Below are positions 1-64,000 of a stretch of 64,000 nucleotides of DNA, one piece after another; within the stretch, counting starts at the first letter, position 1, and the number at the start of each line of letters is the position of its first letter. This DNA is from Holothuria scabra (Eukaryota; Echinodermata; Holothuroidea; Aspidochirotida; Holothuriidae). The DNA lies in assembly GCA_037179385.1 (NCBI GenBank), contig CM074189.1:20223020-20287019 (forward strand), given 5' to 3'. The notes below the pieces were generated by a model. That model searched no databases and was not told where the DNA came from. It saw only the letters and a program-made list of their open reading frames with translations. Position numbers and translations under genes: made by a program.

Positions 1-975
1 AAAACAAAAAGCTAACAGATTAATCTGTCACACCACTGGACACACTCAAACTTTTATAACCGTTTATAAATTCACTTCGTGAGTTTTATAATTCAATCGG
101 GAAAGAATTCTTTTAGCATAACATGAGTAGTTTCAGCTTACACCCAATTCAACGAAGTTTTTTTTTTTAATAACAATTTTCCTTTTCTCCCATTGAGAGT
201 ATTTTACATCCCTTTTGCAAATTACATTGTCAATATGATGGATGGTTTCTCTTGTCAATACAGTACTAAAATATTCTTTTCCTCTTAATGCCATGCAACT
301 GGCAATGAACAAAACTTTAGGTTCCTTACCACCAATTGCCGATTCGGACAAGTAAGTGTGGTCAGACATGGTGGCAGTTGCAACTGATGCTATCTGTAAA
401 CGAGAACAAAACCAGGCCAAGGAATAATTAATATCGTTGGGCCTAATGCATTCCTGTAAAAAGCTGCTTCGATTGTGAAAGCACAAGATAAATACGTTAA
501 TTCTGTGATCAAACATTTGACTACAATACAGTGAAGGGACACTCGATTAACTTCGTGTAAACCGAAAGCTAATATCATGACCTTAGCATTTTTCTTTTTG
601 AAATTAGTTTTAAAGGCTGCTTTTATTTTTTATGAAACAAATTATTTCTGATAAAAATGCAGTCAATTGGTGTGCACTGTTTAGACGTAGATAACTTTAT
701 GTAAATAGTTTACGTGAAGACAACTTAGGTACTGCACGATTTGCACAGGGAGACATCATAACAAAGCACAAATCCCATTAAAAGCAAATTAACCACAATG
801 TCAAATGTCTTCTCAAAGGGCAGTGCCAAAAGGTTGTATGAGGGACTATCTGAAAGGTCTGAAACAAAAAAGGTGGCCTACTATCCTCATTACTATTTCT
901 TCTGTAAACTGATGGAAATAGGTCCAACAATCATCTTTCTGCAACATTATAGTCTGATAACACTGTTTCATCATT
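1..975. other. Left-edge non-coding DNA
   Basis: AT-rich sequence with many short homopolymer runs. Apart from one doubtful minus-strand exon-like frame near 133-393, I see no gene, RNA or clear repeat before the SINE that begins near 980. It may be intron or intergenic DNA of a neighbouring gene outside the window. Confidence 0.5.
133..393 (-). CDS. Possible exon, unknown product
   Basis: On the minus strand a pyrimidine-rich tract ending in TTTACAG (acceptor just above 393) is followed by an open frame of 86 codons and a stop at 133. The frame begins IASVATATMSDHTYLSES and contains SCMALRGKEYFSTVLTRETI, then a lysine-rich end. Composition looks more protein-like than the surrounding frames. 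An internal GGTG|GTAAGG could also serve as donor and would shorten the exon to about 21 codons. I recognise no family. It lies on the same strand as the kinase exon at 11.9 kb and could belong to the same gene, but nothing shows this. It may be chance. Confidence 0.22.
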   Translation of the reverse strand: MASVATATMSDHTYLSESAIGGKEPKVLFIASCMALRGKEYFSTVLTRETIHHIDNVICKRDVKYSQWEKRKIVIKKKNFVELGVS

Positions 976-979
976 CCAC

Positions 980-1200
980 CGCTCGTTTGGGCTAACGGTA
1001 AGAGCATCTGGCTCTCACGCGGAAGAACCGCGGGTTCTATTCCCAGTTCGAGTCATACCAAAGACTCTAAAACTGGATCCTACGGCTGTTGTGCGTGATG
1101 CCCCGCATTAGCAATGGAGTAGGGAAAACCAACGGCTCGATTTGAACCAATAGGTTGGAACCTGGGCCGTAAAACTCCATCTAACTAACTAACTAACAAG
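980..1200 (+). mobile_element. tRNA-derived SINE, copy 1
   Basis: The best-preserved copy of a SINE seen about eight times in the window. A tRNA-like head carries a box A-like stretch (GGGCTAACGGTAAGAGCATC) and a box B-like stretch (GGGTTCTATTCCC). A tRNA-unrelated body follows (GACTCTAAAACTGGATCCTA, TTAGCAATGGAGTAGGGAAA, GGGCCGTAAAACTCCATCTA) and the element ends in (CTAA)n. Such elements are transcribed by RNA polymerase III from the internal promoter and mobilised by a partner LINE; which LINE cannot be told here. Confidence 0.75.
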
Positions 1201-3449
1201 ATTTCGTGTGATTTATTAGATGCATTCTCAACAGTTAGTTCATAAAAAAAAACTCAACCTGTCTTCATAAGAACTTATTGCATGATTCTAAACAATCAAA
1301 AGAATAGTGTTCTCTTCAGAGAATACACAAGTGTCGCTCGCAATCTAAAACAAAAAAGGTTGCCTAAATGGATAAGAGATGGAGAAAATTTTTATAAAAG
1401 CTATATTTGAGTAAGTTTTTATGATAAATTGACCTCTTTTTTAAATTCCACATATTAAAAATGTTACCGAAAGCATATTTTTTTTTATACAGTTTAGTTT
1501 ACATTGTATCCTTTTCAACAAAAGCCCACAGGCAAATGTTTCAAATTCACAAATTTAACCACAGTATGTATGCGCAATCACTTAATTTTAAGACTAAATA
1601 AGTACAGAATTAACAAATTCCTAAAATACACTTAAACGATATTGGGTTTAGATTATCAAGAATTGTTTGGGACTGTCATTACATCTTGCAAGGGAGAATT
1701 TATACCAGAATTGTAAAATGAGTGAAAATGCCAAAAGCCACTCATTGCATTTTCTTTCACTGACCCCTTAATCACATTTCAGCGAAATCTAGGCAATCGA
1801 AACGCTGTGTCAAAATACAGGATTCAACTAATCAAGAAGTTTGACCTATATCATGCTGCATTATTCATCCAGTCAGAATCTCATGTAGTCTTCATTAGTA
1901 CAATCTGTTTTCACATCATGCTTTTGAGATATCTTAGGTAGTGAATTATTTATAAATATGAGCATTTACTTAGTATAACTTGTTATATAATAAATACCCT
2001 TTTAAAAAATTTTCCCAATTATTTACTACCCTAATCTAATATTTATAAATAATTATACTTGAATATCTGTTTTTTGAGTATTTTTGAATACTGTTTTTTA
2101 TGTTTTTTTTATACTTTCCCTTTTTGTAAAGTACTCCTTGTCATTGATACTTGTTTTAACGAATGGAAAAAGCAAACAGGAAATTTATTCATACATAAAA
2201 CACACTCTTTGAACTCAAAGGAACTTTCCTGGATAGCCTGACCAATGAGTCTTTCTCTGACATTTCGCGAAAGAGTTAACAAATTCTACTTCACATATAT
2301 TGTGGTGTTACATTTCTGCACAACTCCTGACTTCTCGGCTCTGACCTCACTATTGAACAAAATACTTTGTTTTGCTCACATCTCATGAACATCATCAATA
2401 TCACTTCTTTTAATTGTGGGAATTTTGTTTGTTCCATAGGAAGTTTTGTTTCCCACAAGTTAAGGGATGCAAAAAATTTAATAATAATAATGTCTATTTT
2501 ATGTCTGGCGGACTCCAGCTGAACTAAGAACCGAACACTCCTTCACAAGGCTTTCACATAATACTGTTATCAGTTAAACAAAGACTGAGCTTCAAACACA
2601 TCAATAAAAGTTGTAAGTTTTTTGAAGAAGAACACCATCTCTGCTTACATTTTGATCTTTGCGAACTGCTTGATGTCACATTCTAATTTGTTTTAATTTT
2701 CCAGAGTTTGCAAACTTTACCCAAATTTATTGCCAGCAGCGGCGCCAGAATGTCAACATTTGGGGGGCAAACTAGAAGCAAACGATAAGCATGGGTGGCA
2801 AAAATTTTCAAGTGCAGGGCGAAACTAGGCCTAAATTGGCCGTTCCTGTAGTTGGGGGTTCAAGGGACAAAAGGCCCTGGAAGCTGTGGGGTTTTTGCAT
2901 ACCTCTGGATGAAAAAGTAGGTCTCTGGAGAGGTATATTATTTATTTTCTTCGGTTACTTCAGCTCCTCACTGAACTAACTTTGGGGGCTAGGACAAGAC
3001 ACGGAAACACATTCCGCCCCCACCCGTAGGACTGTCACTTTCTACCGCCGAAATACTGTTTTGTACATTGGGAATTTCCTTTGTTCACTGGCACTTTAAA
3101 AAAAAAGGAAAAAGTTTCAAATATATATTTTAGAGCTGCATTCTCAACTTCAAAAACTACAAATTACTGTCAAAATCTAACCACCTGATTAACTGATTTA
3201 CATGAACATATGAACCTTTAGAACACCTATCACAAACCTTCGCATGTAATTTCATGTAATTAATGCAGTTGTGTGCATTTTTCATTACAGGTGCTCTTGG
3301 AAATTTATAAGTCCCTTATCTTATATCTGAATCATTACAAATTGTATGTGTTAAAGTACAGGTTTCTGAATGTTTACAGAATTTTCCAAATGCAATCATA
3401 GTTTATGACGGATAGGTAAGATAGAGTTTTAGCCAGTTTCTAACCAACT
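1201..3449. other. Non-coding AT-rich stretch
   Basis: No supported gene. The short open frames lack codon structure, recognisable domains and splice context. The part at 2740-3060, beginning CAGCAGCGGCGCCAGAATGT, is somewhat G-rich and looks like old interspersed repeat, but I cannot name it. Confidence 0.5.
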
Positions 3450-3540
3450 AGTTCATGTCAGGTCGACCACGACCTCTTTTCTCCATTTGTGACTTCACTG
3501 GCTTGTTTTCCCAATTCTGTTGCTTATACTCGATAGTTTA
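3450..3540 (-). mobile_element. SINE fragment, copy 2 (degenerate)
   Basis: A diverged piece of the SINE body in reverse orientation: GGTCGACCACGACCTCTTTT followed by TGGCTTGTTTTCCCAATTCT and TTGCTTATAC. This matches the reverse complement of the body in copies 4 and 8. The head and tail are missing. Confidence 0.45.
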
Positions 3541-4892
3541 TGAAAAAGTTCGTGAAAATGCAATACAAATTAAACTGGATTCTGAGTGATGTTACAAAAT
3601 AGTCTTGTCTAAACTCCGATTGCGAACTGATTCATCGCACCGTTTGATACGCTATCGAAGACGTGGCATCATCGATAGTGTATCGAAATTCTTCCAATCA
3701 AAGATACGAATTCATCCAAAATCCGGCATGTATTTTATTGTATTTTTCAGAGACACAAGGTCATCTTAAATAACATTGAAATGAGGATCACTTACCTCTC
3801 CACTTGTCAAACCACTTTTCATTGATCTTGAGGAAATCCTGATAGCTGTAAAAATGAATTATACCTCTGAAAAAACTCTTCCTCCACACATGAACACAAG
3901 ATACTGCATACTGCAGCTTATTGTTCTAAATATGTAACTATATGTTCTGCATTATTTGGTTTTTACGTCTATTACGTTATTATATTAATATTATGATCGT
4001 TGTCACTTCTCTATCATCATAGATGCTTCGATAGCAAAATGGAACTAGGTTCTTGCATTAAATACCAAAGCAAACTGTGAACAACACATCAGAGAATTCC
4101 GCCCCTTGAACCATGATATTTATACTTTGGCCTCGATTTCCCAATCTAGCAGAGCAGTGACGTATATTGGGGTTAAATGTGAAATGTGACTGGAATCAAA
4201 TTCATTAATTACTTGTTACAGAATGAATCTCGAACCAAAAAAGCGGTTCAAATCTGGTGAAATCTTCTACGACAATGAAATTTATGAATGCGGGAATTGA
4301 ATTGAGAATTACCGTTAACACTCCGTCAAAATTAGCGACATTTTGGACCAAAAAAAAAAAAAAAATGCCAGACGGGTATTTCATGTTCCAAAATTAACGG
4401 AAAACGTTTTATAAATTAATTACACACGAGAATTATTTCGTGATAAATGAGTTTTTTTTAGTGATTTATTAAGGTACACCCCAAGCCATTGTTTAGGCTT
4501 TATAGAAATGTCAAGGTCAGTTTGTAATTTGCGGTTTTCTATCGCAAAAATATCGGCCAAATCATCACGCCCAGTTTCGAGGGGACCGATCTTTTCGTGA
4601 CCAAATGATGATCAACGGCTCAAGCAAGTAGAAGCTTACATCCAATAAACTTTCACTTTGTAGTACTTTTTGACTGCGATTAAATTGCAAAACGCAATGT
4701 TGCCCTCTAACACAAAAAACACTCGTAATATCCACTTTAAAAATGCGAACCTAGTATGCTCCTCAGGATATGTCCGAAAGAAAATTACCAGGATTATACC
4801 TTCACAAGAAGTGTCTGGATCCCTGGCTAGCAGAAAATATGCCCGGAGATCATGGAACTCTATGAAAACAACAAAGGCAGTTCCTTAGGACT
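3541..4892. other. Non-coding stretch with one imperfect palindrome
   Basis: No gene seen. At about 3643-3690 TTTGATACGCTATCGA is followed, after 13 bases, by its near reverse complement TCGATAGTGTATCGAA (14 of 16 match). It may be a remnant of a small DNA transposon end. The rest is AT-rich with homopolymer runs, for example poly-A near 4353. Confidence 0.45.
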
Positions 4893-4965
4893 CTAGTTAG
4901 TTATATAGAGTTCTACGGCCCAGTTCCCAACCTATTGGTTCAAGTCGAGCCGGCCACGGGTTTTT
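4893..4965 (-). mobile_element. SINE fragment, copy 3
   Basis: Reverse-oriented 3' part of the SINE: CTAGTTAGTTATATAGAGTT, then CTACGGCCCAGTTCCCAACC, TATTGGTTCAAGTCGAGCCG and GCCACG. It is cut off where the divergent tandem array begins, so one of the two elements inserted into or beside the other. Confidence 0.6.
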
Positions 4966-6060
4966 TATCTCACCGCTCCGTGAGGAGGATGAGATATGGT
5001 AGTCATTTTGCCTATGGGGCTATATATGGCAATGCCAGCTAAAATCCCAATGGTTACCATGGTAACGGTAAATTTTCCCAGGTTACTAGTCTCGAGGTTA
5101 ACCCATGGTGAGGTACCCCGAGGTGACTGAAGGTCCAGGGCTGAGATAGGGGTCAAAACCTGTCCGTGTGTGTGTGTGTGTGTGTTGGTGGTTGGGTATG
5201 TGTGTGTGTGTGTCCAATTTTGTTTTCCTAATATCTTGTAAACGGCTGGGCCGAATTTCTTCAAACTTGGTAGGACGGTGTCTTAGGTGAAACAATTGCA
5301 TCTTAATACAAAAATTTGAAGTGAAGGTCAAAGGTTACCGGTCAAAGGTCAAATTAAGTGAAATCGACATTTTCTGCTATATTTCCAAAAGTAAAAGTCC
5401 TCCTGACACGAAACTTCACACATATGATTGCATCTAGACTTACCAAAATATGTTGTTGCCATAGCAACAGAGGTAAAAGGTCAAATGGTAGAATGGAACA
5501 AAAATTTTCAAGTGATAATTTGTTCGTAAAACAACGTTTTCGTCCCTCAAACTCCTCCTAGTGGGCTGGACCGATTCTTTTGAAAATTAGTAGGTGGGTA
5601 CCCCAGGGTAGGAACTTATGTCTCCCAGACCCTCGGAAGTAAAGGTCAAAGATCAGAGGTCAAAGGTCACATTTTGCAAAAAAAAAAAAAAAACACTTTT
5701 CTTTACTACTTTGTACTAAAACTTTAAAATAAAACCTTCATTTTACATGAAACTTCACAAGTATAATAGGGTAGACTAGTTCTACCAAAATATGTAGTTT
5801 CCATGGCAACCAAGGTTAAAGGTCACCTGACAGGGGGTCAAATACTTTTTTTTGTTTTCACTTTAACTCTTAACGGAAGCATCCCACAAGTCTGAAAGTT
5901 TAAGTGTAATAGCCTAGGCATGATAAGTTGTACCGATATGTGTGGTTGTCATAGCAAACAAGGACATAGTTCACCTTACAGATTGTCAAAGGTTAAAGAG
6001 TGTGTGACACGGCCATAAAAACTTTTGTGTATAGCAAGATTTGATACAGAATTGTACAAA
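4965..6060 (-). repeat. Divergent AGGTCA tandem array (D), reversed
   Basis: Compared with arrays A-C this one is reversed: a possible hairpin (ATCTCACC...GGATGAGAT, 4967-4996) lies at the left, then a (TG)n tract (about 5163-5212), then roughly five diverged units. Each unit has AGGTCAAAGGTCA-like sites (near 5326, 5470, 5643-5670, 5815 and 5980) and sentences shared with arrays A and B such as ACTTGGTAGGACGGTGTCTT and CCATGGCAACCAAGGT. Poly-A lies near 5680. Units are too diverged for a firm period. Confidence 0.6.
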
Positions 6061-6895
6061 TATCATATCACACCCCATTAAAAACCCGTACAATTCGGCA
6101 TAAATGATATTCGAAGGAAAACTGCGTTCGAAATTCAATTTTGAAAAATGCCGCAGCAGCTCACCTGACTTTTATGACGCAATTGGCGGCACAAACCCGC
6201 CCTACGGCGCGCATCTAGATGTGGAACTAATGTTACCCTCGGTAAAGTTATCTTATCCCAGCAACCTCATGAAAACGATTGCATCTCAATTAAGAGTCCA
6301 ACATACAGAGCGAAAGGCGCGGGCCATGGTGGGGATTCGGAGCAAATCATTGGCCAAAATGTTCGCGTGCATATGCGCGCGGGTAAAAATAGTTCCGTTT
6401 TTGTGCAATAAAGACGCGGTTCGGGCGCTATAAAGGACAGCTATGAACATGTGTGGACAGACCACAACAAGCGCATCCCCACTACGAGCGCGTCTTTACT
6501 GTATGAGCTGTTTGGTGAAGATGCTATTGCGAATGCTAAGCAATAACCGTGCAATGCACTATTCACAATGTCAGTGGCCACGCTGACTACATGCTCTTGT
6601 AGCACCGGTGTTTGCAATGATGTATGCGCTAACACGCGTAACCATGCACATGATTCGATGATTGTGAGCTCTCTGGTACAGTGTTGCTAACGGTGCCTCC
6701 AATGACGTCACCATTTTTGAGACGCGTTCACATACGTTTTTTCGCATTAGTTCGAATTTCAAATGGGCTGAGCCTGGCCTGTAACTGGAAATTCCAAACG
6801 TCGTATGTCGGTATAAATGGACATAATTTAGTAGGGAAATCATTCACTTTATGTCAAGGTGTACCCAAAGAACAGTTACCGAGGATCTTACTTTA
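6061..6895. other. CpG-richer non-coding segment
   Basis: Compared with its surroundings this stretch is rich in CpG (GGCGCGCATC, ATGCGCGCGGG, GACGCGGTTCGGGCGC). It holds a plus-strand open frame of 109 codons (6104-6433) with no recognisable domain, and TATAAA at about 6430. AATAAAGACGCG near 6407 has an inverted partner, CGCGTCTTTACTG, near 6489. It could be a CpG-rich promoter-like patch or an old DNA transposon; neither is shown. Confidence 0.35.
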
Positions 6896-7150
6896 GAAGA
6901 TTTTCCGCCGACGCATTAATCTTTTCTGCGTACTGCCCTGTGGCGAATCCTAGCCCGTGGCAAGGAATAACCCGAGATATGAAACAGTGGGTGACTAACA
7001 TTAGGTTAGGAATAGGGCCTACCTATCTTACATATTAGTGCCCTGAAAACTTGGCGCCAAAAAAACGTACGTGACAATTTCCTTGCCACGGGCTAGGATT
7101 CGCCACAGGCCAGTACGCAGAAAAGGTTTGTGCGTCGGCCGGAAATTTTC
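6896..7150. mobile_element. Palindromic MITE, TA-flanked
   Basis: A 255-bp element with 72-bp inverted arms (6896-6967 and 7079-7150). The inner 40 or so bases, including TGTGGCGAATCCTAGCCCGT, match almost exactly; the outer ends (GAAGATTTTCCG versus GAAAATTTCCGG) have a few changes. A TA dinucleotide sits immediately outside each end (6894-6895 and 7151-7152), as expected for a Tc1/mariner-type target duplication. The 111-bp centre has no open frame, so it is non-autonomous. Confidence 0.75.
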
Positions 7151-8124
7151 TAACGCCACGCGTTCAACATGGCGAACACGCCCACTTTTTTAATTGAGAC
7201 GCACTTGATGCGCATATCAGCTCCGGGGCACACGTGAAGTTTGTCATCGCGTCAAAATGGAGAATACGCCAATACAGCAAGTGCCTGAATAATAACAATT
7301 ACGCACTTGTCTAAAGCGTTCCCGAAAGCGTCTTACTTTTTTAATCGTTGCGTCCATATCCGTATCAGTTAAGTGTAACAGTCAAGCTAGTTTTCTTTAG
7401 AGTGTTGTAAGGGGATACCAACATCTTAAAAATAAAGTTGTTCCAAAATCTTAGATAGGCCTACTGGATTAAAAGGGCAACCGTTACAAAGATTGGGTAG
7501 CCTATTTCTCCAGTTCTTTTATAATCCGGTGTCAGAATTTAAATATCCAAATGACGTTTTTTTGTTTTTGAATAAGGGGTGCGCTTATAGTTCCAAGAAC
7601 TTGATTGGTCTGTGCCATATTTTTTTCCCTCGCTATCTTGCGAAAAAAAACTTCCGTCCCTTGGCACGAAAAAAAAAATCGCTTCCAAAATGGACTTCAA
7701 AAAGGTATTTCAAAAGATGGCAAAAGGTGGCATGCAGTTTTATTATGGTAATTTTTGTCAATGAAATTCTACTGTAGCCATAGAGCAGGATATAGGAACT
7801 ACAGTACGGACTCCCAATGGCGCGTACGTAAATCGTCTGTGATTGCATGGAGACACGGTATCCCTGTTCACTCTGGGCATGACTTGGGCAAAAGTCACGC
7901 GGGGAGCGATCATGTGTGTACGAACTGTATGACAGGAATCGATTCGGCAAATTCCTGCGACTTATTTGTCCTTGTAAAATGTGTATTTCATCCTAAAAAG
8001 TGGCATAAGCTGTTCGCTTTGACGCGTAATTTAAAGATATTTTATAACTTTTCACGTCAACAGAAATGGTCGGCAAGGGGCTGAATTTGCTTTTCAGTGA
8101 TAAAAGGAGTAACGTTCAAGGAAC
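7151..8124. other. Non-coding stretch
   Basis: No gene recognised. Overlapping open frames on both strands (7493-7777 plus, 7633-7950 minus, 7755-8084 plus) show no domain, no codon structure and no splice context. Poly-A lies near 7669. Confidence 0.45.
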
Positions 8125-8345
8125 GCACTCATTCAGGCAAGGACAACTCGCCCTTGTTATAAGACAAAACGGCCTCACAGTTCGCAGGGCTTTTGTAAAG
8201 TCGGACACCTCGCCCCTTACTAAAAGTATATAGCCCTTCAAATACAGACAATTCGGCGTCTTAATGGAGCTGGCTACTCAGACAGCTCGGCACCTAATGA
8301 AACTCCGAACAAAGGAGACAACTCGTCCCCAAATGAAGTCGCAAA
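8125..8345 (+). repeat. Degenerate tandem repeat, GACAACTCG units
   Basis: At least five imperfect copies of a unit of roughly 35-55 bp. Each begins GGACAACTCG-like and is followed by C-rich bases and TAATGAA-like bases: GACAACTCGCCCTTGTTAT (8142), GACACCTCGCCCCTTACTAA (8200), GACAATTCGGCGTCTTAATG (8247), GACAGCTCGGCACCTAATGA (8280) and GACAACTCGTCCCCAAATGA (8317). Open frames do not run through, so it does not look coding. Confidence 0.55.
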
Positions 8346-11174
8346 TGTAGGCCTATCCTAACATTCCAACATTTTTCTCATGTTTGATTTTACATATTTT
8401 CTGTAGAGACTGAAAAATGGATATTAAAAAGGAAGGCATATTCTTCTACTAAACTGAATACCTGGGTCACTGGGTGAGGAGGGGTTTTTATCATTTTTTT
8501 TTTCTTTTTCATTCTCAAATTAAAAACTATGCCTAGTAAAGTAGTATAGACTGGGCAGCACAAGTGGCATGACATGACTGATTTTATTTTATTTTAGTAG
8601 CTGGTCAGCTGTTAATCATATGTTGTAAGTGCATGGTTGACTGAAAAGATGAACCAGAATTTTTTTGCCAATTGAATCAGTCAGCTTGATATACAGGGGG
8701 TAAAAAATTAACGTTACTCCCTTATTCTACGGCTGACTTAAAGTTCGCATGAAAGTGACTCACTCAGCCTTGTAAATTAGGGGCAGCTAATAAAATACTG
8801 TAACTAGATGCCAAACTGAAAAGAGAAGGCTTGAACAGACATCCTATCTTTACTACATTGCTTTATTTTTGTATCATTTTCCTTCCTTTTTCACATACAG
8901 ATGTTTTAATTTACAGCTATAAGGAATAATGATGTAGTAGGGCTACAGGTGCAATTTCTTTTCTAATCATTTGAAAAGGAGTGCAAAATTTGGGAAAGGG
9001 AAGACTGGCAATAGCCACTGTGCAAGTTTGAATTTTTTTGGAATGTCACTCCACAATTTCGCACTGTACATTCCAAGGTGTAGGCTGCAATGTGATACCA
9101 TGATATGCAAACTACAGCCTAACTAAAGCCAAACTAAAGCCTACTACATGTGCCTCTTGTACAAATGGCAGAAACTAGAAGCACTATTTTACTGGTATGC
9201 ATGAAGAGTAAAAAGCAAAACATGAATCGGCCTACATGTATACATTTGTCTGATCTACTTCTTCTTCAAACAATGTTAAATAGGTTCTGTTCTACCAACC
9301 ATTTTAGTCCAATCACAGTCCCATGTTACATTACTTCTCTAATTTCTCAGGGCACTTGGAAGTCTTTAAAACTGTTGTCAAGTGTAATAAAGAATGCAGT
9401 CTTTCACCAGCAGCTGACATTATTGCTTCCCATAATTTTGCTTTGGCTTGTTGAATGTCTCCCTCAACTGTCTGAACTCCAGTAATTGCAAGGTATGGTG
9501 ATCCAGAATTAACATTTCCTCTCAAAATATTCAAGGTGTACATGATGATAATTAAAAGTCAGTTGACACTGTGTAGGTTAAATGAACCCGGACTTAAGTG
9601 ATGACACCCAAGCAGTTCCAATTCTCTTAACCTTCTTCATTAAGCCCCTTGATCCCTCCTCTGCCTAAAATTCATCCTCATCCAGAAACAATCTCAGTCC
9701 GTTGGGGTATTCATACTTGATCCCAGTGTGTAATCAAACATTCTCAGTACAGTGTGTATGAGTTTTGTACTCTGCACTTTTTGAACTTGCTTTCAGTCAA
9801 AGAGTAGAGCCAATTGGGAATTTCTGTGGATGTGGGCTAACTACAAATAGTATAGTTTGGGGTGAGAGAATCAAGCTTTAAATGTCTTTGTTCACTTCAT
9901 TATCTGCAATTGTGTGGCAGATGCCTTCAGACATGACCACATCCAGCATAAAGTACAGGAAACAGTTCATGGCCAGCAGCACTATTAATCTGACATCCCT
10001 TGGGTTTCTCCCTCCAAGTGCAAGAAAAAATGAAACCATCAGTTTCTGTTTGGGGTGAAGATTGTTATCATTTACCATGATGTATTAAAACCAAATGCAA
10101 CCCGTAGCATAGTACATATAGTAGCCTACAACTCAAGACTGGCATCAGGTATTCAATGTTTTTTTTTCTTCTTCTTTTGAGTGTTGGTAAAAGTAAGTTA
10201 AACTGTATTAAGGAATTAAACACTAACATATTTCACCATTTCCCCAAATAATGTACCTTTCCAGTGCAACAGAATCAAGCTTGACTAGCCCCCAGTAGGC
10301 ATATAAAGCCTATCGTTACACATGTACATAAATTTGAGGCTTCAGACCTTAGTCAGTAACAAATTTGTCTCAAACATACTTTGGGACTCTAGACACCCCA
10401 CCCCCTGTTAAAAGTTTTAAAGAAAGTGGCAAAGTATGGTTAAAATTACTGCAACCCTCACCCTGGCAGACCAAAATTGTTGATGTTGCTCTTTTCAGCT
10501 AAGGCCCTAACTTACTGTTTTAGGGCCCGCTAAATAATAACACGCCCTGTAGGCCATTTTTGCCCCATCTGACCTAAATTCCTAGCCCCACCAGTGTAAA
10601 AAGACCGTGTTTATATAACATCTCATTGCATCGTGAAAAGGCTCCATGCACAAAGCTTACAGAAGGCGAGTGGATTATTTAGATTCAGAAACTATCCAGT
10701 AACGTTAGGCGTAATATATACTGTATAATACGTATATAGGCCTATTGCATACTAACTGTGTTACAGGAACGTGTCCGCTCTGGATGAAGAAAAAAACGTC
10801 TTTTTCAACTTACACAAGAATAAAATACGAAAACATCACAAGAAACTTACAATTTATGAGAGATACTACATCCTCCTCTTTTTCTGATAGAAGTAGATGA
10901 TTTTACAAATCAAATTTTTCGACGTTCATGTGCATGTGATTTGTATGAATCTCTATGTTAGCGATCGGTCTGTTGCCCAGATAGAATATGGGTACTGAGT
11001 GTCCATACGATCACAGCTGTTTTGGGGAGTCCGCCCTCTAGTCCCTATTATCCTACTCTATGACTGTAGCATAAAAACAGCACAGATTAAACTTCAAGCA
11101 CTTAAAATAGTTCAAGTCCTGCAACCAACTTGCGCACATGTTAGCGATGAGATATGCAACTCCGTGGATTGCCC
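8346..11174. other. Non-coding stretch with two unexplained minus-strand frames
   Basis: No recognised gene. Two minus-strand frames have protein-like composition: 9331-9543 (contains TVEGDIQQAKAKLWEAI) and 9878-10078 (contains LHPKQKLMVSFFLALGGRNP). I know no family for either and saw no convincing splice sites joining them; they may be remains of an old transposon. A short piece of the interspersed TTTGGGGTGAGA repeat lies at about 9790-9880. Confidence 0.4.
9790..9880. repeat. Interspersed TTTGGGGTGAGA repeat, copy 1 (fragment)
   Basis: Contains GTCAAAGAGTAGAGCCAATT, the inverse of a segment at about 18500-18535, followed by AGTTTGGGGTGAGAGAATCA, which matches the other copies in direct orientation. 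The mixed orientation points to a rearranged fragment of the family seen at 18.4, 23.1 and 63.4 kb. Confidence 0.45.
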
Positions 11175-11355
11175 TCTTATTTCCAGTTGTGGCTCATTGG
11201 CCTGTTTTCCCTATTCCATTGCTTATGCGGAGCATAACGCACAACGGCAGTAGCTTCCTTTTTTAGAGTCTTTGGTATGACTCGACCTGGGAAACGAACC
11301 CGGGCCTTCCGCGTGAGAGGCGGGTGCTCTTACAGTTAGACCAAACACGCGGTTC
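11175..11355 (-). mobile_element. tRNA-derived SINE, copy 4
   Basis: Reverse-oriented SINE that keeps the tRNA-like head at its right end: GAACCCGGGCCTTCCGCGTG (box B side) and GGGTGCTCTTACAGTTAGAC (box A side). The body runs leftwards (AGTCTTTGGTATGACTCGAC, CACAACGGCAGTAGCTTCCT, TTCCATTGCTTATGCGGAGC). The 3' part from GGGCCGT to (CTAA)n is missing, so the copy is truncated at its 3' end. Confidence 0.7.
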
Positions 11356-11906
11356 TTAGTACTCTAGTGACTCTAGTAACGGCATACTCGCATTCTCAGA
11401 CATATCGACGGGTACTCTTGCTCAAGATTAATTAACACCAGCATTTTTGCCAAAGATAAAGAAAGGCAAGAAGTGACTGATATGCCTGATAAACTAAACT
11501 GTCTTCCATCTTACTAATGGAAGAGACAAGGGACAATATAGAGACAATCGGTTTATTCTAAATTTAAGTAAAATGAATGGTTTGGTAGCTAATGTTAAAA
11601 TTTACCATTAATGGTTTTTGCTTATCAGTCTGCAGACCTATAAGCTGAGTTCAACTAGTTTTAGTACTAGTTTTCTAGCTGTCAATAAAAACTACAGAAA
11701 GCTAAGTGGCGTAAATAAGGACTGGAATGCTGGATAAAAGTTTGACTTGGAGATCGGTTAAAAAGTCTAAGGATTAATAGCCATAATCAGAGAATGTCAC
11801 TGTGTCTATAATCATTGACAAGCACCAATGGTCATTCAAGCTAAACCGAAATTAGGTAATGCTTCTTATACATCACAAAAATTAAGTTATTTCCTCAAAT
11901 ATTTAC
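11356..11906. other. Non-coding, downstream flank of the kinase exon
   Basis: AT-rich sequence with no recognisable exon. On the minus strand this is the intron or 3' flank after the kinase exon donor at 11906. I found no following KEN ribonuclease-domain exon here. Confidence 0.5.
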
Positions 11907-12138
11907 CTTCCATTTCTTTGAGGCAGTCATCTATTGAGGGTCTATTTAGTATGTCTTTGTCCAGCATTTTCTTCATCAATATTGTACATTCAGCAGAGTA
12001 ATTTGCTATGTGAGGCAAAGAATAATTTCCCTGTGCTAAATTACTCGTCAGCTTCCCAGTGTCATTGATAAAAGGGAATGTAGCTTCAAAAGGATGGTGG
12101 CCGTTGGACAGAATGTAGTACATCAAGCAACCAGCAAC
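11907..12138 (-). CDS. Orphan kinase exon, IRE1/RNase L-like C-lobe
   Basis: An internal exon of 232 nt. The acceptor is TTTCTTTAG just above 12138 (phase 0); the donor GAAG|GTAAAT lies below 11907 (phase 1). It encodes the end of a protein-kinase C-lobe: VAGCLMYYILSNGHHPF resembles subdomain IX of IRE1 and RNase L (D-[VI]-F-x-x-G-C-[VL]-x-Y-Y-x-L-S-x-G-x-H-P-F). GNYSLPHIA and MKKMLDKDILNRPSIDDCL follow, with the subdomain XI Arg of the RPS motif. Family members sense unfolded proteins or 2-5A and use kinase dimerisation to switch on a KEN nuclease. HRD and DFG exons and a KEN domain were not found, so the gene is either broken or spread over long introns. Conservation of the frame argues for function. 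Confidence 0.7.
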
Positions 12139-13461
12139 CTAAAGAAATGATGTAGTACAATGCCGTGTCAGATTTGCTGTCCGTAATTATTGTAAAAAAA
12201 AGAAAATATTTACATAAATATCACAATGAAACATCACAAAAACGACATCAGTGTCCAGATGAAGATTAAATTAAGTATGGTTGTCATTGCACTTGATCAC
12301 TAATGAATGACAGGGTGAGTCGCTGTATTGATCACTTTTCGACTATATTATCTTATGTTTAACATTCAATTGGTATAAATTTTACTGTTTATTGCAACAC
12401 ACCTTTTATAACTTGTTTTTATTACGTGTGATTATCTTTTATTTGAATATTTTGCTGTAATATGTGTTGTATATCCGTTGTATTAATTGACGCTAACCCC
12501 TCCTGGGAGGTATGAAGAATAAATTAACAAAACGAATCGAAATACTTAAAAAAGAATTGCCCTTCAGTTTTAAAGTACTTAAATTTATGCAAAATGTAAT
12601 TTAAATATTATTTTAATTGTTTAATATTACTGGCAGATAATATGATATGCTTCAAGTATAACCTGTAAATGGTATCATGTTTTCAGTTGAGAGTTTCAAG
12701 GGATATTAATTATATATCTACTTTATGTCTCTGATTGTTTTCAGTTTCAAAGATTATTCTTGTCTTTCAGCCTACAAGACCTGAAAAGAATACTCTTTTC
12801 TATAGTAACGATTCACTTTTTCATTCTTTTTTTCAAATGCTGTGTATCATTTTTTAGATGTTGTTGAAAAAAAAAAAAGAAAACAAGCTCATCAATGATG
12901 TCATTGTTCAGCAAACATTTCCATTACAGACAATTACTGCTTTGAGAAATAAGAACCAAGGAGCTGTTATGTTTGACATATGCATGACTCCAAATGACTA
13001 TTTGATCTACCATGACGCTTTTAAATGAAATATTTTACATGAAATGAACTGATAGGAAAAATTTTAACCTGGATGTCAGATTCCTTCCTTTTTTCATTTC
13101 TGGATTGTAAGCCTTCCCGTGCTAACCATCTGTTGCGTGCGGGGTTCCTGCAATGAGATGTCTACTTATTGCAAAGCCAGCCACTAATGCTTTGCATCAT
13201 TATCAACGTCATTGTAAATTATTTATTATTCCAAACATTGAAGCTTGTGATACGGATAATATTAGGGGCATGTCAAATTATATGGTACGCGATATGAGAA
13301 GCATGTACTTTTCAATTGACATCATATTCTTTGACAATTTCTTCTGATGATCCATTGCATTACATGGAATAGAACAAACAGCATAACTGAGTTTTAATAT
13401 TATATGTCAGTTCAAGTGAACCTTCCGTTCCTCGTGCCGGTGCCTCTGAGGCATAGAGTGT
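12139..13461. other. Non-coding stretch
   Basis: Very AT-rich sequence upstream, in minus-strand sense, of the kinase exon. I looked for kinase HRD and DFG codons on the minus strand and saw none. No repeat family recognised. Confidence 0.45.
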
Positions 13462-13586
13462 AAATAACAATAACAATAACAATAACCATAACCATAACCA
13501 TAACCATAACCATACCCACAGCCATAGCCACAGCCATAGCCATAGCCATAACCATAACCATAACGATAACGATAATAATAATAATA
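13462..13586. repeat. Hexanucleotide tail array of the LINE
   Basis: About 20 copies of a six-base unit (plus-strand TAACCA/TAACAA and variants TAGCCA, TACCCA, TAACGA), ending in (TAA)n at 13575-13586. On the minus strand it directly follows the LINE 3' end GCGATTTATAAGAACTGTGT and (TTA)n, so it is the expanded microsatellite tail of that element. The unit differs from the animal telomere repeat TTAGGG. Confidence 0.85.
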
Positions 13587-16500
13587 CACAGTTCTTATAA
13601 ATCGCAAAACACACTGAAGTCCCTTTGCGCTGAGAAAAGAAAAGAAAAGATGAAAGTTATAGACAGGAGAAAAGGTAAGATTTAAGTAAGGTCTTGAAAT
13701 TTGCGAGTGATCTTTCTTCTTTAACTGTAACAGGGAGGTCCTTCCAGAGACAAGCAGCAGAGTATTGGAAAGAACGGCAACCATAATATTTAGTACAAAC
13801 TGGAGGAGAGGAGAGTAGCAGTTTAGAACTGGAGCGAAGGCAGCGGGTAGGAGTGTAATTTTGGACGAGATCTTGTAGGTAAACAGGTGCAGAATTGTGT
13901 AAACATTTAAATGTCAGCAAGAGGACTTTGTATTTAATCCGATCAGCAACAGGAAGCCAGTGAAGGCTACGGAGGACTGGAGTTATATGATCGTTTGGTT
14001 TTGTAAGTGTAACTAATCTAGCAGCTGAGTTCTGTATATGTTGTAATTTCTTGAGACGAGAACTTGAAAACCCATAGAGTAAGCTGTTGCAGTTATCGAG
14101 TCGTGAAGACACAAAAGCATGAACTAGAGTCTCAGTGGTTCTTTGATCTAGGTGTTTTTTGATTTTTCCAATTTTATGGAGCGCCAGAGATGCAGCTCTG
14201 CAAACATTGTTGACATGTAGATCCATTGTGAGGTGACGATCAAAAACTACACCCAAGATTCTGGCATATTGAACAGGTGCAATGTGAGCAGGTCCTATCT
14301 GGAATGACTGAACGGGAGATAAGGATCGAAATTTTGAAGAAATGTGAATAAGTTCTGTTTTGTTGTCATTTAGTTTCAGACCATTAGCAAGGGACCATGA
14401 TCGGATGTCTTCTATGCAAGCTTCCAATTTTTATAGGGTGGAACAGCTGTCAAGAGATTTTGGCATGAATAAATAAATTTGAGTGTCATCTGCATAAATC
14501 ATGCTGTCGATACCATGGGACTGAATGATGTCTTCTAATGGGGCCGAATACATTGTGCAGGCCAGTGGACCGATCACAAAACCTTGAGGGACACCTTCCA
14601 AGGGAACATGTACAGCAGATTCCTTGCCATTTATGGTAACAACTTGTGAACGGTTTGTTAAGTAAGATATGACCCAGTTTAAAGCTGTGTCAGATATAAT
14701 GTAGCGGTTCTGAAAACGCTCAAACAATAGCTTATGATCAATGGTGTCGAATGCGGCAGAACAGTCAAGTAAAAGTAAAACAGCTTCATCACCTCGATCT
14801 ACAGCTAGCAGGAGATCATTATAAACAAGAAGCAATGCCGTTTCAGTGCTGTGTATGGTGAGCTCTGTAAGCACTCTGGACACGACCATTGAGATTGTTA
14901 TTGGAGAGATAGCTTTGAATCTGGAGAGAACATGCACGCTCAATTGTTTTGGCCAGAAATTTGAGATTTGCGACTGGTCGATAATTCTTGAAGACATTTT
15001 TGTCCAAGATCGGCTTCTTTATGATGGGTCTTATAAGAGCCCGTTTGAGAGAGTCTGGGAAATGGCCATTTTGCAACCACAAATTAACAATAATTGATAT
15101 TATTGGCAACAGAACATAAATGGAATCATTTAATAAGAAGGTAGGTATAGGATCAAGCTTACTAGACGATGATGGTGATTCCATTATTAGTTTCATTAAC
15201 ATTTCCTTTGAGACAGTTGAGAATTCTGAGAAATTAGAAGACGAAATGTTACTTCTGATCGGGATGTCTGACATAACTGATGTATGGTTGTTTGCAATTT
15301 CATCCTGAATCTGCCTAATTTTATTAGAAAAGAAGTCCGAGAACTGATTTGCAAGCGCACCATCATCAGAAACATTAGGTAATGTAGTTGATTATGTGGG
15401 TAGAGTGAGTTTTCCAATTTCACTGAAAAGTTGGCGAGAGTTACAGTTCAACAATTTTATGGAGTAGTAGTTTATTTTAGCTTGTTTTAGCATTGCATTG
15501 TAATGTTTACTTTTCTCAATGAAAATTTGCCTGTGAACTTCCAACTTGGATGACTGCCAAAGAACTTCAGAGCGTCGCAGTTCCTTTTTCAATGATCTGA
15601 GTTCGTCAGTGAACCAAGGTGCATTTGGTCGGCAGCGGACCTTACGAATCTGGAGTGGAACATGTTTCTCAAGTAAACGAGACAACACATCGTCATACTG
15701 ATTCACCAGCGAATCAAGATCAGGGGCAGGTGAAGTATACAAGGATGATGACAAAATGTCGTCTTGAAATGCCCTGATATTGATTTGACTAAGCTTGCGA
15801 GTCTGAATTTCAATCCTCTGAGGGGGTGGACGACCGATATGAAGAAAGCAGAAAATGGCAGATTGGTCGGAAGGCAAGTAATTTGATAGATGCACATCAG
15901 AGATGAAGATATCCGATTGACGTGTAATGATTAAGTCTAGTGTGTGACCATCACGATGAGTGGGACCTGACATATGTTGTTCCAAGTTAAAAGCATGTAT
16001 CATATGAAGAAAAGATAAAGTGTCATGGTTGCTTAAATCCTCACAATGAAAGTTAAAATCACCAGCAATCAGTACATATTTCTGTCTGGTGAAGAGTGTT
16101 TCAATAAGACTGGAGAACTCGTTAAGAAATGGTTTTACATTAAAACAGCTACGAAGAAATACAAGAATTCCACCTCATGTTCTGTTCAAGCGAGGGACAT
16201 GATGTAGTGTAAAATTAGTAAGTGTGGCTGTTAGATCGGCAATTGTGATATTGCGTCTCTCATCGCCAGATAGCCAAGTCTCAGTGATAGCCATGATATC
16301 TATATGATTGGAAATGATAAATTCTGAGATCATACATGTTTTAGAGTTGATTGATCTAGCATTCCAGAGGGCAAACTTTGACGAGTTTTCCCCAGTCAAG
16401 CAACACTTTGCAGCACTAGTACTCTCATGAGACTTACTATTCAAAAAGTTAAGATAGTTCTGAATATGAGCTCCACCTCTTCTGCCCCTGTGCCTAGGCA

Positions 16501-16950
16501 GCAGGCCATTGGATTTAATCTTATTGTATGACTCCAACGAGATCTTGTAACAACTCCGAAGTGCATGCAACTCCAAAGAAGAGTACTCCACAATGGTCAT
16601 TGGTGAAAACCATCCACTGGTGATAAGGCTATTATTTTCCCAGATTGTAATCTCTAGATGAATACCGAGCACATCAACACTGGTACAACATCCAGAAGCA
16701 CAATGAAATTCATGAACTAGTGGCTTGTAGTGTGGAATACCATAGCAACGTTGTAATGGTATAAGAGGTCCAGTTAAGAGATAAAGTGAGAATCCAAAGA
16801 AAAAGAAGAAAAGATGAGAGAAGGTTGAGGCAGCAGCTTTACAGCGCCAACAACAGCAACAGCATAAATAGTGACAATTGGAAGCAAAGCAGGTCGATAT
16901 TTTGGTTTGAGCTGATGTAATATTGTAAACTACTTTTAAAAAACTTCGAA
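13587..16950 (-). mobile_element. L2/CR1-like non-LTR retrotransposon (LINE), decayed
   Basis: A nearly full-length LINE on the minus strand, ordered endonuclease, reverse transcriptase, C-terminal domain, then a short 3' UTR ending in ATTATTATT and the hexanucleotide tail. The 5' boundary is approximate: coding similarity starts near 16670 and a non-coding, purine-rich leader may run to about 16950. 3' microsatellite tails and the C-terminal LHWLPVADRIKYKVLLLTFK motif are typical of L2 and related CR1-group elements. It is probably immobile (see the ORF entry). Confidence 0.85.
13657..16672 (-). pseudogene. LINE endonuclease-reverse transcriptase ORF, broken
   Basis: Apurinic endonuclease region: FALWNARSINSKTCMISEF (about 16330-16390), ITETWLSGDERR and PTHRDGHTLDLIITR (about 15915-15965). 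Reverse transcriptase: FKNYRPVANLKFLAKTIER, LLLLDCSAAFDTIDHKLLF (motif A), GVPQGFVIGP (motif B, usually GVPQGSVLGP) and MIYADDTQIYLF (catalytic YADD, about 14480-14515). The C-terminal domain ends near 13657. Breaks: in-frame stops at about 16175 (CGA to TGA), 15392 and 14431, and a frameshift near 14850 just after QSAYRAHH. Otherwise the frame is continuous, so the copy is fairly young. EN nicks the target and RT copies the RNA in place. Confidence 0.85.
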
Positions 16951-17611
16951 AACCCTCAGGAGACTATATTAAAGTTTAAAAAAATTGGGATAGCAAAAAG
17001 TTATCCCCTCCTCCTATTGACACCCAAGACTGTGACCGACTAATGATGGCATATTTTGAGCAAGAGTTTGAATTTGCTTTTTAAGGGGCCAACTGATGAT
17101 TTACCCAATTGTGATCAGAAACAAATACCCAGTGTTTATTTACCGCTCTCTAATTATTTTAAGTGCATTGTGGTGCTCGTTTCGCTTTGGCTTCTTTCAC
17201 ATGAGCCAATTACTAATAATGATCATTTTTAAAAAATTTCAGGGCAACTTTTCCAAGTTAGGAAAGAGGTGATTGGCCGGCAGTTTTACCTCATTGACGA
17301 CAATCATGACTCTAAAATTCCAGGTGTAGAAAGGGGTGTTACCCCCTAAAAATAGTCATCATTTGATCGAGAGAGCATAGTAGAAGGTAGTGTGCCATGT
17401 CAGCAAAATGCCCGGACTTTACTCGGCAGTTAACGAATTAGCATTTGTATATGGAAAAATCCGTTGGAATTATGTTAGCATCTCGGTCTGGGTTCTTAAA
17501 ATATGACTCTTCAAAGTTTGAATGTTGTTGAAGCAACATGTTGCTTATTGTAAAATGGTGACGTGGGGTGTTGGACTGTGTTGGCATTTCTTTTGATAAG
17601 CCTATATTTAC
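16951..17611. other. Non-coding stretch
   Basis: No gene or recognised repeat. It has stretches such as GGGGTGTTACCCCCTAAAAA that look like old mobile DNA, but nothing I can name. Confidence 0.45.
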
Positions 17612-17915
17612 TACCGAATGCATGGTTAAGTGGATAAGTGGTATGAGCATCATGGGTAAGTGGATAAGTGGTATGAGCATCCGACTTGCAGTAGGGATCG
17701 GTCGGGAGTTCGAGTACTGGCTAGGTGATACCGAAGACTTTAAAAGCTGAACGGAACAGAACCTACTGCAATTGTGTTTGGTACTCAGTATAAGCAATTG
17801 GAGTAGGGAAAACAAGTTAGTGAGCCACAACTGAAAAAAGGGCCGTGGTCAGCTCCACCTGAACCAGTTGGATGAAAACTGGGCCGTAAAACTCCATCTA
17901 ACCTACCATAACCTA
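17612..17915 (+). mobile_element. tRNA-derived SINE, copy 5, with doubled head
   Basis: Same family as copy 1. The box A region is duplicated in tandem: TAAGTGGATAAGTGGTATGA GCATC occurs twice about 31 bp apart (near 17627 and 17658). After the box B-like GGGAGTTCGAGTACTGG come the shared body (GGAGTAGGGAAAACAAGTTA, GGGCCGTAAAACTCCATCTA) and a degenerate CTAAC tail. Confidence 0.7.
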
Positions 17916-20900
17916 ACCCTATATATATTATCTCATACTTTCTCATCAGACTGTCAGATAGTTCATTGTTTGGTTTCCAAGGGCACAGTTCAAACTTTCA
18001 AACTAAAACCCGTAGGACAGACTACGGTTACAACAATTCTTAAAAGGAAGACTGCAAAACAAATGATAACTTTAGCGAAATATGGCATGTTCCTCCTAGA
18101 CAACACAACATTTGCATATTGAGCTAATGTTTATGCGCGATTTACTGCAAATAAGACTTATACACTGTAAAAGGATCAGCTTTTGGCTGATTTTGATGAA
18201 AATTGTCACAGTCTTTCTCCTTTTTAATGCTTTTCATATCAAATACCCAACTTGGTCATTTTCATGTTTCTTGACCTTTAAATTTAAAAGCTTGAGTACA
18301 TTTCGATTTGAAGAAATATTGCCCACATAACAAAATTGAACTGATCGATTCACGTCTCTTCCCCTTAACAGGTGAGTAGAGCAAATTCAAAACTTAAACC
18401 ATTGAAAGTTTAACTTGCATCTAGTCCGACTTTTCTAATGTGTTCAGTGTTGCAGGGTAATTCCTCTCACGACAAACTACATTTTTTGTGGTAGTCCACA
18501 GAAATTCTCAATTGGCTCAGCTCTTTGATTGACAGCTAATCCAAAATATGCCTAGTGCCAAAGCTGATATTACACAGTGTGTACTGTAAGAGTGTTTTGA
18601 TTTCACATTCGGTCTTGCACATTCACCCTGAAGCAATAAACTGAGATTACGTCTGAATGAGGACGAATTTAAGGTAGTTATGGGCGGAGCGTAAGCAAGT
18701 AGGTTAGGAGATTTGGAACTGTTTGGGGTGAGAAAATCATGCCTTTATATTGTTTTTTTTTTATAACAGGGGACTCAAATTTCTTTCGATTTCCCACAGC
18801 GTCTCTCGGAAATCCATCGCTAAACAACAAATTAGGAGTTGATGTGTGGTTAAGAGTGTTTTCGCATTTTCACTGACTTCACAAGCCGCACCCCTCTCTT
18901 GACCGCCGAGCAAACACTGTAGTGTAGTATGCACACGCACTTCATATAACACGGCCGACGTGATGAAAGTTGATATTTTGCCATGAAGTGGGCGTGGTTA
19001 ACCAATTATGAATTCAGGTGGGAACACTCCACTGTCAAGCTGACCATTTATAGCATATTTTCCAATTCCTCTGAGAAGACGGGTAGCCATTATTTCAAGA
19101 TTTCTACGGAATTAAATATGTATAGAGCAATATTCTAGCATACAGATTCATCAAACGAACATACCTGCTCCATCCACCTTACGAGTGAAGTTTAAGGACG
19201 AGAGCAGTCGCCCAAATTTATGTTGAAGCAACAACTTAATCTCACCATTTTCGTCTTATTCTCTTCTACGTTGCCTATCTTTTATGCCATTTAAGGACTT
19301 CAACATTGCATATTCAGGGTAAACCAAGCAGTTACTAATAGCCCAGTAAATTTCAGCTTTGAGTAGAAAAATGTTGTCGCACGACTCTCAATCTTGCCAA
19401 TCATGGAACAACACAATCTACTACTCTAATTCAAGGGATGTCTGCTCCTCCCTTTAAATTTAAACATGGAGATCCCAAAATATCTCGAAGTCATAGGCGA
19501 GTCAACAGGAACTCAAGTCGATTATTTTCTCATTTAGGGTAGGGGAGCAATGCAATCTTTCTGGCAGATCGAAACGAAAGCTCGAATTAACGACTGTGTA
19601 AATCCTTCTAAAAACCTTTCAGTGAAATGTCAATTCCAGTCATATGAGAGCTGGCCTTCTGGCTGGGGCCTCACCGCGTTAATCAAATGCGTACGAGGCG
19701 GGGTACTGGCGGGAGCACTCCCCCTCCCAATTCAGGCAAAAGCAGTTGTTTCATCAGGGCAAAACATGAGAAAAACATGAAAAATGTTGCCATTTTTCGG
19801 GAAAATTGCTCCTTCCCCACTCCCCCCTACACTAAATTAACCAGGTACGCATATAACGCTAATCGATGGTGGAACTCCGTTAAGATATACCTTCGGGCAG
19901 GATTACATATTTCGATCAATTACGTCCAGATAATCGTGTACCCTTATATATCTATGGTGGAACCCATGTTAGATATTGTAATTTACCGTGACTGTATCAC
20001 ATGTAATTTTTATTCATAGGGAGCTCACTAGGAAGGGAAATGACGCTTAAGGAAACATTGAAAGTTTTCAAATACACCTCTTAATATTGAAGCAAAATTA
20101 TCTCGTATAATTTCAATCAAATCGAAAGTGGAAAGACTCATGTGGGGCACATATCTCCCATTAAAATCGGTGCCAGAGGGTATAACACAATTTAACCATA
20201 AAGGAAAGCAAAATATAAGGTGAAAAACTCGTCGATCTTGAAAGGCAACTCTGTCCCTCAATCATGAAACGACACTTTTGAAAGAAAAGAATGGCAATGG
20301 ATTATGAGGCTTTCGTTTTCCCCAAAAGTTTCTCAATGCCGGACACAGCACACAAAAATTAGAACATTCGAAAGGAGATCTGGAACCAATGAGATAAGTT
20401 CACTAGTGAGAGCAGTATTCAACTTCCCTGAGAGAGTTGTATGCAGATAACTCTGGTTCATAGACGGCGAAAGCTGGGTGGGGGAAGGGGGCCTGCCACC
20501 CCAATATTTTTTATGAGATTTTGAGGGGGATGGCCCCTAATAACTGAGTGTCGCAAAATAAATTTTACAAAGGTACTTAAACAAATTTAAGATGGTTTTA
20601 TAACATTTCGGCTATTCTTTGGCTCAATTATCAATTTTGCAGAGTGCAAAAGTTGCAAAGCTTCCGGACCCTCACATTAACGATAACCTATAGGAGATTT
20701 TACATTCGCCCTTCAAACAGACAAATCAAAACTTTTTGCAAGCTATCTTTCTATTTTCAATTATCTTTTATCTTCTCAGAACAGGGCCTTTAAACATACT
20801 GAGCGAGGGGCATGTCCCCAGTCCCCTTACTGGTCCCAATGACACATATTTGCCCTAGTGTTAGATAATGGGCAAATCGTATAACGAAGGCTTGGCACGG

Positions 20901-21384
20901 AATCTTGCGTAGTACGGTGCAGCTCCAACAGATTGAGAAAAAGATTTCGGATGACTTTCCGGGGACCCTGTTGGGAGCTCCTGGACCTCACACATACTGT
21001 ATTACCTCGGGATTTTAAATGAGACTCCCTATTACTAAAATGCCCCCAAACTCTTTGGATCTCTTAAAAATGTCCAGTCTCAAACTATCAATCACATGTT
21101 CAGTTTTGAGTAGCTTCAACATTCCGGCTTTGCCCCCTGTAATTCCTGTAAAGTATGTCTCTCCTTAATCAAATGCCATAATACTTCACGATTCCATTCT
21201 TGTCCCTTACCTCACCCCACTCCTGAATTAAATTCGTAGTTTAGAATCCTTAATTTGAATGTGATTTTCGACCATTTTGTAGCCTCTCAAATCACTTAAA
21301 TCCCTAGGATTCCAGAAACAAAATCCCGTTCCAAAATATTTCCAAACTTTTCACGTGCAGCAAACTCAAACCGCGTTTGCTTTC
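17916..21384. other. Non-coding stretch with one interspersed repeat
   Basis: No supported gene on either strand. It contains copy 2 of the TTTGGGGTGAGA repeat (18430-18750). C- and G-rich fragments (19715-19830; 20470-20560, with GGGGGAAGGGGGCCTGCCAC) look like old interspersed repeats. Open frames at 18761-18952, 19550-19780 and 20028-20261 show no domain or splice context. Confidence 0.45.
18430..18750 (+). repeat. Interspersed TTTGGGGTGAGA repeat, copy 2
   Basis: Shares ordered blocks with 23050-23450 and 63350-63665: ACAGAAATTCTCAATTGGCT, TTTGATTGACAGC, CAATAAACTGAGATTACGTC, AGCAAGTAGGTTAGGAGATT and GGAACTGTTTGGGGTGAGAA. No open frame and no clear terminal repeats; probably a non-autonomous element. 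Confidence 0.6.
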
Positions 21385-21760
21385 CCTTTGTTGCACAGTG
21401 TACATGACAGACTATGCAACAATTTCAAAACATTTAAAAAATGCTTTTAAAGAAATATCAAGGACGGTGTACAGGGTCAACCTTTCCAAAACATTGGCTT
21501 GTAACGTTTGTTTTCATTTTGTTACACAGAGTAAACAGGGTATGCGGCAATATAAAAACCTTTTGAAAATGTTTCCCAAGAAATCTCAAGGGCTCCATAC
21601 AAAAGCAATATTTCCAAAACATTTACTTGTAACAAGCAAAAAACAAGCTTGGTTTATATTTTTGCACAAGTGTGGACAGGATATGCAGCAATCTCAACAC
21701 ATTTGGAGAACGTTTTCAAAGCAATGTTACGTCAATGCTTTGAAAACAAAACGCAAGAAT
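21385..21760 (+). repeat. Three-copy tandem repeat of about 130-140 bp
   Basis: Units begin TTGCACAGTGTACATGACAG (21391), TTACACAGAGTAAACAGGGT (21519) and TTGCACAAGTGTGGACAGGA (21661). Each is followed by ATGC(A/G)(A/G)CAAT and A-rich bases with TTTTGAAAA-like words, then TTTCCAAAACATT. A plus-strand frame of 204 codons (21377-21991) runs through it. It has no domain, shows unit-like periodic similarity and lacks splice context, so I treat it as a by-product of the repeat. Confidence 0.5.
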
Positions 21761-24700
21761 GCTTCGCTGCAAAATGATTTTGAAAATGTGTTGGTACGTT
21801 GCTCGTGTATAAAGGCCATGGGATCCTTCCTCCAGCACCGCGTCCGGTTACTGGGGCCATGCTTCTACATTTCGCATCTTTCCAAACCATTGCCACCAGC
21901 TGACAAGGGGGTAAAAACGAGAGGCCTTTGCATTATTGAAACTTTGTGGTTCTCCACAATCAAGACTACAAGGAAAACAGTTCAGGTCTAATAATTAATT
22001 TGATTAAACTCGGAGAAAGGCAGCATGGTTGAAACTGTGGATGTTAAAAAGAAGGGTCTAAGGTCATACTAAGTTTCGATATGATGGAGAGGTACTCATT
22101 TTAAGCATTTTGGTTAAATTTGCATTCAAGTCTGAGGGATTCTCTCATTAATGGACAGTCTTTTCTTTTTCTTTATTTTATTATTTCTTAATTTTACAGC
22201 CCATTTTCTCCTCAACAATCCCATATTTTCAAAATGTGACTGCATAGGTGTCATGGGAACTTTACAAACTTTGCGTTCCCCACAGGGAGGTCGTATTCCT
22301 ATTTAAGTCAAGGTCAACAAAATAGTCTGAAAAACAAAGGGAAACAACGTATTCCTTGTAAATGTGAAGAAGTGATATAACTTCTTCTGCCCTCAAGTCG
22401 ACTTTGGAACACAAATTTAGTAACTTCATTTAGTTATATCTCAATTTGAATGAAATTTCCCACAGTGTGTAAATTTGGTTCCTCTTTCACATATGAAATA
22501 TAAAATTTTGATTTGTTTAACTTCCCCTTTAATGCAAATGGGAAATTTGAAGACTTAGACTTAGCAAGAAAATGTTCGTCAGAATTTTCAACACCCTTTT
22601 TTCGGGAATGGTTCTCTCCTTTCATTTAACGTGTTTAAATTAAACCGTTTAACTTGATGGTCGTTTATTTATGAACCATTGGTTTATGTTATTCTACAAT
22701 CATAAAAAAGGTGTTTGAATGGTGAAGAGAGATGTTAGGGATATAAGTCTTCCAGACGACATGGAGGACACTCTTGAAAAGCTTCACAGCATAAATCCAA
22801 CAAGGTGTGTGAAGCGATACATGACAACATCTTGCAATTTTTACACCTAACTTCAGCGATAAGCAAACCTTTGAGTTAAATAGGTGAGATCTAAAGTAAA
22901 ATGACATTTATTTAAGCTCTCTTTAATCATCGTCTCCCATAATCCGGTATTTCCGTTCAGTTTAGGATTCTCCATACATGTGTAGCAGTAAATAAATTCA
23001 AAGTGAAAACGAGCACTGTAATTTTGGATCTACTGTTTGTTAGCAGTAGCCTTAAAGGCAGTCAATTTTTACCACAAACTACAATTTTTGCATTAGCTGA
23101 CAGAAATTCTTAACTGGGGCACAACTATTTGATTGACAGCAACCCCCCCCCCCCCCCCCCCAAAAAAAAAAAAGCAGGGTACTTTAGTTCATATTATACA
23201 GCATGTAGGCCTACTGTACTAAAATTTTCTGATCAGTCATAAGGGCCTTGTATACTGAATTCAGTGTAATGAGAACACTGTTATTACAGCACATGCTTTG
23301 TAATATGAGCTTCAATACTCAGCTTCATGTGCTTAAGCAATAAACTGAGATTGTGTCTGGTAGGAGACAAGTTTTAGAAAATTGTGGAAAGGGTTTAAAT
23401 AAGTGTAAGCAGGTTAGTAGAATTGGAACTGCTTGGGGTGAGAATTTGTCTTTCACAGCATCACATTTTGGGTTGTATTAATGTAGCTCTTTTTTTAGGA
23501 GGGCAAGTTCAGGTGAAGATTCTTGGGAATGTTCTCAGTTTAGTCAAAAAGGATGTTGCTTGCTGCCTTTAAAATGCTGATTTCTGAAGTAAGATCTTGT
23601 ATTTCACTAAGTCAATTATTATGTTTATACCTGTTTATAAATTAAGAATAGCTGCAAACCTTTTGGAACATTTTAAGATCTTGCTGTGAAATGAAACATC
23701 TTGTTGGTTTATTGGCACTAAATCATGTTTGGCTTAACCAACTACGAATTTGCTTTATGCTGTTAATTGTATCATGATGTATTGTGTCGACTTGATGGAA
23801 CAAAAATAAAAAGAAAACGTTGATATTTGTACTGGTTGGTCAAAGGACCTTAAATTTGACAAAAAGTGACATGATAATTCTGCTTTCTCAGGTTTGAACT
23901 GCCATAACATTTTTAATATCAATCTACCTTAGACAGAAAGGGAATGGTGACAAATTGGTGACAGGTGTTTTCCTGGCTGTTCACTGTGTTATATTTATTT
24001 GTATAAACAAATAAAAATATTGTTTTCTTTAAAGAGAGAATACATTCACCTTAAATTGAATTGGTGGATTAGACGGTCCACTCTCATCATGATTGGCTCA
24101 CAAGAATCAGGTGAAAATGTTTTTCTTTTCAATATTAAAATGCGCAACTGGCCAGTAACCTCTAGTTTTATATTGATAATGCAATACTTAAGTACTGGAT
24201 AGAAACAATTCATTTCTGAAGTGAAAGACTTTATTTAAAAATATCTGTGCAAAACAAACACTAGCAAAGTATTCCAAAGAAAAATAAATTTTCTTAATAG
24301 CATTATCAAGTTGAAAAATATGCTTAAAAGGGCGGACACCATTTACTGGCATGTATGATGAACGGAAGAGTTTCAACCTTGCCAATGTACTAAATAACAA
24401 AGAATGTAGGCCTAATGTATATTACAGGTTAAAGCCCCCTGGTACTGCCAATTTTAAAATATCATTTAGTATTCTATTTCAGTAAATTTTGGAGGTACTT
24501 CTTAACTTCTTTTTAAAAGTATACAAGTAACTTTCTCAAACATAAAACAGTACATAAATACATCATCAATTGCATAAAATATGTGATAAGGTTACAGGGG
24601 TAAAAACACCATTTTATTGTTATCAGTCACTAAAAAGAGTCTGCTATCATTCTGCAGACTTACTGCACACATAATAGAAATGCAGTCCAATAAATATTAG

Positions 24701-25127
24701 TTTGCAGTGGAACTCTAACATCTACAGGCAAACGTTATAACACACTTGAAATTGAACACTTTATAGAATACATAAGAGCGAGCTTGTTTTCCTTTGGAAG
24801 ACCTTGTGAATGGAAAGACTTTCTGGATGCCTAATGCAAACTAACAAAGAAAATTAGAAACATAGAAGTGTGTAACAAAATCTTAAATAATGAACCTATA
24901 AAACATTTATGAAGAAACCAAATGATGAAACTGATTTTTGTTTATAAAATCAGACCATAAGGTTAATTCCAGTCCTCACCAATCATAACTATTATAGCTA
25001 CTGCCCACAATTGTCATCATAGCATCCATGCACTGCACAATGAAATCAAATATTTAATTTTCTGAAATGACAAAAAAGATACTTTTAAATTCATGAGTTA
25101 ACAAGTTTATATACACACATATATATA
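21761..25127. other. Non-coding stretch
   Basis: No supported gene. It holds interspersed repeat copy 3 (23050-23450) with a poly-C/poly-A run (about 23143-23173) inside it. Minus-strand frames at 22434-22625, 22689-22907 and 24188-24400 show no domain. Confidence 0.45.
23050..23450 (+). repeat. Interspersed TTTGGGGTGAGA repeat, copy 3
   Basis: Same block order as copy 2, with a longer middle: CAGAAATTCTTAACTGGGGC, TTTGATTGACAGCAACCCC, CAATAAACTGAGATTGTGTC, AGTGTAAGCAGGTTAGTAGA and GGAACTGCTTGGGGTGAGAA. A run of about 18 C followed by A interrupts it, likely a homopolymer expansion. Confidence 0.6.
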
Positions 25128-25490
25128 TTTATTTCACTAATTCGGCACTTAGGGCAAAAGTTATTGTTGAAAAGTCGACCTTAGGGGGAAAAATTTTGTG
25201 GGGCAAAATACAAGTTCCGCCTTAACGTTTCTACACACTTTTTCTATAGGAATACGTAAACGGACAAGGGCGCCCTCCTAGGTTTACAAAGTAAATACAA
25301 TTTCTTCAAAGTTGTGAAACTTACGGACACCTAGCTGTTAACACGAACGGATGGCTGGCCATTGAAATAACGTTTATATGTTTAGACGTTAGGGCGAATT
25401 CTTTTTCTTATGTATTTTATTGTTATTTTTTCGCCCTATGTGCAAGCAGATATAACAATTTCCCGCTAAGGTGGGAATTAGCGTAATATA
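25128..25490. mobile_element. Imperfect palindromic MITE in an AT microsatellite
   Basis: The left part (CACTAATTCGGCACTTAGGG, later AGTTCCGCCTTAACGTTTCT) is mirrored on the right (ACGTTAGGGCGAATT, then TTTCGCCCTATGTGC, then CCCGCTAAGGTGGGAATTAG). Together these give a long imperfect inverted repeat ending in CTAATTC-like termini. It is flanked by (TA)n on both sides (25107-25127 and 25491-25520). No coding capacity. Boundaries are approximate. Confidence 0.5.
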
Positions 25491-25529
25491 ATATATATGT
25501 ATATATATATACATATATATCCGATTGCA

Positions 25530-25765
25530 TGGTGAAATAGTTGGAGCATCAGACTTGCAGCTGGGAGGTTTGGAGTTCGACTCCAGGTCTAACCAGAGAG
25601 TCTAAAAATGGAACCTACTGCCATTTAGTTTGGTGCACAGCATAAACAATTGAGTAGTGGCAAAAACCCAGTTAGCCACAACTGAAAGAATTCCATGGCT
25701 AACCCAACTTTAACCAATTGGTTATAGAAAATGAGCTAAAAAACTCCATCTAACTCAATCACTTT
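25530..25765 (+). mobile_element. tRNA-derived SINE, copy 6
   Basis: Full-length but diverged copy: head TAGTTGGAGCATCAGACTTG with box B-like GGAGTTCGACTCCAGGTC, body GAGTCTAAAAATGGAACCTA and GTTAGCCACAACTGAAAGAA, tail AAAACTCCATCTAACTCAAT. It lies just downstream of the NLR gene's candidate polyadenylation signal. Confidence 0.7.
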
Positions 25766-25839
25766 AAGTGTCATATAGCTGCTAATGAAAACTACTTTAT
25801 CACCTTTACTGAAACAAATCATACAAGAAGGAGACAGCT

Positions 25840-25845
25840 TTTATT
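25840..25845 (-). terminator. Candidate polyadenylation signal AATAAA
   Basis: AATAAA on the minus strand, 38 nt after the stop codon of the candidate last NLR exon (25884-26016). The short 3' UTR and perfect hexamer support the gene ending here. Confidence 0.55.
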
Positions 25846-25883
25846 TCCATTAAATAGCATACAAAAATGTACATAAATAAGAC

Positions 25884-26016
25884 CTAAATGGGCGTGGAAT
25901 CTCTACTTTGTCCTGTGTGAAGTGATCTGATGTAGTTTGGGTCAAAACATTTTCTCCTGCGAATTTCATCACGTCTGTGTACCAGGACTAAAATCTCCTC
26001 AAAATTGCTCTTCCCC
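25884..26016 (-). CDS. Candidate last exon of the NLR gene
   Basis: Acceptor TTTTTCTATTTTCAG at 26017-26018, open frame of 43 codons (contains NFEEILVLVHRRDEIRRRKC and PNYIRSLHTGQSRDSTPI), stop TAG at 25884-25886, AATAAA 38 nt beyond. This acceptor needs an incoming phase of 2, but the preceding UPA exon offers phase 1 (CAAG|GTAGCA) or phase 0 (TTTGG|GTAACC). An alternative acceptor a few bases in (GGGGAAG|AGC) has phase 0 and would pair with the latter. A small exon between them may also be missing. No known domain; the segment is charged and probably helical, and there is no CARD or Death domain. Confidence 0.45.
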
Positions 26017-29000
26017 CTGAAAATAGAAAAAAGTCTCGGAGTTATAGAGAATTATTCGCTAAAACTGAACTTCATGGACAAGTTGACATTAAAACGAATT
26101 TTAAACCAGAAAAATCGGTCCAGGTTTGGTGGATTTATAGAAAATTTTTAGCACCCAAACCGTAACAGAACAATGGTCAGTTCTTGTCTTTCGTGCAGGG
26201 TATTATTTGCCCCGACTAAGCAAGCAACTCTTGTGGTTAAATGACGTCAAAAAATCGGCCAGTTCATTCCCTGATCGGCCAGTTTGTTCCGCCGTTCTTC
26301 AAGTGGACAGATTTTCTCATGTCTGTATTTTGACTTGCATGTAGGAGAACTTTTGTTGACCACAATTCACCCACAATGAACATTTAAAATTTTAATTTCT
26401 TTGTCTTAGTGACTAATTTTATGCAACTTATAAATGACTTTCAATATCAAATGATTTCTATAATTCCTGGAAATGAACATCCCTTTCAAAAATTATTCCA
26501 AAAGTATTCAATACTTTTTGTAGGTAAAAGTTTTGATCTTATCAGATGAAAGCATAAGAAAAGGATTTCAACAACAACGATAAATTTATAATGTTTGATG
26601 TATGAAATCACTGCTGAATACTAGAAAAAGGAAGGGTTACCCAAATCTTTGGACGATTCAGAAGACGCAGACCTCTGCTACCTTGAAATGCTCTGAATAT
26701 AAAAATGGGCATTGCTGGTCCAGGGGCATCCTTCCGGAACACAAATTTCAGGGACTCTTCTCTATCCATATCAATGGACTCAAAAGGAATTTCCTTCAGA
26801 GATTGAGAAATGAGAAGACAAAAACGGTAGTAAAAATCACAGACAAGCACATTTATGCTTTAAGGGGTTATGTCTTGAACACTAGGGACCTAAAATACCC
26901 ACCTTTATTCTTGAGACTATGCCCTTAATGTAGAACACGATACCAGTGCATATTGTCATTTTTGTACTATCAACTTCAACGTTTTCACAATTCACCTCTT
27001 CTGATTCAGATGGCTCTTTTAATCTGTCATTATTCAAGATTGATAATGTACTGAATGGAGTATGTCCATTAAAATTATACCACATCCCTTATACTATGTA
27101 TAGCAGCTAGGTGTAAGATAAACACCAACTTGAACACCAATTTTGAAAAAGTTGGTGCCTGCTTAAGGCAAGAAAAACTACTAAAAGATATGTTATCTAT
27201 CTTCTGATGAGCTATGCCAAACCATTCATAGTTTGCAAAGAAACGCAAGAAAAAAATGCAAAACAATTATTCTGTTACACCTTACTAAAGAGGATGAGGT
27301 AAACTTACTGGCATTCAAGAAACCACACATTAATCCCACATTGCCCCAAAACAAAATGTCTAGTAGTCTTAACATAACAGACTCCATGCTACATGACTCC
27401 TTTAACGTACTCTTTTTGAGAGGTGTGGTGTGTATGACTTTCATAACTTTTCTTTTCCACTCTGTTTCTGCAACTACTTGAATTCCCCCCTGAGATCAGC
27501 TGTAGAACAGTTGAGAAAAACATGGAGTCTGCTACCTCGGTGTTCCCAGCATTCCAAGAAATAAAATTCCAGGATATTTCCATGATTTTTCCACGATGAA
27601 GAATTTTACTTATTAACCAGTCCAGACAAAAGAACAGTTATATCAGTACTGAACTACATTAACTGAAAGCTGTACTTTTTACACCAGTTTATAGGAATGT
27701 TAACACTTAGTATAGCCAATCAATTTTTCAGCATTTGTCTTTGGCTAACCAAATTCCATGATTTTTCCAGGATTTTAAGCAATTTTCCTCAAATTCCATG
27801 ACTTTTCCAGGATTTTAAGCATCTTTTTGAAATTCCCTGACTTTTCCAGGTAAGGCTGGGAACCCTGGTCGACCACTCCGTCCAATACTAAAATGCTGAT
27901 AGCTATAACACAAGTGTGCGGGGCATGGGAACAACAGTGAGGGATTTATGTGTAAGTACAAATTGAATTGTTTACGAAAAACGTTTGTAATAGAAACAAT
28001 AATTTCCAATTTTCACATTAAAGATTCCATCAATTGCTTGGTAGACTGAGTCGCAAATATGCCCCGATTGGAGCACAAGGGTTAATCTAAAGTACGTATC
28101 TGCACCACGAGGCTGTGCACACAGGCAGAGACAGTGGCATCAGCTTTGTGGTAAACACACTCCACAGGCTTATTTTAACCCTTTACCCTTGTTTGGGTCG
28201 TTTTGGACCCATGCGGAGACCGTGCCTGTCACCCATCTTTACTGTTTCACGTGGAGCTCGAAACTGCAAGTAGCTACCCGAGAATTCGGCCACAACAACG
28301 AAAGGGACAATTGTTTCAGGTCACGGTGTCACGGTGTCACTGGCCTATGGAAGCTGATGTGGGGCGTGCTACGTCGGCTTTTCCGCCCACTCCCGAGGCG
28401 TGCAAATATGCCCAATTGGAGCACAACGGTAAAGGGTTAATGCAGTTTTAGTCTATGCCACAGCTACACTTGCAAGATTTCACATTCAATAGAAGTCACT
28501 GTTTCAAATGCTTTATGAATTAGAAATTTGAAACAGACAAACTACTGAATAAGGTAACAGTTGATTCAAAGAAACAACTAACAACAAATGAAACAAATTT
28601 AATTGGTGGAATATTATGGAAGGGTATTACAGTATTTGTACGAGAACTACCAAAGGATAAACTTTTTCCCAAATGGCCTACAGTTTAAAGTCCATACAGT
28701 CCATACCTTAGTATCTGGTTCATCTTGAAATTGCTTCCATTTACTAGGTACAGTTTTCTGAAGCAAAAATTTCAATGGTGTTTCACCTTCCTTAAAGTAC
28801 ACAAAAGACTTTTTGGAAGCAACAACCAGTTGCTTGTTGGCACAAAGTTTCTGAAATTCAAGAATGAACAAGGTTGATAACAATCATTCTCCAAATACAC
28901 AGGACAAATGTGAAGATTTTCAGGTTACCTGCACTTTGTGGGGAATAAATTATTATGACTTTTCCATGACAACCCCAGGAACAAAATAAGGATCTTCATG

Positions 29001-32000
29001 ACCTTCCTCTAGATTTTTTCACCAAATTTACTTCTGTGACAGAAATTTTAGAAGTACAGCGAATATAAAATTTTAAGAGACAATATATTTTGATATTACG
29101 AGTGAAAAAGCAATGAAACTTTAAGAAATTTTTCATGCATGGCTTTTTCAGGACTTCACACACTTTCCTAAAATTTTAAACTTTTCCATGTCATCAAAAT
29201 AATTCTCAAAAATTAAGAACTTTTCACAGTTTTTCCAGGAATGAGGTAAATGAATGTGTAATGCTTACCTGTCCACCACCTGGTACATCAAGATAGTATC
29301 CAACCTCTGCAACATAAAAGGAATCTGCAAGATTCAAATGTTTACCTCCTGCATAGACTTGTAACCGTTTGCCATATACAACTCCACCATCAACGTAATA
29401 CTGCACCCAACAGAAGCTGTCTAATGATATTATACATGTTGTATCAGTCAGTTCATACGGCTGATCAATCATCTCTTTCCAAATTGGTTTGGTCCCTGTA
29501 AAAACAGGAATCAATTGTTAAGAACAGTACCCCAATAGATCAACAAATGTTACAATACCACCAAGCAATAAAAGTTGCTCTAAATTGAATTAGTGATAAA
29601 ATGCTGGAAACATAAAATAACAAAACTTCAAACTAAACTAATATACCTTCCTTGTGATGGCTCATAACTATTTTTGCTATGGGTTCCACTCCTTTCTTCA
29701 ACTGGAAGCAGTGGGGAAGACTGAGTTTAACCTGACGCTGAAAAGTGAGATTGTCTGGCAGGAGTTCAACAATAACTGATGAGTTAATTGAAAAGTCTGT
29801 TGAAGTCTTGTCTGAGGAGTCTGGTGGAATAATCCTTATACATATATCACACATATCTATGCCTTCTGGAAGTGCATTTGGTGGAATGTCTAGTCGAACA
29901 CCTGTATTAGGAATTTCAATGAAGCCACTGGTGGTAGAAGCCATGCCTCTTGCTTCCAGAGTTGTCCAGTCTATGGAATATTATAAAAATAAAATAACAT
30001 AAAATATGTGAGTATTAACTTAAAGTATGTCACACTAAAAGTAAGTAGTAGAACTTGTGAAACAAAGCATTACTTATTAGGTTGCAATGGTCAAAACAAG
30101 TAACAAATGAATGGAAATGTTCTGGCAGTCTGAATGGAGTACAGAAATGAATTAAAAAGTAAGTTACTTCTTAAACTGATGCTTTATAGCTCCATTTCAA
30201 ATTGCATAAATGATCAACCTTACCAGTGTTTGTATCTGAACTAGTCTTGGTTGCTGCAGATGTCTCAGTTTCAACCTGTTAACATTAAAGAAAATTATTT
30301 CTAATTCATTACTAAAAACACATGGAATATTACAGTCAGTATCAAGCATCGAACATGACCTGTAATGGACACTTTGATTTTGGTTTTAAACTTCAGTATC
30401 CCCCTGTGGACTAGGAGATTATGCCCATGGTGTTTCCCGCATGTCATAAGAGGAGACTAAAGGAAAATCAAATTTGAATTTGAATCATACTTGAAAATAA
30501 ATTTAAACTTTGTACTTTTAAATGAGTTAACTGACTGTTTACTGAAAACTTCAGTAAAATGACCAATGATTTTACTTTATTTTACCACTGGTTTGCTATC
30601 ATCGAGCACTCCATATTTATTAATTATGACACCCAAAACATAACAAGAATCATTGATCTGTTGTCATGTGTGAATTGAAAATATTTACTATTTCTAGTGG
30701 ATTAAAAAGGTGTCATGCTAACTGACATTTTCCAGTTGTAGTCGATTCACTGGTTTGTTTTGAATTCCCTACTCCATTGCTTATGCTGAGCACTTAGCGC
30801 AATTGCAGTAAGGTATTAAATGTAAAGTCCTTGGTATGACCTTACTAAGAGTCAAAATTCAGACCTCCCAGCTGGAAGTCAGATGCTCTAAAAGTGTTAT
30901 GGTGGCATGCAATTAACTGGATTGAACAATCACATTTATGAAACAAACATTTTGATTGACAAACAATTGATTCTACTTGATAGAAATAACTTCAGCATTA
31001 GCTGCTTCATAAGAGTGATTTGTTGTTCTTTTGGACTTAGTATGTGATTAAGTATGTGATCCAAATGGTAAAAAGTTCGTAACAAATTGACATTTTGTTG
31101 TAAAATATGAAATTATTTACCATCCATGTTTCTTTACTTGTGCTGAATGTCTGAGCCTTGTGAGAACCAGTTTTCCAAATTACTGAAGGGTAGAAACATT
31201 TGAAGGAAAGTATTGAAGAAAAAATCAAACACATATTCCACCATCTTGCTTTGAGCCTTGAAGAGCGCATATTACAAAAAAAATAAAACACTCTTGCAGT
31301 TGACTTTTCTTTCTAATAGATTAACTTATCCTTGCGCATTGCAATTGCTACAGGTCAAAACAAACAATGTGATAAATTCTGCAATAGTATCCAACAACTC
31401 ACAATAATTAAAGGTTTGCATGCAATGGGGGTACCTTCCCCTTTTTGTCAATGTCATGACTGTTTCAAAGGCAGACTCATAGTAGATTGACAGGACAATA
31501 TGAAATGCCATTAGCTCTTATTGTTTGAATGCAATGAAAACCATTCAGTTCGACAACTGGAAGCACAGCTAGTATGTAAAGTTCAGCTTAAAGGCTGAAT
31601 AAGCAATTATGTGTCACTATTAACCAATTCTGTGTCATTACAAAGAAGTTTGGAGATCCAGTATAATTTAGGATAGCTATGTAAATGCTGACATCCACAT
31701 ATTCACAGAAAACTAGAATGACACCTATAAATTCTTAACAAGTTTAAAGTAAAAGGGCACACAATTACTGACAGAACCCAAAAACAAAATAATTGAAAAT
31801 TACTTGTTAATGATTTCCATATAGACGAATCTGATTAGCACTTGTTTTTAGTGACTGTAGATAGCCAATAGTGGGATCCATCAGCCTTTAATCATCTTCA
31901 TTTATTGTCTACCTGAATTTGAAATCCTCATATTCAGTGAAGTTGAGAAAATCAAGAAACACTTTAGTGTAGAACCATCCATGGAACAGGTAAGGAAGGA

Positions 32001-35000
32001 AATTTAAAGATTAAAGGTGATGGACCCCAGTAACGGCCGACTAAAATCAGACCATCACAATCTGTCCGGATTCGTCTATAGTGGTAGCTTTAGAAAAAAT
32101 AGAAATGTTTCATGAATAAAACAGCTAAATGAAGGGTATTCTTATTATCTAATGTAACTCTTTAGTGTCATTATCAGATAAATATCCATGCAGCTGGCAA
32201 TTTGTAATAGCCCATATACCAGGTAGCATTCCCATATAGGTCCCTTATAAGACTCATTTGTTGGACCATATGGGGCCACATATGATTTTCCACCCAGGTT
32301 TTAAAAGGAGCCCAAATGGGCTAGTCCACAGGACCCATATGATCTATTATGGGACCCATAAGAATTAACCCATATGAGGCCCAAACAGGTTTCCTACTTG
32401 AGGAACAGGACATGATCTTACAATATTGATGCATTATACAAAAATTTTAAGATGTGTAACAAGAATATACTGGCATTTTTGACAAAAATAAATGAAACAA
32501 TTTTTGTATTGTAAAAACTCTTTTTGCAAGAATTGACAAGGTCAGTGTGATTTTTAGGCCATGATGAAACGATTCCAACAATCAGAACATCATTTTGCAG
32601 TTTTAATCAATGTTTGACACCTAAATTTTATATAGAAGATAATTCATAATCCTATTTGCATCTCACCTTTTTTGTCATCTTCTCGTAAAATGGTGACTGT
32701 CTTCTTATCTAGAAATGGTGGGTCACTTGGTGCGGTAAAGCTAATTAAGTAGGAAGACATCAGGTATACAAGTAATGCTGGTTTCAGACAAACTAAGCAA
32801 ATTTTATTTTACACAGTAAGACACATATTCTCCAAACAAACATGTTTAGCAATATCCACTGCCTTATACTATGTGGTCATATTGGTTACAGAATAAACAA
32901 ACTATGAAGAACTATCTTGGAAGTGGCTCACTGATGTAAATTCAAATGTCTGAAAATACACTTTTCTAAAGAATGGATAATTAATATTTAGCTAAGTCAA
33001 ACACATGCCTCAATTAAATGACTTTGGTTGGAAATGCTGTACATGCTTGTTTAAGCTGAATCTATACATCTGAAAATGTACCATTCTAAAAGAGTGGATA
33101 ATTAACTCTAGGCTCGGTCTCGTGCATGCCTCAATTAAATGACTTCGGTGGGAAATACTTACTGTGCTTCTCTAATCAAAGGACATTTTGAAATGAATTT
33201 CAAAACATTTTTGCTATCTTCCTTGGTAAGAGCCCCACCATGATCAATGATTTCAATCTCTTCAAGGGTATCTAAGACTTCCATCATAATACCAGAGGAG
33301 AACTCAAAAGCATTGCTTGATGCAGACACCACAACATCAGAGAGAACAAGTTTTCTGCTTATGACCTGCAGAAAAAATAGAGGTGTTTTCAATTAATTCA
33401 TTGATTACTTAACTGATTTAGTAAAATTTCTGTTTTGTGGACTTTCATTGCATAGAGAATTTGGTACAAAATTTGTATTAAAAATGTATGAACAGTGCTG
33501 GTTAACAATCACAAGGTACTTTGCAGACAGAGTAAAATTCACAAAAGACTAAGAAAATATTTCCCTTACTGAAATGAAAACAGCTTTTCTGTACATAGTG
33601 GTCAATAGAAATAGTGACAGGACAGTTCAAAAGGATTGACATGTATTAATAAACAAACACACTTACCCCACATTTGGAAGCAAGTTCCAGCATTCTCAGT
33701 TTTGCTTGTTGCAGCAATCGACTATCTTTAGGAAGTACAGTTATTACCATATTGCAGACTTCACTCACAGCCTCTTGCATACCTAGTCCACTTTCACCAT
33801 TGTATTCAGCAAAGATCAGAAATATACAGTCCATTATATGGTCTGGGAATCCACCTTCCTTTGAACGATGCCTTCGTAAAAGATATTTTATGATCAGATG
33901 ACAGGAAGCAGGATGAAGAGCTGATGTAAATCGTAACACAAAATGAAGATCAGAAGGGTCAATTAAATCCAACTGCTTATTTAAAAATCTCTCCATATAA
34001 TGTTCACCCCTGTAACTTGAAATTGTGTGAGCAAGGTGATTAGCTGCAAACCATTCTTGGATTATCTTATGCAAAAATCTGACTTGTAAAGGAACATGTT
34101 TAGCAGTTGTGCCACCAGCCTCTGTTGTTTCACTTCCTGATGTACTGTCACCCGCTTCTGATCTTGTGTCTGAGTCTCTCTTAGAACTTACACCTGAGGA
34201 TGCAGCTGATTTCGACTTGGCCCTGACAGCAGATGGAAGTCTTGATACTGCTCCTGGACTTGAAGTGGTAGGATGTTTTGCCTCTTCTTCTACATTTACA
34301 TCTCTATTCTTAGCAGCAGCTATTTCAGATAAATCTTGGTCCATGTTTTCCATTAGAGCAGCTCCACTAGTCTCTTCCACTACAAGGACCCCAGCATCCA
34401 TCCATTCCTTGCTGTTACTTAGTGTTAATTCGATGAAATCTTTCTGCCAAAACAACTGTTGATGTCCTATACAGAGTCCACTGTATGCGAGTTCTTCCAG
34501 TGTTGTTCCTTCAGTCTTTACATACCCCAGGGTAAGTTCTTCTGTTTTTCTTACTAAAGTCCCAAATGGACACAAGGTGTCTACCATGTTCTTAACAAAG
34601 GGGGCCACTCTATTAAACCTACCCATCCCTGATTTCAGCATGCTTTCTATGTTATGTACAACCAGAACAAAAAGCAGAGGTATGCTACAGAGATCGTGGA
34701 TGAATGGATTATCTTTAATGGCCTTCTTAACTTTCATTTGTGTTTTAAGATTTTTAGGAAACACTTTCTGAATGTAAGAATTTTTGTCATCATCACTGAA
34801 TTTTGCTATTTTCAGTGTTGGAAATTTTAGCATAGGCTTTGCATAATCTGAACGAGATGAAATGACAACTTTACAAGTTGGATATTTGATTTTTGACATT
34901 ATTTTGGTGATTTCAGATTGATCTCTATCTGTTGATCTCTCATTGTACTCTTCCAACCCATCTAATAAAAGACACTTTGACGTGGAACGATTTGTGAGGA

Positions 35001-38000
35001 AGATCTCAATATCATGGATAGACAATCTCTCATCTTCAGGAAAATAGAAATCTTTAACTGATTGCACTATTGACTTTTGTTCCACAAACTTCAGAGGTAA
35101 AAGGATAAGCACTTCAATGTCCTTAAATTTTCCCTGACACCAGTCATATGCCAGTTGAGACATTAGCATTGTTTTACCAGACCCTGGGTCTCCTTCAAGT
35201 ACTAATCGGATTTCAGATTTTAAATTTTCATGAGTAAATACTGCTGTGTAATGCATTTTCTTCATAACTTCCTCAGAGGAAGCTGGCATTTCCTTAGTCT
35301 TTCTTTCAATCAAAAGCAGACTGCAGCTTATAAACAACTCTGTTGATTTCCATCTGCAAGACTTCTTCCAGGGTACAGGAGTCATGGTTTCATACCAGCT
35401 AAAAATCTTCTTCTTAAGACCTTGGATAAATAAGGCTTTCTTCCCTGTGTAGAACAAGCAAAATAAATATTGGCAATGATACTTCTATCTTAATTCTAGC
35501 TCATGCATTCATATAAAACTACCTAATCATTTTATACAAGCCTGGAACATTAGCAGCTAATGACTTCGATACAGCTAGTAGATATTACCTTTCAAAAGAT
35601 GGACATTTGCTTTAATTTATTCTTTTATTACATCACAACAAGACTGTTGTTGAGTAAGATAAATTTGTGGTCATTTGGAACTAATCATTATACAGTATAC
35701 ATTGAAACTTTTCCAAACAGTATTAATTACAAATAACCAACAACAACTGGGTGTAGCAGTGTTGTATCTGGCCACAGGAAAAATATGTTTAATGTTTCAT
35801 AGCAACAGAGGAATTGCTTAGTTAGATAAGATTTAACTACACACCAACACGAGTGTGTGAGGAATTGGAACTATGCATTTAAGAGTTAAATGATACAACA
35901 GGAATGAAAAATATTGTTTTGGTGATCATGCAGGTAGAGTACTGTGCATAAAAATGAAATATGAGACAAACTTACCATATCATGACATACAGTACTGGTA
36001 CGGTAAACTATTGTTGTGTAGTCATTCAAATATTTATAGCAGAGATTTATGTTAATAATATCCTATCCTGACACAAGTTTAGGCATACATTTTATGCGCA
36101 AAAATTGAAATGGTTTAAACACTTTCAACTTCTAAAATGATACTGCTATAGTAAGTGATAAATAGAATCATTGGAGAGCATATTAAAACTATTGTATAAA
36201 ACTGAAACCACTGCATGAAGCACAAGCATTATACAGCTAGATGGAGGTCAGTCCTATAAGCAACAGCTATTTACAACAAAACTAGTTTTCCTACTGTATA
36301 ACTTTCTTTGTTCAACATCACCCCCTATAATCTCTTGTAGTCTCATTGAAACCTGTTGGTAAACCAGAATGCAAAAATGCATTGAGGTTTCCATGATACA
36401 TATATGCTCTTTTCAATAAAATGCTACATTTCTTGTAACAACTGGTGACCCAAAGTGACCTTTGACTCCACCTGTAAGTAACTGGTTTTTCTTTTAACCA
36501 AAACACTTCTATATTCAAAAAGCCAAATTTCATACTGTGTGTTAAGATATTCTGCAAACAAGGTTTTCAGAGTTTGATGCCAGGTGATACCAGATGACCA
36601 CTGACCTCCACCAAAAACAACAGGTACAGTACTTTCAACTCACCATAACACATCCACATACTAATTAGGAAATCCATCCCAGTTTCCTACCTTGAGATAT
36701 CCCATTTTGACAAGGTTTTCAAAGTTTGACCGATCATAACCCCAGATGTCCTTTCACCTCCACAAAAAAACCTTATACAGACCATCTTCTCACCATAGCT
36801 CATCCTTATACTAATTATGAAATCCATCCATGTTTCGTACCTTGAGCTATCCTAAACAAGGTTTTCTGAGTTTGACCCCCTATGACCCCAAATGACCTTA
36901 GACCTCTACCAAAATCAAAAGGGTTCTTCCTTTAATACATCATAATGCATCAACATATCAAGTTTGAAATCAATCCAAGCTTCCTACCTTGAGAAATTGT
37001 GTTAAAAACGTTTTCAGGATTTGTCCCTTTCTGACCCCAAATGACCTTTGACCTCCACCAAAATAAATAGGGTTCTTTTTTACATCATAACACATCAACA
37101 TATCAAGTTAGAAATGAATCCAAAATTCCTACCATGAAATATCGTGTAAACAAGGATTTCAGGGTTTGACCCCATGTGACCCCAAATGACCTTTGACCTC
37201 CACCAAAATAAATTGGGTTCTTCCTTACATCATAAGGCATCAACGTATCAAGTTTGAAATGAATCCAAGTTTCCTGCTATGAGATTTAGTGTAAACAAGG
37301 ATTTCGGGGTTTGACCCCACATGACCCAAATAGCCTTTGACCTCCACCAAAATAAATCGGGTTCTTTCTTACATCATAACGCATCAACATATCAAGTTTG
37401 AAATTAATCCAAGTTTCCTACCATGAGATATCGTGTAAACAAGGATTTCGGGGTTTGACCTCGCGTGACCCCAAATGACCCTTGACCTGCACCAAAATCA
37501 ATAGGGTTCTTCCTTACATCATAATGCATGAACATATTAAGTTTGAAATTAATCAAAGTTCCCTACCATGAGATATCGTGTAAACAAGGATTTTGGGTTT
37601 TGACCCCCTGTGACCCCAGATGACCTTTGACCTCCACCAAAATATATAGGGTTGTTCCTCTCAGTATGGGGTATCTGTGTACCAAGTTTGAGAACTGTCA
37701 GATCTTCCCTTCTTAAGATATCGTGTAAACAAGCAAAGTGTAACAAACACACACACACACACACACACACACCCACACACCCACACACCCATACACACAT
37801 ACACACGCACATACACACATACATACACACGCACGCCATCATGAATGCATAGGTTTCTCTTTTCATCGAAACCAGAAACACAACATTTGATGGTTGAGGT
37901 CTAACATCCTTCAAAGAACTTCACTTAAACTGTTAATAAACCTCTGAATCACAAGACATTGGGCAAACATCTCGTTCAGACCAGCTGTGGTCTTTGTGGG

Positions 38001-41000
38001 GGGGGGGAGGGGGAGGACATGATTTCACAGAGCTCTCGTAGAAGTAGCTTGCTCATGCTGAAATTCTGTACCATACCGTACCGTACCATACCATACTATA
38101 CTATGCTATACTAATAAAGCCTTGAGGTGTTGTTTGTAACAGACGGGGCTTGGTCGTTCTGGTTTTCACTCACACCTGTTTTATTGTTTTGTGTTGGGTT
38201 CCTTTTGTTTCCTATACTTACAAATAGTTTTGGTTTAGAGTTGAGGTTTTTCCTCCTGTTGCTGCATGGCCTTGTGCCACAGGCCTTTGCTGCTACAGTA
38301 TGCCCGGGGCTGGGACAGCAGTATTATTAAGCATGAGCTAACACAGGAGATGAGCTTCACCCCCATTTGGCATTTTCTGTGTTGAAAAAGAATGGTGTAC
38401 CAGCTCAAGAGATACTGCAGAGATGTTACAGGCTCTTCAGGCCCGCAGCATGTACAACCTCAAATTCACATCTGATGTTCACATCCTGAATTGAGGGTGT
38501 GAATTCTTGAAGGGTGTTGAGGGACTTACTGTCACCCCCTATGATCCCTCTGTGGCAGTGATATAGTACCCTAACTAAATTTTAAGGTCAACCAGAGCCT
38601 GGTTGCAAGAGTTTTGGGCCAGTACAGAACTATCTCTGACTCCCAGTGGTATCGGTATGGTGATGGTGAGTTGAATGTTAAGAGGCAGTCCGTATGGGGA
38701 CATCCCCTCTGTCCTATTCATTGGGGGTTCAAAGACATTCTGGTGTTCAAAGGAGGGACACAAAGTTAAGTCACGTCACACCAGAATTGGCCAGATGCCT
38801 GCAATTGGGGCACGACAATGCCGACTGCCCAAATGAGGTGTGATGCAACCTTTGAGAAGAAGAAGGAGACATTTCCGCTGCATGTCTTACATCATACGCA
38901 GCTCGTGTCAGCAGGGATGTGGTGCAGGCACCTGGCAGGAAAAAAAAATTATATGCACAAAGGACCCTATGAGTGACGGGGTCAAACTGTCAAAATACCC
39001 TGGGACTTCACCTTTTCACTGTGAGGGCTGGACAATGATGAACCAGACTGACTGACCCCCTGATCAGACCGGCTGGTGTGACAGTATCCCAATACACTGA
39101 TTGATATGTATTCAGATGAAAATGACTGACAACCAGAAGGATATTTTATTTTTGGATACAATATGACAACCAGAATGCAAAAATGCATTGAGGTCTTGAT
39201 GATACAAAAATGTTCCATTTCAAATAATGCCATCATGTACCATTATCTTCTCACCCAAATGCTATACTAGCATATTCAAAAAATAATTTTGCTATCCCAG
39301 AGGACCTTCAACCTTAAGTAACAGGAATAGGGACCATCTTCTCACCATCATGTGCATCCACATACCACAAGTGAAATCTGTTTAAGTTTCCAACCTTTAG
39401 ATGTATTGACAACTAAAACGTTTTCATTCACATTTTGACCTCCAGTGACCTGGCACGTCCATAAAAGTCAACAATAAATGAATAGGTAGACAAATAAACA
39501 TACATACAGACAGACAGGCAGGCAGCTATCTTGAAATATTGCATTTTAAAAGATTTTCAGACTTTGACCTCTTGTTGACCCCAGATGACCTTTGCCTCCA
39601 CCAAATATGACATGGTCATTTTCTAACAATAACGCATCCACATACCACACAGGAAATCTATCCAAGTTTCCTTTCTTGAGATGTCATGTTAAAGAGATTT
39701 TCAGGCTTTGACCCCATGTGAACCCAGATGACCTCTGACCTCTGCCAGAAACGATGAGAACCATGTTCTCACCATAATGTATTCATGTACCCAGAAATGA
39801 GACCTATCCAAGTTTCCTACCTTGAGATACCCTATTATCAAGATTTTCAGACTTTGAACCCTGGTGACCCCAGATGACATTTGAACTCCACCAAAAACAA
39901 TAGGGACCATTTCCTGAACACAACTCATTTACATACAAAAAATGAAAACTATGCAATCTTCCTATCTTGAAATATCATGTCAACAAGATTTTTAGTATTT
40001 GACACAACACCCCAGATGACCTTTGACCTCCACCAAAAACAATAGGGACCATCCAATAGACAATAATGCATCCACTTACCAAATAACAAATTTATCCAAG
40101 TTTCCTACCCTGAGATATGGTGTCAACGAGATTTTCAGACTTTGACCCTCGCTTACCCCAGATGGCCTTTTACCTCGGCCAAAAACAATAGGAGCCATCT
40201 CCTGACTATACCGCATCCATATAAGAAGTATGAAATCTATCCAAGTTTCCTATCTTGAGATATTGTGTTAACAAGATATTCAGACTTTGACCCACGATGA
40301 TCCCAGATGACCCTTGACCACTGCCAAAAACAATATCTCCTGACAAAAAAAGCATTATTATACCAAATGTTAAATCTATCCAAGTTTCCTATCTTGAGAA
40401 ATTGTGTTAGATTTTCAAACTTTGACCCCTGGTGACCCCAGATGACCTTTGACCTCTACCAAAATCAATATCTCCTGACTTTAGCGCATTTATATACCAA
40501 ATATGAAACCTATCCAAGTTTCCTATCTTGAGATATCATGTTAATGAAATTTTTAAACCTTGACACTTTGACCCCCGGTTACCCCAGATGAGCTTTGACC
40601 TCCTCCAAAAACAACAGGGCCTTTTTTATGAACATAATGCATCCACATATTAAATATGAAATATATCCAAGTTTCCTACCTCGAGATACCATGCTAACAA
40701 GATTTTCAGACCTCGACCCCCCTTGACCTCAACCAAAAACAATAGGGTTCTTCCTCTCACTATGGTGCATCCATGTACCAAGTTTGAAAACTGTCAGATA
40801 TTCCTATCTTGATATATCGTGCTAACAAGCCAAGTGTCACAAACACACACAAACACCATCATGATTGCATAGGTTTTTCTTATCATCGAAACCAAAAAGA
40901 AACTGAGGATGTATCTTCTTTTTGCCTAATGTACTGTAAGGCTTGGGCCTACTTGAAATTAGCTTTTCCGATGATGTTTCCTCTTTAACACCATTTTTTT

Positions 41001-44000
41001 TTTACCTTCTCAAGAACCAATTTAACCAATTACTTAAAGTCCCTGCTTTTCCAAAACTCTAGATTTGAAAGTTGTTCAAATGATGATCATCACTTAGGAC
41101 ATAGCTTTCAAGCTTTGTATAGCAGTAGCGATGTACTGTACCTCATGGTGCAGTAGCACCATAGTAGTACTGAAGTTGCAGACATGGCCCTGTAACAGAT
41201 TATATTTAATCTTTACAGACAAAGGTGCATGGGTTATTTGGCTCGTATTACACTACTCAATATCACAGTGAGTGTCACACCTATAGTACATAATTCTGAT
41301 TGGATGGAGCTCAGAGAACTGTTTGTTGTAGAAAATCCATGTCTGAGGTTGAAGAAATATGATGCAATCTGTTTTCATGTCTATTTAACCCAAAAAGCAG
41401 AATGAATAAAAATATCAAGCTGATTGGTAAATCAAGAAAAAAGAAATCAGCTAAAAAGCAAAGGTCTCTCACACATAAAATAGAGCTCCAACATCAAATA
41501 GTTTGATGGCATTCATCTCATCCACAGCTAGCAGCAAGTAGAGTCCTAGATTGTGACAGTTAACATCCTGGACTAAGACTGGGAAACTTCTGGAATGTGA
41601 CTGTTTAATTCCTGGAATGTGTCTGTTTTCATCCTGGTAAATTTCTGGAATGTGACTGTTTAGTAAGTTCTGGACTGTGACTGTTTAATTTAGTCCTCCA
41701 TTGTGACTGTTTTAGTAAGTCCTGGATTGTGACAATATGACTTTGATAATCTTCTCACCACAATTGTTTATCTTACATGATTAACATTTTCATCATTACT
41801 TACAGTAAGACAACAAAGCAAATTTGTTAGTTGCTAATAATAAAATTACCTTCTGCTGTAAGCTCCTCTTTCTGAAGCAGTTTTTCAGCTTCTTCAACTA
41901 TTGATTGGTATTCATGTATCTTTGCTACAGCCTGGACTAATTCCATCTGGAGGAATGGTTCCTTGAGAGCTCCAACCTCAGATATTTTAATGACACCCAT
42001 CTCATCTAGAGCTAGCAGCAAGGAGAGTCCTGGATTCTGACTGTTTACGATTTTGGTCTTCTTCTCACCAGAGATGTTGAAGTGGTAACACAGGTCTGCT
42101 GGTATAGATGATGTCAGATGGGCTGACAGGGTGGCTAGAAATCTACCATAGGATGTAGATTGTGCTAGAAATTAGGAGAACATGAGAGTACTCAATTTTA
42201 TGTCAGTAAATGGTGAACTGTATTTTAAACAATACATTCTATACTGGTAAAGCATCAAATATTTTAGATCATATTACTTATCCATTGTTTTGGGGTATCT
42301 TAAAGATTTTCATGTTAACACTGAGGAACTGCTGTATACTGAATTTCTAACACTGCAGAAACTTCCAATGTTGAATATTTGAAATGACCATCACAAATTT
42401 GATCATCAGATTGGTTGTAAATTGACAATGATTCAAGCAGCACAACTGTGCACAAGTTTCATAATTCCTCTCTTTGAAGTAAATATGCAAATTTCAGTAT
42501 TTTAAATGTGTGTGTAGATTAAGCTTGATACAAACATAACCTGTTATGAAAATTTATTTAAAGAAACTTTAGAAACTTATGGGAGGAGGAAGCATTGGAA
42601 ATGACAAAACAAATTTAAACGGAAAATACATCTCACAAACTGGATGTGTCCCATCCCTTATCTGACTGAAGACGACAAAGCAGTGGGATGGTGTTTCCAA
42701 GGGTAAACAAATACCTGTAGATCTTTACTTGTGCAAAGGGATATAGCTTTGAGGTAGGCTCCACCCAGCATTCATACTCTCAACCACAACCGTTGTAAAA
42801 TATACATACTGTATAACGACCAGCACTCTATTGTAAACTAAGGGACAATGATATTATAAGTCTCTCAATAACTATACAGTACCACTCACAATTTGCAAGC
42901 CATAACGGTGAACATGCATAAACAGCACACAGGTGCATTTGATATTTCAGTACTACCTAGCTGGACAAACCAAAATACGCTATCTGTCCAGACACTGGGA
43001 TAGGAATGGTTGGAAGGTGTGGTTGGTGGGGACCAATGTTGTCACAAAATAAAGACGAATCCGAACAGAAAGTGATGGTCTGATTTCAGTCGGCCATAAC
43101 TGGGGTTCATCACCTTTTAATCTTTCAATTCCCTTGCTTACCTCTATCATGGATGGTTGTACGCTACATTGTATCTTAATTCCTCCAATTTCACTGAATA
43201 TGAGGGTTTGAAACTCATGTAGACGATATATAAAGGTGATTCAAGGCTGATGGACCCCACTAATGGCTGCACACAGTCACTAAAAACAAGCGCTGGTCGG
43301 ATTCGTCTATAAAGGGAGTCTGGTGGGGGAAAGTCATATTATCCCCAGCCCAGTTATCTCCACAGAGCAGACTCTTTTTAGCTCCTTAACTTCCAAACCA
43401 CTGCCTGCCAAAGTGAATAGGACTGTGTACAATGTTTTTTGCAGACTTCATTACAGTACTGTACCATAACATGACTGATTCGAGTGCTCTTTCTCACGAA
43501 TCGTTGTATTGTTTTGGGGTGTGAGCACTCTTTTAGTCAATACTGTAACTAAAATTCTAGACTGAAACCTGAAATGTCATCTAAAGTTTGTACTGTACAG
43601 TGTATTACCACCCGTGCAGTGGGCACTCCTGAGGAATGGGTATTTCATTGTCTTACTGTACAAAGGCAACCTAGGGGGGCATGGGCTAAGTTTAAAGGGG
43701 ACCAGGTATTGCCTTTTTGTGAATATTCACTAACATTCAATCAGTCTCAAGGACACATATTTCTACAGTATGAATGTTCAAAAGAATTTGTTGCGTGTCC
43801 ACTTTGGCAGATGTTAGGGATATGACTGAGAAAGAAATATTTCTTAAGTACAGCCTGCCACACAAATAAAGCCCAGCTTAAAGTGCCTTATTTCCAACAT
43901 ATGCACATTTACCTTCTAATGTAAAGGTCAACAATAATGTAGTGATCTTGAGCAACAGACCACTATTGCTCTTGAAAGCTTTGCCCAAGGGGAATACACC

Positions 44001-47000
44001 AGACTTTTTCCAAATTATTGAACAGCAGCTCTCTGTTCAGTTCACAAAGAATTCAACAAATACTCACAGCTCATATATGGTGTTGTATAAAGTCTGGTGA
44101 CTTAGGACTAGCAGCATGTGTCATTTACAGGTACAGCATTTGTTTTTCCAAAACACTATGAGAAACAGTATGAGTAAAGCATCAAAGTGCTTTAAAACTA
44201 GCCCAATACAAGATGCAAGCCAATAATTAAGCAGTGTATCACTGGGTGTAGAAACTTCATCTTTCTAGTTAGGAAATTTCAATACATGTATGCCCCATTC
44301 ACCTGTCAGTTTAGTTTTCTCTGCTTGCAATCAACAAACTTTTAAAAGATATGTTGAAACGTGATGCTCCTTGAAATTATACATTTACTATGATGGTGCA
44401 ACCAGTCCTGATTTTCCTCATGGGAGCTGATGGACTTCTGAAAATTTTTGTGGGGGTGATGAATTTCTAATGTGACAGGTCTACTGAACTGAAGCAGAGC
44501 ACCACCATCCATTGGTGTTGAGAATAATGAAAATGAGAAATGAAAATGTTTGAAATTTGTGACCATCAGACAGTTCCAAATAAATTTCTCAGGCCTGTGA
44601 GTTAGAGTTAGATAGAGTTTAACGGCCCAGTTTCCACCCTATTGGTTCAAGTCGAGCCGGCCACGACCTTTTGTCCAGTTGTTGCTCACTGGATTGTTTT
44701 ACCTACTCCATTGCTTATGTGGAGCATCATGCACAACGGCAGTAGGTTCCTTTTTTAGAGTCCTCAGGCCTGTGAGCGGGTCCCAAATGGTTATTTTGAG
44801 TGTCCACTTGTTATAAAAAGTTCACTCCAATATAATTATGATTCAGAACTTGCAAAATGATTACACATTTTACCAGATTTTTGTACCACTAAAATTTTCT
44901 GGGTATTAGGTTTTAGGCACTTCAAAAGCCTGAGAATTCATCTGTCTGCCCATGTTGCAGTATCTGGCAATTATAAACATCCTAGATATTTTGCCTGAGC
45001 TAAATATTCTGCCATTTCAAGCAGTGTCCTACACAGGAATATTACAGGGTTCCAAGCATTCCAAGAACATAAAATTCACTGGGAACCCTGATTAAGAGAG
45101 GCTACAGAAAAAGTGTTTCACATACAGTAAGCAGTCCAAATGTGTCCCTAATTTTAAATTCCATGGAAATGTTACCAGTCTGAGAACTTTTTGCAGTGAT
45201 AGGCCTACACAACGAGATTACAGGAAAGGATACTTTCCAGAACTTGAAAACTGCATTAAATTTTGATGTTTAAAACTTGTATTTGAAATGGTTCCTTTTT
45301 CAAGAGCAAAAATTACTCTGAAAAACCTGGCAGTACCTGTTGTGCACTGATGTAGCATATTGTGTTTTACATATGACACTCTGTGATGGCTTTCTTGGCC
45401 TTTTGGAGTTGTGACTGAAGACTAAAAACTTTTACCTAGTTACACATGACTGTCCTTTCAAATTGATCTGAGGTTATCCCCCACTGAAGATGCTCACATA
45501 ACCCAAAGTTCCAAAAGCCAAGCTGGTGTCACCTCCACCCTATCCATTTGGAAAACGTCCGCTAAGGGGGAGGTTCGGAAGAGGGGTAAATCCCTCTGCT
45601 TTTCATTTTTTTTTTTTTGAATTACAAAAGTATCATGAATTCATTTTATCGTCTTTATCATTCATATCATTTTTCTAAATGATATCATATTCTAATTTTT
45701 ATCTTTATTTATAAATAATTTTTGGTTTTCAATGTCACATTTTTTTTCATCCCAGATAGCCATAAGATGGGGGTGTTTGAGTCTGGACAAACTTCCATGG
45801 GAACTCCAGCCAACAAGCCTAGCCCCATGTAGTTTTGGTACTGATTATACTGTGCAATCACTTACCTCTGGTCTTGTGGTAAATTTCTGTCAAGTAAAGA
45901 CAAAGTGTATAAATTCTCAGGCTTGCAAATGCATCTCTTATTCTTTCAACATTGTATGGATGCAAAATGCCTTTCTCTTCAAAAGCAGCCAGGAGATTTT
46001 CTGAAGGCCTGTCACTGTTAAGGATTGCATCTGTCTGGTCCTTGGATATCCTAAAGAAGTTTGCCAGCTTTGTACATTCATCTGTCTGAAGAGTTGATGC
46101 CAGCTTCTCTTTGAAATGACTGTAAGTGAACACCTCAGCCTGCAGGAAAAGAATCACAAAAGGGTCACACAATGTGAATATTGAAAAGCATAAAGTTGTC
46201 ACAAAGAAAGATGAGAAGAGAAAATAGAGTGTACAGTACTTGATGTACGTTATAAGTTACTACACAAGCCACTCAAATTTAGAAGAGTAAACATGTTGTA
46301 CACAAAATTGCATAGATAATTGACATGTAAGTATTGAGTCACCAGGGTTGTCACCACGCCGGTCGGGACTTACCAGCACTGGACATTGCTGACCAGTACA
46401 ACACCTAAAATGCAAGGCTTCCGACCAGCACAAAAATGTTAAAAAATAATGGAATTGACATTAGCCTATAGTTGAAAAATTCAATGGGTCAAAAATGAGA
46501 TGGATTCCATGGGGGTAGGGTGAGATACAAATATTGAGTCAGATGTTTAGCCGGCACTCAAATTGGGCTGGTGACAACCGTGTCAGTCAGGCATGCATGT
46601 TCACCTTCAGACAGCACTGTATTTCACAAGAACCCTGTGGACAGTGCTTATTGTTTGTAAACCTTTTACCAGCAAGTTGCAATACCCATGTCAAGCAAAT
46701 TGAAGACCATTTTTATAATATTCTACAGTAGCTTGCTTAGGATGTAACATTTTACCACAAAAATTAACCTGACAAATAAACATCCTGAATGGAACTATGT
46801 TAAAGAGGGTTGTATGGTGATATTATCTTTAAAATACCAATAAATCTTTGTTTAAAATAATGCTCCACAAATGGTCAAAAAGGCCCCAAAAATGCAACAA
46901 AGATTTGAGTATCAGAGTCTTTCAGAGACAAACATTATAAAAAGCAGACCCTACTCATTTTTCCTTATTAATAATGCTATAATAAAGTAGGTATCGAATA

Positions 47001-50000
47001 TTCAACTAAAATTTTCAAAAAACAGTACAGTAGAAAATGCACCAAATTCATAATACTAAGAAGAGGAGCCAAAATAAAAAATGTTCTCAAAAACTAGAGG
47101 TTTGCATGATTGCTTCCAATCAAACATTTAACTGTTTAATTCAGGAGAAAAACTACAGTTCTTTGAAAAATAAAAAGTAGGGTGAGCTACAAATGAAATG
47201 GATGGATGAGACATGTAGTCTTTTCAATTTTCTGGACTAATTTGTTCCTACATGACAAATATTTCCTAGCTACACAAACTTTTCTCAAGTTACATAAATT
47301 GTTTAACAAGAGGTTTTACAGCATATGTTGGTTGAATAAAATGTTATTTTTCGTAAACACACACAGAACTCATTTTACTGCTGTTTGAAAAATTCTTTAT
47401 TCCGTCACAACATTATTATGTCAAAAGTATTAAGTTCTCAATGACACGTTCAGGGTAGCATAAGGGGATTATTTCCTGAAATATGATTCTTTGGTTTAGC
47501 AAAACAAGAATACTAGTTGTAGATGAAAGCACAATTCTTCATTGTAGATGGTAGTTGATTTACATCAAATGCAAAAGACGCAGGGTAGCAGACATTATAT
47601 AACATGCACAAAGAGTGAAGTGATTTAATATTATGGACTTGTGTACAGTACCTCTCAGGATAATTTTGTGAACAATGCAGGGTTTTGCTGGGTCTTTGAG
47701 AGAGTGCAGTAGTGCAAGGATCTGCATGGTACCAAGGCTCTAGGAACCCTGTAAATTTGCATCTGGAGTTTGCATCGGCACAAGGAAGCGCTCAAGGTGC
47801 TAGGTTAAAGGGATGAGCATAACTAAAAATAGGAGGATTGGAATTTTCTGGGATAAAGTTTGGAATAGTTAATTCCGTTTCCTTCATATGAGAGATATTT
47901 TCAGTATTTTTTTGAGAAATATACAGTACCAGATTCTTTGACGTGCTTCCCTTACGTGTTCAAACTACAGTATTTCTTTCCATACATTGTATGGGAAAAC
48001 CATCACTTCTGTCGCAGCTTCGGATTGCTGGACCTTAAATGGGATAGAGCTGCCCTCCTTGACATGTTTATCCCTTCATGACTCCTTGGTGGGTCTGCCA
48101 CCTGGATTTTACTTTGTGACAAATAAATCTGTTGCAAAGTGTCTGTATTCTACTATAAATGTGTAAAACTAACAGTCAAAGTTGAACTGTTGTAACCATT
48201 TTTAGCAGTAACCCAATATTCCAGTCAAAGCTAGGGAAACTTGGTCTGTCAGTCAGTGGGTCTGTCTGTCTGTCATTCAATTCTAAGATGATACTTAACG
48301 ACACACATTGCATATAATGTCAACTTAATAAATACCTAAGTTCAAGTTCAGTTTATTATTTTACAACCCCAGCCCACTGAGGGACAATCATGGAGTGAGT
48401 CATTGCCTTGTATGCAAATTTAATAGACCCTAGTCAGGGACAAACTACTCATAGTCACCATGTACAGAAAATTTGTGCCCCTGTGGATAAACACACTTCT
48501 CCCCACTTCTCTCCCTTTTTCTGCCTGAAGGTATGCACACACTATGAATGCAGATGTACACAAATATGCCAGCAGCAAACGCAGGAAAGGGTGAACATAG
48601 TAAAATTTGCTACTGTGTTTTTAATTTCCCATGACGTTGACCTTACAAGTTTAACTCACCAAGTACTAACTAATGAAATAATATGAAGGAATATTATAAA
48701 ACTGGTGAAATAGAAGTACTGCTTTAAGTGCCACACCATATGTCATAGCATGGTCATGCTGGACTTTTCTCTGAAAGGGGGTGAACTTTTGCCCTACTCA
48801 AAATCCTCAACCAGCGCATAATCTCTCCCCAACCGAGGCACCAAATTCTGCCTGATTCAGGTAGGTTTTGGCCAATTGGGTAGGGATGCAGATCCGTATC
48901 TCGCACAGCCATGTTGTCATACCGTAGCACTGTATATATACTGTAGGCCTATGTGTGACTGTACAGTATAACTTGGCTGTACTGCAAGCAGCTTCATTTG
49001 TTTACAGACTTTGGTAACTGCTCTTTTAAACCCATTGACCTACTGTATCACAGCACTGGACCGTCACTTCCTTTCTGATGGTGTGGGTGAAGAATTGAAG
49101 TAGCGTCCCAGGCAACACAGGGTGTTTTATAACCACACATGACACATTTTAAAAACATTATGTTACCTGGGTTAATCGGGAGAGAATCTATTATAACAGA
49201 TAAAATACTTTCCTCTGACAGTGATGGTGCTATTTTAAATTTACTGTAACCTATTTAACAGGGCAAATCAAATATGTTCTCCTTATTTATTTGCATGAGG
49301 CAACTCCCATTCTGGGGAGGGACCTGGACATATGCCCAAGAGACTAGAGTCAGCATGTATTTTGGTCAAAAACAGTAATTTACTAATCTCCTCACTACTG
49401 AGCCATTCATTAATCAGAACAACTGTTCTCATTAAATATTGTCGTGCAATCACACACTAATCTTGAGGTGATAAGGTGACACCAGAGGTCAAGAGCAAAA
49501 TTGTGCAACAATTCTGCAAGATCATCATAGATATGGGGATCACATGAGGTCAAAAGAGGATCCTCATCTGGGGTCATGTGCAACATGTCCCTTTTCCAGG
49601 CTTGAAAATAGCTGTTGCCCACTAGCCTAAGAAGTGATTTTAGTATGGAACATTCATCACCTGGTAATCAGCAGGTCAATCACTTTCTCTAGTGCTTGTC
49701 TACACATTTCCTGAGCTTCCTGCTATGTAGAAATTAATCTTTTTGTGTGGAGCCAAACTTCCCCTTAGCATGCAGGGTTATACCTATGAAATGTGCCTGA
49801 TTTACAGTACTATATGATTCAACTTCATCTTCTGTGAATTTGGAAGGCCACTATTCTTACTTGATAGTGGGGGAACCCAAAAGTGGGAGGGCCAACCTGA
49901 GACTTTTAACCATGTCGCTCCGACGACTGAATGTTTTGCCCTAATGTATAGCCACGTCCTTCACTTGGCAGAATGTATTCAAAATTTATTACTCTGGATA

Positions 50001-53000
50001 GGCCTCACATTTACGTGTGGGTTTTGGTACCTGTACAATAGGGCTACGTGATTTAAAAATGTAAGACTGAGACATTTTCTCCAAATTATGCATGGAGGTG
50101 GCAGTACGTGCTACATTATGTGGGTACAGTAATGTATGCATTATTAAATGTACATAACAATTAAGTCGATGTTTCCACTTTCATTTAAGGTTTCATACTT
50201 GGAGCCATTTTGAAAATTAACAATCATGAGGTCCTGCCAGTTACAATTAACACCTCCCTTCTGTATATACTGTAGTCTGGAACACCTAAATCCGTCAGCT
50301 CTGTCTCCCCTCAATTAAACTACAGAATTTAAAAAAAAACAAAGTTTACACTCAGTAAGTTTTCAACCTTTTTAGATCACGCCAAAAAGGTGCTCATTTA
50401 CACTGCAAACAGTAGGCTGTATGGTCTTTCTACATCAACATCACAGTTAAATTTGAAATTTTCCTAATTTAAATGACAATATTTTTGCCCAATATCCAAG
50501 ATTAACCAGACCATTTTAAACTTTTACTGAATAACATTGACACTCCTCAGGTATACTGGTTGTTTCCTGAATTTTGGAAAAAATAAGAACAAAAACTGAA
50601 CATTTTTTCCTTTGTTTTTCAAAATAGCTAGGCCTTTCTGTATCAAGGGCCTACAAGTAATATACCCTAAATATATTCACTTGTCACATAAATTTCCATA
50701 TAACAATTTCATTGTTACTGTTTAATTTACTTTTTTATAACTCACAACATACTGTAAATAAAACAGTTGATCAAGGGAATACTAGCAAAAGACCGCCAAA
50801 TAAATCTTAAATTCAACTCTTTCCCTAAGAGCCCTTCGATGAACTGTGTAACGTTTAACTACCAGGATTTCTGTCAGAAAAGGGTAAGAGGGGATTTTAT
50901 CCCTCCTTTCAACAAGAAGGTGGGTAAAATCCCCCCTTTTTATTTCCATAAAAATGAAAAGAAAATATCATAATCATGTCTCTTGACTTAAAAGGAGGAC
51001 ACTTTTTTTGCAGCATTGCTTGAACTTACATAAATAAATGGATTTTAATTAAACCCCTCCAGATTGCATCTTACAGGGGTCTTAAAGGGAGCTAACTGTT
51101 TCCCTAAAACCACTTGTAAATTTACACTTAGCCTAGGGCAGCACCAATTTGGACTTGACGTTTAGCAATAATTAATTCCTCCTATTTTGAGTTTCTGCCA
51201 GAATCCCTGACTATGTACCATACATATGAATTTTTGGTAATCAGAATAATAATTTGGCTCTAATTGGGTTTACGTACATAGTGAGGTTAGGGTTAGAGGT
51301 ACAAATAGTTTGTACAGTATGCATAAGGTTAGGATAACATACCCATAGTAGTAGCCTAGGCTTATGGTTACAGTACAAGCTGTATTATTAGTAAAAGGGT
51401 TAGAGTTAGAGATACAGTACATACATTCAGGGCATAGGTATGCCACTTCGAGGTATGGAAACCCAATTGGTACCAAAATTTCACTCTTTCACCCATCTTC
51501 TGATCCCCCTGTCAACTTTGCAATCTTTTTACACAGTTCAACAGTTTTCATCCCCTTTTTAAAAGAAGGAATATCTTAAAGTCACCTTCAAATTTGAAAT
51601 TTCATGAAATAATCTCCATCTCAAATAAAAAACTCCTAGTTTTATAATCCATCCTGCATTCAGCACAATTTGATTTAGACCAGTAGACTGCTTTCTGAAT
51701 TTCACATATCAAAACAACATTACTACTTGTACAAAATTGGACATATTGCAAAGTGTACATTTACACAGTAAGCAGTATGGACATTTCTATTTTACAGATA
51801 ATTTTTTCAAATAATCATTTTGAATCATACATTTTTGCACCCAAATTCCTCCCAAAAACCAAAAACATTTCCAAAACTTGCTTTTTTGCTCCTTCAAAAG
51901 TTTCTTTATATTGATTTTGTAAGTACTGACTGCCTCCTGAATTCTGGAAGATCCAAACAAATTGGCTAGTTTTCCATATTTTTCAAAATAAGCCAATTTG
52001 TATAGGGAATTACTGTGTAAAAACTATCAGTTTTCACCTGCCACCATTTTTGGGGATTTTAGCATTAGGAATTCCATTTTTATCTCTTTAATTCTTCTGA
52101 TTTCAACCAAAATATTGTTACATTCTTGTTATTTGACCTCTATACTATTCTCCGTGACCAATCTTTTAACAATTTACCTCCCTCTGAATTTCTGGTAATC
52201 AAAATAAATTTGACACTTTTCCCCATTTTTTAGTCCATCATCAATTTTGCAATAATTCACAGTTAAGTCAATGCAGTTTCTAATGCCCTCTTCCTAAAAT
52301 TGGCCTCTAGAAATCACTTCCAAATTTCATTAAATCATCTCTCCCGGACAAAACCATCACAAAATCCCTGTTATTTAGTCTGTCACGAGTTCAACAATAC
52401 CTACATTTCAAGTATTGACTGTCTCCTGACATTTTCTAGTTCAAAAATAAACAGGTGTTTTTCACCAAACCTACCTGTTAATCGTAACATACTGTACACA
52501 GTACATTGTATAGGCTAGTATCAATAGCTACTGTATACTTACCATATCATACACCTTCACTTGTCCTGTCCATCCATTCCCCGTTACAATCCTGTCACCT
52601 TTGTCAGATATTCTGATTCTAGAAACATCATTTTCAACCTCAACAGTGAGAAAACTACAATTATTTTCACTTAAAAGAGAATAAAATGCAACTGTGTTAT
52701 GTTCACCTTCTTTGTAATAGATGGAGTCATACCATACTACAGCTGCTATACCTAACGTATTCATATTCACTCCTACACTGTCTACATACCACGTGACACT
52801 ATCTGTTGGTTTTGTCAATTCCGACAAAATTCTTCCATTTTTTTCTTCAAATATCAACGATTTGTGGATACTTCCTTCCTTACGTTCAACTACACAGACA
52901 AATATTCTGTCAGCTATAACCGTCATATCGTAAGGGAAGTAGCCATCTTGAATTCCATGTAAGATGATTGATTTGATTTCATTTAAGTCTATCACATCAT

Positions 53001-53484
53001 AGACAGTTATTTTATTTGATTTAAAACCGATAAATATTTCTGTTTCTCTGACAGACAGACATCTAATCTCATCAGATAAGTCGCCATGTTTTACTAATTT
53101 TATTTTACGAGATTTTATGACTCGATCTTGAATTAAATCAATAACTTCTAATTTATCACCAAGACCAGATAATATCGTGGTATCACTACCAGGATAAAAT
53201 GAAACAATTCGTCCCCAATGAGTTCCATATTCGTCTTCATATTTGTCAAATTCCTTTGAATAAATTATTTTTGGTTTATTTCTAGAATCATAATATCTGA
53301 CATTTCTGTATACGTCTATGTATGTTCGGTGTGTGTTCACGTTGCCGCCAGTTACAGCGATATTTCCATTCAAACTGAGAGATAGATCCCAAAGTCGCCA
53401 GCCATCTTGTTTCGTGTATCTACTGTGTTGAATGCAATAGCGGCTGTGTAGACAAACCGAAAAGAGAAATTTTAGGCCATGCAT
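25884..53484 (-). CDS. NLR-type gene: propeller-DED-DED-NACHT-ZU5-UPA
   Basis: Overall model of the main gene, read right to left. Exons: 53484-52543, 46139-45866, 42164-41850, 35444-33667, 33365-33163, 32740-32667, 31182-31121, 30275-30224, 29970-29647, 29495-29269, 28850-28707, 26793-26682 and probably 26016-25884. Every internal junction down to 26793 has AG/GT sites and matching phase (0,1,1,0,2,1,0,1,1,0,0), which would be very unlikely by chance. The product is about 1,500 residues. Predicted role: cytosolic nucleotide-binding innate immune or cell-death receptor, in which NACHT oligomerisation is coupled to DED adaptors or caspases. ZU5-UPA after NACHT parallels NLRP1. Unresolved: the true 5' end and the last splice. 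Confidence 0.75.
26682..26793 (-). CDS. NLR exon: end of the UPA domain
   Basis: Acceptor after a long pyrimidine tract (TTTCTCAATCTCTGAAG); phase 0 matches the upstream exon. It encodes EIPFESIDMDREESLKFVFR and KDAPGPAMPIFIFRAFQ, resembling the last beta-strands of UPA domains (a strand LxFxL followed by a hydrophobic strand). The donor is uncertain: CAAG|GTAGCA gives phase 1; reading on to TTTGG|GTAACC adds GSRGLRLLNRPKIW and gives phase 0. The frame stays open to a stop at 26608. Confidence 0.6.
28175..28440. mobile_element. piggyBac-like MITE flanked by TTAA
   Basis: TTAA (28175-28178) is followed by CCCTTTACCCTTGT; at the other end ACAACGGTAAAGGG is followed by TTAA (28437-28440). The 14-bp terminal inverted repeat (13 of 14 match) starting CCC and the TTAA target duplication are the hallmarks of piggyBac-group elements. 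The 258-bp body is GC-richer than its intron surroundings and non-coding. A second partial end with the same subterminal sequence (GCAAATATGCCCCGATTGGA...GGTTAA) lies at about 28055-28086. Confidence 0.75.
28707..28850 (-). CDS. NLR exon: middle of the UPA domain
   Basis: 144 nt, phase 0 at both ends; acceptor TTGAATTTCAG, donor ACTAAG|GTATGG. It encodes KLCANKQLVVASKKSFVYF and GETPLKFLLQKTVPSKWKQF, matching the middle of UPA domains, where a short strand-turn-strand is followed by L-x-F/I-L-L and a conserved W. Confidence 0.75.
29269..29495 (-). CDS. NLR exon: ZU5/UPA junction and start of UPA
   Basis: 227 nt; acceptor CCTGTTTTTACAG (phase 1), donor GGACAG|GTAAGC (phase 0). It encodes KPIWKEMIDQPYELTDTTC, IISLDSFCWVQYYV, KRLQVYAGGKHLNLADSFYV and VGYYLDVPGGGQ. 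In self-cleaving relatives (PIDD1, NLRP1, CARD8) the strand before the W carries HFS and the chain breaks between F and S. The aligned residues here are SFC (29410-29418), so the His is lost and the Ser is a Cys. Either the domain is not processed, as in UNC5 and ankyrins, or a Cys acts instead. Confidence 0.8.
29647..29970 (-). CDS. NLR exon: ZU5 domain
   Basis: 324 nt; acceptor TATTCCATAG (phase 1), donor GAAG|GTATAT (phase 1). It encodes a typical ZU5 domain: SGFIEIPNTGVRLDIPPNAL (family: G-G-x-L-x-[IL]-P-x-[ST]-G-V-x-L-x-I-P-P-x-A-[IL]-P), SVIVELLPDNLTFQRQVKL (family: SPVVxCGPxGLxFxxPVxL) and SLPHCFQL. ZU5 domains occur in ZO-1, UNC5 receptors, ankyrins, PIDD1 and FIIND proteins, nearly always followed by UPA, as here. 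Confidence 0.88.
30224..30275 (-). CDS. NLR small linker exon, Ser/Thr-rich
   Basis: 52 nt, entering at phase 0 (acceptor TTAACAG) and leaving at phase 1 (donor ACTG|GTAAGG). It encodes VETETSAATKTSSDTNT, a flexible Ser/Thr-rich linker just before the ZU5 domain. It is supported mainly by its phase, which fits both neighbours. Such a short exon could be skipped only with a frame change. Confidence 0.6.
30400..30540 (+). repeat. CCCCTGTGG...GGCGACTAAA interspersed repeat, copy 1
   Basis: Shares with 57420-57555 an ordered set of blocks: CCCCCTGTGG, ATGCCC(A/G)TGGT, CGCATGT, CAAGAGG(C/A)GACTAAAGG, TGAAAATAAATTTAA and GAGTTGACTGAC. It may be the conserved core of a SINE family; no tRNA head is visible. 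Confidence 0.5.
30735..30925 (-). mobile_element. tRNA-derived SINE, copy 7
   Basis: Reverse, diverged copy: GAATTCCCTACTCCATTGCT, TATGCTGAGCACTTAGCGCA, GTCCTTGGTATGACCTTACT and, at the head end, CAGACCTCCCAGCTGGAAGT and CAGATGCTCTAAAAGTG. The 3' end with the (CTAA)n tail is missing. It lies inside an NLR intron, opposite... in the same (minus) orientation as the gene. Confidence 0.6.
31121..31182 (-). CDS. NLR small linker exon
   Basis: 62 nt; acceptor TTTCTACCCTTCAG (phase 1), donor GGATG|GTAAAT (phase 0). It encodes IWKTGSHKAQTFSTSKETWM. No domain. It converts phase 1 from the previous exon into the phase 0 needed by the next, which is the main reason to believe it. Confidence 0.6.
31183..32666. 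other. NLR intron with MITE
   Basis: Intron with no exon seen. It holds a TATAGACGAAT MITE (31820-32080) and, at about 32215-32395, a cluster of CCATAT and ATATGG words (CCCATATAGGTCCCTTATAA, GGACCATATGGGGCCACATA, GGACCCATATGATCTATTAT, ACCCATATGAGGCCC) that is nearly self-complementary in places. Confidence 0.5.
31820..32080. mobile_element. TATAGACGAAT MITE, copy 1
   Basis: 261 bp with long imperfect inverted ends: TATAGACGAATCTGATTAGC on the left, and TCCGGATTCGTCTATA on the right. Subterminal blocks also mirror (GATCCATCAGCC versus GGTGATGGACC). A second copy lies at 43049-43311. Non-coding. The target duplication is unclear because the ends start with TATA. Confidence 0.7.
32667..32740 (-). 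CDS. NLR small exon after the superhelix
   Basis: 74 nt; acceptor TACTTAATTAG (phase 2), donor AAAAAG|GTGAGA (phase 1). It encodes FTAPSDPPFLDKKTVTILRE followed by DDKK. It continues the LRR-like stretch of the exon before (pattern CPLIREA...LDKKTVTIL). Both phases fit their neighbours. Confidence 0.65.
32951..33160. repeat. Tandem duplication beside a splice donor
   Basis: Two copies about 120 bp apart share CTGAAAAT(A/G), GGATAATTAA, CATGCCTCAATTAAATGACT and T(T/C)GG(T)TGGAAAT (32951-33040 and 33071-33160). The second ends at the donor of exon 33163-33365; the first ends in a donor-less equivalent. It is a local duplication of intron 5' sequence. Confidence 0.65.
33163..33365 (-). CDS. NLR exon: short LRR-like segment
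   Basis: 203 nt; acceptor TTTTTTCTGCAG (phase 0), donor GCACA|GTAAGT (phase 2). It encodes VISRKLVLSDVVVSASSNA, MMEVLDTLEEIEIIDHGGAL and LKFISKCPLIREA. The spacing of leucines and the CPL turn resemble one or two atypical leucine-rich repeats after an NLR superhelix; there is no long LRR array. A diverged copy of its donor region lies just downstream in the intron (32951-33040). Confidence 0.72.
33667..35444 (-). CDS. NLR exon: NACHT NTPase and C-terminal superhelix
   Basis: One exon of 1,778 nt (592 codons), acceptor TTGCTTGTTCTACACAG (phase 1), donor TGTGGG|GTAAGT (phase 0). Walker A GDPGSGKT (35170-35193), Walker B LLLDGLEEYNE (about 34940-34971), sensor-like KVVISSRSD, winged-helix-side LCSIPLLFVLV and the NLR motif FLHKIIQEWFAANHL near 34040-34080. 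NACHT ATPases switch by nucleotide exchange and assemble into rings. Between winged helix and superhelix is an insert of about 70 residues rich in Ser, Thr, Ala and charge (34093-34305), probably disordered. The intact long frame and invariant motifs show it is under constraint. Confidence 0.93.
35445..36339. other. NLR intron upstream of the NACHT exon
   Basis: AT-rich intron with no exon, RNA gene or repeat recognised. Confidence 0.5.
36340..37875 (+). repeat. AGGTCA tandem array A with (CA)n end
   Basis: About nine units of roughly 146 bp. Each has TGACCCCAAATGACCTTTGA followed by CCTCCACCAAAA, then AATAGGGTTCTTCCTTACAT and AAGTTTCCTACC. On the opposite strand this reads AGGTCA-A-AGGTCA-TTTG-GGGTCA. 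Right-hand units are most alike; left ones are diverged. It ends in a (CA)n tract (37748-37830), CATCATGAATGCATAG and a small hairpin (GGTTTC...GAAACC, 37852-37873). The 5' part (CCAGAATGCAAAAATGCATT, 36363) is shared with array B. Confidence 0.88.
37876..38379. other. NLR intron between arrays A and B, left part
   Basis: Contains poly-G (GGGGGGGGGAGG, 37998) and a short CCATA/CCGTA repeat (about 38069-38112). The plus-strand frame 38127-38330 is hydrophobic but has no recognisable signal. Confidence 0.45.
38380..38940 (+). pseudogene. Degenerate CCHC zinc-knuckle ORF1 of a retroelement
   Basis: Stop- and frameshift-broken coding relic. Three knuckle-like groups follow in order: WCSKEGHKVKSRHT, CLQLGHDNADCPNEV and a third starting CNL with GDISAAC then SYAAR. 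Upstream pieces (ARSMYNLKFTSDVHIL, LTVTPYDPSVAV, RYGDGELNVKRQSVWG) fit the RNA-binding part of ORF1 proteins that precede such knuckles in some LINEs. Only fragments remain; no adjoining reverse transcriptase was seen. Confidence 0.45.
39165..40895 (+). repeat. AGGTCA tandem array B with (CA)n end
   Basis: Same element type as array A: a 5' block CCAGAATGCAAAAATGCATT (39171), then about nine units of roughly 145 bp (clear from 39540) with TGACCCCAGATGACCTTTGA and CCTCCACCAAAAACAATAGG, GAAATCTATCCAAGTTTCCT and ATCTTGAGATAT. It ends with ACAAACACACACAAACACCA, CATCATGATTGCATAG and a hairpin (GGTTTT...GAAACC, 40872-40893). A (CAGA/CAGG)n stretch lies at about 39505-39522. The CA tract is much shorter than in A. 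Confidence 0.88.
40896..41481. other. NLR intron
   Basis: AT-rich intron with no recognised feature up to the duplicated exon fragment. Confidence 0.5.
41482..41745 (-). repeat. Duplicated DED-exon fragment grown into a minisatellite
   Basis: AGAGCTCCAACATCAAATAG...CATCTCATCCACAGCTAGCA GCAAGTAGAGTCC (41482-41542) matches the second DED exon at 41968-42028. From its end, a unit of about 30 bp (AGTCCTGGATTGTGACTGTT and variants such as TTCTGGAATGTGACTGTTTA) repeats six or so times to 41745. The unit derives from exon sequence AGTCCTGGATTCTGACTGTT (42028). No open frame remains. Confidence 0.75.
41850..42164 (-). CDS. NLR exon: second DED-like domain
   Basis: 315 nt; acceptor CTAATTTCTAG (phase 1), donor GAAG|GTAATT (phase 1). 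It encodes YGRFLATLSAHLTSSIPADL, GLSLLLALDEMGVIKISEVG and LQMELVQAVAKIHEYQS. The L-L-L-A-L-x-E-M-G-V-I hallmark and its place directly after another DED-like exon mark it as a second death-effector-like domain; a helical segment VEEAEKLLQKEELTAE leads to the NACHT exon. The joined codon across the intron reads GCA (Ala). A fragment of this exon is duplicated at 41482-41555. Confidence 0.78.
43049..43311. mobile_element. TATAGACGAAT MITE, copy 2
   Basis: 263 bp, inverted relative to copy 1: left end AAAGACGAATCCGAACAGAA, right end TCGGATTCGTCTATA, interior GTGATGGTCTGATTTCAGTC and GGCTGATGGACCCCACTAAT. The ends are a little more diverged than in copy 1. Confidence 0.7.
44590..44765 (-). mobile_element. 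tRNA-derived SINE, copy 8 (headless)
   Basis: Reverse copy: GTTAGATAGAGTTTAACGGC (tail side), TATTGGTTCAAGTCGAGCCG, GTTGTTGCTCACTGGATTGT, CTCCATTGCTTATGTGGAGC and CACAACGGCAGTAGGTTCCT. It stops at TTTTTTAGAGTCCT, so the tRNA-like head is missing (5' truncation). Confidence 0.7.
45866..46139 (-). CDS. NLR exon: first DED-like domain
   Basis: 274 nt; acceptor TTTTCCTGCAG (phase 0), donor CAGAG|GTAAGT (phase 1). It encodes AEVFTYSHFKEKLASTLQTD, LANFFRISKDQTDAILNSD and LLAAFEEKGILHPYNVERIR. The L-L-x-x-F-E-E-K-G-I-L and N-V-E-R-I-R pattern is that of helices of death-effector domains (family: L-L-x-x-L-E-x-x-x-L-[IL]-x-x-x-N-x-x-x-L). Tandem DEDs occur in FLIP and caspase-8 and mediate chain assembly with FADD-like adaptors. 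Confidence 0.8.
46140..52542. other. 6.4-kb first intron of the NLR model
   Basis: No exon found in 6.4 kb. The minus-strand frame at 49410-49622 is made of TGACCTC-type words from the array family and is not credited. Other content: (GTCT)n at about 48244-48273, an inverted pair around 50888-50937 (GGGGATTTTATCCC and GGGTAAAATCCCC) and GGTTAGGGTTAGAG words at 51285-51410. An alternative first exon for the DED part cannot be excluded here. Confidence 0.5.
52543..53484 (-). CDS. NLR 5' exon: beta-propeller
   Basis: 942 nt from ATG (53484) to donor TATG|GTAAGT (phase 0). It encodes a WD40/NHL-like propeller with six or so repeats of W-x-x-D or V-x-D strands: DGWRLWDLSLSLNGNIAVTG, GDKLEVIDLIQDRVIKSRKI, IRCLSVRETEIFIGFKSNKI and VSRIRISDKGDRIVTGNGWT, ending GQVKVYDM. 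Such propellers usually sit at the C-terminus of NLR or TRIM-like proteins. Here phase and order place it N-terminal to the DEDs. The start is uncertain: GTTTGTCTACACAG at 53444-53445 could be an acceptor, making this an internal exon with more sequence to the right. Confidence 0.68.
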
Positions 53485-55140
53485 GGCTATATGTATCCAT
53501 GGCAACGAGGAATGTTAGATAGGTTATAGAAATTAGGTCATTTACGGAGACTTTGAAAGGACGAATTTAGAGAAAATATTAATGAAGGATTAATGATGAA
53601 TATATGAAAGATGTTAGTGCTGTGTATAGGCCTACACAGAGAAATTTAGGAGTTAGTACATGACGATAATTAAGAGGGAATGGAAAAAGTGCAATTGGAG
53701 GGTATTTTGACTGGTTTTACATTTATTCTTATAACTATGACTAGTTTTTTAGTTTCTTTTTTAGAATTTTTTTATTGCAAGGAAATAAAATTTGAGTCAA
53801 ACAAAACATTAGAAATAAGCCAAGGTGTTTTGGATAGAAATAAGGACATTTTTACAGGTCTGGGAGTATTAAGCGGTCAATATTTTGCTAAAACAATACG
53901 TAGTGGAAGCATTTTTTCATTTTGGTTGTGTCGCCATTTGTTGGTTCTTTTTAACTGTTACTGTATGCTCTGGGATATTGCTCTCTTGACCTTTTGGAGT
54001 TTTTAACTGAGGACTAAAGAAAGAAGACATGACACTTATTTAAAGTTGTGACAAATGGAATTTATTCCTCACTCACCTTCAAATATATTCTTTCATTACT
54101 ATGTAAAATAAAACCAAGACTTAAATATTAATTACTAGGCTCAATAAAATTTCACATGATTGAATTAAAAATTTATGTGAACCATAGCTGATCCTGCTAG
54201 CTTTTGTAGGCTGTCTGCCACCAAGCAGTGTACTCGACTTTACAGTAATGTCAGTTTTCACTAAATATTCCGTATCTAGACCAGCAAAAACCAGTGCACA
54301 TCAATTCTTGGGTCACAGCTAGTGTTGACACTGTCTGAGCTGGCAATTAAAAAGAGCTACAATATGATTCAAACCATGAGAAAATTCCAGTCCAGATCCA
54401 CACCACGTCATTGGTATTAGTATTTCATAAAACCAGTTAAAACCTAGGAGTTCTAATCAAATATTACAGCTCCCTGTTTTAAAATCTAACAAATCCCCAA
54501 AACCCTCCTCTCGGAGGGCGCCCTCCCTGGCTACTGTGCTATTAGTTTACCAGGGTTTAGTTGCGGGTAAGTGGGGATAGGTAAATAGGAGGTAAGAGAG
54601 GGGCGATGTAGATCCAAACAACACCTAAATTACCTGTAGCCTGGAATTTTCTGCTAATTAATTTTGGTCAGGATATTGGTACATGTTTATCTCCCAACAA
54701 TTCAAAATTGGGGAAAAGGTTAAACTTGACTATTTTCCAGGGAGATTTGCTTTAGTAATTGACTGAAAATTTCTGAAGTTTATAGAGGGCATACTCAGAA
54801 GAGTGTTGTTCTAACTGATATTAGGGTCTTGACCAAGATACTGTAGGCTAGATAGGCATACAGCTAGTAAGGTAAAGTTTTATGTGCGCACATTGTTACC
54901 CTTCTTCAAAAAGGTAAAAGGGAAAATCGAATTCAGGAGCCAACCATTTCTGTTATTCTCAAAATGACTGATGTCTCATCTTGAAAAATGATTTGCTATG
55001 CTATAGAGTGTTTTTCAGTTGATGGTGTGATATCTGCCTTATTTCTTGAATGAAAGTTTTGTTTACTGTAAGTAACATCTTTACAAAATTTCATTTTTCC
55101 AAAAGGCCATTTTTAAGCTAGATATACTGTAGTGAAACTT
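53485..55140. other. 5' flank of the NLR model, non-coding
   Basis: No recognised promoter element or gene. The plus-strand frame at 53680-54006 has one hydrophobic stretch (GILTGFTFILITMTSFLVSF) but ends in an interspersed repeat (TTGACCTTTTGGAGTTTTTA) also present at 45395; I do not credit it. Confidence 0.45.
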
Positions 55141-55494
55141 AATGAAAAGATTAAACAAGAACCTACCTGGTTTGAAGTTTGATCTTGATTTTATGAAGTA
55201 ATAGTGAGTGAGAGGTAATGTGAGATCCCGTCCGCGCATGCGTGATCAGTCTTTAAAGTATGAGGCCTGAGTTATCAGACCACAAGACAGCACCCTATTA
55301 TTATAGATGGCTGTACTCCTACTGTAAGCTTTTCCATACATGTATAGAAATTAAATGCTAGCTGGCTTGACTAACATTTTCATTTATGAAGTTTCTGGGT
55401 GGGCGAGGAGGGCACATTACCTCTCACTCACTATTACTTCATAAAATCAAGATCAAACTTCAAACCAGGTAGGTTCTTGTTTAATCTTTTCATT
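55141..55494. repeat. Perfect 82-bp inverted repeat, 190-bp spacer
   Basis: The left arm 55141-55222 (starts AATGAAAAGATTAAACAAGA, ends GAGAGGTAATGTG) is the exact reverse complement of the right arm 55413-55494. The spacer (55223-55412) holds CGTCCGCGCATGCGTGATCA. Perfect identity of both arms implies recent origin or ongoing conversion. A transcript would fold into an 82-bp hairpin. It may be a young fold-back element or the terminal structure of a larger one. Confidence 0.92.
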
Positions 55495-57690
55495 TTATTT
55501 CGTAATACGTTCGATGTAATGTGAGACCTTCAAAGCAACTCAGGTCTCATACAACACATTAACAGAACACAGCAGATGACTCCTCCATAAGTGTTCTGTG
55601 TCATATACAGTAAATAAATTTTTTGAACAGAATTTACTGTTAAAGGTGTTGCTTCAGTGCAATGCTTCATTCAGTACTGACAGTACTATAACTTTTCTTC
55701 ACATCTAGGCTTAAAGGAGTACATTTCTTCCAGAACTCTGATACTAAACCTAACCCTTAAAAGGTTTGTTGAAAACTTCAAAAAGTTTCTTCCATACTAG
55801 GCACTCCATTCTGCTTGAGAAAAGATTTCAGCAAATAAGCAGATGTCAGTTGGACACTGCTACCACCGATCTACTGCAGTAGTTTGTGGTTTGAAGTCAC
55901 TGTTGTCAACATCAGATTGTTGACATTACTGTTTACACTTCCAGCCATGTGCCTATGGTATCATGTGACACTTTAGAATGAGGCTTACACAAGCAGACCA
56001 ACTTTCCACCATTCCTCTATGCATTGCTGTCCTCTTTTGGTTCAGTACTCCACCATGTTTATACTGTACATTTATGCCACATTGCTTATTTAGTGGATAT
56101 GCAATAGCAGCAATACCATATGCTCCACATTTTTGTGCCATACCTACATTGGCTGGTCTACTAATATCACATAATCCCTTTACAAATAGCTCCTAATGTT
56201 TATTTCCATGTGTTCAGCATATACGTATGAACGGTCTGTCGGATAGACTAAGTACTGACAAGCAGATTTTTATTTAAGTTCTTGGAAACCAGCATTCTGG
56301 CAGCTACTGTAACATGGATCTTTCAACTATGCTGCTTTACATCACAACTGTAATCATACTGAGACAAGGGAGGTCTGAAATCAAAAGCCCTTACAAATTT
56401 TACAATAGCTGTGTATTAAATTGGTGTGATCTCTTATTGACTATCCATGGGTTGATAAGGCTGCCCATGCCAAGTTAAAGGCACTATATTTGACAATGTC
56501 AAATGAAGAAATAAGGCATCATGCCTTAACCTGTTCTGGAGTGGAGTATGCACAATGGATCAATGGAATGGAATGCTAGCAAATGGGAATAACCTCCATA
56601 GTGGAGTTGCACCATACTGTAAGTTTCCAACTGTCTAAAATGTTGCTGAGTGCACTTTAACAAATCCCCTTGTCTTCAATGAACAATTCCAATAATGTGA
56701 AGAACAAGACCTTGTAGTCGATTTAAGGGTAATATCTTGAGGTTGTCAGCATTTTCCCTGCCAATCTGCTGCAGGAAAACAAGTTCCATGTTCTTCAGGG
56801 CCAGAAATAAAAAAAAAAAAATTACATCATTGTGGCAAACTGGTCCACATTTGGAGCCAAAGCAATTCATACTCTTAGGTGATTTCCAGGCTCCCCTTGC
56901 CTAACATCCATTCTAACTGGTCACTAAATTTTCTACATGCCTAATCAACAATTTCATTTTGATCACCTTTTCCTACTGGGTTAAACACCCTCAAGTTCAA
57001 TTTGGTGAATTTCAGTACAAGCTAGCAACTTTGTGCTGTTCAGTAGCTGTGCTATTGAGCACTACTGCATTTAGGGTTTTAACAAAATGCTTGCTAAGCT
57101 AGGAAAACAGCATTCCCTCAACATACGACTGTACGTAGTGTTTAGATCATTGTTTTTTGTTGGTATTCTATCTGACATCAATCTGTATTGCTACAGCTGT
57201 ATCATAGGCACTTCATCCTGAACTGAGGCATCACTTGCCAGAGTGGTTTGAAAGACACCCATACAGAAGATGAAGTTTTTCATATGCTCAGTGTAGGCAC
57301 TAGTCCAAATTATTTCTTCTTTACCTTAAAGATAAGGACACATCAATATCAGCACAGTACTCCCCTTTTTGAGACATATGGCACTACTGCAACATCTCTA
57401 TAAAGCTTTCTGAATCCAATAGCCCCCTGTGGGCTCTAGAATACATGCCCGTGGTATTTTGCGCATGTGACAAGAGGCGACTAAAGGGGGACCAAACGTG
57501 AACTTGAACCATACGTGAAAATAAATTTAATCTTTTTATCGAGTTGACTGACACTATATTACACATTCGTGTCAGTGTGTCGTTAAATCTCATCTTACTA
57601 TCTGAATCCAATAACAGAGTGGGGCTTTACTGTACTGTTGGGAAGCTGCTACTGTACCAGCTTTCCAATCCATGCTGCCACTCTAATTAT
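55495..57690. other. Non-coding stretch, perhaps retroelement remains
   Basis: No intact gene. The minus-strand frames 55953-56141 and 56676-56870 are just downstream of the RT relic in its own direction and could be remains of the same element, but show no motif. Copy 2 of the GGCGACTAAA repeat is at 57420-57555. Poly-A/T lies at 56811. Confidence 0.4.
57420..57555 (+). repeat. CCCCTGTGG...GGCGACTAAA interspersed repeat, copy 2
   Basis: GCCCCCTGTGGGCTCTAGAA, ATGCCCGTGGTATTTTGCGC, CAAGAGGCGACTAAAGGGGG, ACGTGAAAATAAATTTAATC and GAGTTGACTGACAC, in the same order as copy 1 at 30400-30540. Confidence 0.55.
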
Positions 57691-57789
57691 GACGGGCAGT
57701 CTAGCAAGATTCCATCAATTTCTCATGAGGTCAATCTGACTTGCACTGTCGGCAAACTAAAATTAGTCATAAGAGTTTTATTTCTTTTG

Positions 57790-58587
57790 CAGATGCAGAC
57801 AAAGACTTCTCTGGGTGGTGAACATTCATCTCAAATCTGAGAAACTTGTAGTTCTGGCAACAGCTTCTTTGGCATGTTGCTTTGTTACTGTGGCTATAAC
57901 CAATGTACCACTTCAGTAAAGTATCATATAATTACGCACTGAAATCCCTTGGAAGCAGTCCAAGAGATGCAAAGCAGTGCTTTACGTAATTGTGTAAAAT
58001 GCCTTGGCATTTACATGACCCCAACTGGATTTTGTCTGGCCGTAACTGACCTTTTCACAAAGCAGGACTTCAGACTGTGAATTTATTTTCTTCAAATGCT
58101 AAAGAGAAATAATAATATGCATCTCTCATGTCTACAGATGCCATTGAATAGTCCTTTGTAATAAACTCCCTTACAAAACTGTTTTCATAAAAGGTTCCGA
58201 GAGATAATGGGTCATTCTATTTTCCCCAGCATTCTTGAGCCATGAAAAGGTATTCAATGAACCCTGCATTGGAGTGCTTCCATTTCTGCACATCCTTTTT
58301 AGGTTGTCAAGGTTGTGTAGTATATTGTCAGCTTTCTCATGGAAATTGGGTAAGTTACTTTGTCAACCCCAATATCCTAGCCTTCTAGGTAACCTAGGAC
58401 CATGGCTTCCTACTGCTGGTTCATTTTCCCGCACTCTGGAATGTTGCACTTGTTTCCTGTTTGTTACCTGGGGCCCTAACTTTGGGCCTATTTTTGGCAT
58501 GTTTTGCCAGATTGATGTTGGTACACAGTAGCGTCCCACAGCAGGGGGAGCTTTTCTCACACTGAAATATTGCTGTAAGTTAAGCAT
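57790..58587 (-). pseudogene. Degenerate reverse transcriptase relic, DIRS/Ty3-like
   Basis: In broken minus-strand frames: VREFITKDYSMASVDMRDA followed by YYYFSLAFEENKF (58083-58183) matches RT motif A of DIRS-type elements (MAS[IV]DL[RK]DAYY...EE..KF). Upstream QKWKHSNAGFIEYLFM fits the preceding F-K-M-E-x-[IL]-x-x-L block. Downstream FEMNVHHPEKSLSASAKEI (about 57790-57830) fits G-F-x-[IV]-x-x-E-K-S. The frame 58363-58587 (YCVPTSIWQNMPKIGP, RLPRRLGYWG) could be the preceding region. Stops and frameshifts are many; no recombinase or RNase H was identified. Confidence 0.5.
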
Positions 58588-61264
58588 CAGCTAAAAATCG
58601 TGTGTGGCATCTACCACACGTACAAGCTACGGTTTTCTCCTCAACCAGTTCTTTGACCATTTTAATGGTAGTTCTAGGGTTACAGTAGATGACCTCCCAG
58701 CAATCACTGAGTTTTACACTGTTTACATTATAATTTTGGTCTAAGCCTGGTCTTAGGCTATGCCTAGATCTCGCCAAGTTTCCATCTTGACTTACAGTTA
58801 ACATAGGCTAGGCCTATATACACTAGGCTATGTAGCCTAAGCTACTAGCCCTGTAAGTACGACAGTAGGGTCTGACTTGTGTGCGGGGGGGTTGGGCATG
58901 ACACTGCACCTGAAAAAATTGGGGTCTCATTACTACATGTCTATCATATGCCCACTATTTGCTATCATTTGCCCACTATTTGCTAGCAAATCATTCAGCA
59001 GGGTCCCTCGGCCCTTGTAGAATTTCCCCTAAAATATGAAGTAAAGTGAACTTGGATGAAATACAAGACAGGTTCCCTTTAAAAAGCAGGAGTGTGAATT
59101 GGAAGGGGACAGAAAGCCTCTGAACCTCTGTGGATTTAAATGAATTTTAAATCAAGACTTCCTGTAGGCCTTTGAAGCACTTGTTATTAATGGAATCTAC
59201 AAAATAAATAGAGAACTATGTATTAGAAGTTTGTGTGCCAAAGTGGGGCTTATTTTAGGTACATTTTACACAACTTACCTGCATACATGATTACAATATA
59301 ACTTTGGCACAATAAAGGGACATAATTTATCTGTTCTTCACAAATTACCACAATGGAATTTTCATGATTGAAATTAACAAACAGAGATTACTTTCACATT
59401 GAACTGAATAAGTTACCAGACAGCATAAATAACTTATGAATAATTTCATTCATTAAACCACAAACCAGCCAGTAAGTCTTCCAAATGTACAAAGTATCTT
59501 TGTAGAACAAATACAAACATTAATGTTCATGACTTGCGTTAGTGATCCTGTCAAGCAATTTGTATGTCAACCATTGCCACAGATGTCCAGCATCAACCTG
59601 TGTGGTAGTCCAGCCTAGCTTCCAAGTTTGGACTAAAGATACAACAAACACTCTCCTTGGTTGCTAATGTCAGTCCATACTGCTGGTTAGAGATAATGGA
59701 TACACTACTACAGTCTCATCCTCTGATGTAATCCTGCAAACAGAACATAGAAGAAATCTTAAATTATTTACATGCAGAGAATAACAGTGTCTGGACTGAT
59801 AATCATATGTGAATATACAATGGGGTTGGTTACTTGATATATTTTCCCACATTTTATCATTATTCACTTCCCCTAGTTTCTGTCAGTAGCAATCCATATT
59901 ATAATATACAACCTTGGGGTCATTTCATTCAAAATTAACTTAACCTCATTTAGCATCAGCAAAAAAATAAATATTCATCATCACACTTCATCATAAAAAC
60001 AAGGGCTGCACTGACATAGTCAACAACACTATGCTGCTATTTGCAGGGACATACAGGGCGTAGCTGGTTTGAGAAGCCATTCCACTACTTCTCTCACCAT
60101 GGCAAAGAATGTCAAACTCTTAATGAATGCTGGCCTATTTACTGGAAAAATACAAAATAAAATGCTTGACTATTACATACGATAGTTGCTACATTGTTCC
60201 TATATCTTCATATACTGTTGATGGATTCCTATCAACTTTGCTAGTCCTGTCAAATTAGGCGCTCCCTTAGAAATCTGATTTATCCATGGCCAGATCATAA
60301 ATGAACTTGCCAGGACTAAACTGTAGCAATATGTAAATGATACCTTGGACACAGGCTTATCTGATAAAGGACTTGCATTTGGAGTTGTTGCTTTAATAAA
60401 ATACCACACATTTAAACTACGGGACAAAAGTGATTACCTTGTAAAATACAGTCTTTGTTTGCACAAATTAGAATTGAATGTAGAATTTATAACTCCTTGT
60501 TCATATTTTTCTTTGAGGTAATGAGGTAATTTGCAATGTGAAGGTGTTTTGCTAACAATTTTTTCTTCTTTCTTCAATAGAAAGGGACAATCCCACTTTT
60601 CATTTTATTCATTGATTTTTTTCTTTGGGGGGGGGGGGAAGGGGGAAGGGGAGCATTGAATGCCACTACAGGAATGCACCCACTGTTAAAATATTTTTAG
60701 GTCCTAGTTCCCTAGTCTTTTTCAAAATTAACTGATTTAATAATTTTTAAATGAGTGAAATAAAATATATTGGATAAATTTTGACAACTATGAAAAGATT
60801 TCAAAGCAAAGGATGTGCAGTTTTGCACCTACGGTACATCTCTTAACCTGTTATAAACATTACTCGCAATGTCACTCTCTCCACTATGAGAAAGAGCCTT
60901 TCCTTTTCACAGTGAGGAAATCGACAAATTCACAATACAGTTGGTACTTAAAAACAAAACAAAAAGGAACACTCAAAAAATTTCCAAACGTAGCACCCTT
61001 TCACTACCATCAACTTGAAAAATTAAAGTACTCTCTCATGACAACTCTCATGGCAGGGTGACAAATAAAGGGTTTTCAGAGGCATCAGCTGTCCTATTTA
61101 TATCACCTTCAGCTCCTCAGCTTTCTACAGGTATCTGCTTTTAAAACAGAGCTACTGGTAAAAAAATAAATTGTTGGTCAAAAGTGCCAACAATTCTATT
61201 GGGAGATACTTCACATCTTTTCAACTAAAAAAAAAAAAAAAACCAGAAAGCCAAAAGGCTTAGT
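58588..61264. other. Non-coding stretch
   Basis: No supported gene. The minus-strand frame 60200-60427 (contains TTPNASPLSDKPVSKVSFTY) has protein-like composition but no family or splice context. GCCCACTATTTGCTA is repeated twice at about 58951-58985. Poly-G lies at 60627. Confidence 0.45.
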
Positions 61265-62789
61265 GATTCCTTGCCATCAAATACCTTACCTGCTTTCAAA
61301 TTGACAGTGCTTGATAGATTTTTCTTTACATTTTAGGCACAGAATTTTCACAATTTTACCCCTGGTGACCTCAAATATGACCTTTGACCTCTACCAAAAA
61401 CAATAGGCTTCTTTCTCTCAACATGACAAATCTATATACCAAGTATGAAAAGTATCTGTTACTCTTATCTGGAGATATCGTGTTTACAAGCCATTTTCGA
61501 AGTTTTGGCAATTTTACCGCTGGTGACCTCAAATGACCTTTGACCTCTACCAAAAGCAATACGCTTCTTTCTCTCAACATGAAAAATCTATACACCAAGT
61601 ATGAAAATTGTCGGGCAATTCTATCTGAAGATATCATGTTTACAAGCCATTTTCGGTGTTTTCACATTTTTACCGCTGATGACCTCAAATGACCTTTGAC
61701 CTCAGCCAAAAACAATAGACTTCTTCCTCTAAACATGACAAACCTATATACCAAGCATGAGAAGTGTCGGTCACTCCTATCTGAAGAAATCATGTTTAAA
61801 AGCCATTTTCGGGATTTTCCCAATTTTACCGCTGGTGACCTCAAATGAACTTTGAATTCTACCAAAAGCACTAGGCTTCTTTCTCTCGACATGACAAATC
61901 TATATACCAAATATGAAGAGTATCTGTCACTCCTTTTTGAAGATATCGTGTTTACAAGCAATTTTCAGTGTTTTGGCAATTTTACCGCTGGTGACCTCAA
62001 ATGACCCTTGACCTCTACCAAAAACAATAGGGTTCTTCTTCTCAACATGACGAATCTATATACCAAGTATGAAAAGTGTCGGTCACTCCTATCTGAAGAT
62101 ATCGTGTTTACAAGCCATTTTCAAAGTTTTTGCAATTTTACTGCTATTGACCTCAAATGACCTTTGACCTCTACCAAAAACAATAGGCTCTTCTCTCTCA
62201 ACATGAAAAATCTATATACCAAATATGAAGAGTGTTGGTCTCTCCTAACTGAAGATATCATGTTTACAAGCCATTTTCAGTGTTTTCGCAATTTTACCGC
62301 TGGTGACCTCAAATGACCTTTGACCTCTACCAAAAACAATAGGGTTCTTCCTCTCAACATGACAAATCTGTATACCAAGTATGAAAATTGTCGGGCAATC
62401 CTATCTGAAGATATCGTGTTTACAAGCCATTTTCTGCGTTTTCGCAATTTTACCGCTGATGACCTCAAATGACCTTTGACCTCTACCAAAAACAATAGGG
62501 TTTTTCTTCTCAACATGACAAATCTATATACCAAGTATGAAAAGTGTCCATCACTCCTATCTGAAGATATCGTGTTTACAAGCTATTTTTGAAATTGACG
62601 CAATTTTACCGCTGGTGACCTCAAATGACCTTTGACCTATACCAAAAACAATAGGGTTCTTCCTCTCAACATGATAAATCTATATACCAAATATGAAAAG
62701 TGTCGGACATTCCTATCTTAAGATATCGTGTTTACAAGCAAGTGTCATAAACACACACACACATACACACACACATGCACACACACACA

Positions 62790-62820
<31 letters not shown>

Positions 62821-62866
62821 GACATCACCATCGCATAGATTCCTTGCCTGCCTACGGCAAGGAATC
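61265..62866 (+). repeat. AGGTCA tandem array C with inverted ends
   Basis: Nine units of about 156 bp (sites near 61367, 61525, 61680, 61836, 61994, 62151, 62306, 62460 and 62616), each with TGACCTCAAATGACCTTTGA, CCTCTACCAAAAACAATAGG, TCTATATACCAAGTATGAAA and GATATCGTGTTTACAAGCCA. On the other strand: AGGTCA-A-AGGTCA-TTTG-AGGTCA. It ends with (CA)n (62752-62820), CATCACCATCGCATAG and a hairpin GATTCCTTGCC-7 nt-GGCAAGGAATC (62838-62866). The left end starts with the same GATTCCTTGCC (61265-61275). Confidence 0.9.
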
Positions 62867-64000
62867 AAAAACTTGTGAAGTTTGCCTTTTTAAAGGAAGA
62901 GGTTCGTAGCTGGAGTGCAAAACTTTAAGGCAGCAGTTGATCCCAGTGCAATTTGCATCCCAACCTCTCCCCCTCCCACCTTGTAATTTGAGTTTTTTTC
63001 AATATCTGATGGCCTTAAATAAATTTCAGTATCACTAGATTTCTACTGTATTTTGCCTTCAAATACAAATTCTGTGAGAAATTTTCATGATGAATTGTCT
63101 AAAAGTTTGAAAGATTTCATTAAACTGGAAAAAGAGGGGTCTTTGAATTTAAAATATGGGTGCAGAAGCACACAGTGCTCATTCTAATAATTTTTCATGA
63201 GTGAAATGGAATGGGATACACCAGGCTACCTGCTTCTTTACTGAAATTGCTGTCATGTTACTGAATGTTTTTGTCTTCCGAAAGTTACACAGTACTTACT
63301 GTAGATATTGTTTAAATGAAACCTGAAATAAACCTGCATTTGTTAAAGACAGTCTCCTCTCACTCAAAATTACGGTTTTCCTGGAATAGTCTACAAAAAG
63401 TCTTAATTGGCCTAACTCTTGATGGGCAGCAAGTTCAAACAAATGCAGAGTCCTGTACAGTAGCTCAAGTTTAGCATGAGATTTACTCAGAGTGTTTTGA
63501 ATGCAAATGGCAATGATAACACAAATCTTGTAAGCTCACCCTGAGGCAATATACTGAGATTGCGTCTGGCTGAAAATGAGTTTTAGAAAGTTGTGGGAGG
63601 GATTTAAAGCAGGTAGGGTAGGGAAATCAGGCTTGTTTGGAGTGAGAGGATTAAGCCCTTAGTATCATTGAATTTGCACACCTTGGCCAAATCCCTTTCA
63701 ATAATGCTACATTATCGTACTTACGTACAAGAGTGAGGTGGAATTTCAATGCAATTTTGTGTCCCCTTTATCTTGAGGATTTCTTGGATTATGAATTTTA
63801 TATTTAAAGATGATTAAAGAGAGGGTTAAGTTTCAAATGTTGAAATTAGGGAAAGTACAGAAGTTTACAACAAGCTAGAGTGTTATACACTGCGCTGCAC
63901 AACTAAGACTGGTCAGAAATAGGGAAAAAATATCCTTGGTGAGAAGGCTGTAAAAGGAATTTGGAGGGGAACTAATTTCATGTAAATTACAAAAGGAAAT
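62867..64000. other. Right-edge non-coding DNA with interspersed repeat
   Basis: No gene seen. Contains copy 4 of the TTTGGGGTGAGA repeat (63350-63665). Confidence 0.5.
63350..63665 (+). repeat. Interspersed TTTGGGGTGAGA repeat, copy 4
   Basis: Blocks in the same order as copies 2 and 3: CTACAAAAAGTCTTAATTGG, CTTGATGGGCAGCAAG, CAATATACTGAGATTGCGTC, GAGTTTTAGAAAGTTGTGGG and GGCTTGTTTGGAGTGAGAGG. Confidence 0.6.

Follow-up and report, generated by a model that had tools for sequence, protein, structure and literature searches.

A sea cucumber gene for an NLR-type receptor with an N-terminal propeller, two DED-like domains, NACHT and a possibly self-cleaving ZU5-UPA tail

Introduction

The well-known inflammasome sensors NLRP1 and CARD8 operate by cleaving themselves and releasing a C-terminal piece. 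The UNC5 netrin receptors are membrane receptors without NACHT or DED, and PIDD1 has LRRs without NACHT.

Parts of the domain order described here have been published. NACHT with ZU5 is reported from cnidarians in the accessible portion of PMC8260672, and the corresponding portion of a sponge study (PMC12909245) presents NACHT-ZU5 as an architecture common to early-diverging animals. The excerpt of PMC8913654 describes NLRs of the Death/DED-NACHT kind in the sea cucumber Chiridota heheva, and that of PMC13133943 mentions DED-NACHT in Hydra, the A. japonicus receptor of the latter paper joining NACHT with Ig. According to the excerpt of PMC8195603, marine invertebrates have lineage-specific expansions of DED-TRADD-N proteins, some with ZU5-UPA or FIIND, for which self-cleavage is predicted. 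The NACHT-ZU5 proteins of cnidarians, sponges and ctenophores and the C. heheva NLRs each hold part of our order, and the excerpts give no propeller-DED-DED front with ZU5-UPA; the DED-TRADD-N proteins are based on TRADD-N, and the NACHT order is not described for them in the excerpted text. A literature search for the full order, with most subscription-journal papers outside its range, found no account of it. A sequence-only reading of this DNA had suggested that the architecture was undescribed. This seems to hold for the whole order, whereas NACHT-ZU5 and Death/DED-NACHT were each already published.

Here we describe a gene in the window, by which we mean the whole 64,000-nucleotide stretch of Holothuria scabra DNA analysed. 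Its likeness to NLRP1 lies in a NACHT with ZU5-UPA behind it. Unlike NLRP1 and CARD8, it has a propeller and DEDs in front, no CARD after UPA (the model ends a few residues past UPA), no listed Pfam FIIND match, and Cys at the putative cleavage site, where CARD8 and NLRP1 need Ser. Because CARD is missing and the Death domain of many relatives is absent here as well, the layout is not that of NLRP1. The UNC5 receptors have Leu-Gly at the cleavage position, in contrast to the Phe-Cys of the window gene. Relatives of the gene show the ZU5-UPA-Death layout of PIDD1 and, in two copies, the motif HFS, whereas the gene itself lacks Death. Its two successive DED-like domains recall FLIP and caspase-8 but lie inside an NLR, between propeller and NACHT.

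Results

Gene model

Thirteen coding exons on the minus strand, from 53,484 to 25,999, were joined in phase into a protein of 1,521 residues. The 12 introns are without exception GT-AG and consistent in phase, and the gene spans ~27 kb, introns included. From the N- to the C-terminus, the protein contains an NHL-like propeller, two DED-like domains, NACHT, a short LRR-like stretch, ZU5 and UPA. The sequence-only reading had likewise joined the exons in consistent phase into a protein of ~1,500 residues, but counted twelve of them; the model has 13, two short linker exons included. It had also placed the 3' end at 25884, and coding stops at 25,999.

Close relatives were searched with a ten-exon version of the window protein. 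This version was 76% identical over 91% of its length to P0001 (H. leucospilota, 1,399 residues), 74% identical over 79% to P0002 (H. leucospilota), and 46% identical over 98% to P0003, which is encoded on a contig of 6,196 bases with the source label lgn. Exon support came from tblastn of relatives against the window, with five relatives listed. P0001 matched E1-E6 and E8-E11 and gave no match on the short exons E6b, E7 and E12; P0002 matched E6b. E7 and E12 were placed by phase fit together with by-eye resemblance to P0001. The linker exons at 31182-31121 and 30275-30224 coincide with additional residues that P0001 carries in the interval from its LRR-like part to ZU5. The features are as follows.

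52543..53484, minus: E1, N-terminal propeller; starts at ATG 53484 or, more likely, at the acceptor before 53443
45866..46139, minus: E2, first DED-like domain; family-level Pfam DED and viral FLIP profile match
41850..42164, minus: E3, second DED-like domain; family-level Pfam DED
33667..35444, minus: E4, NACHT NTPase with the following helical and winged-helix regions; Pfam NACHT 8.5e-16
35170..35193, minus: GDPGSGKT, Walker A; read in the sequence
34945..34971, minus: LLLDGLEEY, Walker B; read in the sequence
33163..33365, minus: E5, LRR-like stretch; in phase, E5-E6 part 83% identical to P0001
32667..32740, minus: E6, end of LRR-like stretch; tblastn P0001 61%
31121..31182, minus: E6b, linker exon; tblastn P0002 60%, phase fits
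30224..30275, minus: E7, linker exon; phase fits, resembles P0001 linker by eye
29647..29970, minus: E8, ZU5 domain; Pfam ZU5 5.1e-10, family profile against UNC5B 1.4e-13
29654..29659, minus: His-His pair (SHH), candidate activator of the cleavage-type site; invariant in 14/14
29269..29495, minus: E9, ZU5 end, cleavage-type site and UPA start; gene model and UNC5B alignment
29407..29415, minus: Phe-Cys-Trp at the CARD8 Phe-296/Ser-297 cut position; UNC5B alignment and His spacing
28707..28850, minus: E10, UPA; UNC5B profile match extends through it
26641..26793, minus: E11, UPA end; 85% identical to P0001
25999..26016, minus: E12, last coding exon, GEEQF and stop; read in phase from E11

The last exon is entered at 26016 in phase 0, and the C-terminus of P0001 extends 11 residues beyond the stop of the window protein. 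Reading E12 on to 25,884 was rejected since the open frame there does not join E11 in phase, as was an exon candidate at 27023-26903, which is out of phase between E10 and E11. At the 5' end there is an in-frame ATG at 53,484, and a splice acceptor stands just before 53,443. Because of this acceptor, and because the relatives start with other, short leaders, a short first exon further upstream is likely, and entry at the acceptor is favoured over the ATG. A scan of the upstream region for this exon returned weak candidates only, such as 60080-60055, none of them convincing.

The window also contains three arrays of 145-156 base units with common TGACCTTTGACCTC words, at 36818-37659, 39526-40719 and 61345-62739, the first two within the E3-E4 intron. 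Remains of a protein kinase gene resembling the C-terminal half of H. leucospilota P0023 were found at 13193-11905 (minus), with one open exon at ~12174-11905 (Pkinase, 2e-5) and broken pieces upstream. Adjoining them at ~13657-16963 (minus) are pieces of a non-LTR-type retrotransposon with several open frames (RVT_1, 2.3e-15).

Domains of the protein

Of the domains named in the sequence-only reading, Pfam searches of the window pieces recovered NACHT, ZU5 and one weak WD40 repeat (0.014), but neither DED nor UPA. Domains other than NACHT and ZU5 were assigned from family profiles and predicted folds. The N-terminal domain was predicted with good confidence to be a beta-propeller, as that reading had held, with an NHL-type fold; internal repeats in the propeller profile are weak (best P 0.0012), and the call was taken from the fold instead.

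For the first DED-like domain, eight of the 13 members aligned carry a Pfam DED match, the best at 0.0084, and the best PDB sequence match of the profile was viral FLIP (E 0.0049, chain residues 109-181). For the second, four of the 12 members aligned carry one, the best at 1.3e-5, and P0013 gave 9e-7. E2 and E3 of the window gene themselves gave no Pfam DED match. Against the DED reading, the profile of the second domain ranked synaptotagmin (0.02) above FLIP (0.083) among PDB sequences. Judged by sequence, the two small helical domains look DED-like at the family level and more weakly so in the window gene, and the tandem DEDs of the sequence-only reading hold to the same extent.

With a NACHT carrying Walker A (GDPGSGKT) and Walker B (LLLDGLEEY), the predicted protein is an NLR of the NACHT type. 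The family profile matches NLRC4, NAIP and NLRP3 chains. The LRR-like stretch covers ~87 residues, and no LRR family match to it was found in the window pieces.

Conservation was compared in two sets of members picked by hand. Mean identity in the nine Holothuria-side members was 0.64 for DED2, 0.55 for NACHT, 0.47 for DED1, 0.45 for the propeller and 0.43 for ZU5-UPA; the respective values in the ten A. japonicus members were 0.83, 0.79, 0.73, 0.67 and 0.60. DED2 was the most conserved domain in both hand-picked sets. Stronger conservation of a DED2-NACHT core than of the outer modules would suggest a shared output with varied sensing. However, DED1 is barely more conserved than the propeller (0.47 vs 0.45; 0.73 vs 0.67), which counts against a DED output, and it fits the apparent division into core and outer modules poorly on the Holothuria side.

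ZU5-UPA tail and cleavage-type site

The tail is a ZU5-UPA of the UNC5 type: the family profile matches UNC5B across both ZU5 and UPA. UNC5B is the nearest solved relative by this profile and by the predicted fold of the relative P0074, from which, rather than from the window's own tail, the fold evidence is taken (808 residues; mean pLDDT 66, residues 261-427 below 50). Pfam UPA was found in 3 of 14 members and is absent from the window's tail. No Pfam FIIND match was listed for the window tail up to E 10 or for the 14 members up to E 1. The family profile search listed rat NLRP1 (7crw) only with the NACHT stretch as its best match. No NLRP1 FIIND structure was among the 50 matches listed in the P0074 fold search; since propellers fill that list, this carries no weight against a match.

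In the alignment, the Leu at residue 137 of the UNC5B chain pairs with the Phe of S-F-C-W in the window, and residue 84 with the His of PHC, at a spacing of 53. With chain numbering assumed to begin at 541, where the alignment of the fold match starts, residue 137 corresponds to residue 677, and the excerpt of PMC3210808 equates UNC5B Leu-677 and His-624 with CARD8 Phe-296 and His-252. The Phe of the window also follows the PHC His by 53 residues, the spacing of Leu-677 and His-624. Alignment and spacing thus put the Phe-Cys of the window where CARD8 has its Phe-Ser. The likeness to CARD8 comprises the Phe of the self-cleavage site, a His corresponding to His-252 and, 18 residues on, the first His of the His-His pair, just as His-270 follows His-252 in CARD8 (residue numbers, including Phe-296/Ser-297, as in the excerpt of PMC3210808). 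The matching His of rat NLRP1 is taken as catalytic in the accessible part of PMC8081665. Counting against cleavage, the first His of the pair is 32 residues from the nucleophile in the window, compared with 27 in CARD8.

Next to these positions in the window gene we set those of the family. In 90 ZU5-UPA copies, counted after removal of those gapped at the Phe or the nucleophile column, Phe was present in 66, and it was followed by Ser or Cys and then Trp in all 66. The His-His pair was present in 64 of the 66 Phe-bearing copies, compared with 1 of the 24 others. After deduplication at 80%, with copies gapped at any of four columns dropped (29 copies), the pair accompanied Phe-Ser/Cys in 23/23 and was found in 1/6 of the rest (Fisher 5e-5). 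On a tree from which copies under 110 letters were also dropped, each trait changes only about twice. The joint presence is therefore an old split and not repeated co-evolution, and we rejected it as statistical proof of correlated evolution.

The nucleophile residue is mostly Cys in H. leucospilota. In A. japonicus, the Phe of NACHT-bearing proteins is followed by Ser, whereas NACHT-less proteins such as P0028, P0057 and P0074 have Cys; these three read GFCW. P0040 and P0044 of A. japonicus read HFSW, with the Death domain next, and their sequences make them good first candidates for a cleavage assay. HFS is given as the motif of PIDD and Nup98 in the excerpt of PMC3210808.

The tail may nevertheless belong to the same receptor as an uncut UNC5-like scaffold, its Phe-Cys/Ser-Trp and His-His kept for packing, that only locks NACHT or binds partners. 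The kinship with UNC5B speaks for such a scaffold, as do the lack of a listed FIIND match in all 14 members and the equal conservation of the Trp after the site and of other core residues. To our knowledge, UNC5-type tails are not known to cleave themselves. Yet UNC5B itself has Leu-Gly at the position, Ser and Cys, both nucleophiles, are the sole residues after Phe in the 66 copies, and the HFS motif occurs in two copies. We regard the scaffold as a serious alternative, a little below even odds, and, going by residues at the site, self-cleavage of the window protein itself as plausible to a similar degree.

Family and single-gene structure

P0001-P0095 and the window protein were searched with family-specific HMMs. 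These 96 annotated proteins include isoforms and close paralogs, and the counts are of proteins, not genes. The order propeller-DED1-DED2-NACHT-ZU5UPA-Death was found in 15 of the 96, and the same order without Death in 9, the window protein included; the remainder have other orders, truncations or NACHT alone. The relatives come from a shared-word search that scored a limited set of candidates. Setting aside P0003 and five weak matches to the NACHT profile only (P0025-P0027, P0094 and P0095), all the matches listed are from H. leucospilota or A. japonicus; more distant kin may exist in other echinoderms. Many A. japonicus rows sit on one contig of 34,621,101 bases, and many relatives are already in public databases under automatic names. 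The window gene belongs to a large family of sea cucumber proteins whose order is seemingly undescribed.

A tree was built from 50 NACHT regions, after excluding proteins in which the number of strong NACHT matches was not exactly one or NACHT began before residue 150, and then removing near-copies (56 to 50 rows). The window protein groups with P0001 and P0002 (SH-aLRT 99), and a branch with support of 100 separates all 19 H. leucospilota rows, P0003 and the window protein from all 29 A. japonicus rows. Because the tree splits by lineage, most of the sampled duplications postdate the parting of the two lineages.

Some A. japonicus relatives lack NACHT: propeller-DED-ZU5UPA-Death is present once in P0074 and in tandem copies in P0028 and P0057, a layout that keeps the outer parts of the receptor and lacks the NTPase. 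In H. leucospilota P0006, five SH3 stretches stand between the NLR core and ZU5-UPA, and P0020 and P0022 are also listed with SH3.

A Death domain was found in 9 of the 15 relatives of alignment A4. Its best PDB match is RIPK1 (9e-14), and the PIDD Death domain is also matched (7.8e-6). No Death domain follows UPA in the window model, and tblastn of P0001-P0027 found none in the window. With the stop coming 11 residues before that of P0001, this could mark a decaying or decoy member that merely titrates active relatives. However, the frame is open for 1,521 codons with intact Walker motifs, and the Death domain is equally absent from the nearest relatives P0001 and P0002 and from P0003, so that we consider decay improbable.

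The propeller-DED1 junction is identical in P0001 (...VYDMAEVFTYSHFKEK). The end of E1 coincides with the last strand of the predicted propeller, and DED1 is entered in phase. The 1,480 residues of P0003 fill ~4.4 kb of its 6,196-base contig, leaving no room for introns like those of the window gene, from which we infer a cDNA-like source. P0023, with the order propeller-DED-kinase-DED, was set aside as proof of a real fusion. A chimeric model that borrows the propeller exon or the ZU5-UPA exons from neighbouring genes could draw on the 6.4 kb intron between E1 and E2, on a gene model read from genomic DNA, and on predictions that vary within the family (P0023 fuses propeller-DED to a kinase), but it is very improbable given the same joins in P0001, in tens of predicted proteins from two sea cucumber species and on the 6.2-kb contig, as well as the fit of E1 to the propeller and its phase. 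The domain order and single-gene structure are thus very probably correct. The sequence-only reading had proposed a single receptor with this order, and one gene, not two or three, is supported; the order recurs in many proteins of H. leucospilota and A. japonicus, its LRR-like part remaining without a family match.

Discussion

We read the gene as encoding an intracellular NLR-type receptor with a tandem-DED output and a FIIND-like, possibly self-cleaving tail, and give this overall reading, drawn from sequence comparison, a probability of roughly 0.5. The FIIND-like module of the sequence-only reading survives in the Phe-Cys at the CARD8 SF/S site, but the tail is of UNC5 type, with neither a listed FIIND match nor a CARD.

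In the proposed mechanism, ATP-dependent assembly of NACHT would cluster the tandem DEDs, which could then seed DED filaments and recruit caspase-8/FADD-like partners. We lean somewhat towards such a DED output. The propeller and ZU5-UPA, as the more diverged outer modules, may sense and keep the core inactive. ZU5-UPA would act as a FIIND-like switch, the family cutting itself between Phe and Ser/Cys, after which UPA (UPA-Death in relatives) would stay bound but detachable. The freed UPA-Death of the relatives would parallel the UPA-CARD of NLRP1. In the window gene, Cys would serve as the nucleophile and UPA alone would be freed; the DEDs, rather than a CARD or Death domain at the C-terminus, would then carry its output. 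As the gene has no Death domain and none was found in the window with P0001-P0027, the freed UPA could regulate and not signal as UPA-Death would.

More tentatively, a class of self-cutting receptors resembling NLRP1 may have arisen in sea cucumbers independently of vertebrates. It would have two outputs, an internal tandem-DED arm and a detachable UPA or UPA-Death tail, with a Phe-Ser cut in one lineage and a Phe-Cys cut in another. The branch of the window gene would then be a DED-only receptor with a Cys-type self-cleaving brake. The weight of the finding depends on whether the Phe-Cys/Ser site really cuts, and a ready test system is at hand, since the site occurs naturally with Ser and with Cys in two lineages of sea cucumbers. 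If the reading is true, NLR sensing and DED signalling would be linked in one protein, and a separately built family would have the same switch position wired to DEDs and Death, which would mean that the self-cleavage trick arose more than once.
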